A DNA stretch of 64,000 nucleotides from Prauserella flavalba (GTDB lineage: Bacteria; Actinomycetota; Actinomycetes; Mycobacteriales; Pseudonocardiaceae): contig NZ_MASU01000009.1 of assembly GCF_003202235.1 (NCBI RefSeq), forward strand, positions 312,501 through 376,500, written 5' to 3'. A model generated the notes under the pieces. It was not told the DNA's origin and ran no database searches. It was given only the letters and a program-made list of their open reading frames with translations. The first letter of the stretch is position 1, and every line of letters begins with the position of its first letter. This document shows, piece by piece, positions 1 to 64,000 of this stretch. The translations under genes and the position numbers were made by a program.

Positions 1-1
1 G

Positions 2-1540
2 AAGAGCTCCGTCGGCTGGATCGACGAGGACCACATCTACGTCGGCACCGACTTCGGCGAGGGCTCGCTCACCAGCTCCGGCTACCCGCGCGTGGTGAGG
101 GAATGGCGGCGCGGGACCCCGCTCGCCGAGGCGCCCGTGGTGTTCGAGGGCAAGCCCGACGACGTGTCGGTGCGCGCCTACCACGACTCCACCGAGGGCT
201 GGGAACGCGACTTCGTGCGCCGCAACGTCGACTTCTACCGCTCGGAGCTGTACCTGCGCACGGCGGACGGGCTCGTGCGCATCGACGTCCCCGAGGACGC
301 GAACGCCTCCGTGCACCGGGAGTGGCTACTGGTGCGCACGCGCACGCCGTGGGGCGAGTACCCGGCCGGCGCGCTGCTCGCCGCGAGACTCGACGCCTTC
401 CTCGCCGGTGAGCGCACCATGACCGTGTTGTTCGAGCCGGACGCGCACACCTCGCTCGACTACTACGCGTGGACCCGCAACCACCTGGTGCTGGGCACGC
501 TGAGCGACGTGAAGACCAGGCTGCGTGTGCTCACCCCGGCGGACGGCGGCTGGCTGGACGAGCCGCTCGCGGGCGTTCCCGAGGTCGGCAGCGTCGACCT
601 CGTCGGCACCGATCCCCATGGCGGCGACGAGTTCTTCCTCGACGTCACCGGGTTCACCGAGCCGTCGACGCTGGTGCGCGGCGTGGTGGGCGGCACACTG
701 GAGACGCTGCGGCAGGCGCCCCCGTTCTTCGACAGCGCGGGGCTGGTGGCCGAACAGTTCTTCGCGACGTCGGCCGACGGCACGCGGATCCCGTACTTCG
801 TGGTCGGCGCCCACGAGAACCGGCCGGGGCCGACGCTGCTCACCGGCTACGGCGGGTTCGAGGTGTCGCAGACGCCGTACTACAGCGGCATGACCGGCAG
901 GGGCTGGCTCGCCAGGGGCGGAACCTACGTGCTGGCGAACATCCGCGGCGGCGGGGAGTACGGCCCGGACTGGCACAACCAGGCGATCAAGGCCAACCGC
1001 CACCGCGTCTACGAGGACTTCGCCGCCGTGGCGGCGGACCTGGTGGAGCGCGGCATCACCACGCCGGCCCGGCTCGGTATCCAGGGCGGCAGCAACGGCG
1101 GGCTGCTGATGGGCGTCATGCTCACCCGCTACCCCGAGCTGTTCGGCGCCATCGTCAGCCAGGTGCCGCTGCTCGACATGCGCCGCTACCACAAGCTGCT
1201 CGCCGGAGCGTCGTGGATGGCCGAGTACGGCGATCCCGACGATCCCGCCGACTGGGCCTACCTCTCCCGGTACTCGCCGTACCATAACGTCCACAGTGGA
1301 CGATCTTATCCTCCGGCGCTGTTCGTGACGTCCACGCGCGACGACCGGGTGCACCCGGCGCACGCGCGCAAGATGGTGGCCCGGATGCGGGAGCAGGGCT
1401 ATGCCGCCGCGGACGTCGGCTACTACGAGAACATCGAGGGCGGGCACGGCGCGGCGGCCGACAACGCGCAGCTGGCGTTCAAGTGGGCGCTGGTCTTCGA
1501 GTTCCTCTGGGAGCGGCTGGCCGGCGATCAGCGGCGCTGA
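2..1540 (+). CDS. Prolyl oligopeptidase family serine peptidase (5' partial)
   Basis: C-terminal part of an S9A-type prolyl oligopeptidase, a cytosolic enzyme that cuts short proline-containing peptides. The frame is open from base 2, and the residues before the first internal GTG at 92 read as beta-propeller sequence, so the gene begins upstream of the window. What remains is the end of the propeller followed by the alpha/beta-hydrolase domain. The nucleophile lies in GGSNGG (about base 1085), the acid in STRDDRVHP and the histidine in EGGHGAA near the C-terminus, so the triad is complete. The 3' end overlaps the convergent NAD(P)-binding gene by 13 bases. Family assignment is firm; substrate range is not visible. 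Confidence 0.93.
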   Translation, partial: KSSVGWIDEDHIYVGTDFGEGSLTSSGYPRVVREWRRGTPLAEAPVVFEGKPDDVSVRAYHDSTEGWERDFVRRNVDFYRSELYLRTADGLVRIDVPEDANASVHREWLLVRTRTPWGEYPAGALLAARLDAFLAGERTMTVLFEPDAHTSLDYYAWTRNHLVLGTLSDVKTRLRVLTPADGGWLDEPLAGVPEVGSVDLVGTDPHGGDEFFLDVTGFTEPSTLVRGVVGGTLETLRQAPPFFDSAGLVAEQFFATSADGTRIPYFVVGAHENRPGPTLLTGYGGFEVSQTPYYSGMTGRGWLARGGTYVLANIRGGGEYGPDWHNQAIKANRHRVYEDFAAVAADLVERGITTPARLGIQGGSNGGLLMGVMLTRYPELFGAIVSQVPLLDMRRYHKLLAGASWMAEYGDPDDPADWAYLSRYSPYHNVHSGRSYPPALFVTSTRDDRVHPAHARKMVARMREQGYAAADVGYYENIEGGHGAAADNAQLAFKWALVFEFLWERLAGDQRR

Positions 1541-2292
1541 GCGAGGAACTCCTCGAACGTGACGCGGCCCTCGGCGTGCCCGGGCGCGAGGTGCAGACCA
1601 TCGCGGTAGGCCCGGTAGGACCGGCCCGCCAGCGGGACGCTCACGATCTTGCGCGCGCGCCCGGCCGTGTCGAGGTAGGCGCGGGCGAGGTCGCTGAGCT
1701 CGCGGACCTCCGGCCCGCCGAAGTCCGGCACGCGGCCCGAGGGCGCCCCGGTGGCCAGCTCGGCGAGCCGCGCGCCGACCTCGCCGGAGTCGACGGGCTG
1801 CACGCGCACGCCCTGGGGCAGCACGAGCACGGGCGGCCGGGCCAGTGCGGACAGGATGCGGTACACGAGGTCGTGGAACTGCGTGGCGCGCAGGACGGTC
1901 CACCCGACGCCGGAGTCGGCGACCACGCGCTCGGCCGCGAGCTTGCCGCGGTAGTACGGCAGCGGGTGCCGATCGACGCCGGCGATCGAGATGTAGACGA
2001 CGTGCGGGCAGCCCGCGTCCTTCGCGGCGGCGAGCACGGTGCGGGCCAGCTCTGCCTCACCGCGCACCGCGTTGGTGGCGCAGTGAACCACCGCGCTCGT
2101 GCCCTCGACGGCGGCGGCCAGCCCGGTGCCGCCGCGATAGTCCACAGTGGCCCATTCGTGCGGCTGCGGCCCGGCGGGCGCCCGGCGACGGCTGGCGACG
2201 CGAACGGGTTGGCCGCGGTCGAGCAGGTACCGCACGACGTGCCTGCCCAGCGTGCCGGTGCCGCCGGTCACCAGGATCGGAGAGATCGCCAT
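1528..2292 (-). CDS. NAD(P)-binding NmrA/SDR-like protein
   Basis: A 254-residue atypical short-chain-dehydrogenase-like protein. The N-terminus carries a Rossmann glycine motif (TGGTGTLG, residues 9-16) followed by a basic stretch (ASRRR) typical of NADPH preference. The classical YxxxK active site is not evident, as in NmrA/YwnB-type redox sensors and epimerase-like proteins. The ATG at 2292 lies just downstream of the nrdJ terminator hairpin, so it probably has its own promoter. The 3' end overlaps the prolyl oligopeptidase gene. Substrate unknown. Confidence 0.85.
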   Translation of the reverse strand: MAISPILVTGGTGTLGRHVVRYLLDRGQPVRVASRRRAPAGPQPHEWATVDYRGGTGLAAAVEGTSAVVHCATNAVRGEAELARTVLAAAKDAGCPHVVYISIAGVDRHPLPYYRGKLAAERVVADSGVGWTVLRATQFHDLVYRILSALARPPVLVLPQGVRVQPVDSGEVGARLAELATGAPSGRVPDFGGPEVRELSDLARAYLDTAGRARKIVSVPLAGRSYRAYRDGLHLAPGHAEGRVTFEEFLAQRR

Positions 2293-2330
2293 GCCCGAGT
2301 CTCACGCGGCGCGGCACGTCACCGCAACAG

Positions 2331-2369
2331 CGGAAGGCCGGAGATCGGCGAGCGATCTCCGGCCTTCCG
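2331..2369 (-). terminator. Perfect 17-bp hairpin downstream of nrdJ
   Basis: Arms at 2331-2347 and 2353-2369 are exact inverted repeats around a 5-base loop. It lies 18 bases beyond the nrdJ stop and before the next gene on the same strand. There is no clear U-tract, which is common for actinobacterial terminators. Probably ends nrdR-nrdJ transcription. Confidence 0.75.
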
Positions 2370-2387
2370 CGTCACAGGCTCAGCGCG

Positions 2388-5252
2388 TCAGCTGCAGCCA
2401 GAGGTGGCTCCGCAGCCCTCGCAGGCGTAGCACGAGCCGGCCGGGCGCATCTTCGTTCCGCACGTCATGCACAGCGGCGCGTCGGCGGCCTTGCCGAGGT
2501 GCAGCTCCATCAGCTCCGTGGTGGTGTGCGCCTCCCGCAGCCTCGCGGAGTCGTCCTCCTGCGAAGCCTCCTGCTCGACCGGGCGCGTGCCGCTGGCGTC
2601 CACGCTGCTGCGCAGCGCCTCCAGGTCCACGCTCTCCGGCTCGGCGTTGCCGTTGCCGTAGTCGGCCTCGACCTGCGCGGAACGCTCGTCGGCGGTGAAG
2701 ATGCCGAGCTGCGCGCGCTTCTCGTAGGGCAGGTAGTCCAGCGCCAGCCTGCGGAACAGGTAGTCGAGCACGCTGGTGGCCATCCGCACGTCCGGGTCGT
2801 CGGTCATGCCGGCAGGCTCGAAGCGCAGGTTGGAGAACTTCGAGACGTAGAACTCCAGCGGGATGCCGTACTGCAGGCCCACCGAGATCGACATCGAGAA
2901 CGCGTCCATGACACCGGCCAGCGTGGAGCCCTGCTTGCCGAGCTTGACGAAGATCTCGCCGAGGCCGTCGTCGGGGTACGAGCCCGCGGTCAGGTAGCCC
3001 TCGGCACCGCCCACGGTGAACGACACCGTCTGGCTCGGGCGCTTCTTCGGCAGGCGCTTGCGCACCGGGCGGTACTCGACGACCTTCTCCGGCTCCGCCT
3101 CGGCCTTCTCCTTCTTGCCGGTGGAGAGCGGCTGGCCGACCTTGCAGTTGTCGCGGTAGATCGCCAGCGCCTTGAGGCCGAGCTTCCAGCCCTGGAAGTA
3201 GATCTCCTCGACCTCCTCGACGGTCGCCGACTCCGGCATGTTGACCGTCTTGGAGATGGCGCCCGACAGGAACGGCTGCACGGCGGCCATCATCCGCACG
3301 TGGCCCATCGGCGCGATGGAGCGCTCACCGACGGCGCAGTCGAACACCTCGTAGTGCTCGGGGCGCAGGCCCGGAGCGTCCACGACGTGGCCGTGCTGCG
3401 AGATGTAGTCGACGATCGCCTCGATCTGCTCGCCCTGGTAGCCGAGCGAGTGCAGCGCGCGCGGCACCGCGTTGTTGACGATCTGCATGGAGCCGCCGCC
3501 GACGAGCTTCTTGAACTTCACGAGCGAGAAGTCCGGCTCGATGCCCGTGGTGTCGCAGTCCATCATGAAGCCGATGGTGCCGGTCGGAGCCAGCACGCTG
3601 GCCTGCGCGTTGCGCCAGCCCGACGCCCCGCCGATCTCGATGCCGCGCTGCCACTCCCGGGTCGCGAGCGAGCGCACGTTGACGTCGTTGGTGTGGTAGG
3701 TGCGGATCAGCTCGTTGGCCGCCGCGTGCTTGCGCATCACGCGCTGGTGCGCCTCGGCGTTGCGGGCGTAGCCCTCGTACGGGCCGACGACACCGGCCAG
3801 CTCGGCCGAACGCCGGTAGGACACGGCCGTCATCAGCGACGTGATCGAGGCGGCGAGCGCGCGCCCGCCGTCGGAGTCGTAGGCGTGACCGGTGGCCATG
3901 AGCAGCGCGCCGAGGTTGGCGTAGCCGATGCCCAGCTGCCGGAACTTCCGCGTGGTGTCCGCGATCGGCTCGGTCGGGAAGTCCGCGAAGCAGATCGAGA
4001 TGTCCATCGCCGTGATGACGAGCTCGACGGCCTTGGCGAACAGCTCCGCGTTGAACGTGCCGTCGTCGGAGAGGAACTTCAGCAGGTTCAGCGACGCGAG
4101 GTTGCAGCTGGAGTTGTCGAGGTGCATGTACTCCGAGCACGGGTTGGACGCGGTGATGCGGCCCGACTCGGGGCAGGTGTGCCAGTCGTTGATCGTGTCG
4201 TCGTACTGGATGCCGGGGTCGGCGCACTCCCACGCCGCCTGCGCCATCTTGCGGAAGAGGTTCTTGGCGTCGACCCGCTCGATGACCTCGCCGGTCAGCC
4301 GCGCGCGCAGCCCGAAGTCGCCCTTGTTCTCCACGGCCTGCATGAACTCGTCGGAGACGCGGACCGAGTTGTTGGCGTTCTGGTACTGCACCGACGCGAT
4401 GTCGGCGCCACCGAGGTCCATGTCGAACCCGGCGTCGCGCAGCACGCGGATCTTGTGCTCTTCCTTGGCCTTGGTCTCGATGAACTCCTCGACGTCGGGG
4501 TGGTCGACGTCGAGCACGACCATCTTCGCCGCGCGCCGGGTGGCGCCACCGGACTTGATGGTGCCCGCGGAGGCGTCGGCGCCGCGCATGAACGAGACCG
4601 GGCCCGAGGCCGTGCCGCCCGAGGAGAGCAGCTCCTTGGAGGAGCGGATGCGCGAGAGGTTGAGGCCCGCGCCGGAGCCGCCCTTGAAGATGCGGCCCTC
4701 TTCCTTGTACCAGTCGAGGATCGACTCCATCGTGTCGTCGACGGAGAGGATGAAGCAGGCGGAGACCTGCTGCTTGGACGAGGTGCCGACGTTGAACCAC
4801 ACCGGGGAGTTGAAGCTGAACACCTGGTGCAGCAGCATCCAGGTCAGCTCGTGCTCGAAGATCTCCGCGTCGGCGGGCGAGGCGAAGTAGCCGTGCTCGG
4901 TGCCCGACTCGACGTACTTCTTCACCACCCGGTCGATGAGCTGCTTGAGGCTGCTCTCGCGCTGCGGGCTGCCCACGGCGCCCCGGAAGTACTTGCTGGT
5001 GACGATGTTGGTGGCGTTGAGCGACCAGAACTCGGGGAACTCGACCCCGCGCTGCTCGAAGTTGATCGTGCCGTCACGCCAGTTGGTCATGACGACGTCG
5101 CGGCTCTCCCACGTGACCTCGTCGTAGGGATGCACGCCCTCGGTGGTGTAGACGCGCTGGACCTTCAGGCCCTTGCGCGCGGCCGCACCGCTCTGCCGCT
5201 TCTTCCCCGACCTGCCGGAGGCCTCGGCGCCGACCCCCACGGTTTCTGTCAT
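2388..5252 (-). CDS. nrdJ: Adenosylcobalamin-dependent ribonucleoside-diphosphate reductase (class II)
   Basis: Class II ribonucleotide reductase of 954 residues, reducing ribonucleotides to deoxyribonucleotides with a B12-generated radical and no oxygen requirement. Visible marks are the substrate-pocket NPCSEY region and the Cys-rich redox tail (MCTCG...CYACEGCG) at the extreme C-terminus, which recharges the active site. The start is the ATG at 5252, giving MTETVGVGAEAS, preceded by GGGAG. The open frame extends further upstream, but that part runs towards the nrdR 3' end and does not read as family sequence. It lies 34 bases downstream of nrdR on the same strand, a standard actinobacterial operon. 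Confidence 0.95.
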   Translation of the reverse strand: MTETVGVGAEASGRSGKKRQSGAAARKGLKVQRVYTTEGVHPYDEVTWESRDVVMTNWRDGTINFEQRGVEFPEFWSLNATNIVTSKYFRGAVGSPQRESSLKQLIDRVVKKYVESGTEHGYFASPADAEIFEHELTWMLLHQVFSFNSPVWFNVGTSSKQQVSACFILSVDDTMESILDWYKEEGRIFKGGSGAGLNLSRIRSSKELLSSGGTASGPVSFMRGADASAGTIKSGGATRRAAKMVVLDVDHPDVEEFIETKAKEEHKIRVLRDAGFDMDLGGADIASVQYQNANNSVRVSDEFMQAVENKGDFGLRARLTGEVIERVDAKNLFRKMAQAAWECADPGIQYDDTINDWHTCPESGRITASNPCSEYMHLDNSSCNLASLNLLKFLSDDGTFNAELFAKAVELVITAMDISICFADFPTEPIADTTRKFRQLGIGYANLGALLMATGHAYDSDGGRALAASITSLMTAVSYRRSAELAGVVGPYEGYARNAEAHQRVMRKHAAANELIRTYHTNDVNVRSLATREWQRGIEIGGASGWRNAQASVLAPTGTIGFMMDCDTTGIEPDFSLVKFKKLVGGGSMQIVNNAVPRALHSLGYQGEQIEAIVDYISQHGHVVDAPGLRPEHYEVFDCAVGERSIAPMGHVRMMAAVQPFLSGAISKTVNMPESATVEEVEEIYFQGWKLGLKALAIYRDNCKVGQPLSTGKKEKAEAEPEKVVEYRPVRKRLPKKRPSQTVSFTVGGAEGYLTAGSYPDDGLGEIFVKLGKQGSTLAGVMDAFSMSISVGLQYGIPLEFYVSKFSNLRFEPAGMTDDPDVRMATSVLDYLFRRLALDYLPYEKRAQLGIFTADERSAQVEADYGNGNAEPESVDLEALRSSVDASGTRPVEQEASQEDDSARLREAHTTTELMELHLGKAADAPLCMTCGTKMRPAGSCYACEGCGATSGCS

Positions 5253-5286
5253 GACTCCCACTCCCGCGTTCGCATTCGCGGCGACG

Positions 5287-5784
5287 TCACGCGTCGTCCG
5301 CACTCTTCCCGCTGCCGGCGGCCGGATCGGCCGCACCCGCAATCGCCTGCCGAAGATCCGAGATCTCCTTCTCGAAGTCCTCGATCGAGGAGAACGAGCG
5401 GTACACACTCGCGAACCGCAGATAAGCCACAGCGTCCAGCTCGCGAAGCGGGCCCAGGATGGCCAGCCCCACCTCGTGGCTCGGTATCTCCGCGACGCCC
5501 GCCGCCCTGATCGACTCCTCGACGCGCTGAGCGAGCTGCTGTAACGCGTCGTCGTCGACGGGACGGCCCTGGCACGCACGGCGCACTCCCAGAACCACCT
5601 TGTCGCGGCTGAACTGTTCGGTGACCCCGGAACGCTTCACGACGGCGAGGACCATCGTCTCCGAGGTGGTGAACCGGCGACCGCACTCCGAGCACGAGCG
5701 ACGGCGGCGAATCGCCTGGCCTTCATCCACCTCACGAGAGTCGACGACACGGGAATCGGCGTGCCTGCAGAATGGGCAGCGCAT
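5287..5784 (-). CDS. nrdR: Transcriptional repressor NrdR
   Basis: A 165-residue NrdR, the nucleotide-sensing repressor of ribonucleotide reductase genes. The N-terminal zinc ribbon has Cys3, Cys6, Cys31 and Cys34 (CPFC ... CSEC), followed by an ATP-cone at about residues 49-139. The ATG at 5784 is immediately preceded by AGGAGG-like sequence (cacctcctc on the + strand). It is the first gene of the nrdR-nrdJ pair. Candidate NrdR boxes and DnaA-like boxes lie 80-180 bases upstream, so self-regulation is likely. Confidence 0.95.
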
Positions 5785-5862
5785 GTGCCGATCACCTCCT
5801 CATCGCACCGGGTCCGACCGTGGTGTCCGACCACGGGGCCGCAATCGCCCTGGTGATCGTTG

Positions 5863-5934
5863 TGTGGACACCCGGTGGGTGAACACCGACAAGCTGTGGA
5901 TAACTCTGTCGATTCTACCCCAACTTGTGGACCA
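5863..5934 (-). promoter_or_regulatory. Three DnaA-box-like sites upstream of nrdR-nrdJ
   Basis: Read on the minus strand: a perfect TTATCCACA at 5895-5903, flanked by one-mismatch versions GTGTCCACA (5863-5871) and TGGTCCACA (5926-5934). All three have the same orientation and are spaced 32 and 31 bases, about three helical turns. DnaA control of ribonucleotide reductase is known for E. coli nrdAB; here it is inferred from sequence only. Confidence 0.5.
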
Positions 5935-5966
5935 ACTACAGCCATGTAACTACTACATGTTGGGGT
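5916..5966. promoter_or_regulatory. Candidate NrdR operator pair
   Basis: ACCCCAAC (5917-5924) and GTTGGGGT (5959-5966) are inverted copies enclosing AT-richer DNA. The left copy sits in a near-palindrome CCCCAACTTGTGG. NrdR normally binds two palindromic boxes near the promoter of its own operon, so this is the likeliest operator. I cannot match it confidently to a published actinobacterial consensus. Confidence 0.4.
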
Positions 5967-6072
5967 TGACCTTAAGAGCAGCGGGCCCCCTGGCGCAAGC
6001 TGACACGGCATGCACGAGGGAGTGACGGCCGACATAAGGGCCGCACTCGGAGTAGAGGGAGCGGTCGGGGCG

Positions 6073-6525
6073 TCAGCCGCCCGCGGGTACGACGAGTGGC
6101 GTCCCTGCGTCGACCTGCGCGCCCGTGAGCCCGTTCAGCTCCTGGATGCGCTCGACGACGGCGGCCGGGTCACTGCCCGGCGCCGCGCGCTCGGCGAGGT
6201 CCCACAGCGTGTCACCCGGCGCGACCGACACCACCACGGTGCCCGACGGGACTCCTGCCTCCCCTCCGCCCGCGATACCGCCCGCGAAGAGCCCGAGCCC
6301 GACCATCCCCAGGCACACCGCGGCACCGAGCGCGAGCAGCAGCGGCCAGCGCGGCGCCACCGGCCTCGGCGCGCACGTGGCCACCCCGGCGGGCCTCCGC
6401 CCGGCGACGACCCGCGCCCTGGTCGGCGGGCGCCGGGTCTCGCCCGTTCGCGACCTCCGCACGACCCTGCCCGGGTGCTGGACCCGGCCGATCTCGCGGA
6501 CTTCCCGCTCCACGACAACCGACAT
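6073..6525 (-). CDS. LysM-domain membrane protein, ChiZ/Rv2719c-like, SOS-controlled
   Basis: A 150-residue protein with an Arg-rich cytoplasmic N-terminus (about 1-58), one membrane segment (about 60-86) and a C-terminal LysM peptidoglycan-binding domain (about 97-148, with GDTLWDLAERAAPG). Its position divergent from lexA and next to nrdR matches M. tuberculosis Rv2719c (ChiZ), a damage-induced cell-wall-associated protein linked to division arrest. An SOS box lies 12 bases upstream of the start codon. Orthology rests on position and architecture; no hydrolase activity can be inferred. Confidence 0.85.
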   Translation of the reverse strand: MSVVVEREVREIGRVQHPGRVVRRSRTGETRRPPTRARVVAGRRPAGVATCAPRPVAPRWPLLLALGAAVCLGMVGLGLFAGGIAGGGEAGVPSGTVVVSVAPGDTLWDLAERAAPGSDPAAVVERIQELNGLTGAQVDAGTPLVVPAGG

Positions 6526-6536
6526 CGCAAACCTCC

Positions 6537-6552
6537 TCGAACATGCGTTCTA
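6537..6552. promoter_or_regulatory. SOS box (LexA site) for the LysM gene
   Basis: TCGAACATGCGTTCTA, one base off the symmetric actinobacterial TCGAAC-N4-GTTCGA consensus. It lies immediately upstream of the LysM gene. Confidence 0.85.
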
Positions 6553-6617
6553 TCGAACGCCCGTGCGAAGGTGTACCACCAGGGTCCGACAAAATCGAGC
6601 GCGGCACGGCGTGTCGA

Positions 6618-6633
6618 TCGAACAAATGTTTGA
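6618..6633. promoter_or_regulatory. SOS box (LexA site) for lexA
   Basis: TCGAACAAATGTTTGA, a near-perfect LexA palindrome about 124 bases upstream of the lexA start. It serves lexA autoregulation, 81 bases (start to start) from the box of the divergent gene. Confidence 0.85.
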
Positions 6634-6756
6634 AATCGCCGTCGGCGCGGGCTAGCGTCGAGTGTGGACAGCGGGCAGGCCCACGGACGCCCGCACGCGG
6701 CAGGACAGGCAACCCCGGGCACGGCGATCGCCGGCCCTCGACTGGGAGGCAACGCG

Positions 6757-7446
6757 GTGGCACGCAAGACCAAGGACGACGGCGGCAAGGTGCACGCCCT
6801 TCCGGAGATCGAGGACCCGGACGAGAGCCTGACCCCGCGTCAGCAGAAGGTGCTCGAGGTGATCCGGGACTGGGTCGACCGGTTCGGCTACCCGCCGAGC
6901 GTCCGGGAGATCGGCGAGGCCGTGGGGCTCACGTCCACGTCGTCGGTCTCGCACCAGCTCCGCGCGCTGCAGCGCAAGGGGTACCTGCGCCGCGATGCGA
7001 ACCGCCCGCGCGCGGTCGGCGTGCTCTCCGCCGAGTCCGACCGGGCCGCCGCGCTGGCGGAACAGCTGCCGAAGCCCGCCTTCGTGCCGCTCGTGGGCCG
7101 CATCGCCGCCGGTGGCCCCGTGCTCGCCGAGGAGGCCATCGAGGACGTCTTCCCGCTGCCGCGGGACATCGTCGGCGAGGGCGACGTGTTCCTGCTGAGC
7201 GTCACGGGTGACTCGATGATCGACGCCGCCATCACCGACGGCGACTGGGTCGTGGTGCGCCAGCAGCCGAACGCCGAGAACGGCGACATCGTGGCCGCGA
7301 TGATCGAGGGCGAGGCGACGGTCAAGACGTTCAAGCGCAAGGACGGGCACGTCTGGCTGATGCCGCACAACGAGGCGTACGAGCCGATCCCGGGTGACGA
7401 CGCCACGATCCTGGGCAAGGTCGTCGCGGTCCTGCGGCGGCTGTAG
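6757..7446 (+). CDS. lexA: SOS response repressor/protease LexA
   Basis: LexA of 229 residues. The N-terminal winged helix contains the family signature ([20 protein letters not shown]). The S24 autoprotease domain has an Ala118-Gly119 cleavage site (RIAAGG), nucleophile Ser153 (GDSMID) and general base Lys190 (ATVKTFK). The start is the GTG at 6757 with GGGAGG seven bases upstream; an earlier in-frame GTG at 6664 would add a non-conserved leader. It is divergent from the LysM gene across a region with two SOS boxes. All residues needed for RecA-stimulated self-cleavage are present. Confidence 0.97.
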
Positions 7447-7454
7447 CGGCCCGG

Positions 7455-8492
7455 CTAACGGCGGCGGAGCCTGCTGAGGCCGAAGACGAGTACCGCCGCC
7501 ACGCCCACGGCGATGGCGATCCCCGGCAGCACCGGCACGCCCGAGCTGTCCTGCTCGGCCGCCGGAGCGGGGCTTCCCGCGGCCTCCTCCGGTCCGCCGG
7601 CGGGCTCGCTCGGCGCGGTCTCCACGTCGACGAGGCCGGCCGCGCCGCGCACGACCCGCACCGGGCTGCCCGCGCCCTCGCTGACCGAGAGCAGCGAGCC
7701 GTCCGGTTCGAACGCGATCGCCTCCCCCTGCGCCTCGTCCGGCAACGGCACCCGCACCGGCGAGCGCTGCAACGCGGCCACGACGTCGCCGTCCGGCGCG
7801 GGGTACAGGTAGGCGTCGGTGTAGGTCCGCACCGCGAACACGCTGCCGTCGGCGTTCGTGGCCGCACCGGTGACGAGCATCGAACCGGCCGTGCCCACAG
7901 GGCCACCCGGCGTGTCCGTGGCCGACAGGCTGAGCGAGCCGACCTTCTCCAGCGGGGTCGGCCCAGGACTGGCGAGCGGCGCCGAAGGCCGGTACACCGC
8001 CGAGCCGCCCAGCACGTTCTTGGTGATGAGGTACGGCGTGCCGGCACGGTCGAGCAGCAGCGCCTCGGCGTCGTGGGCGCCGTCGGGGTAGGTCAGCCGG
8101 TACAGCGTGGCCTGGCCGCCGGGCGGCACGGCGTGCAGCGCCACCGTGTCCCGCCGCTTGCGGTTGTCGCCGGTGTCGCCGAGCCACAGCGTGCCGTCCG
8201 GGGCCAGCGCGAGGTCCTCGACGTCGTAGGGGTCCGTGGGGTCGGTGAGTACGTCCTGCACCGAACAGTCCTTGCCCAGCACGAAGATCTCGATGCTCGT
8301 GCCGCCGTCGTTGACGGCGTACCAGCTGCCGTCGTCGGCGGCCAGTCCCGACACCTCCGCGAGCCGCTCGTCGCCGAGCGAGCAGACCGTGTCGGGAGCG
8401 GGCGCCTGCGCCGAGGCGGGCACGGCGCCGGCGGCGAGCAGCAGCGCGAGGATGGACGCGCCCGCTGCCCACCGCCGACCGTGCAAGCTCAC
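7455..8492 (-). CDS. Secreted, C-terminally membrane-anchored propeller-like protein (Rv2721c-like)
   Basis: A 345-residue exported protein. It has a signal peptide (about 1-28, ending ASAQA), a body with repeated Asp/Gly-rich strands that look like a beta-propeller (LGDTGDNRKRR, VEDLALAPDGTLW), a Pro/Ala/Glu-rich linker (about 285-318) and a final membrane helix with a basic tail (VFGLSRLRRR). Position between lexA and hflX matches the conserved Rv2721c of M. tuberculosis. It ends 8 bases from the convergent lexA gene and starts 5 bases after hflX, so it is probably the last gene of that operon. Function unknown. Confidence 0.8.
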   Translation of the reverse strand: MSLHGRRWAAGASILALLLAAGAVPASAQAPAPDTVCSLGDERLAEVSGLAADDGSWYAVNDGGTSIEIFVLGKDCSVQDVLTDPTDPYDVEDLALAPDGTLWLGDTGDNRKRRDTVALHAVPPGGQATLYRLTYPDGAHDAEALLLDRAGTPYLITKNVLGGSAVYRPSAPLASPGPTPLEKVGSLSLSATDTPGGPVGTAGSMLVTGAATNADGSVFAVRTYTDAYLYPAPDGDVVAALQRSPVRVPLPDEAQGEAIAFEPDGSLLSVSEGAGSPVRVVRGAAGLVDVETAPSEPAGGPEEAAGSPAPAAEQDSSGVPVLPGIAIAVGVAAVLVFGLSRLRRR

Positions 8493-8497
8493 ACCCG

Positions 8498-9991
8498 TCA
8501 GATCGCGGAGCCGTTGGTGACATAACGCTGCAGCGCGGCGGCCAGGTCCGGGTGGACCCTGGCCTGCAGCCGTGTGCCCTCCGGCGTGTGCTCCTCCGCG
8601 AGCACCTCGCCGTCGGCGTGGGCCCGCGCGACGAGCTCGCCCCGCGCGTACGGCACCAGCACGTCCACCGCGACCTCCGGCCTGGGCAGACGCTGGGCGA
8701 TCTCCTCCACGAGCGTGGCGACGCCCTGGCCGCTGCGCGCCGACACCACGACGGCGCCGGGCAGCAGGTGCCGCAGCCTCGCGAGGCTCACCTCGTCCGC
8801 GGCGTCGGCCTTGTTGATCACGATCAGCTCCGGCGGCAACGCGTCGGAGCGCCGTTCGGCGATCTCGTGGAGCACCTCGTGCACCGCGTTCACCTGCTCC
8901 TCGGGAGCGGGCGCCGACCCGTCCACGACGTGCACGAGCAGGTCGGCGTCGGCGGCCTCGTCGAGGGTCGAGCGGAACGCGTCGACCAGCTGGTGCGGCA
9001 GGTGCCGCACGAACCCGACGGTGTCGGTCAGCGTGTACGCCCTGCCGTCCGGGGTCTCCGAACGGCGCGTGGTCGGGTCGAGGGTGGCGAACAGCGCGTC
9101 CTCCACCAGCACGCCCGCGCCGGTGATGGCGTTGAGCAGACTCGACTTGCCCGCGTTGGTGTAGCCGACGATGGCCACGCTCGGCACCTCGTTGGCGACG
9201 CGGCGGCCGCGCTTGGTGGCCCGGATGGTGTCCATCGCCGCGATCTCGCGGCGCAGCTTGGCGACCCGCTTGCTGATGCGCCTGCGGTCGGTCTCCAGCT
9301 TGGTCTCACCGGGACCGCGCAGGCCCACGCCACCGTTCGCGCCGCCGGCGCGGCCACCGGCCTGCCGGGACAGCGACTCACCCCAGCCCCGCAGTCGCGG
9401 GATGAGGTACTGCAGCTGGGCCAGCTCGACCTGGGCCTTGCCCTCACGGGAACGCGCGTGCTGGGCGAAGATGTCGAGGATCAGCGCCGTGCGGTCGATG
9501 ACCTTGACCTTGAGCTTCGCCTCCAGCTGACGCAGCTGGCCGGGCGAGAGCTCACCGTCGCAGATGACGGTGTCCGCGCCGGTCGACGCCACGATGTCGG
9601 AGAGCTCGCGCACCTTGCCCGATCCGACGTACGTGGCCGGGTCCGGCCTGCTTCTGCGCTGCACGAGGCCCTCGAGGATCTGGGACCCCGCGGTCTCAGC
9701 GAGACGGGCCAGCTCCTCGAGCGACGCCTCGGACTGTGCGGCCGTCCCTTCGGTCCAGACGCCGACGAGCACGACCCGTTCGAGCCGCAGCTGCCGGTAC
9801 TCGACCTCGGTGATGTCGGTGAGTTCGGTGGAGAGGCCCGCGACCCTGCGCAGTGACGCGCGGTCCTCGAGCTCCAGTTCCCCCTGGGAGAGCTCCGTGC
9901 CGTCGGCGTACTGGCCGAACTCGTCGAAGAGCTCCTCCGGCTCGTATTGTGCTTCCGCCCGCGGGATGTCGCGGGGACTCGGCTTGCTCAC
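8498..9991 (-). CDS. hflX: GTPase HflX
   Basis: Ribosome-associated GTPase of 497 residues that splits stalled or hibernating 70S ribosomes. Domain order: actinobacterial N-terminal extension (1-60), HflX N-domain (to about 200), a Gly-rich linker (GGRAGGANGGVGLRGPGETKLE), then the G domain with GYTNAGKSS (G1), DTVGFVRHLP (G3) and NKAD (G4). The start is an ATG at 9991. The secreted propeller-like gene follows 5 bases later. Its location next to dapF-miaA is the usual actinobacterial arrangement, here interrupted by a regulator/MFS pair. Confidence 0.96.
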   Translation of the reverse strand: MSKPSPRDIPRAEAQYEPEELFDEFGQYADGTELSQGELELEDRASLRRVAGLSTELTDITEVEYRQLRLERVVLVGVWTEGTAAQSEASLEELARLAETAGSQILEGLVQRRSRPDPATYVGSGKVRELSDIVASTGADTVICDGELSPGQLRQLEAKLKVKVIDRTALILDIFAQHARSREGKAQVELAQLQYLIPRLRGWGESLSRQAGGRAGGANGGVGLRGPGETKLETDRRRISKRVAKLRREIAAMDTIRATKRGRRVANEVPSVAIVGYTNAGKSSLLNAITGAGVLVEDALFATLDPTTRRSETPDGRAYTLTDTVGFVRHLPHQLVDAFRSTLDEAADADLLVHVVDGSAPAPEEQVNAVHEVLHEIAERRSDALPPELIVINKADAADEVSLARLRHLLPGAVVVSARSGQGVATLVEEIAQRLPRPEVAVDVLVPYARGELVARAHADGEVLAEEHTPEGTRLQARVHPDLAAALQRYVTNGSAI

Positions 9992-10079
9992 ATGCCTCCA
10001 GTTGTGCTGTCGGGCCGACTCACCGATCGACCTCGTCTGCGTTCCATGCTGCCACGATCCGCGCGATTCGCCGAACCGT

Positions 10080-10583
10080 TTAGCGACTCGGGTACATCCC
10101 GATGTAGACGGCCATCCGCTCGGCGTCCGGGTCGACGGGCCTGCTCCGGAAGTCCTCGAGCAGCTCCTGGATCCGGTTCTCGAACTCCTGGCGCTGGTCC
10201 TGCGGCACCTGGGCGACGAAGCGCCACTGCTGCAGCTCCCCCGCCTCCAGCTCGGCGATCTCGGCGAGGTAGGCCTCCAGCATCGCCTCGCGGAGGCGGA
10301 CGTCGCTGCCCGCGGAGTCGAGCGCCCACGAAAGACCGGTGGAGCGGTAGGGAATCTCCTGCGCGCCCCGGTTTCCCTTGCGGCGCCGTTGCGGCTCGAG
10401 AAAGCCCGTCTCGACCAGCTTGCGCACGTGGTGCAGCGTCGTGGCCGGGTCGCGGCCGAGCCGCTGGGCCAGCTCCTTGTTGGTCAGCGCCTCGGAATAG
10501 GTCAACCGGATGATGCGCAGCCGTATTCCCGAGGCCAGCGCGTTCGCCTCGGCCTCGGTCGCCTTGCGTCGCCGCGTTCCCAC
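10080..10583 (-). CDS. ArsR/HTH_20-type winged-helix regulator
   Basis: A 167-residue cytoplasmic DNA-binding protein. The winged helix is at about residues 15-85 (ALTNKELAQRLGRDPATTLHHVRKLVETGFL), followed by a helical C-terminal region. The start is taken as the GTG at 10583 (VGTRRRKAT); the longer open frame upstream lacks conserved character and overlaps the divergent promoter. No strong Shine-Dalgarno is visible, so a leaderless transcript is possible. It is divergent from an MFS exporter with an inverted repeat between them, suggesting local control of the exporter. Confidence 0.8.
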   Translation of the reverse strand: MGTRRRKATEAEANALASGIRLRIIRLTYSEALTNKELAQRLGRDPATTLHHVRKLVETGFLEPQRRRKGNRGAQEIPYRSTGLSWALDSAGSDVRLREAMLEAYLAEIAELEAGELQQWRFVAQVPQDQRQEFENRIQELLEDFRSRPVDPDAERMAVYIGMYPSR

Positions 10584-10603
10584 CTGGTCAGAGTACGAGC
10601 CAC

Positions 10604-10629
10604 AAGTGATTGACACTTTCCAATCGCTT
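10604..10629. promoter_or_regulatory. Candidate operator in the regulator/MFS divergent promoter
   Basis: AAGTGATTG (10604-10612) and CAATCGCTT (10621-10629) form an inverted repeat with one mismatch around an 8-base spacer. It overlaps a TTGACA -35-like hexamer at 10610-10615 that fits a transcript starting at or near the MFS GTG. Likely the binding site of the adjacent regulator. Confidence 0.5.
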
Positions 10630-10645
10630 ACCCACACTCGTTCGG

Positions 10646-11887
10646 GTGAGCTCCGACTCCCTGTGGTTCCACCGCGACTTCCGCCGCCTGTGGGCCGGCG
10701 ACACCGCGAGCCAGTTCGGCACGTTCGTCGGGCACACCGTGCTGCCGGTGCTCGCCGCGACCGTCCTCGCGGCCTCGCCACTGGAGATGGGCCTGCTCAC
10801 GGCGGCGGAGCACGCCGCGTTCCTGCTCATCGGGCTGCCCGCGGGCGTGTGGGTGGACCGCCTGCGCCGGAAGCCCCTGATGCTGCGCGCCGACCTCGCC
10901 CGCGCCACGCTGCTGCTCAGCGTGCCGCTGGCCTGGTGGGCGGACGTGCTCACGCTCACCCACCTGATCGTCGTCGCCCTGCTGGTGAGCGTGTGCACGC
11001 TGTTCTTCGACGTCGCCTACCAGTCGTACCTGCCGTTCCTCGTCGGCCGGGAGAAGCTCGTCGAGGGCAACGCGAAGCTGCAGGTCAGCCAGTCCGTCGC
11101 CCACGTCACCGGCCCCGGCCTCGCCGGAGTGCTCGCGCAGGCGCTCGGCGCGGCCAACGCCGTGACGGCCGTCGGGCTGAGCTACCTCGCCTCGGCGTCG
11201 TGCCTGCGCCGCATCCGCGCCGTCGAACCGGAGCCGGAGCCGCGCGGTGAACGCAGACTGCTCGCCGACATCGGCGAGGGGCTGCGGTTCGTGTTCGGCA
11301 ACCCCAACCTGCGGGCCATCACCACGTGCACGGCCGTGGGGAACTTCGCGGGCGGCGGGCTCACCGCGGTGCAGGTGCTCTTCCTGACCCGCCACGTGGG
11401 GCTCTCCCCCGCCGGGGTCGGGTTCGTGCTGGCGGGCGCCGGTGTCGGCGGCGTGCTCGGCGCGCTCGCGGCGAGCCGCCTGATGCGGATGCTCGGGCAG
11501 GCGCGCGCCGTGTGGCTGGTGCCGCTGCTGACCTGGCCCGCCGAGTTGCTCGTGCCGCTCGCCGCGCCCGGCTGGCGGGCCTCGCTCGCCGCGATCGGGC
11601 TCGCGGTCGCCGGGGCCGGGATCGTCGTCTACAACGTGGCGCAGGTCAGCTACCGGCAGGCGATCTGCCCCGACCGTCTGCTCGGGCGCATGAACGCGAG
11701 CGTGCGGTTCGTGGTGTGGGGCACGATGCCGCTCGGCGGGCTGCTCGGTGGCGTGCTCGGCGAGCTGATCGGGGTGCCCGCGACGGTGTGGGTCACCGCG
11801 AGCCTGCTCGCCGGGGCGGCGCTGTTCGTGGTGTGCTCACCGCTGCGCGGGCTCCGCGACATCCCCCGGACGCCCGCCGCCGCCTAA
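10646..11887 (+). CDS. MFS exporter, MFS_3/EntS-like
   Basis: A 413-residue major-facilitator protein with about twelve membrane segments. It has the N-terminal [18 protein letters not shown] motif of the drug/siderophore-exporter MFS_3 group and a [13 protein letters not shown] loop between helices 2 and 3. The start is set at the GTG at 10646. The upstream in-frame TTG at 10610 coincides with a -35 box, so the mRNA may be leaderless. Divergent from the winged-helix regulator; it overlaps dapF by 4 bases at the 3' end. Substrate unknown, drug or metabolite efflux plausible. Confidence 0.85.
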
Positions 11888-12708
11888 CCGACGCTGTTCC
11901 ACCAGGTGCCGTCGAGCTCGCCACGGCCGACGAACACGGCGGGGCCGGTGAGCGTGGACGCACCACGCTCGACCGTCACCGTCACTCTGCCACCTGGGAT
12001 GTCCACAGTGGACTTACCGGTGTCGGTTCCCGCGAGGTGCAGCGTGGCGGCCACCGCCGCGACCGTGCCGGTGCCGCACGCGCGCGTCTCGCCCACCCCG
12101 CGCTCGTAGACCCGCATCCGCAGCGCGTCGGTGTCGAGCACGTTGACGAACTCCAGGTTGACGCCCTCGGGGAAGAAGTCCCGGTCGTAGCGGGGCGCGT
12201 CGCGCAGGTCGAGTGAGGCGACGTCGTCGTCGAGCGTGGAGACCAGGTGCGGGTTGCCGACGTCCACGGCGACCCCGGACAGCTCCCGGTCGCCGACCAC
12301 CGCCACCGACGTGCCCGTGATCCGCGCCGGTCCCATGTGGACGGTCACCGACCGGTCGGAGTGCACGCGCACCGGGCGGTCGCCGGCCCGGGTTCCGACG
12401 ACGAAGTCGGGGCCGGTGGCCAGCCCCGCGTCCACGAGATAGCGGGCGAACACGCGCACGCCGTTGCCGCACATCTCCGCGACCGAACCGTCGGCGTTGC
12501 GGTAGTCCATGAACCATTCGGCGGCCGAGTCGGCGCCGAGGGTGGCCGAGCGGACGACGCGCAGCACGCCGTCGGCGCCGAGCCCGCGCTGCCGGTCGCA
12601 CAACGCGGCCACGCGCGCGGGCGTCAGCTCCAGCCGGGCCGACGCGTCGGGCAACAACACGAAGTCGTTCTGCGTGCCGTGCCCCTTCAGGAACTCGATG
12701 CCACCCAT
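11884..12708 (-). CDS. dapF: Diaminopimelate epimerase
   Basis: Epimerase of 274 residues converting LL- to meso-diaminopimelate for lysine and peptidoglycan synthesis. The two catalytic cysteines are present: Cys80 in [10 protein letters not shown] and Cys211 in RACGTGT. Length and the two-fold repeat organisation are normal. The ATG at 12708 lies 10 bases downstream of the miaA stop on the same strand, so it is co-transcribed with miaA and the upstream gene. Confidence 0.97.
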
Positions 12709-12718
12709 GCCACCAAGA

Positions 12719-13620
<902 letters not shown>

Positions 13621-13624
<4 letters not shown>

Positions 13625-14313
13625 GACCGCTCCCAGACGGCCACGTGGTAGGCCACGCCCAGCGGCGCCTCCGAGTACAGCAGCTCGCCGTGCCAGGTGC
13701 CCGTGCGGGCGAGCCCGGCCAGCACCTGCCACGGCACGCGGCCCTGCACACCCAGCTCGGCGGCGAGCCCGGGCGCGATGCCCAGCAGCGCCCCGGCGTC
13801 GGCGGCGGCCAGCGCGGCGCCGACCTCCGCGTCGAAACCGGGCGCGCGCGGGTCGTCTCCGCCGGGTGCCGCGACGCCGTGCCGGTTGGAGCCGTCGCCG
13901 AGCACCAGCAGGCCGATGTCGCCGTCGAGCGCGGCCAGCCGCTCGCCCACGGCGGCGCACTCCCCGGGACCCGCCGACGGGGTGAGCAGCTCGACCTCCA
14001 CCGACTCGGCCCCGGCCTGCTCCCGCAGCCACCCGGCGAGCAGCGCGGGCAGCGGCAGGTCGGCGGGCTCGCCGTCGGCGGCACCGGAGAGCGCGACGCG
14101 CACGTCGACCCCGAAACCCCGGAATGTGCCGCACGCCGAGGGCGGAATCGGGCAAGCTTGTGCGGTGGCGCCGACAGCGACCCAGCGAGGGGGAAGCCGT
14201 TTCACGGCCGCCACGCAGGCGTCGCGGAGGGACGCGGTCTGCTCGACGGCACCCGGCACGAGTTCGGGCACCAGGAGCGGGGGCTGGGGCACCACGGCGG
14301 CACGCGTGATCAC
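13621..14313 (-). CDS. Class III extradiol dioxygenase-like protein (Rv2728c-like)
   Basis: A 230-residue protein beginning VITRAAVVPQPPLLVPELVPG, the signature N-terminus of actinobacterial LigB-like/extradiol-dioxygenase-fold proteins found next to miaA. A further motif is LLVLGDGSNRHG. The start chosen is the GTG at 14313; an in-frame ATG at 14361 would add 16 residues. Its stop overlaps the miaA start. Enzymatic activity has not been established for this family as far as I know, and I infer none. Confidence 0.8.
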
Positions 14314-14484
14314 GCGTTCCGAGGTTACCCGGCGCGCCCATGGAGGTACGTCTTGAGGCATGAGGTACCCAGAACCGCGCTGACCTGTTTGAATGCGGGC
14401 CTGGAACCGAACACGCAACACCCGGCCCCGCCGCCAGCGGGGCGCCCGCGCACCGGCGGGCCGACAGGCGAGAAGGAGCCGGCC

Positions 14485-15804
14485 ATGGCCGAGCAGAACA
14501 CCCCGAACGGCAGCGATGTTCCGGCGCCGCACCAGGTGCCGCACACCCCGGCCGGCGCGCACGCCGCACCCGCGGTCCCGCCTGCCGAGCCGCACCCGGA
14601 CCGCTGGGGCCGCATCGACGAGGACGGCGCGGTGTTCGTGCGGACGTCCGACGGCGAGCGGCAGGTCGGCGTGTGGCAGGCGGGGTCGGCCGAGGAGGGG
14701 CTCACGCACTTCGCGCGCCGCTTCGACGACCTGCGCACCGAGGTCGAGCTGCTGGAGACCCGCCTGACCTCGGGAGCAGGGGACCCCAAGCAGGCGCTGG
14801 CGAGCGCCTCGCAGCTGCGCGACGGGCTCGCCGACGCCGCCGTGGTGGGTGACATCGACGCGCTGAAGGCCCGCATCGAGCACGTCATCGGCCACGCCGA
14901 GCGCGCGCTGTCCGAGGTGAAGCAGGAGAAGGAGCAGGCGAGGGCCGCCGCCGTCGGCCGCAAGCAGGCGCTCGCCGAGGAGGCCGAGCACATCGCCGCG
15001 GAGTCGACCCAGTGGAAGGCCGCCGGCGACCGGCTGCGGGCGATCCTGGACGAGTGGAAGACGATCAAGGGCGTCGACCGCAAGACCGACGACGAGCTGT
15101 GGCGCCGGTTCTCCAAGGCCCGCGAGGCGTTCAACCGCCGCCGGGGCTCGCACTTCGCGGAGCTCGACAAGCAGCGCGCGGCCGCGAAACGGCGCAAGGA
15201 GGAGCTGATCGCCGAGGCCGAGTCGATGGCCGGCTCCACCGACTGGGGGCCGACCGCGGGCCGCTACAAGGAACTGATGGTGGAGTGGAAGGCCGCTGGC
15301 CGGGCTCCGAAGGACACCGACGAGGCGCTGTGGCAGCGGTTCCGCGCCGCGCAGGACGCGTTCTTCGCCGCGCGCTCGGCGGCATTCTCCGAGCGCGACG
15401 CCGAGTTCGCCGACAACGCCGCGCGCAAGGAGGAACTGCTCGCCGAGGCCGAGAAGATCGACGCGGCGGCGAACCTCGAGGCCGCCAAGTCGCAGCTGCG
15501 CAAGATCCAGGAGCGCTGGGACGAGATCGGCAAGGTCCCGAGGGAACGCATCCGGGAGCTCGACGGCCGGCTGAAGGCCGTGCAGGACAGCGTGCGCGCC
15601 GCCGAGGAGTCGAAGTGGCGCCGCACCGACCCGGAGGCGCAGGCCCGCGCGGCCCAGTTCCGCGAGCGCGTGGAGCAGTTCGAGTCGCAGGCGGCGAAGG
15701 CCCGCGCGGCGGGCGACGAGCGCCGCGCCAAGCAGGCCGAGGAGCAGGCCGCGCAGTGGCGGGAGTGGCTGGAGGCCGCCGAGGCGGCCGTCGCCGACCG
15801 CTGA
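14485..15804 (+). CDS. DUF349 coiled-coil protein (Rv2731-like)
   Basis: A 439-residue, highly charged helical protein with repeated DUF349 units (LWRRFSKAREAFNRRR, LWQRFRAAQDAFFAAR and similar), each a Trp/Arg-rich helical hairpin. The C-terminal 60 residues are a long coiled coil. The Pro/Ala-rich N-terminus (1-40) is probably disordered. The ATG at 14485 has AGAAGGAG upstream. It is divergent from the extradiol-like gene. It is the last gene of the conserved lexA-side block; the catabolic genes follow. Function uncertain. Confidence 0.88.
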   Translation: MAEQNTPNGSDVPAPHQVPHTPAGAHAAPAVPPAEPHPDRWGRIDEDGAVFVRTSDGERQVGVWQAGSAEEGLTHFARRFDDLRTEVELLETRLTSGAGDPKQALASASQLRDGLADAAVVGDIDALKARIEHVIGHAERALSEVKQEKEQARAAAVGRKQALAEEAEHIAAESTQWKAAGDRLRAILDEWKTIKGVDRKTDDELWRRFSKAREAFNRRRGSHFAELDKQRAAAKRRKEELIAEAESMAGSTDWGPTAGRYKELMVEWKAAGRAPKDTDEALWQRFRAAQDAFFAARSAAFSERDAEFADNAARKEELLAEAEKIDAAANLEAAKSQLRKIQERWDEIGKVPRERIRELDGRLKAVQDSVRAAEESKWRRTDPEAQARAAQFRERVEQFESQAAKARAAGDERRAKQAEEQAAQWREWLEAAEAAVADR

Positions 15805-15817
15805 CCGGCAGGCCAAC

Positions 15818-15873
15818 TGCAGTGAAGGCCACCTTCATTGCGTTCAACGCAGGGAAGGTGGCCTTCACTGCAG
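15818..15873. repeat. Dispersed AAGGCCACC hairpin, copy A
   Basis: 20-base perfect arms at 15818-15837 and 15854-15873, with an inner TGCGTT/AACGCA stem. It lies between the convergent DUF349 and aldehyde-dehydrogenase-fragment genes. Probably a bidirectional terminator and a member of a five-copy family in this window. Confidence 0.85.
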
Positions 15874-15887
15874 ACGGGGCTGAGTGG

Positions 15888-16556
15888 TCAGGTAGCCGCC
15901 CGCCTGGTCACGGCACCGACGAGGGACAGCCCGCGCCGCGTGCCGTCGGGGTAGGAGACGCAGCCGACCACGTCGGGGCGGGTCAGCGCCGCGTCGACCA
16001 TCGGGCCGCCGCCGTGCACGAGCGTGAACGGCACGCCGTGCCTGGCGGCGAGTGCGGTGACCAGCGCGAGCGCGTGCCCGGTCTCCTCGGGTGCCTTCAC
16101 GACGACGGCGTTGCCCACGAGCGCCTGCACGAACATCGCGTACACCAGCGCGGGCGCCGGGCAGCCGCGATCGGCGAGGTTGCTGACCGGGCCGCGCAGC
16201 GGTTCCCTTCCCGCCACGAGCCCGTCGATCTGCTCGACGCAGCGGAGCGTCTCGTCGAGGCATTCGTCGAGGCCGGAATCCATGCCGGGCAGTGAGGCCA
16301 GCAGGTCCCGGTGCTCGGTCAGCGCGTCGAGCGAGGCCAGCACGCGCACCTTGCGCTCGGTGAGCGGCGCGAACGCCCACGTGCGGTGCTCGTTGAGGCT
16401 CGCGCGCACGGCCCTCGCCGCGTCGGCGGCGTCGAGCTCGGGCACGCCCTCCGGCCGGAACAGCCCGCCCCAGAAGGGCAGCGGCCTGCCGCCGTCGAAG
16501 GCTTCGGGGGCGACGGCCTCGGCCTCGCCTGCCCCCGGTTCGGCGGTGAGTGTCAT
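15888..16556 (-). CDS. Aldehyde dehydrogenase N-terminal half (truncated or stand-alone)
   Basis: A 222-residue protein resembling the N-terminal and NAD-binding part of an aldehyde dehydrogenase (PAPALVYAMFVQALVGNAVVVKAP, then HGGGPMVDAAL and VVGCVSYPDGT, which matches the usual FTGST step). It stops there, so the catalytic Cys/Glu domain of a normal 450-500 residue enzyme is absent. The start ATG at 16556 overlaps the stop of the PanE-like gene (ATGA), so the two are translationally coupled. Either a decayed enzyme or a specialised cofactor-binding subunit. The clean coupling and open frame argue against recent decay. Confidence 0.65.
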   Translation of the reverse strand: MTLTAEPGAGEAEAVAPEAFDGGRPLPFWGGLFRPEGVPELDAADAARAVRASLNEHRTWAFAPLTERKVRVLASLDALTEHRDLLASLPGMDSGLDECLDETLRCVEQIDGLVAGREPLRGPVSNLADRGCPAPALVYAMFVQALVGNAVVVKAPEETGHALALVTALAARHGVPFTLVHGGGPMVDAALTRPDVVGCVSYPDGTRRGLSLVGAVTRRAAT

Positions 16557-17563
16557 CGGGCACCTCCCTGGGCTGCGGCCAGTGCGGGCGTGGCCGTGGT
16601 GACGTGGGCGTTGAGCAGGTCGGCGAGCGCGTTCACCACGCGCAGGGTCGGCACGGCGACGTCGGCCAGTTCCGCCAGTTCCACCACGGCGGCGAGGATC
16701 GCGTCGAGCTCGAGCGGCTTGCCCTTCTCCAGGTCCTGGAGCGTGGAGGTCTTGTGCTCCCCGGTGCGCTCGGCACCGGCGAGCCTGCGCTCGATGGAGA
16801 CGTCGGTATCGACGCCCAGTGCCGTGGCGACGTCGAGCGTCTCGCGCATCATCTCCACCACGAGCGCGCGCGTGTTGTCGTGACGGCAGATCGCGGCCAT
16901 GGTCGCCCTCGCGAGCGCGCTGATGGGGTTGAACGCGATGTTGCCCATCAGTTTGACCCAGATGTCCTTGCGCAGCTCGGGTTCCACGGGGCACTTGAGC
17001 CCGCCTGCCACCATCGCGTCGGCGAACTCGGTGCAGCGGGCGGAGATCGTTCCGTCCGGCTCGCCGATGGACAGGCGCGTGCCTTCCAGGTGCCGGATCA
17101 CGCCGGGCTCGGCGATCTCGGTGGCCGCGTAGACGACGCAGCCGATGGCTCGCTCTGGCGCCATCACGGCGCTGACGGCGCCGCCGGGGTCGACGGCTTC
17201 GATGCGCCTGCCCTCGAAGGGGCCGGGCACGCCGTGGAAGTACCACCACGGGATGCCGTTCTGCGCGGCGATGAGCGAGGTTTCCGGGCCCAGCAACGGT
17301 TCCAGCAGCGGGCCCGCGCTCGCGTACTGGTTGGCCTTGAGCCCGAGGAACACGTGGTCGACGGGGCCGATCTCCGCCGGGTCGTCCGTGGCGTGCGGCG
17401 TCGCCGAGAAGTCTCCCCTCGGGCTCAGCACGCGCACTCCCGACTCGCGCATCGCCCGCAGGTGCGCGCCGCGGGCGACGAGGTGGACTTCGGCTCCCGC
17501 GCGATCGAGCGCGGCGCCGACATACGCGCCGATGGCGCCGGCACCGAGAACAGCAACTTTCAC
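16553..17563 (-). CDS. Ketopantoate-reductase-family protein, candidate oxalyl-CoA reductase (PanE2-like)
   Basis: A 336-residue NAD(P)-dependent reductase. The N-terminal Rossmann motif GAGAIGAYVG (residues 7-16) is followed by the family C-terminal helical domain with WVKLMGNIAFNPISAL. The GTG at 17563 has a GGAG upstream. The family normally reduces ketopantoate. In Methylobacterium extorquens a member, PanE2, is known to reduce oxalyl-CoA to glyoxylate, and this gene lies beside frc with a shared operator, so I infer that role. It is coupled to the aldehyde-dehydrogenase fragment and divergent from the DUF6457/ThDP genes. Plain PanE remains possible. Confidence 0.7.
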   Translation of the reverse strand: MKVAVLGAGAIGAYVGAALDRAGAEVHLVARGAHLRAMRESGVRVLSPRGDFSATPHATDDPAEIGPVDHVFLGLKANQYASAGPLLEPLLGPETSLIAAQNGIPWWYFHGVPGPFEGRRIEAVDPGGAVSAVMAPERAIGCVVYAATEIAEPGVIRHLEGTRLSIGEPDGTISARCTEFADAMVAGGLKCPVEPELRKDIWVKLMGNIAFNPISALARATMAAICRHDNTRALVVEMMRETLDVATALGVDTDVSIERRLAGAERTGEHKTSTLQDLEKGKPLELDAILAAVVELAELADVAVPTLRVVNALADLLNAHVTTATPALAAAQGGAR

Positions 17564-17679
17564 GTCTGACTCCGTTCTTGGCCGAATCTGTGCGTCGGCT
17601 CCAGCGAGAGAAGGTGTGGAGCCCGCTCGGGACAGAAGGACGGGTCGCGTCCGAGGTGGAAGGCATCTTGCCAGCAGGT

Positions 17680-17705
17680 TGTATGCAGTATACGGTATGG
17701 CAAGC
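17680..17705. promoter_or_regulatory. GntR-type operator copy 1
   Basis: GTATGCAGTATAC at 17681-17693, followed by GGTATGG. It lies in the promoter region between the PanE-like gene and the DUF6457 gene. One of five related sites, interpreted as targets of the GntR/FCD regulator at 26.7-27.5 kb. Confidence 0.7.
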
Positions 17706-17740
17706 TCCGGTCAATGGGTCCGACCCGGGAGGTGCGGTTC

Positions 17741-17986
17741 ATGGACGAACTGCGGGAATGGACGACAGCACTGTGCGCCGACCTCGGACTGGACGCCGAT
17801 CAATGCGACCACGCACTGGTTCTCGGCATGGCCCGCGACGTGGGCCGGGTCGTCGCCAGGCCGGCCGCACCCATCACCGTCTTCCTCGTCGGCATGGCCG
17901 TCGCGCGCGGTCTTCCGCCCGCCGAGGCCGCGGCGCGACTGGGCGCACTGACCGACGACTGGCCCCGATTCGACTGGCGTGACTAG
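17741..17986 (+). CDS. DUF6457-type small protein
   Basis: An 81-residue acidic protein (MDELREWTTALCADLGLD...) with the DVGRVVARPAAPITVFLVGMAVARG core seen in DUF6457 proteins. From memory, such proteins often occur near or fused to molybdenum-cofactor genes. The ATG at 17741 is preceded by GGGAGGTG; an earlier in-frame ATG at 17714 lacks this. Operator 1 lies just upstream and operator 2 just downstream. Role unknown; a link to formate oxidation through a molybdenum enzyme is speculative. Confidence 0.7.
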   Translation: MDELREWTTALCADLGLDADQCDHALVLGMARDVGRVVARPAAPITVFLVGMAVARGLPPAEAAARLGALTDDWPRFDWRD

Positions 17987-18050
17987 GGATTCGGGCGAAC
18001 GCGAATCCGGCTCTGGACAACACGTTGATCGAGGGCCACGATAACTCCAT

Positions 18051-18076
18051 ATGGTATGCAGTATGCGGTAGTCAGC
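18051..18076. promoter_or_regulatory. GntR-type operator copy 2
   Basis: GTATGCAGTATGC at 18054-18066, extended by GGTAGTC. It lies 35-45 bases upstream of the ThDP decarboxylase start, where a repressor would cover the promoter. Confidence 0.7.
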
Positions 18077-18110
18077 AAGGACTGCACGGTCTGAAGGAGT
18101 GACGACGCAC

Positions 18111-19850
18111 ATGGGGCAGATGTCCAAGACAGAGCCGGAAAGCGCGAGCCAGCCGAGCGCGCTGGCCGCCACCAACGGCGAACCGCAGACGATCTCCGGC
18201 GGGCACCTGGTGGCGAAAGCGCTCAAGGCAGAGGGCGTCGACGTGATCTTCACGCTCTGCGGCGGCCACATCATCGACATCTACGACGGCTGCGTCGACG
18301 AGGGCATCGACGTGATCGACGTGCGGCACGAGCAGGTCGCCGCACACGCCGCCGACGGCTACGCCCGCGTGACGGGGAAACCGGGCTGCGCGGTGGTCAC
18401 CGCGGGACCCGGCACCACCGACGCCGTCACCGGCGTCGCCAACGCGCTGCGCGCCGAGAGCCCCATGCTGCTGATCGGGGGCCAGGGCGCACTGACCCAG
18501 CACAAGATGGGCTCACTGCAGGACCTGCCCCACGTCGACATGATGGCGCCCATCACCAAGTTCGCGGCCACCGTGCCCGCGACCGAGCGCGTCGCCGACA
18601 TCGTCACGATGGCGTTCCGCGAGTGCTACCACGGCGCGCCGGGACCGTCGTTCCTGGAGATCCCGCGCGACGTCCTCGACGCGAAGGTGCCGCTGGAGAA
18701 GGCCCGCATCCCCAAGGCGGGCGCCTTCCGCGCGTCCACGCGCAGCGCGGGCGACCCCGCCGACATCGAGCGGCTCGCCGACCTGATCGTCAAGGCCGAG
18801 AAGCCGTGCGTCCTGTTGGGCAGCCAGGTATGGACGTGCCGCGCGACCGACGCCGCGATCGAGTTCGTCCGCACCCTCAACGTGCCCGCGTTCATGAACG
18901 GCTCCGGTCGCGGCACGCTGGCCCCCAAGGACCCTCACCACCTGCAGCTGGCCCGCCGCTACGCCTTCCAGAACGCCGACCTCATCATCATCGTCGGCAC
19001 GCCCTTCGACTTCCGGATGGGCTACGGCAAGCGCCTCTCCACCGAGGCCACGGTCGTGCAGATCGACCTCGACTACCGCACCGTCGGCAAGAACCGCGAC
19101 GTGGACCTCGGCATCGTCGGCGACGCGGGCCTCGTGCTCTCCGCCGTCACGCAGGCCGCCTCCGGGCGCGTCGACAACGGCTCGACCGGCCGCAAGGCGT
19201 GGCTCGAGGAACTGCGCGCCGTCGAGACCGCGGCCTACGAGAAGCGCCTGCCGCGCCAGCTGTCGGACTCCAACCCCATCGACCCGTACCGGCTGGTGCA
19301 CGAGATCAACGAGTTCCTCACCCCGAACTCGATCTACATCGGCGACGGCGGCGACATCGTCACCTTCTCCGGACAGGTCGTGCAGCCGAAGTCGCCCGGC
19401 CACTGGATGGACCCCGGTCCACTCGGGACACTCGGCGTCGGCGTCCCGTTCGTCATGGCGGCGAAGTACGCGCGACCCGACGCCGAGGTGGTCGCGCTGT
19501 TCGGTGACGGCGCGTTCAGCCTCACCGGGTGGGACTTCGAGACGCTCGTGCGGTTCAACCTGCCGTTCATCGGCATCATCGGCAACAACTCGTCGATGAA
19601 CCAGATCCGCTACGGCCAGATCCAGAAGTACGGCGAGGGCCGCGGCCGGGTGGGCAACACCCTCGGCGACGTGCCCTACGGCGAGTTCGCCCGCATGCTC
19701 GGCGGCTACGGCGAAGAGGTCCGCGACCCCGCCGACATCCGTCCCGCGCTGGAGCGCGCCCGCGAGTCGGGCAAGCCGTCACTGATCAACGTGTGGGTCG
19801 ACCCGGACGTGTACGCGCCGGGAACGATGAACCAGACCATGTACAAGTAG
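18111..19850 (+). CDS. ThDP-dependent oxalyl-CoA decarboxylase / 2-hydroxyacyl-CoA lyase-like enzyme
   Basis: A 579-residue enzyme with the three domains of the acetolactate-synthase superfamily. Glu74 (RHEQ) is the proton-relay glutamate that activates ThDP. The ThDP/Mg motif runs from GDG (465-467) to NN (492-493). The sequence differs clearly from what I recall of canonical Oxc proteins of Oxalobacter and E. coli, and is closer in character to actinobacterial hydroxyacyl-CoA-lyase-like members. Co-location with frc suggests it turns oxalyl-CoA into formyl-CoA and CO2. The start is the ATG at 18111 with GGAG 11 bases upstream; an ATG at 18120 is also possible. It is first of a tight operon with frc and the acyl-CoA ligase. 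Confidence 0.78.
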   Translation: MGQMSKTEPESASQPSALAATNGEPQTISGGHLVAKALKAEGVDVIFTLCGGHIIDIYDGCVDEGIDVIDVRHEQVAAHAADGYARVTGKPGCAVVTAGPGTTDAVTGVANALRAESPMLLIGGQGALTQHKMGSLQDLPHVDMMAPITKFAATVPATERVADIVTMAFRECYHGAPGPSFLEIPRDVLDAKVPLEKARIPKAGAFRASTRSAGDPADIERLADLIVKAEKPCVLLGSQVWTCRATDAAIEFVRTLNVPAFMNGSGRGTLAPKDPHHLQLARRYAFQNADLIIIVGTPFDFRMGYGKRLSTEATVVQIDLDYRTVGKNRDVDLGIVGDAGLVLSAVTQAASGRVDNGSTGRKAWLEELRAVETAAYEKRLPRQLSDSNPIDPYRLVHEINEFLTPNSIYIGDGGDIVTFSGQVVQPKSPGHWMDPGPLGTLGVGVPFVMAAKYARPDAEVVALFGDGAFSLTGWDFETLVRFNLPFIGIIGNNSSMNQIRYGQIQKYGEGRGRVGNTLGDVPYGEFARMLGGYGEEVRDPADIRPALERARESGKPSLINVWVDPDVYAPGTMNQTMYK

Positions 19851-19868
19851 GGCGAAGGGGCTTGCATC

Positions 19869-21098
19869 ATGGGAAAAGCACTCGAGGGTGTCCGCGTCCT
19901 TGACATGACACATGTCCAGTCCGGACCGTCCTGCACGCAGATACTGGCCTGGCTCGGGGCCGACGTCGTCAAGCTGGAGGCACCGAGCGGGGACATCACC
20001 CGCAAGCAGCTGCGCGATCTGCCCGATGTGGACAGTCTGTACTTCACGATGCTGAACAGCAACAAGCGCAGCATCACGCTCAACATGAAGAGCGACGAGG
20101 GCAAGCGGATCTTCACCGAGATGCTGCCGAAGTTCGACGTGCTGGCCGAGAACTTCGGGCCCGGCGCCGTCGACCGCATGGGCTTCACGTGGGACCGGCT
20201 GCGGGAGATCAACCCCCGGCTCATCTACGCCTCCATCAAGGGCTTCGGCGAGGGCCCCTACACCCACTTCAAGGCCTACGAGGTGGTGGCGCAGGCGATG
20301 GGCGGCTCGATGAGCACCACCGGGTTCGAGGACGGGCCGCCGCTGGCGACCGGTGCGCAGATCGGCGACTCCGGCACCGGCATCCACACCGTGGCCGGCA
20401 TCCTCGCGGCCCTCTACCAGCGCGAGCACACCGGCAAGGGCCAGCGCGTCACGGTCGCCATGCAGCACGCCGTGCTGAACCTCTGCCGCGTCAAGCTGCG
20501 CGACCAGCAGCGGCTCACGCACGGCCCGCTCGCCGAGTACCCCAACGACGAGTTCGGCGACACCGTGCCGCGCTCGGGCAACGCCTCGGGCGGCGGGCAG
20601 CCGGGCTGGGCCGTCAAGTGCGCGCCCGGCGGGCCGAACGACTACATCTACGTGATCGTGCAGCCCGTCGGCTGGGAACCCATCACGAAGCTGATCGGCA
20701 GGCCCGAGCTCGCCGACGACCCGGAGTGGTCGACCCCGGAGGCCCGGCTGGACAAGCTCGACAAGATGTTCCAGCTGATCGAGGAGTGGAGCATCAACCA
20801 CGGCAAGTGGGAGGTGCTGGCGCGGCTCAACGAGCACAACATCCCGTGCGGGCCCGTGCTGTCCACCAAGGAGATCATCGAGGACTCCTCGCTGGCCGAC
20901 AACGAGATGGTGCTGTCGGTCGACCACCCCAAGCGCGGCGAGTACAAGACGGTCGGCTGCCCGATCAAGCTGTCCGACTCCGCCGTCGACGTCCGCCGCT
21001 CGCCGCTGCTGGGCGAGCACAACGAAGAGATCTACCTGAGCGAGCTGGGCCTGGACACGGACCGGTTCACCGAACTCAAGGCGAATGGAGTGATCTGA
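19869..21098 (+). CDS. frc: Formyl-CoA:oxalate CoA-transferase
   Basis: A class III CoA-transferase of 409 residues. It matches the Oxalobacter Frc as I recall it over nearly the whole length: [45 protein letters not shown]. The catalytic aspartate is Asp167 (IGDSGTG). The glycine loop that shields the intermediate reads SGGGQPGW rather than GGGGQPGW. It transfers CoA from formyl-CoA (or another donor) to oxalate, feeding the ThDP enzyme encoded 18 bases upstream. The ATG at 19869 follows AAGGGG. This is the best-supported member of the cluster and anchors its interpretation as oxalate metabolism. Confidence 0.9.
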
Positions 21099-21101
21099 GG
21101 T

Positions 21102-23237
21102 ATGCCGGCTCCAGACAAGGCCGCCGTCCGCGAGATCATCGACAAGGTACGCGCGGAGGGCCGCGACGGGCTCACCGCGCCCGAGGGCAAGCGGGTCGCC
21201 GACGCCTACGGCATCCCCACCCCGGCCGAAGGGCTCGCCACCACCGCCGACGAGGCGGCGGCACTGGCCGAGCAGATCGGCGGGTCCGTCGTCTGCAAGA
21301 TCGTCTCCCCCGACATCCTGCACAAGACCGAGGCGGGCGGCGTGCTCGTCGGCATCGACGGCCCGGCCGCGGCGCGGGAGGCGTTCGACAAGATCGTCGC
21401 CAACGCGAAGGCGTACAACGCCGAGGCCACCATCACCGGCGTGCAGGTGCAACAGCTGGTCGGCGGCGGCCAGGAAGTGATCATCGGCGCCACGAGCGAC
21501 CCGACGTTCGGCAAGATCGTCGCCTTCGGCCTCGGCGGCGTGCTCGTCGAGGTGCTCAAGGACGTCACGTTCCGGCTCGCGCCGCTCGACGCGGCCGAGG
21601 CCAGGTCGATGGTCGACGGCATCAAGGCCGCCGAGGTGCTGCACGGCGCCCGCGGCGCGGAGCCGGTGGACGTCGGCGCGCTCGCCGACGTGATCCAGAA
21701 GGTGTCCGCGCTGGTCACCGACTTCCCCGAGATCCGCGAGTTCGACCTGAACCCCGTGTTCGCGAGCGGCAGTGGGGCGGTCGCCGCCGACATCCGCATC
21801 CTCGTCGAGACCGGTGAGGTCACCGAGCCGCCCAGGTTGTCGCAGGAGGAGATCCTCGAGTCGATGACCCGCCTGATGAACCCGCGCGCGGTCGCGGTCG
21901 TCGGCGCCTCAGACCAGGAGGGCAAGATCGGCAACTCGGTGATGAAGAACCTGATCAACGGCGGCTACGCGGGCGAGATCTACCCGATCAACCCCAAGGC
22001 CGACGAGATTCTCGGGCGCAAGGCGTACAAGTCGGTGGGCGACGTGCCCGGCGAGGTGGACGTCGCGGTGTTCGCGGTACCGGCCAAGTTCGTGGCGGGC
22101 GCGCTCACCGAGTGCGGCGAGAAGGGCATCCCGGCCGCGGTGATGATCCCGTCCGGCTTCGCCGAGACCGGCAACCAGGAGCTGCAGGACGAGATCGTCG
22201 AGATCGCGCACCGGTACAAGATCCGGATGCTCGGCCCGAACATCTACGGCTACTATTACACGCCGCAGAACCTGTGTGCGACGTTCTGCACGCCCTACGA
22301 CGTCAAGGGCGGCGTCGCGCTGACGTCGCAGAGCGGCGGCATCGGCATGGCGATCCTCGGCTTCGCCCGCACCTCGAAGATGGGTGTCTCGGCGATCGTC
22401 GGCCTCGGCAACAAGTCCGATGTGGACGAGGACGACCTGCTGACCTACTTCGAGCAGGACGACAACACGCAGGCCGTCGCCATGCACCTCGAGGACCTCA
22501 AGGACGGCAGGGCGTTCGTCGAGACGGCCAAGCGCATGACCAAGAAGAAGCCGGTCGTCGTGCTCAAGGCGGGGCGCACCGCGCTCGGCGCGCGGGCCGC
22601 GAGCTCACACACGGGCGCGCTCGCCGGTGACGACAAGGTCTACGACGACATCCTCCGGCAGGCCGGCGTCGTGCGTGCGCCGGGGCTGAACGAGATGCTC
22701 GAGTACGCGCGGGGCCTTCCGCTGCTGCCCACGCCGCAGGGCGAGAACGTCGTGATCATCACCGGTGCCGGCGGCTCGGGCGTGCTGCTCTCCGACGCGT
22801 GCGTGGAAGCCGGACTGTCCCTGATGGACATTCCGCCGGACCTGGACGAGGCGTTCCGCCGCTACATCCCGCCGTTCGGGGCCGCCGGTAACCCGATCGA
22901 CATCACCGGTGGCGAGCCGCCGTCGACCTACGAGGCGACGATCCGGCTCGGGCTGGAGGATCCGCGCATCCACGCGCTGATCCTGGGGTACTGGCACACG
23001 ATCGTGACACCGCCTATGGTCTTCGCCGAGCTCACCGCGCGTGTCGTGGAGGAGGCAAGGGCGAAGGGCATCGACAAGCCGGTCGTCGCGTCGCTGGCAG
23101 GCGACACCGAGGTCGAGAAGGCCAGCGATTACCTGTTCGATCACCGAATCATCGCCTATCCGTACACGACCGAGCGGCCGGTCGCGGTGCTCGGCGCCAA
23201 GTACCGCTGGGCGAGGGCAGCAGGCCTGCTCAGCTAG
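21102..23237 (+). CDS. NDP-forming acyl-CoA ligase (acetate-CoA ligase family)
   Basis: A 711-residue single-chain ADP-forming acyl-CoA synthetase. An ATP-grasp domain comes first (about 1-235), followed by a CoA-binding Rossmann domain from about 250 (RAVAVVGASDQEGKIGN) and the ligase flavodoxin-like domains with SHTGALAGDD near residue 500. It begins 3 bases after the frc stop, so it is in the same operon. In this setting it could charge oxalate with CoA, or run in reverse on formyl-CoA to make ATP; neither is proven. The order (ATP-grasp first) is a known circular arrangement in the family. Confidence 0.85.
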   Translation: MPAPDKAAVREIIDKVRAEGRDGLTAPEGKRVADAYGIPTPAEGLATTADEAAALAEQIGGSVVCKIVSPDILHKTEAGGVLVGIDGPAAAREAFDKIVANAKAYNAEATITGVQVQQLVGGGQEVIIGATSDPTFGKIVAFGLGGVLVEVLKDVTFRLAPLDAAEARSMVDGIKAAEVLHGARGAEPVDVGALADVIQKVSALVTDFPEIREFDLNPVFASGSGAVAADIRILVETGEVTEPPRLSQEEILESMTRLMNPRAVAVVGASDQEGKIGNSVMKNLINGGYAGEIYPINPKADEILGRKAYKSVGDVPGEVDVAVFAVPAKFVAGALTECGEKGIPAAVMIPSGFAETGNQELQDEIVEIAHRYKIRMLGPNIYGYYYTPQNLCATFCTPYDVKGGVALTSQSGGIGMAILGFARTSKMGVSAIVGLGNKSDVDEDDLLTYFEQDDNTQAVAMHLEDLKDGRAFVETAKRMTKKKPVVVLKAGRTALGARAASSHTGALAGDDKVYDDILRQAGVVRAPGLNEMLEYARGLPLLPTPQGENVVIITGAGGSGVLLSDACVEAGLSLMDIPPDLDEAFRRYIPPFGAAGNPIDITGGEPPSTYEATIRLGLEDPRIHALILGYWHTIVTPPMVFAELTARVVEEARAKGIDKPVVASLAGDTEVEKASDYLFDHRIIAYPYTTERPVAVLGAKYRWARAAGLLS

Positions 23238-23269
23238 CAGGGGCAGCCACCTCGAAAACTGGAGGTCCA

Positions 23270-24778
23270 ATGGTGGATTCTTCGAAAGTACCCGTGTCGG
23301 GCTCCGCCGGGCAGACCGGCGCCGATACGGGCAAAGCCGAACGGGTGTGGCGAGCCGGCGGGCTCGATCCCATGCCGATCCGCAAGCTGCCCGACGCTCC
23401 GCCCGCGATCCACCTGCTGGGCCCGACGGTGTTCCTCGTCGCCCTCGGTGTGGGTATGGGTGAGTCGTACATGTGGCCGAGACTGGTGCTGGTCTTCGGC
23501 CCGGAGATCAGGTGGCTGTTCCTGATCGGTGTCACGCTCCAGGCCGTGGTGATGCTGGAGATGGCCCGGTACGCCATGGCGACCGGGGAGAGCATCTTCA
23601 CCGGCGCCGCCCGCGTGTTCAAACCACTGATGTGGTTCTTCTTCGCGGTGGCGATACTCGTCTATATCTGGCCGGGCCATCTCTCCGCGGGCGCCGCCGC
23701 GTTCGAGGAGATCACCGGCATACCGTGGGTGCTGACGGCGTGTATCGCGCTGGTGCTCGTCGGCGTGGTGTTCACGCTGGCGAAGGTGATCTACAACCTG
23801 CTGGAGAACGTGCTGTCGCTGCTCATCGGCGTACTGGTGGTCGGCACGGCCATCGTCGCGTCGCTGGTGGGCAGCTGGAACGACCTCGCCAGCACCATCA
23901 CCGGCATGTTCAACTTCGGCTACCTGCCGTCGGACGCGATGTCGAGCACGTGGTTCCCGATCGTGGTCGGCGCCATCGCCTTCGCGGGACCGTCGGGTAT
24001 GCAGCAGATGTGGTACACGCTGCACCTGAGGGACAGCGGCGCGGGCATGGGCGCGCACGTGCCGAAGATCCGCGGCCTGCGGCATGCCTCCGAGCAGGAG
24101 GAGATGCCCGCCCGCGGGTTCATGTTCGACACCAGCGACCCCGCCGAGATGCAGAAGTGGAAGGGCTGGCGCCGCTGGGTCACCTTCGACGCGCTGCTCC
24201 TGTTCTGGGGCATCACGATGCTGGTGACCGTCTCCTTCACCGTGCTGGCACAGGCGGCCGCGCGCGAGAACCCGAACGTGCGCAGCCTCATCGAGGGCGG
24301 TGACCGCGACGCCGCGCTGAACGCGATGTCCGACGCGTTCGCCTCGGTGGGCGGCTCGGTGCTCGGTGGCGTGTTCTTCGGTTTCATCGCACTGATCGGT
24401 CTCAACGCGACACTCGGCCTGTTCGACTCGTTCTCGCGTGGTCAGGCGGACATGACGTACTTCTTCGTGCCCGGCGCCAAGCGGTTCAAGATCTCCCACC
24501 TCTACGCGTTCTTCCTGTGGGCCGTGATCATCTTCGGCATCCTGATCCTGAACTTCGGGCCTGCCGACGGACCGAGCGGCGTGCTCGACATCCTCGCGTT
24601 CCTGTCGACGTTCGCCATGGGCGCCTACTGCGTCGTGCTGCTACTGGTGAACAACCGGATGCTGCCCAAACCGATCCGGCCGAAGTGGTGGTCGAACCTC
24701 ATCATCGGCTTCGGTGCGGTGTTCTACCTGGGCATGCTGTTCTACAGTCTCTTCCGATTCGGCGTGGTCGTGAACTAG
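23270..24778 (+). CDS. Nramp-like membrane transporter lacking the metal-site motif
   Basis: A 502-residue integral membrane protein with about eleven helices and Nramp/APC-fold character, including a hydrophilic cytosolic loop around residues 255-300. The first helix, where true Nramps have DPGN, reads LGVGMGESYMWPR, so the canonical metal ligands are missing. The ATG at 23270 has GGAGG nine bases upstream; the gene follows the acyl-CoA ligase by 32 bases. Operon membership suggests it moves an oxalate-pathway compound rather than a divalent metal. Specificity unproven. Confidence 0.72.
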   Translation: MVDSSKVPVSGSAGQTGADTGKAERVWRAGGLDPMPIRKLPDAPPAIHLLGPTVFLVALGVGMGESYMWPRLVLVFGPEIRWLFLIGVTLQAVVMLEMARYAMATGESIFTGAARVFKPLMWFFFAVAILVYIWPGHLSAGAAAFEEITGIPWVLTACIALVLVGVVFTLAKVIYNLLENVLSLLIGVLVVGTAIVASLVGSWNDLASTITGMFNFGYLPSDAMSSTWFPIVVGAIAFAGPSGMQQMWYTLHLRDSGAGMGAHVPKIRGLRHASEQEEMPARGFMFDTSDPAEMQKWKGWRRWVTFDALLLFWGITMLVTVSFTVLAQAAARENPNVRSLIEGGDRDAALNAMSDAFASVGGSVLGGVFFGFIALIGLNATLGLFDSFSRGQADMTYFFVPGAKRFKISHLYAFFLWAVIIFGILILNFGPADGPSGVLDILAFLSTFAMGAYCVVLLLVNNRMLPKPIRPKWWSNLIIGFGAVFYLGMLFYSLFRFGVVVN

Positions 24779-25327
24779 ATGGACACGACACGCCTGCTCC
24801 GGCTCGGCGAACTCGCCCTTCCCGGGTTCGTCGTGGGACTCATCGCCGGTGCCGTCGCCGGTGGGCTGGCCGGGATCGTCGGCCAGCCCATCGGCTGGGC
24901 ACTCGTCAGCATGCTCGCTCTGGGTGTACCGCTCGCCCTGCTGGGCGGCGGGTACGGACTGCTCGCCGCGTTCCGGAAGGTCCGCATCGGCGCGTTCGCG
25001 CCCGCGGCGCTGTTCTGGCTCATCGGGTTCCCGCTGGCCAGGCTGGCCCACGAGGTGCTGACGTACCTCATCCTCACCGGCGAGCCGCAGCTGCCTCCGG
25101 ACGTGCTGGGTTTCCTCGCCTACCAGGGGATCATCAGCGCGGGCTTCGCCATCGGGTTCCTGTGGCTGCACGAGCGCATCGCGCCGCGGTGGTGGAGGCG
25201 GATGGCTCCGCACAACCCGGAGGCCGCGGAGATCTACTCGGTGTACGCCGCGTACGCGAAGCACGTCTACGAACAACGGCAGGCACGGCGGCGCAGCCGT
25301 GGCCGTGCCACGACGCAGCAGCGCTGA
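24779..25327 (+). CDS. Four-helix membrane protein, partner of the Nramp-like carrier
   Basis: A 182-residue membrane protein with about four hydrophobic segments (about 13-35, 40-65, 70-95, 110-130) and a basic, Arg/Gln-rich cytosolic tail. Its ATG directly follows the stop of the Nramp-like gene with no spacer, implying coupled translation and possibly a complex. I recognise no family. A strong hairpin follows, marking the end of the oxalate operon. Confidence 0.7.
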   Translation: MDTTRLLRLGELALPGFVVGLIAGAVAGGLAGIVGQPIGWALVSMLALGVPLALLGGGYGLLAAFRKVRIGAFAPAALFWLIGFPLARLAHEVLTYLILTGEPQLPPDVLGFLAYQGIISAGFAIGFLWLHERIAPRWWRRMAPHNPEAAEIYSVYAAYAKHVYEQRQARRRSRGRATTQQR

Positions 25328-25338
25328 GCCAGGACCGG

Positions 25339-25374
25339 ACCGGCACCATCCGCCTGCACGGGCGGATGGCCGGT
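25339..25374 (+). terminator. Hairpin after the oxalate operon
   Basis: ACCGGC + CATCCGCC (25339-25344, 25347-25354) pair with GGCGGATG + GCCGGT (25361-25374) around a short loop. It lies between the four-helix protein and terC. Likely terminator; no U-tract. Confidence 0.65.
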
Positions 25375-25399
25375 CCTGCCTGCCGAGATTGGGGCGACG

Positions 25400-26404
25400 T
25401 TGAACATTCCAGTGTGGGTCTGGCTGGTGACCATCGCCAGCCTGACGGCCATCATCTGTTTCGACTTCTACCTGGTGTCCCGCAACCCGCGGCACCCGTC
25501 GCTGCGTGAGTGCACGATCTGGGTCTGCTGTTATGTGGCGCTCGCCGCGCTGTTCGGCGTCGGCGTGCTCGTGCTCGCGGGGCCACAGCACGGCGGCGAG
25601 TTCTTCGCCGGCTGGATCACCGAGTACTCGTTGTCGGTGGACAACCTGTTCGTGTTCGTGATCATCATGTCGAGCTTCGCGGTGCCGAGGGAGTACCGGC
25701 AGAAGGTGCTGCTGATCGGCATCGTCGTCGCGCTGTTGCTGCGCGGCCTGTTCATCGCCGTCGGTGCCGAGGCCATCACGCGCTTCGACTGGCTGTTCTA
25801 CGTCTTCGGCGCGTTCCTGCTCTACACGGCGTGGAAGCTGTTGCTGCACAAGGATGACGACGAGGACGAGTTCAAGGAGAACGCGGTCCTGCGTTCGGCC
25901 AAGAAGTTCCTGCCCGCCACGGACGAGTACAACGGGGCCAAGCTGACGATCCGGGTCGACGGACGCCGCCTGGTCACCCCGATGCTCATCGTGATGATCG
26001 CGATCGGGACCACGGACCTGCTGTTCGCACTCGACTCCATTCCCGCGATCTTCGGGCTCACCAGGGAGCCCTACCTGGTGTTCACCGCCAACGCGTTCGC
26101 CCTGATGGGGCTGCGGCAGCTGTTCTTCCTCATCGGGGGCCTGCTCGACCGGCTCGTGTACCTGAGCACGGGGCTGGCCGTGGTGCTCGGCTTCATCGGT
26201 CTCAAGCTGATCGCCGAGACCCTGCACCACCACGGTGTGCCGTGGGCGCCCGAGGTGCCGATCCTCGTGTCCCTCGGCGTGATCATCGGCACCCTGGCCA
26301 TCACCACCATCGCGAGCCTGCTGAAGGTCCGCAGGGACCGTTCACGGGAACTCGACGAGGCGGCGGCCTCCCGGCCGGACGTGGCCGAGGCACCGGCCGA
26401 CTGA
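25400..26404 (+). CDS. TerC family membrane protein
   Basis: A 334-residue TerC/Alx-type protein, a family associated with metal-ion (Mn2+) efflux and membrane protein metalation. Conserved acidic membrane motifs are SLSVDNLFVF (helix 3) and TTDLLFALDSIPA. About eight or nine helices, with a DDDEDEF loop in the middle. The start is a TTG at 25400; a GTG at 25412 is an alternative. M. tuberculosis has a TerC gene (Rv2723) in its lexA-hflX region, so this may be a displaced core gene. It is flanked on both sides by hairpins, so it forms its own unit. Confidence 0.87.
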   Translation: MNIPVWVWLVTIASLTAIICFDFYLVSRNPRHPSLRECTIWVCCYVALAALFGVGVLVLAGPQHGGEFFAGWITEYSLSVDNLFVFVIIMSSFAVPREYRQKVLLIGIVVALLLRGLFIAVGAEAITRFDWLFYVFGAFLLYTAWKLLLHKDDDEDEFKENAVLRSAKKFLPATDEYNGAKLTIRVDGRRLVTPMLIVMIAIGTTDLLFALDSIPAIFGLTREPYLVFTANAFALMGLRQLFFLIGGLLDRLVYLSTGLAVVLGFIGLKLIAETLHHHGVPWAPEVPILVSLGVIIGTLAITTIASLLKVRRDRSRELDEAAASRPDVAEAPAD

Positions 26405-26412
26405 CCCTGCGG

Positions 26413-26448
26413 CCGAGACCGAGCTGGCTCCGTTGCCAGCTCTCTCGG
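26413..26448. terminator. Hairpin between terC and the convergent small gene
   Basis: CCGAGA/GAGCTGGC and GCCAGCTC/TCTCGG form a nested stem with a 6-base loop. It lies between convergent stops at 26404 and 26453, so it probably terminates both. Confidence 0.7.
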
Positions 26449-26452
26449 CACG

Positions 26453-26641
26453 TCAGGACGACGTCGTGCTGGGCCGCTCCTCGGCGGCACGCTGCCGCAG
26501 GAAGTCCTCGACCTCCTCGGTGGCCTGCTGCCCGGCCCGCGCCTGAGCGGTGGCGAGGCCGAGGCCCAGCACGCGGCCGTCGGCACTGAAGCCGGCCGGC
26601 TCCTGCGTGAGGGACTTCCACAGTTCCTTCCAGGTGCGCAT
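26453..26641 (-). CDS. Small hypothetical protein with a very strong ribosome-binding site
   Basis: A 62-residue soluble, charged protein (MRTWKELWKSLTQEPAGFS...), Ala/Glu/Gln-rich in its second half. It is preceded by AGGAGGTGAT, a full complement of the anti-Shine-Dalgarno, ten bases from the ATG, which supports real and strong translation. It lies 91 bases downstream of the GntR gene on the same strand and may be co-transcribed with it. No family recognised. Confidence 0.6.
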   Translation of the reverse strand: MRTWKELWKSLTQEPAGFSADGRVLGLGLATAQARAGQQATEEVEDFLRQRAAEERPSTTSS

Positions 26642-26732
26642 CTCACAATCACCTCCTGTTCGCGCGCATCATTCACATCCCGGTGTCCGCCACGTCGCGG
26701 ACCCGGTGGTCTTGGTGGGAAAGGGCGTCTCG

Positions 26733-27479
26733 TCAGACGCCGGGCGCGGTGCGCCTGCGGCGCGACCGGACCTGTACCGGAGCGACCTCCGGCTCGGGGT
26801 TCTCGCGGCGCTGCTCCAGGTAGGACTGGCGCGTCCGCTCGGTGTGCTCGCGCATCGTGCGGGACGCCGCGTCGGCGTCGCCAGCCTCGATCGCGTCGAT
26901 GAGCCTGGCGTGCTCCTGCCACGACTGGTGGCCGCGGTGGCGGGCGATCGGCGTGTAGTACCAGCGGACCCTGCGGTCAACCTGCGACACCATGTCGAGC
27001 AGCACCTGGTTCCCGGAGAGCTCGGTGACGCAGCGGTGCAGCTCCGCGTTCGCCGCGACCATGCCGTCGATGTCGTCGGACGCCACGGCGGCCTCGCCCT
27101 GGGCACACAGCTTGCGCAGGCGGGCGACACCCTCGGCGTCGGTGTTCAGCGCCGCCAGCCGGGCCGACTCGGCCTCGAGCGCGGCCCTGACCACGAGCAG
27201 CTGGTCGACCTCCGCCTCCGTGGGCGCGTGCACGAACGCTCCGTAACCGGGGCGCAGGTCCACCCAGCCCTCGGAGTTGAGCAGCTGGAGCGCCTCGCGG
27301 ATCGGCTGGCGCGACACCCCGAGCATCTCGGCGAGCTCGCTCTCGACGAGGTGCTGGCCCGGGGCCAGCTGCCGGGAGATGATCAGCTCCTGCATCGCCT
27401 GGTAGACCCGTTCACGGAGCGGCACCGGCCGGTCGATCCGGCGGGCAGACATCTGCTGCGGCAACTCGGTCGACGGCAT
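26733..27479 (-). CDS. GntR family regulator, FCD (FadR) subfamily
   Basis: A 248-residue regulator with an N-terminal winged helix (about 18-85; LRERVYQAMQELIISRQLAPG, then LAEMLGVSRQPIREAL) and a C-terminal all-helical FCD ligand domain (about 100-225) with candidate metal-binding histidines (AELHR, QEHARLIDAIEAGD, MREH). It is the only regulator in the catabolic block. A related operator lies 63 bases upstream of its own start and four more lie at cluster promoters, so I infer autoregulation and control of the whole set, with oxalate or a pathway CoA-ester/acid as effector. The tail from about 228 is basic and probably disordered. Confidence 0.9.
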   Translation of the reverse strand: MPSTELPQQMSARRIDRPVPLRERVYQAMQELIISRQLAPGQHLVESELAEMLGVSRQPIREALQLLNSEGWVDLRPGYGAFVHAPTEAEVDQLLVVRAALEAESARLAALNTDAEGVARLRKLCAQGEAAVASDDIDGMVAANAELHRCVTELSGNQVLLDMVSQVDRRVRWYYTPIARHRGHQSWQEHARLIDAIEAGDADAASRTMREHTERTRQSYLEQRRENPEPEVAPVQVRSRRRRTAPGV

Positions 27480-27541
27480 GATGTACTCCCAACAGTCTGG
27501 ATGGCGACGCTTGGCCCGGTGTATCGGCTAATTGGTCGACT

Positions 27542-27557
27542 GCCTACAGCATACAAT
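27542..27557 (-). promoter_or_regulatory. GntR-type operator copy 3 (gntR promoter)
   Basis: Minus strand reads TTGTATGCTGTAGGC, two mismatches from copy 1 over the 13-base core. It lies 63 bases upstream of the gntR start codon. Confidence 0.6.
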
Positions 27558-27663
27558 GAGCAGATTGCCCGATCCTGGTGATGCCTATCACTACAGCGAG
27601 TGACATCGGTCTCGTCTCCTCATCTCAGGGTTGACCTTCGCTCCGGAGCGGAAACCTCGACTT

Positions 27664-27685
27664 CTGCATACAGAATACTGTATCC
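27664..27685. promoter_or_regulatory. GntR-type operator copy 4 (sucC promoter)
   Basis: ATACAG-AATA-CTGTAT (27668-27683) is a perfect 6+6 inverted repeat inside GCATACAGAATACTGTATCC, about 50 bases upstream of the sucC start. It is the most symmetric of the five copies. Confidence 0.7.
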
Positions 27686-27732
27686 TAGCGTTGTGCTGTC
27701 GGCTGTGACATGACCGATGAAGGTGGGTGCCA

Positions 27733-28902
27733 GTGGATCTGTACGAGTACCAGGCGAGGGACCTCTTCGCCGCCCATGGTGTGCCGGTGTTGCCCGGCGC
27801 CGTGGCGAGTAATCCGGAAGAAGCGCGGGCCGCCGCCGAGGAGATCGGTGGGCAGGTTGTGGTCAAGGCGCAGGTGAAGACCGGTGGCCGGGGTAAGGCC
27901 GGTGGTGTGAAGCTGGCCCAGGATCCGGCGGAGGCGCAGGAGTTGGCCGAGGCGATCCTCGGGTTGGACATCAAGGGTCATGTCACGCGTCGCGTGCTGG
28001 TGACCGAGGCGTCGGACATCGCGCAGGAGTATTACTTCTCGTTCCTGCTGGACCGGGCCAACCGGACGTTCTTGGCGATGGCCTCGGCCGAGGGTGGTAT
28101 GGAGATCGAGCAGCTGGCGCATGAGCGGCCGGAGGCGCTGGCGAAGGTGGCGGTGGACCCGATCGCGGGGGTGGACAAGGCCACCGCGACCGCGATCCTC
28201 ACCCAGGGCGGGTTCCCGGCGGAGATCCGGGAGCAGGCCGCCGAGGTGGTGGTGAAGCTGTGGGAGACCTTCGTGGCCGAGGACGCCACGCTGGTCGAGG
28301 TGAACCCGCTGGTGCGGGACCCGCAGGACAGGATCGTCGCGCTGGACGGCAAGGTCACCCTGGACGGCAACGCCGCGTTCCGCCACCCCGAGCACGAGCA
28401 GCTGGTGGACACGCAGGCCGAGGACCCGCTGGAGGCCAAGGCGAAGGCCAAGGACCTCAACTACGTCAAGCTCGACGGGGAGGTCGGCATCATCGGTAAC
28501 GGTGCGGGCCTGGTCATGTCCACCCTGGACGTGGTCGCCTACGCCGGGCAGCGTCACGGTGGGGTCAAGCCGGCGAACTTCCTGGACATCGGGGGCGGCG
28601 CCTCGGCGGAGGTGATGGCCGCCGGGCTGGACGTCATCCTCGGCGACCCCGCGGTCAAGTCGGTGTTCGTGAACGTGTTCGGCGGGATCACCGCCTGCGA
28701 CGCGGTGGCCACCGGCATCGTCGAGGCCCTCAAGATCCTGGGTGACGAGGCCACCAAGCCGCTGGTGGTCCGCCTGGACGGCAACAACGTCGAGGAAGGC
28801 CGGGCGATCCTCGACCGGGCCAACCACCCGCTGGTCACCCAGGTGGACACCATGGACAACGCGGCCGACAAGGCCGCCCAGCTCGCCGCGGCAGGAGCCT
28901 GA
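27733..28902 (+). CDS. sucC: Succinyl-CoA synthetase, beta subunit
   Basis: ADP-forming succinate-CoA ligase beta subunit, 389 residues. The ATP-grasp domain begins [19 protein letters not shown]; the C-terminal CoA-ligase domain contains [21 protein letters not shown]. The start is the GTG at 27733 with AAGGTGG about 8 bases upstream; the in-frame GTG at 27727 is too close to that site. It forms an operon with sucD. Operator 4 ties this TCA-cycle enzyme to the oxalate regulon, perhaps to supply succinyl-CoA as a primer for oxalate activation. Confidence 0.96.
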
Positions 28903-28907
28903 TCCCC

Positions 28908-29792
28908 ATGGCCATTTTCCTCAACGAGAACTCCAAGATCATCGTGCAGGGCCTGACCGGCTCGGAAGGCACCAAGCACGCCACCAAGATGCTGGCCGCC
29001 GGCTCGAACATCGTCGGCGGCGTCAACGCCCGCAAGGCCGGCCAGACCGTCACCATCGGCGGCCAAGAGCTCACCGTCTACGGCACCGTCGAAGAGGCCA
29101 TGAAGGCCACCGGCGCCGACACCTCGGTGATCTTCGTGCCGCCCAAGTTCGCCAAGGACGCCGTGATCGAGGCCATCGACGCCGAGATCGGCCTGGCCGT
29201 GGTCATCACCGAGGGCATCCCCGTGCACGACTCGGCCTACTTCTGGGCCCACGCCGTGGCCAAGGGAAACAAAACCCGGATCATCGGCCCGAACTGCCCC
29301 GGGGTGATCTCCCCGGGCAAGTCCAACGCGGGCATCATCCCCGCCAACATCACCGGCCCCGGCCACATCGGCCTGGTGTCCAAGTCCGGCACCCTGACCT
29401 ACCAGATGATGTACGAACTGCGCGACATCGGCTTCACCACCGCGGTCGGCATCGGCGGGGACCCGGTCATCGGCACCACCCACATCGACGCCCTCCAAGC
29501 GTTCGAAGCCGACCCCGACACCAAGGTCATCGTGATGATCGGCGAGATCGGCGGCGACGCCGAAGAACGCGCCGCCGACTACATCAAGGCCAACGTCACC
29601 AAACCCGTCGTCGGCTACGTCGCCGGCTTCACCGCCCCCGAAGGCAAAACCATGGGCCACGCCGGCGCCATCGTCTCCGGCTCCTCCGGCACCGCCCAAG
29701 CCAAAAAAGAAGCCCTCGAAGCCGCAGGCGTCAAGGTCGGCAAAACCCCCACCGAAACCGCCGAGCTGGCGCGCAAGGAGATCCTGCGCTGA
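28908..29792 (+). CDS. sucD: Succinyl-CoA synthetase, alpha subunit
   Basis: Alpha subunit of 294 residues. It has an N-terminal CoA-binding Rossmann domain ([21 protein letters not shown]) and, near residue 245, the phosphohistidine loop GHAGAIVSG that carries the phosphate between ADP and succinate. It starts 5 bases after sucC. A family-type hairpin (copy B) follows its stop and separates it from the convergent MFS gene. Confidence 0.97.
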
Positions 29793-29813
29793 CCCACCAC
29801 AGTGGACTCACGT

Positions 29814-29866
29814 GCAGTGAAGGCCACCATCACTGCGTTGAACGCAGTGATGGTGGCCTTCACTGC
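29814..29866. repeat. Dispersed AAGGCCACC hairpin, copy B
   Basis: 26-base perfect arms (29814-29839 and 29841-29866) around a single central base, the longest of the five copies. It contains the same GCGTT/AACGC core. It lies between the convergent sucD and MFS genes. Confidence 0.88.
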
Positions 29867-29901
29867 GGTCGGGGCAGTCACCGCAGCAGGGGTTCGCGGC
29901 G

Positions 29902-31272
29902 TCAGCGGGTCAGCAGCGGCTCCGCCAGGCCCGGCAGGGGCAGCCTGGGGCGGCCGGGCTGGCGCAGGAACCGCACCAGGCCCGCACCGGTCAGGCTCAG
30001 CACCGCCGCCACCACGAACATCACCGGGTAGCCGTCGCTGCTCACGGCGTAGCCCGCGAATGCGACACCGATCAGCCCGCCGACCGACTTGGCCCCGTAG
30101 AAGATCCCGAAGTTCGGCAGGCCGGGCTGCTCGCCGAAGTGCCCCTCGACGAGGCCGGGCAGCAGCCCGTAGCAGGCGCCCGCGGCCCCTCCGGCGAGCG
30201 CGGCGCCGAGCAACAGCAGCGGAGCGTTGCCCTGCTGACCGGAGAAGAGCAGCAGCAACTGCGCCACTCCCCCCGCGTACAACGCGACGCGCACCACGCG
30301 GCGCCGTCCGAAACGGTCGCCGGCCCAGCCCTCCGCGGTACGCGTCGCACCGCTGGCCGCGGCGAGCACGGCGAGCGCGGCGGCGCCGAACTCCGCGCTC
30401 CAGCCGCTGGCCGTCGCGAACACCGCGAGGTAGGCGATGTCGAACAGGATCACCGCGGCCAGGCACGTCACCGCGAGGTACAGCAGGCCCGACTCGGGGC
30501 AGCGGACCATCTCGGCGGCCGAGTACCGGCGGATGGGCGGGCGGTTGTTGCGCAGCCCGGGGTTCACGGACTTGTCGAGTGCCCACGCCCTCGGGTCGAC
30601 GTGCGCGGGCCACCAGTACCGCGGCGGGTCGCGCAGGATCAGCGCGGCGGCCCCCACGAGGAGCACCACGGCGAGGCCCGCCACGCCGAGGAACGCCTCG
30701 ATGGACCCCGGGCGCGCGAACTGGCCCGCCAGCACCACGAACGGGATCGAGCCGTACGCGAACGCGCCGCTCACGAAAGCCGTGCGGGCAGGCCGCTCGG
30801 GGTACCACTTGGCGACCACGCCGAGGCACGTGCCGTACACGAGCCCGGCGCCGATACCGCCCAGCACGCCGTGGTTGAGCAGCACCACGACGAAACTCGT
30901 CGAACCCCCGAGCGTCACCAGTCCCGCGGCGCACAGCGAGGCGCCGACGAACATCGTGGCGGCCGGCGCGAGCCCGAGCCTGCTGCGCAGCCGTGCCGCG
31001 GGGTAGACGGTGCCGCTCTGGCAGAGGATCCACACCGCGAGCACCCAGCCGCCCTGCGCGAGCGTCCAGCCGTGAGTGGTGCCGAGCACGGGCATGAGCG
31101 CGCCGAAGCCGTACTGGCCGACGCTGGCGACCAGCATGGCCGTCCACGCCGCCCACAGCATCCAGCGACGAGAACGGCCCAGCAGGTCGCGATCGGTCTC
31201 GCCGACGCGATACCGCCGGCCGTAGAAGTCGCGGATCTCCCTCACCGGGGGAACGAAAGACACGCCGGACAT
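29902..31272 (-). CDS. OFA-type MFS transporter (oxalate/formate antiporter family)
   Basis: A 456-residue, twelve-helix MFS carrier with oxalate/formate-antiporter character (GYGLLPGLVEGHFGEQPGLPNFGIFYGAKSVGGLIG region, GIGAGLVYGTCLG). The start is set at the ATG at 31272 (MSGVSFVPP), which has GGTGGG upstream; the ATG at 31287 has none. It is transcribed away from the miaB side, and operator 5 lies directly upstream. Import of oxalate, possibly in exchange for formate, fits both family and context. It ends convergent with sucD. Confidence 0.85.
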   Translation of the reverse strand: MSGVSFVPPVREIRDFYGRRYRVGETDRDLLGRSRRWMLWAAWTAMLVASVGQYGFGALMPVLGTTHGWTLAQGGWVLAVWILCQSGTVYPAARLRSRLGLAPAATMFVGASLCAAGLVTLGGSTSFVVVLLNHGVLGGIGAGLVYGTCLGVVAKWYPERPARTAFVSGAFAYGSIPFVVLAGQFARPGSIEAFLGVAGLAVVLLVGAAALILRDPPRYWWPAHVDPRAWALDKSVNPGLRNNRPPIRRYSAAEMVRCPESGLLYLAVTCLAAVILFDIAYLAVFATASGWSAEFGAAALAVLAAASGATRTAEGWAGDRFGRRRVVRVALYAGGVAQLLLLFSGQQGNAPLLLLGAALAGGAAGACYGLLPGLVEGHFGEQPGLPNFGIFYGAKSVGGLIGVAFAGYAVSSDGYPVMFVVAAVLSLTGAGLVRFLRQPGRPRLPLPGLAEPLLTR

Positions 31273-31287
31273 ACACCCACCCGCCAT

Positions 31288-31316
31288 TGTGCATACAGTA
31301 TGTAGTAGCCAGTATG
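31288..31316. promoter_or_regulatory. GntR-type operator copy 5 (MFS promoter)
   Basis: GCATACAGTATG at 31291-31302, extended by TAGTAGCC and a second CAGTATGG. It sits 16-45 bases upstream of the MFS start codon. Confidence 0.7.
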
Positions 31317-31353
31317 GCAGCCTCAGGGTGTGATGTCGATAACATCGCGCACA

Positions 31354-31400
31354 CCCAAGGGCACCTTGGTCGCATTCAAGGAGACCAAGGTGCCCTTGGG
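31354..31400. repeat. Dispersed hairpin, copy C (GGGCACC variant)
   Basis: 18-base perfect arms CCCAAGGGCACCTTGGTC (31354-31371) and the reverse complement (31383-31400) around an 11-base loop. It lies downstream of the miaB operon 3' end. A divergent member of the family. Confidence 0.8.
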
Positions 31401-31425
31401 GGAGAGAGCCTCTTTCTCGCGGTAC

Positions 31426-31920
31426 TCAGTTCCGCGACCAGGCGACGCGAACCCACTGCACGCCGAGCACGACCATGCAGACGACCGCGATGATCATGCC
31501 GACGCCGGGGCCGTCGCCCGGTGCGCCGCTGGCCGAGGACGACTGCTGCGACCAGATCGCCAGCAGCCCGTCGACGGCGGCGATCCAGCTGCCGATCGCG
31601 CAGACCCACGTCAGCCACCACCGCCGGGTCGCCAGAGCCAGCGCCGAGGCCGCGACGCCGAACACCGTCGACGTCGTCGCGAACAGCCGGGGAATGGCGC
31701 CGCCCTCACCGGCCAGCACCTCCCAGCCGAAGTGCTCGCCAACCCACGGCAGCACGAGTCCCACCACGAGACCGAACACGGCGACGGCGATCGCGAAGCC
31801 GCGCCTGCCGAGTTCGACGGTCCTGACGGCCTTGCTGACGGCCGCGTCCACGTCCGCACCCAGCTCCTCGAGGCCGGCGCCGTTGCCCTCGCGCGGCTCG
31901 TCGGGGTCCTTGTCGCTCAC
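31426..31920 (-). CDS. Membrane protein downstream of miaB (Rv2732c-like)
   Basis: A 164-residue protein with an acidic cytosolic N-terminus (about 1-38) and four hydrophobic segments (about 43-62, 75-95, 104-122, 139-158). The GTG at 31920 overlaps the miaB stop as GTGA, so translation is coupled. Position and topology match the small membrane gene next to miaB in mycobacteria. Function unknown. Confidence 0.8.
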
Positions 31921-33398
31921 AGCGAGCACCCTCCCTGGACGGAGGCGGGCGCGGGCGGCGGGGCGCCGAACGAGGGCAGCCCGAGGCTCACGCCGTTGGT
32001 CGTGGGCCGCAGCCCGGCCTCGGCGTTGTCCCCCGCCCTCGTGCGGCGGTGCGACAGCAGGTCGCCGTCGGCCACCAGATGGTGGGGCGCCGCGTACGTC
32101 ACGGTGGTCTCGACGACGTCACCGGGCCGGACGGCGCGGTCCACTGCCAAGCCTGCCGGCGTGAAGTGCACGAGCCTGCCGTCGCGGGCCCTGCCGCTCA
32201 TCCGGTGGGTCTCGGCGTCCTTGCGGCCCTCCCCCGCGGCGACGAGCAGCTCGACCGTGCGCCCGACGAGCTTCTTGTTCTCCTGCCAGGCGATCTCGTC
32301 CTGCAGTGCGACCAGCCGGTCGTAGCGCTCCTGTACGACCTCCTTCGGCACCTGGCCCGCCATCCCGGCGGCCGGGGTGCCGGGGCGCTTGGAGTACTGA
32401 AAGGTGAACGCACTGGAGAACCGGGCCTGCCGCACGACCTCCAGCGTCGCCTGGAAATCCTCCTCGGTCTCGCCGGGGAAACCGACGATGATGTCCGTGG
32501 TGATCGCGGCGTCCGGCATCGCGGCGCGCACCTTGTCCAGGATGGACAGGAACCGGGACGAGCGGTACGAGCGGCGCATGTCCTTGAGTACCCGGTCGGA
32601 GCCCGACTGCAACGGCATGTGCAGCTGGTGGCACACGTTCGGCGTCTCCGCCATCGCGTCGATGACGTCGTCGGTGAAAGCCGCGGGGTGCGGCGAGGTG
32701 AACCGCACGCGCTCCAGCCCGTCGATCGAGCCGCACGAGCGCAGCAGCTTGCCGAAGGCCAGCCGGTCGCCGAACTCGACGCCGTAGGAGTTGACGTTCT
32801 GGCCGAGCAGCGTCACCTCCAGCACGCCCTCCGCGACCAGCGCCTCCACCTCGGCGAGCACCTCGCCTGGCCTGCGGTCACGTTCCTTGCCGCGCAGCGA
32901 CGGGACGATGCAGAAGGTGCACGTGTTGTTGCAGCCGACCGACACCGACACCCAGCCCGAGTAGGCCGACTCCCTCCGCGCGGGCAGGGTGGAGGGGAAC
33001 GTCTCGAGCGACTCCAGGATCTCCACCTGGGCCTCGGCGTTGTGCCGGGCGCGCTCCAGCAGGGTGGGCAGCGAGCCGATGTTGTGGGTGCCGAAGACGA
33101 CGTCCACCCACGGCGCCCGCCTAACGATTTCGCCACGATCCTTCTGCGCGAGGCAGCCGCCGACGGCGATCTGCATTCCCGGCCGGTCCTGCTTGCGGGG
33201 CCGGAGGTGGCCCAGGTGGCCGTATAGTTTGTTCTCCGCGTTCTCGCGCACCGCACAGGTGTTGAGCACGACGAGGTCGGCGGCGCTCCCGTCCTCGGCC
33301 GCCACGTAGCCCGCGCTCTCCAGCTGCCCCGCGAGCCGCTCGGAGTCGTGCACGTTCATCTGGCAGCCGAAGGTGCGGATGTGATAGGTCCTGCTCAC
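31917..33398 (-). CDS. miaB: tRNA-2-methylthio-N6-dimethylallyladenosine synthase
   Basis: A radical-SAM methylthiotransferase of 493 residues acting on the i6A37 made by MiaA. The N-terminal UPF0004 domain has cluster ligands Cys12, Cys48 and Cys82. The radical-SAM motif is Cys156-x3-Cys160-x2-Cys163 (CNNTCTFC). A TRAM domain (about 380-440) is followed by a variable tail of some 50 residues. The ATG at 33398 starts [15 protein letters not shown]. It resumes the conserved core gene order after the catabolic block. Confidence 0.97.
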
Positions 33399-33641
33399 CC
33401 GATCTCCTGCTCACGCCGGTGGTACTGCACCCATCAGGGTAGGTCAGGCCGGTGTGAACACCTCACCAAGCCTGGTGAACGCGAAGTGGCTAAGGTTCGG
33501 AAACAGTGTCCCGCCTGCCCACCACGAGGGGTGGCCGGACACATAAGGTTGCGTTTTGGTTCGAATGTCATGCCGGGATTGCCCCAACGGTGTTGAATCC
33601 GGTTGTCCGCGACCCGAACAGCTCGCCGTGATGGAGGTTAG

Positions 33642-34397
33642 ATGAGCACCGCGACATCCGCGCCGCCCATGATCAAGGCGAGCGGGGTGAACAAGTACTT
33701 CGGCGACCTGCACGTCCTGAAGGAGATCGACTTCGAGGTCCCGAGGGGCCAGGTGGTCGTCGTGCTGGGCCCGTCGGGTTCGGGCAAGTCGACCCTCTGC
33801 AGGGCCATCAACCGCCTGGAGCCGATCAACTCCGGCGAGATCCAGGTGGACGGCAAGCCACTGCCCGCCGAGGGCAAGGCGCTCGCCGCGCTGCGCGCGG
33901 ACGTGGGCATGGTGTTCCAGCAGTTCAACCTCTTCGCGCACAAGACGATCCTCGACAACGTGACGCTCGCGCCGCAGAAGGTCCGCAAGGTCTCCTCCGG
34001 CGACGCGCGCAAGACGGCGATGGAGCTGCTGGAGCGCGTGGGCATCGCCGACCAGGCGCAGAAGTACCCCGCCCAGCTGTCGGGTGGCCAGCAGCAGCGC
34101 GCGGCGATCGCCAGGGCGCTGGCCATGCGGCCCAAGGTGATGCTGTTCGACGAGCCCACCTCCGCGCTGGACCCCGAGATGGTCCAGGAGGTGCTCGACA
34201 CCATGACCTCGCTGGCCGACGAGGGCATGACCATGCTCGTGGTCACCCACGAGATGGGTTTCGCCCGGCGGGCCGCGCACCGCGTCGTGTTCATGTCCGA
34301 TGGTGAGATCGTCGAGGACTCGACGCCGAGCGACTTTTTCACGGCTCCGAAATCCGAGCGCGCCAAGGACTTCCTTGGCAAGATTCTGACCCACTAG
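33642..34397 (+). CDS. gluA: Glutamate-type amino-acid ABC transporter ATP-binding protein
   Basis: A 251-residue ATPase with Walker [10 protein letters not shown], signature LSGGQQQR, Walker [13 protein letters not shown] and switch His (VVTHEMGFA), the standard polar-amino-acid uptake pattern. The ATG at 33642 has GGAGG upstream. It is first of four genes in gluABCD order (ATPase, binding protein, two permeases), as in Corynebacterium. Substrate is probably glutamate or another polar amino acid; sequence alone does not settle it. Confidence 0.93.
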
Positions 34398-34467
34398 TCC
34401 CCCGCCCGTGGCCTGTCGGGCACCCCGACACGCGCGGGGAGATACAGATGGAAGGAACACGAGACAA

Positions 34468-35322
34468 ATGCGGTTCAGCCGAGTATTACGTGTTGGCGCC
34501 GTGGTGGCGGCCACGAGCCTCGCCCTCGCCGCCTGCGGTGGCGGGAACGGCGGCGGCGGTGGCGACGAGGGCGGCAACGAGTCGCTGGTGCAGCGCGCCG
34601 AGTCCGGCCGGCTGACAGTCGGCATCAAGATCGACCAGCCGGGTCTCGGCCTGCAGACTCCGGACGGCGGCTACGAGGGCTTCGACGTCGACGTCGCCAA
34701 GTACATCGCCAAGGAACTCGGTGTCGAGGAAGGGGACATCGAGTTCAAGGAGACGCCGTCGGCCCAGCGCGAGAACGCGATCGAGAAGGGCGACGTCGAC
34801 TTCATCGTCGCCTCCTACTCGATCACCGACGAGCGCAAGCAGAAGGTGGACTTCGCGGGCCCGTACTTCCTGGCCCACCAGGACCTGCTCGTCCGCGCCG
34901 ACGACAACTCGATCAAGGGCGCCGAGGACCTCAACGGCAAGAAGCTCTGCTCGGTGAAGGGCTCGACCTCCGCGCAGAACGTCAAGGAGGACTTCGCCAA
35001 GGACGCGGACCTGCAGGAGTACGCCGGCTACTCCGAGTGCCTCACGGGCCTCGAGAGCGGTGCGGTGGACGCGCTGACCACGGACGACACGATCCTGGCC
35101 GGCTACGCGGCGCAGAACCCCGGCAAGTTCAAGCTCGTCGGCGCCAACCTGAGCGACGAGAACTACGGCGTCGGCCTGAAGAAGGGTGACACCGAGGGCC
35201 GCGAGGCGATCAACAACGCCATCAAGAAGATGCAGGACTCGGGCGAGTGGAAGAAGTCGGCCGAGAAGTGGTTCGGCCCGTCCGGCTACCAGGTCGGCGA
35301 GCCCCCTGCCATCGAGCAGTGA
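34468..35322 (+). CDS. gluB: Glutamate-type ABC transporter substrate-binding lipoprotein
   Basis: A 284-residue exported lipoprotein. The signal peptide ends with lipobox LALAAC (Cys about residue 22), followed by a Gly-rich tether and a type II periplasmic-binding fold (VGIKIDQPGLGLQTPDGGYEGFDVDVAKYIAKELG). The ATG at 34468 with AGGAA upstream is chosen over an in-frame start at 34408 that would precede the signal peptide. A 12-bp perfect hairpin after the gene probably raises its mRNA level relative to the permeases. Confidence 0.94.
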   Translation: MRFSRVLRVGAVVAATSLALAACGGGNGGGGGDEGGNESLVQRAESGRLTVGIKIDQPGLGLQTPDGGYEGFDVDVAKYIAKELGVEEGDIEFKETPSAQRENAIEKGDVDFIVASYSITDERKQKVDFAGPYFLAHQDLLVRADDNSIKGAEDLNGKKLCSVKGSTSAQNVKEDFAKDADLQEYAGYSECLTGLESGAVDALTTDDTILAGYAAQNPGKFKLVGANLSDENYGVGLKKGDTEGREAINNAIKKMQDSGEWKKSAEKWFGPSGYQVGEPPAIEQ

Positions 35323-35348
35323 TCCAGTAACAGCAACGCCGAACTAGT

Positions 35349-35378
35349 CCTGGGCCGGCCGGCGACGGCCGGCCCAGG
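35349..35378 (+). terminator. Intra-operon hairpin between gluB and gluC
   Basis: CCTGGGCCGGCC (35349-35360) pairs perfectly with 35367-35378 around a 6-base loop. Its place after the binding-protein gene is typical of partial terminators or mRNA-stabilising stems that favour binding-protein excess. Confidence 0.75.
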
Positions 35379-35407
35379 TCGTTCGGGCAGCCTGAGGAGC
35401 ACAGACA

Positions 35408-36076
35408 GTGTTCGATTTCCTGAGCGAGTACGACGTGCTCGGCGCGTTCTGGTTGACCGTACAGCTCACCTTCTTCTCCGCCATCGGCGCGCTCATCTGG
35501 GGCACGATCCTCGCCGGGATGCGGGTGAGCCCCGTGCCGCTCATGCGCGGGTTCGCCACCGCGTACATCAACCTGATGCGCAACACGCCGCTGACGCTGA
35601 TCATCCTGGCGTGCTCGCTGGGCCTGAACCAGACGCTGGGCATGACGCTCGCGGGCCAGAACTTCGAGCAGCAGAACTACCGGCTGGCCATTCTCGGCTT
35701 CATCGCCTACACCGCCACGTTCGTCTGTGAGTCCATCCGCTCCGGTATCAACACCGTGCCGGTGGGCCAGGCCGAGGCGGCCCGCGCGCTGGGCCTCGGG
35801 TTCACCCAGGTGCTGGGCATCGTGGTGCTCCCGCAGGCGTTCCGTTCGGTGATCGGCCCGCTGACCAGCGTGCTGATCGCCCTCACCAAGAACACCACGA
35901 TCGCCAGCACGATCGGCGTCGCCGAAGCGTCGCTGCTGATGAGCGAGATGATCGAGAACGAGAGCGACAAGATCTTCCTCGTGTTCGCCATCTTCGCACT
36001 CGGCTTCGTGATCCTGACCCTGCCCACCGGCCTGATACTCGGCTGGGTCGCCAAGAAAGCGGCGGTGAAGCGATGA
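35408..36076 (+). CDS. gluC: Glutamate-type ABC transporter permease 1
   Basis: A 222-residue HisM-type permease with about five helices. The coupling-loop motif is EAARALGLGFTQVLGIVVLPQAFR, which contacts the ATPase. The GTG at 35408 (VFDFLSEYD) follows GAGGAGC. Its stop overlaps the next start. Confidence 0.93.
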   Translation: MFDFLSEYDVLGAFWLTVQLTFFSAIGALIWGTILAGMRVSPVPLMRGFATAYINLMRNTPLTLIILACSLGLNQTLGMTLAGQNFEQQNYRLAILGFIAYTATFVCESIRSGINTVPVGQAEAARALGLGFTQVLGIVVLPQAFRSVIGPLTSVLIALTKNTTIASTIGVAEASLLMSEMIENESDKIFLVFAIFALGFVILTLPTGLILGWVAKKAAVKR

Positions 36077-36960
36077 GCGCCCCCTCTGTTCTCTACGACG
36101 CGCCGGGCCCCAAGGCGAAGGCCCGCAACGTCGGCTACACGATCGCCTTCCTCGCGGTACTGGCCGCGGTGCTCTGGTGGGTGCTGGCCACGATGGGCGA
36201 GAAGGGCCAGCTCGACTGGGACAAGTGGAGCCCGTTCTTCACCGACGCCAGGGTCTGGACCACGTTCATCCTGCCCGGCCTGCAGAACACGCTGATCGCG
36301 GCGGCGCTGTCGATCGTCATCGCCCTGCCGATCGGCGCGCTGTTCGGAATCCTGCGGCTCTCGGACCACGTCTTCGTCCGCTGGCCCGCGGCGACGATCG
36401 TCGAGTTCTTCCGCGCCGTGCCGGTGCTGATCCTGATGTTCTTCGCCAACGAGTTCTATTTCAACTTCACCGACGTCGACTCCGAGCAGCGGCCGCTCTA
36501 CGCGGTGGTGACCGGCCTGGTGCTGTACAACGGCTCGGTGCTCGCCGAGGTGGTCCGCGCCGGCATCCTGTCGCTGCCGAGGGGCCAGACAGAGGCGGCG
36601 CAGGCGCTCGGGCTGCGCAAGACGCAGACGATGACCAACGTCCTGCTGCCGCAGGCCGTCACGGCGATGCTGCCCGCCATCGTCAGCCAGATCGTGGTCA
36701 TCGTGAAGGACACCGCGCTCGGTGGCGCGGCGCTCGGCTTCGCGGAACTGCTCAGCCGCACACGCCCGATCTCCAACAACTACGGCGCCAACACCATCGC
36801 GACGCTCGTCATCGTCGCCGTGGTCTACATCGTCGTGAACTTCATCATCACCTCGATCGCGAGCTGGCTGGAGCAGTGGTCGAGGCAGCGCAAGAAGGGC
36901 GCGGGTGCCGTGGTGCCGGTCACCGCGGTCGACGACCAGGCCACCGGCCCGGCCGTCTAG
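36073..36960 (+). CDS. gluD: Glutamate-type ABC transporter permease 2
   Basis: A 295-residue permease with a longer N-terminus. The coupling loop is EAAQALGLRKTQTMTNVLLPQAV, and the cytosolic tail is Arg/Lys-rich. The ATG overlaps the gluC TGA (ATGA), indicating coupled translation of the permease pair. Hairpin copy D follows at 36971. Confidence 0.93.
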   Translation: MSAPSVLYDAPGPKAKARNVGYTIAFLAVLAAVLWWVLATMGEKGQLDWDKWSPFFTDARVWTTFILPGLQNTLIAAALSIVIALPIGALFGILRLSDHVFVRWPAATIVEFFRAVPVLILMFFANEFYFNFTDVDSEQRPLYAVVTGLVLYNGSVLAEVVRAGILSLPRGQTEAAQALGLRKTQTMTNVLLPQAVTAMLPAIVSQIVVIVKDTALGGAALGFAELLSRTRPISNNYGANTIATLVIVAVVYIVVNFIITSIASWLEQWSRQRKKGAGAVVPVTAVDDQATGPAV

Positions 36961-36970
36961 CACCTCTCCG

Positions 36971-37014
36971 CGACGAAGGCCACCTTCCCCGGGCGGGGAA
37001 GGTGGCCTTCGTCG
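36971..37014. repeat. Dispersed AAGGCCACC hairpin, copy D
   Basis: 20-base perfect arms (36971-36990 and 36995-37014) around GGGC. It lies between the convergent gluD and sdhB genes, 8 bases from the sdhB stop. A bidirectional terminator is likely. This copy lacks the GCGTT/AACGC core. Confidence 0.85.
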
Positions 37015-37022
37015 TGTCGGGC

Positions 37023-37778
37023 TCAGTTGTCGCCGCGGCGGAAGAGCTTGTTGCCGAGCCAGACGATCGGGTCGTAGCGGCGGTCGGCGACGCGCTCCTT
37101 CATCGGGATCAGGGCGTTGTCGGTGATGTGGATGTTCTCCGGGCACACCTCGGTGCAGCACTTGGTGATGTTGCAAAAGCCGAGCCCGTGGTCGGTCTGT
37201 GCCTCGTTGCGCCGGTCGGCCACGTCCAGCGGGTGCATCTCCAGCTCGGCGATGCGCATGAGGAACCTCGGCCCGGAGAACGCGGGCTTGTTCTCCTCGT
37301 GGTCACGCACGACGTGACAGGTGTTCTGGCACAGGAAGCACTCGATGCACTTGCGGAACTCCTGCGAGCGCTCCACGTCCACCTGCTGCATCCGGTACTC
37401 GCCCGGCGCCAGCCCCGCGGGTGGCGTGAACGACGGAACCTCGCGTGCCTTGGTGTAGTTGTACGACACGTCGGTGACCAGGTCCCGGATCACGGGGAAC
37501 GTGCGCATCGGCGTCACGGTGATCACCTCGTCCTCGGCGAACACCGACATCCGCGTCATGCACAACAGCCGAGGCCTGCCGTTGACCTCCGCCGAGCACG
37601 AGCCGCACTTGCCCGCCTTGCAGTTCCACCGCACGGCGAGATCGGGCGCCTGCGTGGCCTGGAGCCGGTGGATGAGGTCGAGCACCACCTCGCCCTCGTT
37701 GGCCTCCACGGTGAAGTCCTGCAGCGCGCCGGAGCCGTTGTCGCCGCGCCAGACCCGGAGTTTCGCTTCGTAGCCCAT
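37023..37778 (-). CDS. sdhB: Succinate dehydrogenase iron-sulfur subunit (Sdh1-type)
   Basis: A 251-residue iron-sulfur subunit. The [2Fe-2S] ligands are Cys53, Cys58, Cys61 and Cys73. Further cysteine motifs (CIECFLCQNTC and CNITKCCTEVCP) bind the [4Fe-4S] and [3Fe-4S] clusters. It passes electrons from SdhA to the membrane quinone. The start overlaps the sdhA stop by one base (TGATG). Gene order (small protein, membrane subunit, A, B) matches M. tuberculosis Rv0250c-Rv0247c, i.e. Sdh1. Confidence 0.95.
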   Translation of the reverse strand: MGYEAKLRVWRGDNGSGALQDFTVEANEGEVVLDLIHRLQATQAPDLAVRWNCKAGKCGSCSAEVNGRPRLLCMTRMSVFAEDEVITVTPMRTFPVIRDLVTDVSYNYTKAREVPSFTPPAGLAPGEYRMQQVDVERSQEFRKCIECFLCQNTCHVVRDHEENKPAFSGPRFLMRIAELEMHPLDVADRRNEAQTDHGLGFCNITKCCTEVCPENIHITDNALIPMKERVADRRYDPIVWLGNKLFRRGDN

Positions 37779-39694
37779 CAGGCCGTCCTTTCCGGGTGGT
37801 CGGCGAGCTCGTCCTCGGTGTAGTACTTCTCCAGCTCGGAGAGCTCGAACAGCTCCAGCAGGTCCTGCCGCATCGGCTCCTGCGGTTTCGCCTCGACGGA
37901 GACGTCCGGTGCCAGCGGATCACCGCCCGGCGAGGTGCACACGAGCAGGGTGTTGCGCCACTGCGCGTCCATCTGCGGGTGGTCGTCGCGCGTGTGCCCG
38001 CCCCTGCTCTCGGTGCGCCGCAGCGCCGCCTGCGCCACGCACTCGCTGACCACGAGCATGTTCCGCAGGTCGAGCGCGAGGTGCCAGCCGGGGTTGTACT
38101 GCCGGTGGCCCTCGACGGTCACGCCGCGGATGCGCTGGCGGATCTCGGCGAGCTTGTCGATCGCCTTGGCGATCTCGTCGGCCTTGCGGATGATGCCGAC
38201 CAGGTCGTTCATGCTCTGCTGCAGCTCGGTGTGCAGGGTGTACGGGTTCTCCTCGGCGACGCCGTCGGCCGGCGGATCGAACGGCGCCAGCGCGAGCTTC
38301 GCGGCGGCGGTGACGTCCGCGTCGTCCACCGCGGGCCGCCGGGTCAGCGACTCCACATAGGACGCCGCACCGAGACCGGCCCTGCGGCCGAACACGAGCA
38401 GGTCCGACAGCGAGTTGCCGCCGAGCCGGTTGGAGCCGTGCATGCCGCCGGAGCACTCTCCCGCGGCGAACAGGCCCGGCACGCTGGACGACGCGGTGTC
38501 GGGGTCGACCTCGATCCCGCCCATCACGTAGTGGCAGGTGGGTCCGACCTCCATCGGCTCCTTGGTGATGTCCACATCGGCCAGTTCCTTGAACTGGTGG
38601 TACATCGACGGAAGCCTGCGCTTGATCTCCTCGGCGGGCAGGCGGCTCGCGATGTCGAGGAACACGCCGCCGTGCGGGGAGCCACGGCCCTCCTTGACCT
38701 CCGCGTTGATGGCGCGGGCCACCTCGTCGCGGGGCAGCAGGTCCGGTGTCCTGCGGTTGTTGTCCGCGTCGTCGTACCAGCGGTCGGCCTCGTCCTCGCT
38801 GTCGGCGTACTGGCCCTTGAAGACGTCGGGGATGTAGCGGAACATGAACCGCTCGCCCTGGGAGTTCTTCAGCACGCCGCCGTCACCGCGCACGCCCTCG
38901 GTGACGAGGATGCCCTTGACGCTGGGCGGCCAGACCATCCCGGTGGGGTGGAACTGGACGAACTCCATGTTGATCAGGCTCGCCCCCGCCCGCAGCGCGA
39001 GGGCGTGGCCGTCGCCGGTGTACTCCCACGAGTTCGACGTGACCTTGAAGGACTTGCCGATGCCGCCCGTCGCGAGCACCACGGCCGGTGTCTCGAAGAG
39101 CACGAAACGCCCGGACTCGCGCCAGTAGCCGAACGCGCCGGAGATGCGGCCGTCGTCCTTGAGCAGCTCGGTGATCGTGCACTCGGCGAAGACCTTGACC
39201 CTGGCCTCGTAGTCGCCGAACTCCTTGTAGTCCTCCTGCTGCAGCGACACGATCTTCTGCTGCATGGTGCGGATCAGCTCGAGCCCGGTGCGGTCACCGA
39301 CGTGCGCGAGACGGGGGTAAGTGTGCCCGCCGAAGTTGCGCTGGCTGATCCGGCCGTCCTTGGTGCGGTCGAAGAGCGCGCCGTAGGTCTCCAGCTCCCA
39401 CACGCGGTCGGGCGCTTCCTTCGCGTGCAGCTCGGCCATGCGCCAGTTGTTGAGGAACTTGCCGCCACGCATGGTGTCGCGGAAGTGCACCTGCCAGTTG
39501 TCGTTGGGGTTCGCGTTGCCCATCGACGCCGCGCACCCGCCCTCGGCCATCACGGTGTGCGCCTTGCCGAACAACGACTTGCACACCACCGCGACACTCA
39601 GGCCCCGCTGCCGGGCTTCGATCACCGCGCGCAGGCCCGCGCCGCCGGCACCGATCACCACGACGTCGTAGCTGTGCCGTTCGACCTCGGTCAT
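37778..39694 (-). CDS. sdhA: Succinate dehydrogenase flavoprotein subunit (Sdh1-type)
   Basis: A 638-residue flavoprotein oxidising succinate. FAD-binding motif GAGGAGLRA (residues 15-23); His46 in KAHTVMAEGG is the expected covalent FAD attachment site. Substrate-side motifs include HPTG (VQFHPTGMVWPP) and the conserved GGNSLSDLLVFGRRAG segment. The ATG at 39694 lies 25 bases after the membrane-subunit stop. Confidence 0.96.
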   Translation of the reverse strand: MTEVERHSYDVVVIGAGGAGLRAVIEARQRGLSVAVVCKSLFGKAHTVMAEGGCAASMGNANPNDNWQVHFRDTMRGGKFLNNWRMAELHAKEAPDRVWELETYGALFDRTKDGRISQRNFGGHTYPRLAHVGDRTGLELIRTMQQKIVSLQQEDYKEFGDYEARVKVFAECTITELLKDDGRISGAFGYWRESGRFVLFETPAVVLATGGIGKSFKVTSNSWEYTGDGHALALRAGASLINMEFVQFHPTGMVWPPSVKGILVTEGVRGDGGVLKNSQGERFMFRYIPDVFKGQYADSEDEADRWYDDADNNRRTPDLLPRDEVARAINAEVKEGRGSPHGGVFLDIASRLPAEEIKRRLPSMYHQFKELADVDITKEPMEVGPTCHYVMGGIEVDPDTASSSVPGLFAAGECSGGMHGSNRLGGNSLSDLLVFGRRAGLGAASYVESLTRRPAVDDADVTAAAKLALAPFDPPADGVAEENPYTLHTELQQSMNDLVGIIRKADEIAKAIDKLAEIRQRIRGVTVEGHRQYNPGWHLALDLRNMLVVSECVAQAALRRTESRGGHTRDDHPQMDAQWRNTLLVCTSPGGDPLAPDVSVEAKPQEPMRQDLLELFELSELEKYYTEDELADHPERTA

Positions 39695-39719
39695 GAAATT
39701 GCCACCTCGGAAAACCTGT

Positions 39720-40517
39720 TCAGTTGATGAAACGCAGATCGGAGATCACGTCGGTGGACACGAGCCAGACGTAGAGGTCGGTGAGCACCAGCGTGCCCAG
39801 CGTCAGCCAGGCGAACTGCATGTGCCGCGTGTTGAGCCTGCTGACCTGTGTCCAGATCCAGTAGCGGACCGGGTTCTTCGAGAAGTGCTTGAGCCTGCCG
39901 CCGGTGACGTGTCTGCACGAGTGACACGAGAGCGTGTAGCACCAGAGCAGGACCACGTTGCCGACCAGGATCAGGTTCCCGAGCCCGAAGCCGCCCCTGA
40001 AGGCGACGATGGCGTCGTAGGTGTTGATCAGCGTGATCAGGAACGCGACGTAGAAGAAGTACCGGTGCGCGTTCTGCACGATGAGCGGCAGGCGCGTCTC
40101 GCCGGTGTACTTGGCGTGTGGTTCCGCGACCGCGCACGCGGGCGGCGAGAACCAGATCGAGCGGTAGTAGGCCTTGCGGTAGTAGTAGCAGGTGAGCCGG
40201 AAGCCGAGCAGGAACGGCAGCGACAGGAAGGCGAGCGGGATGAACCCCGGCAGCTCGCCGATCGGCGTGCCGAAGTGGGCCGAGCCCGGCAGGCACGAGT
40301 CGCTCAGGCAGGGCGAGTAGAACGGCGTCAGGTAGTGGTACTCGGCGTCCCAGTAGCCCGTGCGCATGAACGAGCGGATGCCGGCGTAGATGACGAACGT
40401 CGCGAGCCCGAGCGTGGTGAGCAGTGGTGGTACCCACCAGCGGTCGGTGCGCAGGGTTCGGGCGGCGATGCTCGCGCGCGAGCGGACGGGAGTGCGGGTT
40501 TCGGCGGGGCTTGCCAC
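39720..40517 (-). CDS. Succinate dehydrogenase membrane subunit (Rv0249c-like)
   Basis: A 265-residue membrane subunit with about five helices. It carries a CHSCRHVTGGRLKHF segment and several His residues between helices, but no familiar SdhC/SdhD motif; it corresponds to the fused anchor of mycobacterial Sdh1. The start is the GTG at 40517 with GAAGG upstream. It begins 17 bases after the small upstream gene. Quinone reduction occurs through this subunit. Confidence 0.85.
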   Translation of the reverse strand: MASPAETRTPVRSRASIAARTLRTDRWWVPPLLTTLGLATFVIYAGIRSFMRTGYWDAEYHYLTPFYSPCLSDSCLPGSAHFGTPIGELPGFIPLAFLSLPFLLGFRLTCYYYRKAYYRSIWFSPPACAVAEPHAKYTGETRLPLIVQNAHRYFFYVAFLITLINTYDAIVAFRGGFGLGNLILVGNVVLLWCYTLSCHSCRHVTGGRLKHFSKNPVRYWIWTQVSRLNTRHMQFAWLTLGTLVLTDLYVWLVSTDVISDLRFIN

Positions 40518-40534
40518 GTTGCCAGCCGCCGCCT

Positions 40535-40819
40535 TCAGCGCTGGTGGCGCTGGTAGCCGCCGACGCCCTCGTCGTCCGCGCCCTCCCACAGGGCGGGGTC
40601 GTACGGGGTGTCGGGCACCGGCACGACGTCCACGGGCCGGGCCTGTGAGGGCACGGGAGCCATCTGGTCGAGGTCGATGGCGTCGATGTCGAGCCGTTCG
40701 ACGTCGTTGACGAGCCTGCGGACCGCGGGGGCCTCTCCGTAGCGCGCTCGCAGCGCACCGACGCACTGCCTCAGCTGCCCTATGGTCCTGCGGAGCTCGC
40801 TCATCTCTGTGGTGGACAT
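40535..40819 (-). CDS. Small conserved protein at the head of the sdh operon (Rv0250c-like)
   Basis: A 94-residue soluble protein. The N-terminal half is a probable helix (MSELRRTIGQLRQCVGALRARYGE); the C-terminal half is Pro/Asp-rich and probably extended. It is conserved by position at the start of Sdh1 operons in actinobacteria. The ATG is at 40819. A CRP-like site lies 63 bases upstream. Function unknown, perhaps assembly. Confidence 0.75.
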   Translation of the reverse strand: MSTTEMSELRRTIGQLRQCVGALRARYGEAPAVRRLVNDVERLDIDAIDLDQMAPVPSQARPVDVVPVPDTPYDPALWEGADDEGVGGYQRHQR

Positions 40820-40881
40820 CTTCCGTGACCTCCGAATCAGTCCGGTCGGGCTTATGGCCGACTCTGCCTTTCAGCGTTGAG

Positions 40882-40897
40882 TGTGACAAGTAGCACA
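40882..40897. promoter_or_regulatory. CRP/GlxR-like site, sdh side
   Basis: TGTGACAAGTAGCACA, one mismatch from TGTGA-N6-TCACA, 63 bases upstream of the first sdh-operon start codon. Confidence 0.55.
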
Positions 40898-40912
40898 CCG
40901 GTAGTTTCGGGC

Positions 40913-40926
40913 GTGATCGGGGTCAC
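40913..40926. promoter_or_regulatory. CRP/GlxR-like site, edd side
   Basis: GTGATCGGGGTCAC, exact GTGA-N6-TCAC core, in the same divergent promoter region 133 bases upstream of edd. Confidence 0.5.
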
Positions 40927-41058
40927 TAATCGTGATCTTCTTAATCGATTTTGGTTCCTGCTGCGCTCATCTGTATCGTGTCAGTTGCCACGCCAGGCCG
41001 AGACGTCAGCGCCGTCGTCCGCCGCCTCCTATTACCAGTGCAGCGACCGGAGATGCTC

Positions 41059-42935
<1,877 letters not shown>

Positions 42936-42939
<4 letters not shown>

Positions 42940-43562
42940 CGACCGGACGTGAACTGCTCGACCTGTCGCCGGTGCTGCCGGTGGTGGTGCTCGACCGCGC
43001 CGAGGACGCCGTCCCGGTGGCCGAGGCGCTGCTCGCAGGCGGCATCCGGGCGATCGAGCTGACACTGCGCACCCCGGTCGCGCTCGACGCGATCACGCGG
43101 GTGGCGTCGGCCGTGCCGGACATCGTGGTGGGCGCGGGCACGGTCACGCGGCCCGAGCACGCGCGGCAGGCGGCCGACGCGGGCGCCGCGTTCCTCGTGA
43201 CCCCCGGCGCGACCGACTCCGTGCTGGACGGCGCGTTCGCCACCGGGCTGCCGTTCCTGCCCGGCGCGGCCACGGTGTCGGAGGCGATGCGCCTGGCCGA
43301 ACGGGGCCTGGACACCCTCAAGTTCTTCCCCGCCGAGGCCAGCGGCGGCGCGCCCGCGCTGAGCGCGATCGCCGGCCCGCTGCCCGGCCTGCGCTTCTGC
43401 CCCACGGGCGGCATCACTGTCGCGAGCGCGCCGCGCTATCTCGCGCTGCCGAACGTAGGCTGTGTGGGTGGCACGTGGTTGACCCCCAAGGATGCTGTGG
43501 CCGCTCGGGACTACGCGCGGATCGAGGCACTGGCGAAGGAGGCGTCCGCGCTCGAGCGGTGA
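42936..43562 (+). CDS. eda: KDPG (2-keto-3-deoxy-6-phosphogluconate) aldolase
   Basis: A 208-residue class I aldolase splitting KDPG to pyruvate and glyceraldehyde-3-phosphate. The Schiff-base lysine is Lys129 (LKFFPAE); Glu41 (IELTLRT) is the general acid/base. The GTG overlaps the edd TGA (GTGA), so the two pathway enzymes are made together. Length is normal for the family. Confidence 0.95.
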
Positions 43563-43587
43563 GGCTCCGTCAGGAGACGCACTCGCG

Positions 43588-45039
43588 GTGAGCTGGGATT
43601 GGTTCGGCGACCAGGACTACTGGGCCTCGCGCCTGGTGTTCCAGCGGATGCTGGCGGCGATCTACCTGCTGGCGTTCCTCGTGGCGCTCAACCAGTTCCG
43701 GGCATTGCTTGGAGAGCGCGGGCTGCTGCCGGTTCCGCGGTTTCTGAGCAGGACACGGTTGCGCGAGTCGCCGAGCGTGTTCCACGCGCACTACTCGGAC
43801 CGGTTCTTCGTCGCGGTCGCCGGCACGGGCGCGCTCGTGTCGGCGGTGCTCGTGTCCGGACTCGCCGACGGCCTGCCGGTGTGGGCGCACCTGCTGTTGT
43901 GGGCGGTGCCGTGGGTGCTGTACCTGTCGATCGTCAACGTCGGGCAGGTGTGGTACTCGTTCGGCTGGGAGTCGCTGCTGCTCGAGACGGGTTTCCTGGC
44001 GATCTTCCTCGGCCCCGCGCACGTGGAGCCGCCGGTGCTGGTGCTGTGGTTGCTGCTCTGGCTGCTTTTCCGGGTCGAGTTCGGCGCCGGGATGATCAAG
44101 GTGCGCGGTGACCGGTGCTGGCGCGACCTGACGTGTCTGTACTACCACCACGAGACGCAGCCGATGCCCGGGCCGCTCAGCTGGTACTTCCATCACCTGC
44201 CGAGACCACTGCACAAAGTGGAGGTCGCGGCGAACCACGTGGCGCAGCTGGTGGTGCCGTTCGTGTTGTTCGCCCCGCAACCCGCCGCGACGGTCGCCGC
44301 CGGGGTCGTCATCGTCACCCAGGGCTGGCTGGTACTGAGCGGGAACTTCGCGTGGCTCAACGTCATCACGATCACCCTCGCGGTGTCCGCTGTGGACGGT
44401 GGCCTGTTCCCGCTGGCGCCGCCGGAGCCCGGCGAGACGCCGGGCTGGTACCGGGCGGTGGTGCTCGCGCTGACCGCGGCCGTGGTCGTGCTGAGCTACT
44501 GGCCGATCCGGAACCTGCTGGGGCGCGGGCAGATCATGAACTACAGCTTCAACCGCCTGCACCTGGTGAACACCTACGGCGCGTTCGGCACGGTGACCCG
44601 TGACCGGCACGAGGTGATCATCGAGGGCACCGACGAACCGGCCGTGACCCCGGAGACGACGTGGCGCGAGTACGAGCTCAAGGGCAAGCCGGGCGATCCG
44701 CGGCGCCGCCCGCCGCAGATCGCGCCCTACCACCTTCGGCTGGACTGGCAGCTCTGGTTCGTGTCGTTGTCGTCGCGCTACGGCGCCCGGTGGCTGCCCG
44801 AGCTGGCGACGAAGCTGCTGACCGCGGACCCACGCACCCTGAAACTGTTCCGCCGCAACCCCTTCCCCGGCTCGGCGCCCACGTTCGTCCGTGCCCGCCT
44901 GTTCCACTACCGCTACACCACCCGCCGGGAACGCCGTGAGACGGGCGCGTGGTGGGTCCGCGAGCCGGTGGGCATGGTGATCCGCACGTGCCGGCTCGCC
45001 GACGACGGCACGGCCGTGCCCGTGGGGTATCCCGACTAA
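43588..45039 (+). CDS. Lipase maturation factor family membrane protein
   Basis: A 483-residue protein with about eight N-terminal helices (to about residue 300) and a long C-terminal soluble domain ([30 protein letters not shown]..., [12 protein letters not shown]) characteristic of LMF1-type proteins. In animals these help fold secreted lipases; the bacterial role is unclear. The GTG at 43588 has AGGAG upstream. It follows eda by 25 bases. The C-terminus overlaps the Uma2-type gene by 4 bases. Confidence 0.88.
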
Positions 45040-45458
45040 AGCAGGGCGATGAGGTCGATCCGCACGGGCAACGGCTCGGTGGCGGTGAACGTCCCCGTCA
45101 CGGCACCGTCGTCCTGGTAGCCGATGTCTCCGGCCAGGTGGCAGGCCACGAGCGAGACGGGTTCGGTGATGTCGACGATCCAGTGGTGCGGGATGCCGGC
45201 ATCGGCGTACTCGCCGCGCTTCGCCACAGAGTCGGTGCGCTGAGAACCCGGAGCCACGATCTCGACCACCAGAAGTGCCTCCGACGCCCTGAGCAGGCCG
45301 CGCTCAGCGTGAACTCGCTCGACGGCCGACCGGTGCACCACCACGAGGTCTGGCCGACGTGAGTGGCCTGGTTGGTCGGCGGGCACCAGTTCCAGATCGA
45401 GATCGACGTGCTGGATTGCCTCGACGCTCCCCGGCAACTGCCGGTCGAGCTCCCGCAT
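45036..45458 (-). CDS. Uma2-type PD-(D/E)XK nuclease-like protein, short at the N-terminus
   Basis: A 140-residue protein with the core of the Uma2/DUF820 fold: PDLVVV (Asp), LLVVEIVAPGSQRTDSVAKRGEYADAGIPHHWIVD (Glu and Lys of the ExK-like site). Family members are usually about 180-190 residues, and the leading RYELVDGVL-type segment is absent. The ATG at 45458 has a GAGGAG just upstream, so the short form could be translated. It sits between the LMF gene and recX. Probably a truncated remnant; cellular role of the family is unknown. Confidence 0.65.
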   Translation of the reverse strand: MRELDRQLPGSVEAIQHVDLDLELVPADQPGHSRRPDLVVVHRSAVERVHAERGLLRASEALLVVEIVAPGSQRTDSVAKRGEYADAGIPHHWIVDITEPVSLVACHLAGDIGYQDDGAVTGTFTATEPLPVRIDLIALL

Positions 45459-45494
45459 CGGCTCCTCACGCCCGGGCCGAGTGTCTCACGGAGG

Positions 45495-46064
45495 CTAGTC
45501 CAAGGTGACGTCGTCGAGCATGGTGGACTCGGCGCCCAGGTCGCGGAGCTCCTCGCGGACCACCGTGTAGGACAGGCCCTGCGGGTAACCCTTGCGGGCG
45601 AGCATGCCGAGCAGCCGCCGGGTCGCGGTCTGCTCGTCGACCTCGGTCATGGTGCGCAGCTTCTTGCGCACCAGCTGCCTCGCCCGGTCCTCCTCGGCGT
45701 CGCGGTCGATCTCGCCGGCCGCCTCCGCCGCCACCTCGCTGTCGACGCCCTTGCGCCTCAGCTCGGCCACGAGCGCGCGCTTCGCCAGCCCCTGGTAGGC
45801 GTGGCGGGACCGCACCCACATCTCCGCGAAGGCGGCGTCGTCCACGAGTCCCGCGTGGTCGAGCTTGCCCAGCAGCGTCTCGCTGAGCTCGTCGTCGAAC
45901 CCCTTGCGGCGCAGCGCCTTGCGCAGCTCGTCCTTCGTGCGCGGCCGGGCGGCCAGGAGATCGAAACAGACCTCCTTGGCCTTCTTCCTGGCCTCCTCGG
46001 GGGCCAGCTCGGACACCGGGCGTGCCCGGGGCCGCCGTGCCCCGCCGGAGCTCGGCTCACTCAC
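45495..46064 (-). CDS. recX: Recombination regulator RecX
   Basis: A 189-residue RecX, which binds RecA filaments and limits their activity. It consists of three-helix repeats (LLAARPRTKDELRKALRRKGF, SRHAYQGLAKRALVAELRRKGV, ATRRLLGMLARKGYPQGLSYTVV). The start is the GTG at 46064 (VSEPSSGG); longer in-frame starts give a non-conserved leader. It lies 261 bases downstream of recA on the same strand; in that gap I see no gene. Confidence 0.93.
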   Translation of the reverse strand: MSEPSSGGARRPRARPVSELAPEEARKKAKEVCFDLLAARPRTKDELRKALRRKGFDDELSETLLGKLDHAGLVDDAAFAEMWVRSRHAYQGLAKRALVAELRRKGVDSEVAAEAAGEIDRDAEEDRARQLVRKKLRTMTEVDEQTATRRLLGMLARKGYPQGLSYTVVREELRDLGAESTMLDDVTLD

Positions 46065-46325
46065 CGGCCGTGCCCCCAGAACGTGCCTCAGAAGCGACGA
46101 AGCCGCTTGGGGTGGCCGACAACCGGCACCGCAGCGGGTTCTCAGCCGCCTCCTCGCGGGGACAGCGACGACGTGGTGAATTGGCATTCATGAGGAGAAG
46201 CTCCCGGAGCCGCAGACGCTGTGGCGCGAAGCGCCTCGATGAGGGGCGGTGGTCGGGCTGGCGGGTGGGCGGCTGAGGTTCCGCCACCCGCACCGCCACG
46301 CAAACCCCACTTTGAAACACTCTCC

Positions 46326-47366
46326 CTAGAAGTCGACCGGCGCCGGAGCGGTGTCGTCGGCGTCGAGCTGGGCGCCGATACCGAGCTTCTCCTTGATGCG
46401 CTTCTCGACCTCGTTGGCGATGTCGGGGTTGTCGCGCAGGAACTTCCTGGCGTTCTCCTTGCCCTGGCCGAGCTGATCGCCCTCGTACGTGTACCAGGCA
46501 CCGGACTTGCGCAGGATGCCCTGGTCGACGCCCATGTCGATGAGCGAGCCCTCGCGGGAGACGCCGTGGCCGTAGAGGATGTCGAACTCGGCCTGCTTGA
46601 AGGGCGGCGCCACCTTGTTCTTGACGACCTTCACACGGGTGCGGTTGCCGACGGCCTCACCGCCGTCCTTCAGCGTCTCGATGCGGCGCACGTCGAGGCG
46701 GACCGAGGCGTAGAACTTCAGCGCCTTACCACCGGTGGTGGTTTCGGGCGAGCCGAACATCACGCCGACCTTCTCGCGCAGCTGGTTGATGAAGATCGCC
46801 GTGGTGCCGGAGTTGTGCAGCGCACCGGTGATCTTGCGCAGCGCCTGGCTCATCAGGCGGGCCTGCAGGCCGACGTGGGAGTCACCCATCTCGCCCTCGA
46901 TCTCGGCGCGCGGCACGAGCGCGGCGACCGAGTCGATCACCAGGATGTCGAGCGCGCCGGAGCGGATCAGCATGTCCGCGATCTCCAGCGCCTGCTCACC
47001 GGTGTCCGGCTGGGAGACCAGCAGCGCGTCGGTGTCGACGCCCAGCACCTTGGCGTACTCCGGGTCGAGCGCGTGCTCCGCGTCGATGAACGCGGCGATG
47101 CCACCCGCCTTCTGCGCGTTGGCCACGGCGTGCAGCGCGACGGTGGTCTTACCCGACGACTCAGGGCCGTAGACCTCGACGATGCGGCCGCGCGGCAGGC
47201 CGCCGATGCCCAGCGCGATGTCGAGCGCGATGGCGCCGGTGGGAATGACCTCGATCGGAGGGCGGGTGTCCTCACCGAGCCGCATCACCGACCCCTTGCC
47301 GAACTGCTTGTCGATCTGGGCAAGGGCTAGATCGAGCGCCTTGCCCTTGTCCGGTGCTGCTGGCAT
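46326..47366 (-). CDS. recA: Recombinase RecA
   Basis: A 346-residue RecA with Walker [10 protein letters not shown], Walker [17 protein letters not shown]-binding loops ([25 protein letters not shown] and the [12 protein letters not shown] region) and a short acidic C-terminus. No intein is present. The ATG at 47366 has GAGGTGG upstream. An SOS box lies 126 bases upstream. It activates LexA self-cleavage and drives homologous recombination. Confidence 0.98.
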
Positions 47367-47491
47367 GGAATCCACCTCATTGGCTGTCGCGGTTGTGATC
47401 TGTTGGGCTCGACGTTACGGGCGGGGTCCGACAGTTCCCGGGCTCGGCGGAAATCTGTGGACAGACGACCCCGATGTGAACAACACGATAG

Positions 47492-47507
47492 ACGAACACC
47501 TGTTCGA
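47492..47507. promoter_or_regulatory. SOS box (LexA site) for recA
   Basis: Minus strand TCGAACAGGTGTTCGT, one base from the symmetric consensus, followed downstream by TATCGT as a possible -10. Confidence 0.88.
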
Positions 47508-47558
47508 GGTCGAAGGTGACACACCCATCCCGTAGGATTTCCCGGCTCGTCCGGGCCG

Positions 47559-47753
47559 TCAGCGGCGCTCGGCGGGAATCTCGAACTCGGCGCAAACCTG
47601 CTGCCAGATCTCCTTCGCGGGCACCCCGGCCTCGAGCGCCTCGTCAACCGTGCGCCCGCCGAGGCCGCTGAGCACGTGGTCCTTGGCCAGCGTCTCCGAG
47701 CGCGCCGCGCCGAACTCGTCCGCCATCAGCCGTCGAAAAACCGTGATTCGCAT
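47559..47753 (-). CDS. DUF3046 protein
   Basis: A 64-residue acidic protein (MRITVFRRLMADEFG...) of the DUF3046 family, regularly found just upstream of recA in actinobacteria (M. tuberculosis Rv2738c). The ATG at 47753 is preferred over longer in-frame options because MRITVFRRLM is the conserved N-terminus. The recA SOS box lies between it and recA, so they are separately controlled. Function unknown. Confidence 0.85.
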   Translation of the reverse strand: MRITVFRRLMADEFGAARSETLAKDHVLSGLGGRTVDEALEAGVPAKEIWQQVCAEFEIPAERR

Positions 47754-47823
47754 CGGGACAAGGCTAACCACGGCGACGGTCCGGCCACGGTGCGGGACCG
47801 GCGTGCTCCCGTACCGTGGAGGC

Positions 47824-47946
47824 ATGCAGCTCGCACAGACCTTCTCCGGGTTCGAGTCGACGGCGCTGGCGCTCGCCTCGATCGTGGCCGTGAGTGCGAC
47901 ACTGGTCGTGCTGGTGGTCAACTACCGCCGCAACCGGCGGAAGTGA
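47824..47946 (+). CDS. Small single-helix membrane protein
   Basis: A 40-residue frame: short polar start (MQLAQTFSGFEST), one hydrophobic helix of about 20 residues (ALALASIVAVSATLVVLVV) and a basic end (NYRRNRRK), giving cytosolic-C topology. GGAGG precedes the ATG but only one base away, which weakens the call. It is divergent from DUF3046 and ends 3 bases before the convergent Hsp70-like gene. No family recognised. Confidence 0.45.
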   Translation: MQLAQTFSGFESTALALASIVAVSATLVVLVVNYRRNRRK

Positions 47947-47949
47947 CGG

Positions 47950-49851
47950 CTACTCGCCCGGCTGCACGTTCCGCTCGAAGTAGTCGGCCAAGGCACCCGG
48001 CTTGGTCGACTCGCCCTCTCCCGTGGCGTTGACCTGGTAGATGAACCCGGACAGCGGGCGGTCGTCGACCGTGAACACCAGCACGGAGGAGTTCCGCCCC
48101 GCCGAGGCCGAGTAGCTGCCCTCGAGCGCGTTGCCACCCCAGTCGGCCTCCACCCGGTCGCCGCCGCCCGTGCGGTTCAGCAGCCCGTCGGTGTACTGCT
48201 TCAGCACGTCACGCGACGAGCCGTGCAGGTAGGTGACCTGCGCCCCCGCGAGGCCCGGCGCGGAGCAGGTCACGGTGACCCCCAGCTCCTCCTCGTTCGC
48301 CGCCGCGGCCGGGCCGGTCCCGGTGCCGGGGCCGCACTGGCTGGTGTCGGCGAGGTCGCCCGCGAGCTGCCGCAGGCAGCCCGTGAAGCCCTGCTGGTCG
48401 GTCTGGCCCGGCTCGCGGCACTCCTCCGCCGTGTAGGTCGTGACCGACGACGAGGGCCACAGGAAGAAGGCCGTCCCGGCCGCGATCAGCACCACGGCCG
48501 CGATCGCGGCCCCGATGAGCACCTTCCTCCGGTTCTTCCCTGCCTTGCCGTCGGGCGCCGCCGGGTACGACGGGAAGTTCGCCTGCGGCGCGTGCTGGGT
48601 GGCCAGCGCGGGCTGCGGGCCGCTGTTCGGGTACGCGGCCTGCTGCTGGTAGGGCGCGTATCCGGGCACCGCGGCGACCTGCGGCGGACGGTGCGGGCCG
48701 GTGGCGGCGGGGGCGGGCTGGGGCGGTGCCACGCCCGCCGAGGCGACCTGTCCCTCGACGTTCTGGGTGCGCATGCTGATGCCGTCGGAGGCCACGTGGT
48801 GCGCGCCGAGCGCCACGGCGGTCTCGGGCTGGTCGAGGCTGGAGGGCACCACGCCGAGCTTCTCCGCGAGGAGCGTGCCCACCAGCGGCAGCCTGCTCGA
48901 CCCGCCGACCAGGTAGATGCCGGCCAGCCGGTCGGGGCTCAGCCCCGCCGCGCGGACCGTCCTGGCGAGCAGCTCGACACTGCGGAGCATGGCCGGCCGG
49001 ACGAGCGCCTCCAGCTCCGCCCTGGTGACGAGCACGTCGGTGAACGGCTCCGGCATCGGGACCTCGGTCTGCGGCAGCCTCGACAGTGCCTCCTTGGCGG
49101 CCTTGACGTCCTCCTGGAGCGTGCGCCGGGTGCGCCGGTCGGCCGTGGACTCCGGGCGCAGAAGCCGCTGCCAGTGCTGCGGGTCGCGGTGGGAGACCTC
49201 GCGCCCGACGTGGACGAGCAATGCCTGGTCGACGTCCAGACCGCCGAGGTCGGGGAGCCCGTCCTCGGCCAGCACGGTGTAACCGTTCTGCGTGGCGCCG
49301 ACGACGGCGACGTCGAACGTGCCCGCGCCCAGGTCGTAGACGGCGAGTGTCTGCCCGGGGCCGAGTGCCTTGCCGGGGAACGACGCGAAGTGCGCGGCGG
49401 CCGCCACGGGCTCGGGCACGAGCGAGACGGAGCCCGTCATGCCGGCCAGCCGCGCGGCCGAGAGCAGGACGTTGCGGCGGACGGGGCCCCACTGCGCGGG
49501 ATGGGTCAGCCGGATCTCGTCGGGCTGCTCGCCGCCGAGCTGCCGGGAGGTCTCGTCGAGCACGCGCCGCAGGACCGCGGCCAGCGCCTCGTTCACCGGG
49601 ACGACGTCGGTGCCGAGCAGCAGGGTCTGCTCGTCGACCCTGCGCTTCGGGTTGGGTTCGAACCGGGTCGGGTCCAGCCGGGCGCGCCGCTCGGCGTCCC
49701 TGCCCACGACGAGAGTGCCGTCCTCCTCGGCGAAGACCGCGGAGGGCATCGTGGCGGAACCGTCGACCTCGACGACGCGGGGCGGGCGACCGTGTGCGGA
49801 CAGGACGGCGACGGTGTTGGACGTACCGAGATCCACGGACAGAATCCGCAC
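47950..49851 (-). CDS. Membrane-anchored Hsp70-like protein with extracytoplasmic domain
   Basis: A 633-residue protein. Residues 1-350 form an Hsp70/actin-type ATPase with phosphate-1 (VDLGTSNTVAVL), phosphate-2 (YDLGAGTFDVAVVG) and adenosine (YLVGGSSRLP) motifs. There is no standard DnaK substrate-binding domain. Instead a Pro/Gln-rich linker (about 365-435) leads to a membrane helix (about 443-465) and a 168-residue outer domain with three or four Cys. Such fusions could couple cytosolic ATP turnover to an outer sensor. Divergent from lhr. Confidence 0.88.
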   Translation of the reverse strand: MRILSVDLGTSNTVAVLSAHGRPPRVVEVDGSATMPSAVFAEEDGTLVVGRDAERRARLDPTRFEPNPKRRVDEQTLLLGTDVVPVNEALAAVLRRVLDETSRQLGGEQPDEIRLTHPAQWGPVRRNVLLSAARLAGMTGSVSLVPEPVAAAAHFASFPGKALGPGQTLAVYDLGAGTFDVAVVGATQNGYTVLAEDGLPDLGGLDVDQALLVHVGREVSHRDPQHWQRLLRPESTADRRTRRTLQEDVKAAKEALSRLPQTEVPMPEPFTDVLVTRAELEALVRPAMLRSVELLARTVRAAGLSPDRLAGIYLVGGSSRLPLVGTLLAEKLGVVPSSLDQPETAVALGAHHVASDGISMRTQNVEGQVASAGVAPPQPAPAATGPHRPPQVAAVPGYAPYQQQAAYPNSGPQPALATQHAPQANFPSYPAAPDGKAGKNRRKVLIGAAIAAVVLIAAGTAFFLWPSSSVTTYTAEECREPGQTDQQGFTGCLRQLAGDLADTSQCGPGTGTGPAAAANEEELGVTVTCSAPGLAGAQVTYLHGSSRDVLKQYTDGLLNRTGGGDRVEADWGGNALEGSYSASAGRNSSVLVFTVDDRPLSGFIYQVNATGEGESTKPGALADYFERNVQPGE

Positions 49852-49981
49852 AGTTCTCCCCTTGTTGATGTCGCGAAGCTCGCGGTGATGCTCCCACGTC
49901 CGCGCTCACGGCGTGGACCGACCCGGCGATTTCCCTGCTCAGGACGGGTACGCGCGGAAACTGTCGGTGGCCGGGCGCATC

Positions 49982-54601
<4,620 letters not shown>

Positions 54602-54649
54602 CCACCCGCGTCCTAAGCTGCACGGCGACGTGTGGAAAGGACCCCGACG

Positions 54650-55150
54650 ATGGCCATGCGCGACCTGCGCTACTTCGGTGACCCGGTGCTGAAGACCGTG
54701 GCGGACCCGGTGACCCGGTTCGACGCCTCGGTGAAGGCCCTGGTCGACGACCTCCTCGAGACCGTCGACCTGCCCGGCAGGGCGGGGCTCGCCGCGCCGC
54801 AGATCGGCGTGAGCCTGCGGGCGTTCAGCTACAACGTGAAGGGCGAGCTCGGCTACGTGCTGAACCCGGAGATCGTGGAGCTCTCCGAGGAGACGCAGGA
54901 GGTCACGGAGGGCTGTCTGTCGGTGCCCGAACTGTGGTTCACCACCGTGCGGGCGCGGCACGCGGTCGTCCGCGGCGTCGACCTGCGCAACGAGCCGGTG
55001 ACCGTGGAGGGCAGCGGGCTCATGGCGCAGTGCCTGCAGCACGAGACCGATCACCTCGACGGCAAGCTCTACCTCGACCGGCTCGACAAGGACCAGCGAC
55101 GGCAGGCACTGCGCGAAGCGCGCCAGCGCGACTGGTTCTGGTCCCGCTGA
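54650..55150 (+). CDS. def: Peptide deformylase
   Basis: A 166-residue metalloenzyme removing the N-formyl group from nascent proteins. All three motifs are present: GLAAPQIG (46-53), EGCLS (87-91, metal Cys89) and HETDHLDG (131-138, metal His131 and His135, catalytic Glu132). The ATG at 54650 ([10 protein letters not shown]) follows GGAAAGGA. It may be co-transcribed with lhr. The 228-base gap that follows contains no gene. Confidence 0.97.
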
Positions 55151-55378
55151 CAAATCGCTCGACAACGCTCTGGAATAGTGATCTGACGGTGTGCGACCAG
55201 CGCACTTTATGAGTGCGTCGTGATCTGCCGGTTATACCGCCGAACGGCGTAACTCACTCGGGTAAAGTCCCAGGTTGCTTCGCCTGCCCTGTGGCCATCA
55301 CCACTCGTTCGTGACTTCGCCGTTGTCAGTTCGTAATCTGGCCGAGCTCTTGCCGTAATCGATTTTTCGAGGACAGAA

Positions 55379-56083
55379 ATGGCCGGCCGACATCGTGCGA
55401 AAAGATCGCCCTCCTGGGCAAAACCGACCGCGCTGGGCGTAGGCGCGGCGAGCATGCTCGCCTTCACAGTCTGGTTCACCAGTGGGCTGTGGGGCAACGA
55501 CACCGAGAACGGCGGAGGCGGCGCGGCCGCGCTCGCCGCCTCCGCGGGACCGACCGAACAGCACCGGCTCGTGAAACCATCCCCCACCACGAGCCGGAAG
55601 CCGGTTCCGACCAGCACGACGACTACACCCCCGCCCTCCCCCTCCCCGACCCCGACAACGACCACGGAGAGCTCCAGCGAAGAGCCTCCGCCCCCGCCTC
55701 CTCCGCCACCACCGCCCCCGCCCGAGTCCTGCTCGACCGAGCTCGAGGGCACGCAGCCTCACGTCGCGCAGGTGGGCAACCACGTGCTGACGAAGTTCGA
55801 GGTCGACTCCGTCGGCGGCGTCGGCAGCCGGTCCGGCGCGAGCGACCACCCCTCCGGGCTGGCGCTCGACTTCATGGTCGACTCGGCCACCGGTGACCAG
55901 ATCGCCGACTACGTCCTGGCTCACCAGGAGGAGTTCGGCGTGACCTACGTGATCTGGGAACAGCAGTACAACGACGGCAGCGGCTGGTCGATGATGGAGG
56001 ACCGCGGCAGCGCGACCGCGAACCACTACGACCACGTCCACGTCTCCTTCGAGGAGAGCGCCGACGTGTCCGTCACCTGCTGA
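55379..56083 (+). CDS. Secreted or anchored protein with Pro-rich stalk and ARB_07466-like domain
   Basis: A 234-residue protein. A basic N-terminus and one hydrophobic segment (about 17-38) act as signal or anchor. A long Thr/Pro/Ser-rich stalk (about 65-115) includes a run of 13 prolines. The C-terminal globular domain (about 117-234) has SGLALDFMVD and HYDHVHVSF, as in ARB_07466-type domains of the D-Ala-D-Ala-carboxypeptidase-like fold, with Asp and His suited to zinc binding. GAGGACAG precedes the ATG. Probably acts on or in the cell wall; activity unproven. Confidence 0.8.
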   Translation: MAGRHRAKRSPSWAKPTALGVGAASMLAFTVWFTSGLWGNDTENGGGGAAALAASAGPTEQHRLVKPSPTTSRKPVPTSTTTTPPPSPSPTPTTTTESSSEEPPPPPPPPPPPPPESCSTELEGTQPHVAQVGNHVLTKFEVDSVGGVGSRSGASDHPSGLALDFMVDSATGDQIADYVLAHQEEFGVTYVIWEQQYNDGSGWSMMEDRGSATANHYDHVHVSFEESADVSVTC

Positions 56084-56092
56084 CGAGCGGCG

Positions 56093-56155
56093 AGGAGCGC
56101 GCTGACCAACCGCTGCCCCTGCTGCGCGACGGGCGGGGTCGTTCAGCACGCTCCT
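56093..56155. terminator. Inverted repeat between convergent genes
   Basis: AGGAGCGCGCTGA (56093-56105) and TCAGCACGCTCCT (56143-56155) pair with one mismatch across a GC-rich 37-base loop, between stops at 56083 and 56154. Candidate bidirectional terminator. Confidence 0.5.
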
Positions 56156-57251
56156 AGAGGACGATCCGCAGGACACCTCTCTCATCGGGGGCGGGTGCAG
56201 GCGAGAGCCCTGCCCGGAGAGCTGTCCTGCGGATTCCGTCTTCCCCGGGCAGGCACAGCGCGACGAGCTCGCGGTGCCCTCGCGCGGCGGCGAGCACGGC
56301 CAGCCTGCGCAGGAGCGCGGTGCCGAGCCCGTTGCGCTGCCACGCGTCCTCCACGAGCAGTGAGATCTCCGCCGGGCCACCGCCCGGCTCGGGAATCAGC
56401 TGGCCGAGCGCGACCACGTCCCGTCCGCAAACGGCCACGACGCTGACCCCGCGCGGCGGGACCAGCAGCCGGTGCAGCCAGCGGCGCGGCACGGTGCGCA
56501 GGCCGGTGTGGTAGCGGTGGAACAGGGTCCGTGTCGAGCACCGGCCGTGCAGCGCCAAAAGTGCGTCGGCGTCACCGGGCCTGGCCTCGCGCAGCACGAC
56601 GGTCGCACCGTCGGTGCAGGTCTCGACCGTGGGCCCGGAGACGTTGGCGCGCACGGCCGCCAGCAGTCCGAGCAGCGCGCCCGCCCTCGCCAGCTCCTGC
56701 TGCAGGAACGGCGCCCACAGCCTGCGGGCGACAAGCGCGTCACCCTCTCCCGCGGGGAAGACCGCGCGGTGCCCGCCCTCGGTCCGGCCCGGGTTGGCCT
56801 CGGCGGACGGCACCACGGTGACCAGATCCGCCGCGAGGACCTCCCGCACCGCATCGGCGAGGCCCGCCGGATCGGCGACGACACGGCCCGCCGCGGCCAG
56901 CCCGGCCGCCGACGAGTCGACCAGCTCCCGCACGTCGGCGTCGGTGATGCCGAGGCATTCGCAGTCCTCGTTCTCGATGGCCTCGACCAGGTGCGCGCGC
57001 GTCAGGCCCACGGCCGGCCTGATGACGATCTCGTCGAGCACCCCTTCCGGTACCGCCAGCACGGCGAGACCGAGGATGTTGCACTCCAGGTCCGCGAGCC
57101 GGATCGCGACCCGGGCCAGCGTGCCGGGCCGGTCGTCCATGCGGACGCGCAGCCTCCACGTGACCGAGGTCCGGTCGGCCTCCCGCACTTCGTCGAGCCA
57201 GGCACGGGGAATCTCCGAACGCGCGGTGGTCCGGGCACGGCGGATGTCCAT
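56154..57251 (-). CDS. ACT-domain/GNAT acetyltransferase fusion
   Basis: A 365-residue protein. The N-terminal ACT domain (about 33-104; VTWRLRVRMDDRPGTLARVAIRLADLECNILGL) would bind a small ligand, usually an amino acid. A middle region (about 110-210) is of unclear fold. The C-terminal GNAT domain (about 216-365) has acetyl-CoA loop AWQRNGLGTALLRRL. The order resembles amino-acid-regulated protein lysine acetyltransferases described in actinobacteria. The start is the ATG at 57251 with GGGGAG ten bases upstream; an in-frame GTG at 57260 is too close to it. Target proteins unknown. Confidence 0.85.
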   Translation of the reverse strand: MDIRRARTTARSEIPRAWLDEVREADRTSVTWRLRVRMDDRPGTLARVAIRLADLECNILGLAVLAVPEGVLDEIVIRPAVGLTRAHLVEAIENEDCECLGITDADVRELVDSSAAGLAAAGRVVADPAGLADAVREVLAADLVTVVPSAEANPGRTEGGHRAVFPAGEGDALVARRLWAPFLQQELARAGALLGLLAAVRANVSGPTVETCTDGATVVLREARPGDADALLALHGRCSTRTLFHRYHTGLRTVPRRWLHRLLVPPRGVSVVAVCGRDVVALGQLIPEPGGGPAEISLLVEDAWQRNGLGTALLRRLAVLAAARGHRELVALCLPGEDGIRRTALRAGLSPAPAPDERGVLRIVL

Positions 57252-57367
57252 GCCATCCACGCTCCCCGGACGTTGTTGCTGGTCGGCGGCAGAGGTGTTT
57301 CGCGCGTGTCAGCGTTGCCGCGGGTGCGCAACGCAACGGAAACACGCTCCGTGAGCAGATCCGAGGT

Positions 57368-58039
57368 TCAGACCGGAGCCACGACCGGGATCTCGTTACC
57401 CTCCGGATCGGTGACCCCCGCACCCGGCGACTCACCGGGCTCTGCGGACACGGCGAGGCGCCACCTCGACCCCGTGTGCTCGGCGTCCTCGTTGCGCAGC
57501 AGCTCCAGCCACGGTCCGCGACGGCCGGGCTCCCGCAGGCTCACAAACTGAGAATGACGCCGCACCACGTCCCAGCCGCTGACCGAGGACCAGAACTCCC
57601 CGAGCACCGCCGGTTCGCGCACGTCCACGACAACGGCCGCCAGCGCACCGGTGCCGGCGTACTCCTCACGCGGTTCGAGCACGCAGAACTCGTTGCCCTC
57701 GGGGTCGGCGAGCACCACCCACGGCACGGCGGTCTGCCCGATGTCGGCAGTGGTGGCGCCACGGGCAAGCGCATCGTCCACGATGGACCGTTGCCGCTCC
57801 GGGCTCGCACTGGCCAGATCGAGGTGAACCCGGTTCTTGGCCGTCTTGGGTCCCGGTGCGGGCACGAAGACCAGCGACAGCCCGCAGCCATCCGCCTTCG
57901 GCGCCCGCACCGTGACCGCACCCTCAACGTCCGCCTCGTCCTCAGGCACCACCTCCCAACCCAGGAGCCCGGACCAGAACGCGGCGAGCACCGGCGGCTG
58001 TCGCGCGTCCACCACGAGATGCGCCAGACGAGTTGCCAT
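57368..58039 (-). CDS. VOC (glyoxalase-like) protein with two modules
   Basis: A 223-residue protein made of two VOC repeats. The first (about 1-122) ends VVLADPEGNEFCVLEP; the second (about 130-223) ends VTDPEGNEIPVV. Both contain FW near their start (LAAFWSGLLGW, LGEFWSSVSGW). The ATG at 58039 begins MATRLAHLVVDA. Members bind metals or antibiotics or catalyse varied reactions, so function cannot be assigned. It lies 54 bases after the mycothiol-enzyme gene on the same strand. Confidence 0.82.
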   Translation of the reverse strand: MATRLAHLVVDARQPPVLAAFWSGLLGWEVVPEDEADVEGAVTVRAPKADGCGLSLVFVPAPGPKTAKNRVHLDLASASPERQRSIVDDALARGATTADIGQTAVPWVVLADPEGNEFCVLEPREEYAGTGALAAVVVDVREPAVLGEFWSSVSGWDVVRRHSQFVSLREPGRRGPWLELLRNEDAEHTGSRWRLAVSAEPGESPGAGVTDPEGNEIPVVAPV

Positions 58040-58093
58040 ACGGGCAATCTAGCGACCGGCCACGACAACGGATGTTGCTTCCCCACAAACCCG

Positions 58094-58861
58094 TCATCGC
58101 GTCGCCAGCCTCATCAGCGCCCACAACTGCCCGACCGCGTCGTCGTCACCGTCCACGTGCACCGCGCCCAGCCGCTGCCTGCCCCACAGCCACAGGTAGA
58201 CCGTGACCGGTGACTCGGAGACGACCGCGTCGGCCCGCGATGCTTCGGCATCGGAGCAGCGCCACGCGACCGTGTCCGTGGGCCCCGCCCTGGCGATCCA
58301 GCTGTACCCGCCGGTGCACACGCCCACCGAGCTCTCCCTGGTGCCGCTGAGGCCCAGCATCCCGAGCCGGTGGCCGAACCACACGGCGAGCGCCTCGTCG
58401 ATCCCGTCGAGCGCGATGTCGTCGGCGATCTGACCGAGGTCGAACCCCGCCGCGTCCTCGACGTCGACGCGGTGGATCGTGGACTCGTGTGCCATGCGGC
58501 GGCACCAGAACCCGTATGTCGGATCCGCGGGCCACCACGTGGCCGCCCGTTCACCGGGACCGTGCCAGCGCAGCACCTCGTCCAGATCCACGAACCCCTG
58601 CCGCAGGTAGCTTTCGACCGTCTGGCCCGGCGCGGGATCCCGCTGCCACTCCGTGGGCCTGCGTCCCTCGACCAGCCACGCCAGCGCGACGCGGTAGACA
58701 CTGCCCACGTGGCGGACCACCTCGCCGACCGTCCAACCCGGACTCATCGGCACCGGCACGTCGTGCGGCACCGCGCGCGCCGCCTCGATCAGCAGGTCGA
58801 CCTCGTACCCCATCGCGTCCAGCAGCCTGCCGTGGTCGATCAGCGCCTGTCCCCGCATCAT
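58094..58861 (-). CDS. Maleylpyruvate-isomerase/DinB-fold mycothiol-dependent-type protein
   Basis: A 255-residue protein. The four-helix DinB-like N-domain starts LIDHGRLLDAMGYEVDLLIEAARAV and contains SPGWTVGEVVRHVGSVYRVALAWLVEG; the later AHESTIHRVDVEDAAG supplies another His, together a plausible metal site. A C-terminal SCP2-like domain follows (about 165-255). The ATG at 58861 overlaps the HEPN-type gene stop (ATGA), so they are coupled and both lie behind the SOS box. Mycothiol dependence is inferred from the family. Confidence 0.85.
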   Translation of the reverse strand: MMRGQALIDHGRLLDAMGYEVDLLIEAARAVPHDVPVPMSPGWTVGEVVRHVGSVYRVALAWLVEGRRPTEWQRDPAPGQTVESYLRQGFVDLDEVLRWHGPGERAATWWPADPTYGFWCRRMAHESTIHRVDVEDAAGFDLGQIADDIALDGIDEALAVWFGHRLGMLGLSGTRESSVGVCTGGYSWIARAGPTDTVAWRCSDAEASRADAVVSESPVTVYLWLWGRQRLGAVHVDGDDDAVGQLWALMRLATR

Positions 58862-59373
58862 CCGCTCCGGCGCCGGTGAACGTGCGGCCGCGCACCGCAG
58901 TGGGCGGCCCGTTCCACGGGATGACCGTGCACCACGCGGCCCGCGATCGACACGAACTGACCCGCCCGCGCGGACAGCTCGTCCGCGGCCTCGGCGGTGA
59001 TGCGCCGGGTGACGCCGGCCTGCGCCGCCGCCCGCCTCGCCGAATGCGCCGCGAAGAACCCAGCCCACTGCCGCAGCTCCGGCACGGCGCCCTCCAGCAG
59101 CGTCCACACGCTCTCCGGCTTCGCGCGGCCCCGGTGCGGGCGCCCGCGCGCGGCGAGGATCGCCGCCGCGGCCCGCAGCGCCGACAGGTACGCGGCGATG
59201 AACCGCTTGACCGGATCGGGCTCCCGGGCCGCCTCCGCCAGCCCGTGTTTCGCCTGGGTGAGCAGTGACACGGCGGCGGGCACCGCCGGCGGCCGCACCT
59301 CGAACGGCAGCGCGGGCTGCGTGGAGCCCTTGCGCGACCCCGGGCCACCGCGCGACGCGAACGCGACGGACAT
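58858..59373 (-). CDS. SAV_6107-type HEPN domain protein, SOS-controlled
   Basis: A 171-residue protein. The helical core (about 33-135; AVSLLTQAKHGLAEAAREPDPVKRFIAAYLSALRAAAAILAARG) fits the actinobacterial SAV_6107-type HEPN family. A canonical HEPN RNase motif (RxxxxH) is not obvious. The ATG at 59373 has GGGAGG upstream. A perfectly symmetric SOS box lies 118 bases upstream. The coupled downstream gene encodes a DinB-fold protein. The C-terminal 35 residues are basic and His-rich. Confidence 0.8.
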   Translation of the reverse strand: MSVAFASRGGPGSRKGSTQPALPFEVRPPAVPAAVSLLTQAKHGLAEAAREPDPVKRFIAAYLSALRAAAAILAARGRPHRGRAKPESVWTLLEGAVPELRQWAGFFAAHSARRAAAQAGVTRRITAEAADELSARAGQFVSIAGRVVHGHPVERAAHCGARPHVHRRRSG

Positions 59374-59490
59374 GGCCCACCTCCCTCTCTCGAACCGGAG
59401 ATGGAGCGCGACGGCCGACAATGGTCCCGGCGCGCAGATGCTTCCCCCATCCACGCGCCGGGGACCGACCGGAGAGCGCTCCACCGGGTG

Positions 59491-59506
59491 TCGAACGTAT
59501 GTTCGA
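59491..59506. promoter_or_regulatory. Perfect SOS box upstream of the HEPN/DinB-fold operon
   Basis: TCGAACGTATGTTCGA is fully palindromic and matches the actinobacterial LexA consensus. It lies between the HEPN gene (minus) and the YbaK gene (plus), 118 bases from the first and 105 from the second, so either could respond. Confidence 0.9.
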
Positions 59507-59611
59507 ACACCTCCAGATTAGCTCGCGGGCGGCGAGTGCTCAAGCCCAGGTGGGGTGGTCGACGGGCGATCTGCGTCGCACCCGACCGCCGTCCCGTGAT
59601 CTCATACGTGT

Positions 59612-60139
59612 ATGAGCACCCTCGACCACCCCGCGGTCGCCAAGGTCGCGGCTGCCCTCACCGAGGCCGGCCAGCACGCCGCCGCCGACGGCATCCGGAT
59701 CCTGCCCGCCGACGCGCGCACGGCGGCACTGGCGGCCGAGGCACTGGGCGTCGAGGTGGGCGCGATCGCCAACAGCCTCGTGTTCCGCGCCTCGTTCGAC
59801 GGCGAGCCCGACGCCCCGCTGCTCGCGCTGACCTCCGGCGCGCACCGCGCCGACCCGCGCACGCTCGCCGCGCTGACCGGGGCCACCGCGGTCGGCAAGG
59901 CCGACCCCGCGTTCGTCAAGGAGCACACCGGGCAGACCATCGGCGGCGTCGCGCCGGTCGGGCATCCCAGCAGGCTGATCACGCTGGTCGACACCGCGCT
60001 GCGGGCCTACGACGTGGTGTGGGCGGCGGCCGGGCACCCGAAGTCGGTGTACCCCACGACGTTCGAGGGTCTGCTCTCCGTCACCGTCGGCCGCGCGGCC
60101 GACGTCGCGGCCTCGCCCCCGGGGGACGGGCCGGCATGA
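59612..60139 (+). CDS. YbaK/EbsC-type aminoacyl-tRNA deacylase
   Basis: A 175-residue YbaK-fold protein that would hydrolyse mischarged aminoacyl-tRNA. Motifs: EALGVEVGAIANSLVF, LLALTSGAHRAD, ALTGATAVGKADPAFVKEHTGQTIGGVAPVGH (conserved Lys and GGVxP loop). The ATG is at 59612. It overlaps the following GNAT gene by 4 bases (ATGA). Confidence 0.92.
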   Translation: MSTLDHPAVAKVAAALTEAGQHAAADGIRILPADARTAALAAEALGVEVGAIANSLVFRASFDGEPDAPLLALTSGAHRADPRTLAALTGATAVGKADPAFVKEHTGQTIGGVAPVGHPSRLITLVDTALRAYDVVWAAAGHPKSVYPTTFEGLLSVTVGRAADVAASPPGDGPA

Positions 60140-60702
60140 CCGCGATGTCCTCCGGCTACGCCAAGCTCGCCCACCTCTCCGGCGACGAGTTCCGCGCCCG
60201 CCTGCCCGAGGCGCTGTCGCTCTACGTCGCCGCCATGAACTACCCCGAGGGCACCGCCGAGCAGCGCGCGCCGATGTGGCTCACCCACGCGCTGCGGGAC
60301 GGCTGGCGCTGCGTCGCCGCGCTCGACACCGACGACCGCCTCGTCGGCCTCGCCTACGGCTACCGCGGCACGCCCGGCCAGTGGTGGCACGAGCAGGTGC
60401 GCAGGGGCCTGTCGGGCCGCGAGGGCGACCAGGCCGCCGACGCGTGGCTCGGTGACTACTTCGAGCTGACCGAGATCCACGTCCGGCCCAGCAGCCAGGG
60501 CCGGGGTACCGGCGAGGACCTGCTGCGCACGCTCGTCGACGGCGTGCGGCAGCGGTACGTGCTGCTCTCCACGCCCGAGGGGACGAGCCGCGCGTGGAAG
60601 CTGTACCGCAGGCTCGGCTTCACCGACGTGCTCCGCGACTACTATTTCGCGGGCGATCCGCGCCCGTTCGCGATCCTCGGGCGCACGCTTCCCCTCGAGT
60701 AG
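60136..60702 (+). CDS. GNAT family N-acetyltransferase
   Basis: A 188-residue acetyltransferase with acetyl-CoA loop HVRPSSQGRGTGEDLLRTLV and a typical C-terminal LYRRLGFTDVLRDYYFAGD. The ATG overlaps the YbaK stop, indicating coupling. Substrate unknown. Confidence 0.88.
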   Translation: MTAMSSGYAKLAHLSGDEFRARLPEALSLYVAAMNYPEGTAEQRAPMWLTHALRDGWRCVAALDTDDRLVGLAYGYRGTPGQWWHEQVRRGLSGREGDQAADAWLGDYFELTEIHVRPSSQGRGTGEDLLRTLVDGVRQRYVLLSTPEGTSRAWKLYRRLGFTDVLRDYYFAGDPRPFAILGRTLPLE

Positions 60703-60780
60703 CCTGTGCGTTTCCCGAGAATGTCCCGATCCGCTGGGTTTTCCGGAACGCGGGGTCACCCTCGGCGCGTTGGGCGGGGC

Positions 60781-61401
60781 ATGAGCCTTACCGCATCCGG
60801 CCGTTTTCCCCTGCACGTCGAGCCCCACGCGCTGGTGGTGGTGGCGGGCCTGCCGGGTGCGGGCAAGAGCACACTACTGCGCGACATCGAGAGCGTCCCG
60901 CCCGTCACCGTGCTCGACACCGACCAGCTGCGCTCCCTGCTCCGCCGTGTCCTCCCGGCCGGGACGCCGTACGCCTGGTACCGGCCGCTCGTCCACGTGC
61001 TGCACCTGCTCCGGCTCGTCGTCGTGGCCGCAAGGGCACGGACCACGATCGTCGTGCACGATCCCGCGACGGGTGCGTTCGCCCGGTTCGCCTTCGTCGC
61101 GCTGGGTGTGCTGACGGGGCGGCCGAGGCATCTGCTGTGGATCGACTGCACCGTCGAGGAGGCACTGAAGGGCCAGCACCGGCGAGGCCGCGTGCTGCTC
61201 GGCTGGTCGTTCTCCCGGCACGCACGCCAGGCGCCCCGCACGCGTGACCGGCTGGTAGCGGGCGTGGTGCCCGCAGGGTGGCGCAGCGCGACGGTGACCG
61301 ACCGCTCCGTCACCCGGCGGGGCCTGCTCGTGCTCGCGGAACCGGGTGGCGCGGCCACGGGGACACGCCATCCGGCCGGTCAGCGCTCGGGCCGCCAGTA
61401 G
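60781..61401 (+). CDS. P-loop ATPase/kinase-like protein
   Basis: A 206-residue P-loop protein with Walker A GLPGAGKST (about 25-33) and LLWIDCTVEEALKGQHRRGR resembling zeta-toxin/polynucleotide-kinase-like AAA_33 proteins. The start is set at the ATG at 60781 (MSLTASGRFPL); an earlier in-frame GTG at 60706 adds a basic leader. The 3' end overlaps the convergent EamA gene by 22 bases. The substrate to be phosphorylated is unknown. Confidence 0.8.
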   Translation: MSLTASGRFPLHVEPHALVVVAGLPGAGKSTLLRDIESVPPVTVLDTDQLRSLLRRVLPAGTPYAWYRPLVHVLHLLRLVVVAARARTTIVVHDPATGAFARFAFVALGVLTGRPRHLLWIDCTVEEALKGQHRRGRVLLGWSFSRHARQAPRTRDRLVAGVVPAGWRSATVTDRSVTRRGLLVLAEPGGAATGTRHPAGQRSGRQ

Positions 61402-62282
61402 CTGACGCCGATCGCGGCGACCAGCAGCGCCGCGCCGCACCAGCCGGCCACGCCGAGCCGCTCGCCAAGCAGCACCGCCGCCAGCACGGCGGCCGTCAGC
61501 GGTTCCAGCAACGCCGACAGCGCGGCGAGCACCGGATGCGAGTTCGCGAGACCGCGGAAGTACGCCGCGTACGCCAGCGCCGTCGGCACGGCTCCCAGGT
61601 ACACCGCGAGCGCGAGCACGTCAGCATTGAGCGGAACGGCCGCGCCGAACCACAACGCGGCCGGCAGCAGCGCCACGCCGCCGAGGAGACAGCCGAACGC
61701 GGTGGTACGCAAGGGATCCAGGCCCTCGACGGGCTTGCCGGTGGCGAGCGTCAGGGTGGCGAACCCGGCTCCCGCGCCGAGCGCGAACGCGAGACCGGCG
61801 ATCGTCTCCCAGCCCTCACCCGCGCCGTCGGGGGACCACCTGAGCAGTACGAGGCCGAGCAGCGCGCCCGCGATGGACACCACGGTCGGCAACCGCGGGG
61901 CGCGCCGCAGGGCGACCGCCGTCGCGAGCGCCACGAACACCGGGACGCTGCCGATCGTGGTCATCGTGGCGATGCTCACCGACGTGAGCGACACCGCGGC
62001 GAAGTAGCACGCCTGGAACAGGCCGAGCAGGACACCGGCGAGCAGCAGCCGCACCACCGCGGCCCGCGTGCGCGGCAGTGCGCGCAGCCTGCCGGTGGCC
62101 CACAGGAACAGCACGGCGAAGGCGCCGCCGAGCAGCAGCCGGTACGCGGCCACGGCCAGCGGATGCAGCCCCGCCCGCTCGGACAGGAGGGAGCCGGCGA
62201 GGCCACCGGTGCCCCACAGCACCCCGGCGACGACCAGACTCACCGAGCCAGCGCGGGCGCGCGCGGCAACGGAAACGGACAT
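61380..62282 (-). CDS. EamA/RhaT family exporter
   Basis: A 300-residue drug/metabolite-transporter superfamily protein with ten helices in two EamA repeats (first begins SLVVAGVLWGTGGLAGSLL; second about 155 onward, with ALAYAAYFRGLANSHPVLAALSALLEPLTAAVLA). The ATG at 62282 has GGAG upstream. A 14-codon leader peptide and a terminator-type hairpin with a U-rich tail precede it, suggesting control by attenuation. Probably exports an amino acid or a toxic metabolite. Confidence 0.9.
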   Translation of the reverse strand: MSVSVAARARAGSVSLVVAGVLWGTGGLAGSLLSERAGLHPLAVAAYRLLLGGAFAVLFLWATGRLRALPRTRAAVVRLLLAGVLLGLFQACYFAAVSLTSVSIATMTTIGSVPVFVALATAVALRRAPRLPTVVSIAGALLGLVLLRWSPDGAGEGWETIAGLAFALGAGAGFATLTLATGKPVEGLDPLRTTAFGCLLGGVALLPAALWFGAAVPLNADVLALAVYLGAVPTALAYAAYFRGLANSHPVLAALSALLEPLTAAVLAAVLLGERLGVAGWCGAALLVAAIGVSYWRPER

Positions 62283-62346
62283 GTGAACGCTCCAACGTCG
62301 AAGGGAAAGGGAAAGCCGACGACGCGGGGCGTGATCCGGATGGATG

Positions 62347-62383
62347 CAGAAAGAAACCGTGCGGCGACGAGACGGCCGCACGG
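62347..62383 (-). promoter_or_regulatory. Attenuator hairpin with U-rich tail upstream of the EamA exporter
   Basis: On the minus strand CCGTGCGGC and GCCGCACGG pair perfectly around a 9-base loop and run into TTTCTTTCT, an intrinsic-terminator shape that is rare in this GC-rich window. An upstream GCACG can pair with the CGTGC of the first arm, giving a possible antiterminator. Confidence 0.7.
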
Positions 62384-62407
62384 CGTGGCTTCGTGCCTAC
62401 GCCCCGC

Positions 62408-62452
62408 TCAGGAGCGCGGGGGCGGGGTGCTGCGGAAGACCCGGTGAATCAT
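62408..62452 (-). CDS. Putative leader peptide for the EamA attenuator
   Basis: A 14-codon frame, MIHRVFRSTPPPRS, ends about 25 bases before the terminator hairpin. A TATGAT -10-like hexamer (62460-62465) lies seven bases upstream of its ATG, so the transcript may start at this ATG (leaderless). The three-proline run followed by Arg could stall ribosomes. Too short to prove by composition; the case rests on arrangement. Confidence 0.5.
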   Translation of the reverse strand: MIHRVFRSTPPPRS

Positions 62453-62480
62453 GGAGCCGATCATACAGGCGCCCACCGCA

Positions 62481-62527
62481 CCCAAGGCCACCTTTGTTGC
62501 GTTCAACGCAACCAAGGTGGCCTTGGG
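62481..62527. repeat. Dispersed AAGGCCACC hairpin, copy E
   Basis: CCCAAGGCCACCTT (62481-62494) pairs with 62514-62527, and inner GTTGCGTT with AACGCAAC, separated by single mismatches. It lies 9 bases past the DUF885 gene stop and upstream of the EamA leader. Confidence 0.85.
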
Positions 62528-62535
62528 GGACGGTG

Positions 62536-64000
62536 TCAGAGGAGGGCGAGCTGTTCGCGGAGCGTGTCGAGGCCCATGCCGCCCATGCGCAGTGCCCGCA
62601 TGTGGAAGTCACGCATGTCGAACGCGGAGCCCTGGCGCGCCCTGACCTCCTCGCGCGCCTCCAGCCACAGCTTCTCGCCGAGCTTGTACGACGGCGCCTG
62701 GCCCGGCCAGCCGAGGTAGCGGTCGATCTCGTCCCGCACGTGGTCGGCGTCGGTGATGGTCCTGGTGAGCATGAACTCCAGCCCCAGTTCCGGCGTCCAG
62801 CGCTCGCCCTCGTGGAACCCGGTGCCCGCCGGGATCTCCAGTTCCAGGTGCATGCCGATGTCCACCACCACGCGCGCGGCGCGGAAGAGGTGCGCATCGA
62901 GCATGCCGAGCAGGTTGCCGTCGTCCTCCAGGTAGCCGAGGTCGCGCATCAGCCGTTCCGCGTACAGCGCCCAGCCCTCGGCGTGGCCCGAGGTGAACGC
63001 CAGCATCCGCTGGAACCGGTTCAGCGACGCGGCCTGGTGCACGGCGGTCGCGATCTGCAGGTGGTGGCCGGGAACGCCCTCGTGGTAGACGGTGGTGACC
63101 TCGCGCCACGTGGAGAAGTCCTCGCGGTCCTGCGGCACCGACCACCACATGGTGCCCGGCCGCGAGAAGTCCTCGTTGGGCCCGCTGTAGTACGCGCCGA
63201 CCCCGCCGCCGGGCGGCGCGATGCGGCAGTCGAGCGCCATGAGCGCGTCGGGGATGTCGAAATGCTTGCCCCGCAATGAGTTCAGCGCGTCGTCGGAAAG
63301 CTTCTGCATCCACTCCTGGAAGCCGCGCTGCCCCCGCACGCGGTAACGCTCGTCCTCGTCGAGCGCCCGTGCGGCCCCGGCCAGTGACGCGCCCGGCGCG
63401 ATCCGCGCGGCGACCTCCGTGGCCTCCCGCTCGACGCGGGCGAACTCCTCCCAGCCCCAGTCGTAGGCGGCCCGCGGGTCCAGGTTCGCGCCCACGAAGT
63501 ACCGCGACCACAGGCGGTAGACGTCCTCGCCGACCGCGTCCTTCGTGGGTGCCTCCGGCGCCAGCTCGGCGCGCAGGAACCCGGCCAGCTCGGCGTAGGC
63601 CTCCTGCGCGGCGTGCGCGGCCCGGCCCAGTTCGGCGCGCAACGAGTCCGGCACGTCCCTGGCGCTGTCGGCGAAGGGCACGAAGAAGCCCGCGCCGCCG
63701 CTCAGCCCCGCCCACACCTCGGCCTGCTCGGCGACCTTGCTGATCTGCCGCAGCGCGGGCGCGTTGCCCGCGTCGGCCGCGGTGAGCAGCGACGTGCGCA
63801 CGCCGTCGAGCGCGGCGGGGACCCGGGCCATCCTCGCGGCGATGTTCTCCCAGTGCTCGGTGGTCTCGGCCGGCATGAGGTCGAAGACCTGGCGCACGTT
63901 CTGGACGGGGCTCTCGATCACGTTCAGCGACGCCACGTCCAGGCCCGCGTCGTGGATCTCCGCCTCGAGGCCGATCCGTTCGAGGAACACGGCTTTCGCC
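62536..64000 (-). CDS. DUF885 family peptidase-like protein (5' partial)
   Basis: At least 488 residues of a DUF885 protein. The frame is open through the window edge; the full family is about 550-560 residues, so roughly 70 N-terminal residues lie outside. The YHEGVPGHHLQ motif, with the HExxxxH-like arrangement of this group, and the SGHAEGWALYAERLM segment suggest a zinc peptidase fold. Its 3' end is followed by hairpin copy E. Cellular substrate unknown. Confidence 0.9.
   Translation of the reverse strand, partial: AKAVFLERIGLEAEIHDAGLDVASLNVIESPVQNVRQVFDLMPAETTEHWENIAARMARVPAALDGVRTSLLTAADAGNAPALRQISKVAEQAEVWAGLSGGAGFFVPFADSARDVPDSLRAELGRAAHAAQEAYAELAGFLRAELAPEAPTKDAVGEDVYRLWSRYFVGANLDPRAAYDWGWEEFARVEREATEVAARIAPGASLAGAARALDEDERYRVRGQRGFQEWMQKLSDDALNSLRGKHFDIPDALMALDCRIAPPGGGVGAYYSGPNEDFSRPGTMWWSVPQDREDFSTWREVTTVYHEGVPGHHLQIATAVHQAASLNRFQRMLAFTSGHAEGWALYAERLMRDLGYLEDDGNLLGMLDAHLFRAARVVVDIGMHLELEIPAGTGFHEGERWTPELGLEFMLTRTITDADHVRDEIDRYLGWPGQAPSYKLGEKLWLEAREEVRARQGSAFDMRDFHMRALRMGGMGLDTLREQLALL

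What the first reader, a model, noticed from the sequence alone, without database searches (positions are those of the whole stretch)
15888..31316. Five matching operators define an oxalate regulon under one GntR/FCD regulator
Related sequences occur in the promoter regions of the PanE-like/DUF6457 pair (17681), the ThDP enzyme (18054), gntR itself (27542, minus), sucC (27668) and the OFA-type MFS gene (31291). The core is G-N-A-T-R-C-A-G-T-A-T; I saw no other copies in the window. All target genes fit one pathway: uptake, CoA activation, decarboxylation, reduction to glyoxylate and succinyl-CoA supply. That gives a self-contained regulated system with its own regulator.
Basis: partly seen in the sequence, partly recalled or inferred. 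Interest (0 to 1): 0.8.

Follow-up and report, generated by a model that had tools for sequence, protein, structure and literature searches.

The report
Conserved GntR regulon for oxalate use
Five matching DNA switches in this soil actinomycete mark a set of genes that look built for feeding on oxalate; the same switches sit before the same genes in dozens of related genomes and travel with one GntR regulator, and they also reach a distant gene pair that makes NADPH.

Summary
The five sites are real. A weight matrix trained on other genera finds exactly these five places in the window (21.9-33.4 bits; next -0.7). The exact core occurs 5 times in the 8.09 Mb genome: four here, the fifth before pntAB (NAD(P) transhydrogenase), so the regulon is not self-contained. 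In 56 clusters the core (at most 1 mismatch) lies upstream of the ThDP gene in 51 of 56, panE 49 of 49, sucC 32 of 36, but before frc in 0 of 54, ACD 0 of 52, sucD 0 of 26. Of 150 family genomes, 59 of 60 with gntR hold at least two exact cores, against 13 of 90 without. The operator is a 7-bp-phased array of GYATRC hexamers, reminiscent of NanR. Corrections: the ThDP enzyme is not a canonical oxalyl-CoA decarboxylase; the MFS protein is below the oxalate/formate family cut-offs; the gntR site has two mismatches to the written core. Binding, effector and enzyme activities are untested. Verdict: a well-conserved FCD-GntR regulon, very probably for oxalate; a new member of a known kind.

The parts
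17675..17699 (+). Operator 1, between panE (-) and DUF6457 (+): GTATGCA-GTATACG-GTATGGC heptads
   Evidence: 26.9 bits; core within 1 mismatch upstream of panE in 49 of 49 clusters
18041..18065 (.). Operator 2, upstream of the ThDP-frc-ACD operon
   Evidence: 33.4 bits; 51 of 56 clusters
27536..27560 (.). Operator 3, gntR-proximal, variant TGTATGC-TGTAGGC
   Evidence: 2 mismatches to the core; 23.7 bits with the outside matrix; block conserved in 25 of 48 gntR upstreams
27660..27684 (.). Operator 4, upstream of sucC (CATACAGAATACTGTAT)
   Evidence: 21.9 bits; 32 of 36 clusters
31285..31309 (.). Operator 5, upstream of the MFS gene
   Evidence: 30.1 bits; MFS upstreams were not in the training set; 5 of 5 clusters with an MFS match of 55% identity or more; of the 31 weaker MFS matches 16 had the core within 1 mismatch (counted)
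26733..27479 (-). gntR: GntR HTH + FCD regulator, 248 aa
   Evidence: Pfam PF00392 and PF07729 above gathering; 17 sequences aligned, window included
16553..17563 (-). panE-like reductase, candidate oxalyl-CoA reductase
   Evidence: TIGR00745 197.8 bits, cut-off 141; homologs beside oxlT/pntAB and beside ThDP-frc-sucCD in proteobacteria
17714..17986 (+). DUF6457 protein
   Evidence: PF20058
18099..19850 (+). ThDP enzyme of the OXC/HACL clade, not canonical OXC; candidate oxalyl-CoA decarboxylase
19869..21098 (+). frc, formyl-CoA:oxalate CoA-transferase family
   Evidence: TIGR03253 679.5 bits, cut-off 504; 57% identical to E. coli Frc
21102..23237 (+). NDP-forming acyl-CoA ligase (ACD type)
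23270..26404 (+). Nramp-type transporter, ORF without a Pfam match, TerC family protein; probable tail of the ThDP transcription unit
   Evidence: spacing; Nramp passes the NCBIfam but not the Pfam cut-off, TerC passes Pfam; no core upstream of Nramp (0 of 42) or TerC (0 of 35)
27727..29792 (+). sucCD, second copy of succinyl-CoA ligase genes under operator 4
   Evidence: other copy on contig C2, 99.7% identical over 2.04 kb
29902..31287 (-). MFS transporter, distant from the OFA and lactate MFS families
   Evidence: below all three NCBIfam cut-offs

Best explanation
The five sites are operators of the FCD-type GntR protein encoded at 26733-27479, which most likely represses its targets until an oxalate-derived signal releases it. 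The targets make a route for growth on oxalate. An MFS carrier imports it; Frc makes oxalyl-CoA; a ThDP enzyme of the OXC/HACL clade most likely decarboxylates it to formyl-CoA; and a PanE-type enzyme reduces a share of it to glyoxylate for biosynthesis. That reductive branch consumes the CoA thioester and NADPH. This would explain why a second sucCD copy (CoA donor from ATP) and, elsewhere in the genome, pntAB (NADPH from NADH) carry the same operator. Shown here: the sites, their conservation, their placement and their co-occurrence with gntR. Inferred: that GntR binds them, repression, the effector, and each enzyme's substrate.
For: Outside-trained matrix hits exactly the five sites. Exact core in upstream regions of 56 clusters: 118 in 55 kb against 16 in 1,015 kb elsewhere, reversed core 0 and 0. 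Per-gene counts with internal negatives. Operators persist where panE or sucCD are relocated. gntR and ThDP co-occur: both 56, gntR only 4, ThDP only 2, neither 88 of 150. G010 has the ThDP gene but no gntR and no core beside it. Three of four genomes with gntR but no ThDP have the exact core 80-220 bp from gntR. Upstream of pntA an exact core lies in 7 of 15 ThDP+ and 0 of 15 ThDP- genomes (30 of the 118 genomes with a pntA match were examined), and a second pntAB lies inside the cluster in two genomes. Independent panE-pntAB neighbourhoods occur in Azospirillum (with oxlT) and Skermanella. A Phyllobacterium plasmid joins GntR, sucCD, an acetate-CoA-ligase-family gene, oxlT, ThDP, frc and a PanE homolog. 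In C. necator, deleting a PanE-type gene slowed growth on oxalate and deleting frc-oxc abolished it (PMC7486775, passages).
Against: No binding, expression or enzyme data. The ThDP enzyme lacks the equivalents of OXC residues Y120, E121, Y483 and S553. The MFS protein misses the family cut-offs. The core is missing at 1 mismatch in 14 of 48 gntR upstreams, and many of the 34 positives are shared with divergent sucC or panE. In G020 and G058 pntA lacks the operator. G103 has ThDP and operators but no gntR was found, though that assembly is fragmentary. G109 has gntR but no core. G010, without gntR, still has 2 exact cores elsewhere. Four ThDP upstreams in clusters that keep gntR (L096, L098, L103, L104) have no core within 1 mismatch, and the same four lack it upstream of sucC. 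The reversed core at 1 mismatch was also found in 6 of 56 ThDP and 6 of 36 sucC upstreams.
Confidence: 0.8

Rival explanations
1. Same regulator and operators, but the pathway mainly burns glyoxylate or glycolate: PanE oxidises glyoxylate to oxalyl-CoA, the ThDP enzyme decarboxylates it, Frc/SucCD recover the CoA ester as ATP, and the signal is glyoxylate.
For: The C. necator PanE-type reaction is described as reversible and the frc-oxc route takes part in glycolate use (PMC7486775, passages). In Haloechinothrix alba the orphan gntR lies beside an IclR/BhcR-like regulator gene.
Against: OxlT is annotated beside the same gene set in Phyllobacterium and beside PanE-pntAB in Azospirillum. Frc passes the formyl-CoA transferase model named oxalate_frc.
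Confidence: 0.15
2. The operators belong to a different transcription factor encoded elsewhere, and gntR is only a target or a neighbour.
For: The gntR-proximal site departs most from the written core. No binding was tested. G103 has operators without a detected gntR.
Against: Tight co-occurrence (59 of 60 against 13 of 90), cores next to three of four orphan gntR genes, loss of both at the G010 cluster, and no other regulator among the 12 window proteins scanned.
Confidence: 0.08
3. The conserved 7-bp repeats are promoter elements or shared ancestry rather than operators.
For: The sites lie near start codons and the genomes are related.
Against: They appear before non-homologous genes, follow relocated genes, stand out from diverged flanks, are rare in genomes without gntR and rare in the rest of the cluster.
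Confidence: 0.02

Closest known systems
NanR of E. coli (FCD-type GntR, sialic acid regulon)
   Same: GntR-type regulator; several operons share an operator of tandem hexamers; three dimers bind (GGTATA)3 cooperatively (PMC8012715, abstract and passages). Our GntR scores 95 bits to the NanR model, below its cut-off of 260.
   Different: Hexamer is GYATRC at 7-bp phase with a mirror axis near the centre. Targets, and presumably the effector, differ. Protein-DNA stoichiometry here is unknown.
frc-oxc-apbA2 (PanE2-type) oxalate system of Cupriavidus necator
   Same: Frc, a ThDP decarboxylase and a PanE-type CoA-acylating glyoxylate dehydrogenase in one neighbourhood, the last found through M. extorquens panE2 (PMC7486775, passages). 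In C. metallidurans a 63% identical ThDP protein, Frc, PanE, SucCD and GntR genes lie together.
   Different: Here the ThDP enzyme is outside canonical OXC. The passages read name no regulator, operator or transhydrogenase link. Whether C. necator 'oxc' is of this ThDP family was not checked.
2-Hydroxyisobutyryl-CoA lyase cluster of Actinomycetospora chiangmaiensis
   Same: Actinobacterial ThDP lyase with a neighbouring GntR gene (PMC7176365, passages). Chains named 2-hydroxyacyl-CoA lyase, recalled to be this enzyme, are the best PDB match to our ThDP protein (270 bits).
   Different: Its cluster holds a 2-HIBA-CoA ligase and dehydrogenases; no Frc/SucCD/PanE set in the passages read. Our protein scores 361 bits against the lyase model's cut-off of 600.

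Membership tests
GntR family, FCD subfamily | N-terminal GntR winged HTH | tested here: met
   PF00392 71.3 bits, gathering 27
GntR family, FCD subfamily | C-terminal FCD domain | tested here: met
   PF07729 105.1 bits, gathering 24.3
GntR family, FCD subfamily | FCD metal ligands (recalled: Asp/Asn...His...His...His) | tested here: inconclusive
   N144, H148, H190 and H212 invariant in 17 sequences; metal binding itself not testable
NanR-type tandem-repeat operator | Two or more hexamer repeats at fixed phase | tested here: met
   7-bp phased hexamers; NanR needs two or more repeats
NanR-type tandem-repeat operator | Several dimers bound cooperatively | not testable with these tools
   needs footprinting or ultracentrifugation
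Oxalyl-CoA decarboxylase (TIGR03254) | Model cut-off 739.4 bits | tested here: not met
   232 bits; 0 of 16 matches in the own genome pass
Oxalyl-CoA decarboxylase (TIGR03254) | Residues E56, Y120, E121, Y483, S553 (listed in PMC10192776) | tested here: not met
   Equivalents placed by eye on the E. coli OXC sequence: E56 kept; YE reads LQ; Y483 and S553 positions read I and N in the window protein; YE is LQ in all five ThDP sequences aligned, window included
Formyl-CoA transferase (TIGR03253) | Model cut-off 504.2 bits | tested here: met
   679.5 bits
Formyl-CoA transferase (TIGR03253) | Q17, D169 and the glycine loop (G259, G260) | tested here: met
   conserved in the alignment with E. coli Frc, positions placed by eye (residue list)
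PanE2-type oxalyl-CoA reductase | PanE/ApbA fold family | tested here: met
   TIGR00745, PF02558 and PF08546 above cut-off
PanE2-type oxalyl-CoA reductase | Oxalyl-CoA reduction activity | not testable with these tools
   context only
Oxalate/formate (OFA) MFS transporter | TIGR00890 and TIGR04259 cut-offs | tested here: not met
   119 of 375 and 90 of 335 bits

The most novel reading that the evidence does not exclude
A widespread oxalate module without canonical OXC, in which an unnamed ThDP family does the decarboxylation. In Pseudonocardiaceae it is run by one FCD regulator that reads a 7-bp-phased multi-dimer operator. It couples catabolism to redox supply (pntAB) and CoA-donor supply (a second sucCD, nearly identical to the genome's other copy in five near genomes), and in some genera to formate dehydrogenase with its Mo/W cofactor genes.
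Probability: 0.5. Interest if true: 0.62.

Novelty: new member of a known kind. Interest (0 to 1): 0.5.

Why it matters
Oxalate is abundant in plants and soil, and regulation of its use in actinomycetes appears little described in the open-licence papers searched. Searches found no paper with all terms; the listings (20 of 30 papers shown; 1; 6; 10 of 23) showed no title on an actinobacterial oxalate regulator. Most of those papers were seen as listings only; two oxalotrophy papers searched by term held 0 occurrences of 'regulator' (PMC12927642) and 'regulat' (PMC10192776). A testable regulator-operator pair, a candidate decarboxylase family outside OXC and a predicted NADPH link give direct experiments, and the operator offers a way to find further members of the pathway.

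Tried and rejected
A 14-base degenerate pattern with one mismatch was too noisy as a genome-wide test; the exact core replaced it. Exact cores in near relatives judged chance or unexplained: G014:C1:4936528 and G058:C34:39881 (no fitting ORF), G044 and G077 (inside a coding region), G041:C5:49149. G058:C34:216149 lies in a moaA-like ORF (by eye), with a 1-mismatch core before its likely start; not counted. Most exact cores outside the clusters in the other genomes were not annotated. Own-genome looser hits at C5:522572, C11:46702 and C13:701587 have no clear target; C5:850821 lies 23 bp before an ORF that reads like an MFS carrier by eye, not scanned. Formate dehydrogenase as a target in the own genome: no match at E <= 1e-150. 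In relatives the core within 1 mismatch precedes it in 4 of 18 FDH loci checked; three further loci holding only C-terminal pieces were left out. The truncated aldehyde-dehydrogenase-like ORF after panE matched no NCBIfam model and only one other locus (L059) at E <= 1e-10. Cupriavidus, Methylobacterium and Nonomuraea plasmid records without annotation were read only by tblastn; the Caballeronia record was not read further. A structure model of GntR was not obtained.

My first pntA scan ignored strand for minus-strand loci and missed sites; one search is the corrected version.

Rows left out of counts: of 58 ThDP+ genomes, G049 and G147 were not among the 55 fetched (with the window, 56 clusters) and were read later. 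One search trained on 47 of the 56. In one search genes absent from a locus, upstream regions under 200 bases (three gntR rows) and MFS matches under 55% identity (31 of 36) were left out; 16 of those 31 had the core within 1 mismatch (counted).
Full report
WHAT WAS CHECKED. The window is 64 kb of an 8.09 Mb genome. Its close relatives among named records are Prauserella species: the gntR protein is 99% identical in Prauserella endophytica. The exact core occurs five times in the whole genome, four of them in this window; the reversed core occurs once.

INDEPENDENT TEST OF THE SITES. I located the window's proteins in 55 other genomes carrying an ortholog of the ThDP enzyme at 76-98% identity. 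A weight matrix was trained on upstream regions of the ThDP, panE, sucC and gntR genes from genera outside the window's nearest relatives (153 regions, expected 146 sites; the fit was started from ATACAGTAT). Scanned over the window it gave five hits between 21.9 and 33.4 bits, exactly at the five named places; the sixth scored -0.7. The best of 100 first-order Markov windows was 17.9 (mean of the best scores 5.6). The MFS site (30.1) and the pntA site (24.9) belong to genes that were not in the training set.

CONSERVATION WITH INTERNAL CONTROLS. With at most one mismatch the core lies in the upstream region (300 bases plus the first 50 of the gene) of the ThDP gene in 51 of 56, panE in 49 of 49, sucC in 32 of 36, gntR in 34 of 48, and the MFS gene in 5 of 5 clusters with a match of 55% identity or more. 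It lies upstream of frc in 0 of 54, ACD 0 of 52, Nramp 0 of 42, sucD 0 of 26 and TerC 0 of 35. The reversed core at one mismatch gave 6, 0, 6, 0 and 0 for the first five genes and 1 for ACD. Exact cores: 118 in 55 kb upstream against 16 in 1,015 kb elsewhere; reversed core 0 and 0. In several genera panE lies downstream of gntR, or sucCD is divergent from the ThDP gene; the operators mostly go with the genes, the exceptions being the ThDP-sucC intergenic regions of four clusters. Many gntR positives are shared intergenic regions. The gntR-proximal variant block is separately conserved in 25 of 48 upstreams at no more than 4 of 16 mismatches, against 0 of 48 shuffles.

LINK TO GNTR. In 150 family genomes gntR (E <= 1e-40) is in 60 and the ThDP ortholog in 58; both 56, gntR only 4, ThDP only 2. 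Genomes with gntR have a mean of 4.55 exact cores (one outlier, G130, has 25; 4.20 without it) against 0.62 without gntR; the reversed core averages 1.03 and 0.69. At least two cores: 59 of 60 against 13 of 90 (phylogeny not corrected). G010 has the ThDP gene without gntR and without a core beside it, though it has 2 exact cores elsewhere. Orphan gntR genes in G039, G111 and G144 have an exact core nearby; G109 has none. Against this, G103 has operators but no gntR was found in its fragmentary assembly.

OPERATOR ANATOMY. The consensus is TGCATAC-A-GTATGC with further GTA-type elements 7 bp out on both sides, that is, four GYATRC-like hexamers with one-base spacers and a mirror axis in the middle. 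Tandem hexamers bound by several dimers are known for the GntR-type regulator NanR (PMC8012715; abstract and passages read). That GntR here binds as several dimers is inference.

BEYOND THE WINDOW. The fifth exact copy starts 24 bp before the first possible start of pntA, which is followed by pntB; pntA passes a curated model, pntB's best model is below its cut-off. I examined 30 of the 118 genomes with a pntA match: an exact core lies upstream in 7 of 15 ThDP+ genomes (7 of the 9 nearest, own included) and in 0 of 15 ThDP- genomes. In G081 and G049 a second pntAB sits in the cluster with the operator between it and an MFS gene. In Azospirillum ramasamyi a PanE homolog lies between oxlT and pntAB, and in Skermanella GntR, PanE and pntAB are neighbours. 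In some relatives the core also precedes a formate dehydrogenase alpha gene (G114, G094, G066 and G037, one mismatch each), a MobA-like gene in G081 that is followed by an ORF resembling the aldehyde-ferredoxin-oxidoreductase-like protein scanned from G114, and a TupA-like tungstate-binding protein gene after a MoeA-like one in G039. Several of these names rest on scores below curated cut-offs. FDH as a target is not general: 4 of 18 loci.

ENZYMES. Frc passes its curated model and is 57% identical to E. coli Frc. The ThDP protein's best PDB matches are 2-hydroxyacyl-CoA lyases and related oxalyl-CoA decarboxylase/HACL entries (270 and 266 bits). It is 26% identical to E. coli OXC and keeps the catalytic Glu. 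The Y120-E121 position reads LQ in it and in its relatives from Cupriavidus, Phyllobacterium, Streptomyces and Nonomuraea, and the Y483 and S553 equivalents are also absent (residue list from PMC10192776, passages and one section; positions placed by eye). No protein in the own genome passes the OXC model. Yet this ThDP family sits with frc, sucCD, an acetate-CoA-ligase-family gene, a PanE homolog and an annotated oxlT in Phyllobacterium, and with frc, sucCD, an acetate-CoA-ligase-family gene and an OFA-family MFS gene in Streptomyces fungicidicus. A decarboxylase role is therefore the likeliest reading, but unproven.

HOW IT MOST LIKELY WORKS. Repressor off on oxalate: uptake, CoA transfer by Frc, decarboxylation giving formyl-CoA that primes the next round, and reduction of some oxalyl-CoA to glyoxylate. 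Every reduced molecule loses its CoA thioester and costs reducing power. SucCD under the operator would replace the CoA donor at the cost of ATP, and the transhydrogenase would supply NADPH. Genetics in C. necator fit: loss of a PanE-type gene slowed growth on oxalate, loss of frc-oxc abolished it (PMC7486775, passages). The cofactor of the reductase and the direction of flux are inferred.

SIDE RESULT. The cluster sucCD copy is 99.7% identical at DNA level to the other copy in the same genome over just the 2.04 kb of the two genes. Values in eight relatives: 100, 99.9, 99.9, 98.2, 86.9, 84.7, 78.5 and 77.7%. Between species the SucC proteins differ far more (71-90% identical to the window's). 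This suggests repeated gene conversion in the near genomes, with promoters kept different.

VERDICT. A real, well-conserved FCD-GntR regulon, very probably for oxalate. It is a new member of a known kind of regulation, with an unproven decarboxylase and a new predicted link to NADPH supply.

Noticed in passing
window 27727-29792 and own contig C2:655005: Two sucCD copies almost identical (99.7%) only over the coding pair, as in four near relatives (98.2-100%) while species differ; looks like gene conversion and may explain contig ends inside sucC in other assemblies.
   Followed up: partly
window 15888-16565 (-): Short aldehyde-dehydrogenase-like ORF (by eye; no NCBIfam match) overlapping the end of panE; found in only one other locus (L059), possibly a decaying gene.
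   Followed up: partly
window 23270-26404: Nramp-type and TerC-type membrane proteins end the ThDP transcription unit and are kept in many relatives; why metal-transport-like genes ride with oxalate genes is unexplained.
   Followed up: no
G130: This genome has 25 exact cores, far above all others (next highest 8); a repeat element or an expanded regulon.
   Followed up: no
   Followed up: partly
L222 (G147) 2024-2053: Strong core directly before an aldehyde dehydrogenase gene of the succinate-semialdehyde type (below the model cut-off); possible extra regulon member.
   Followed up: no
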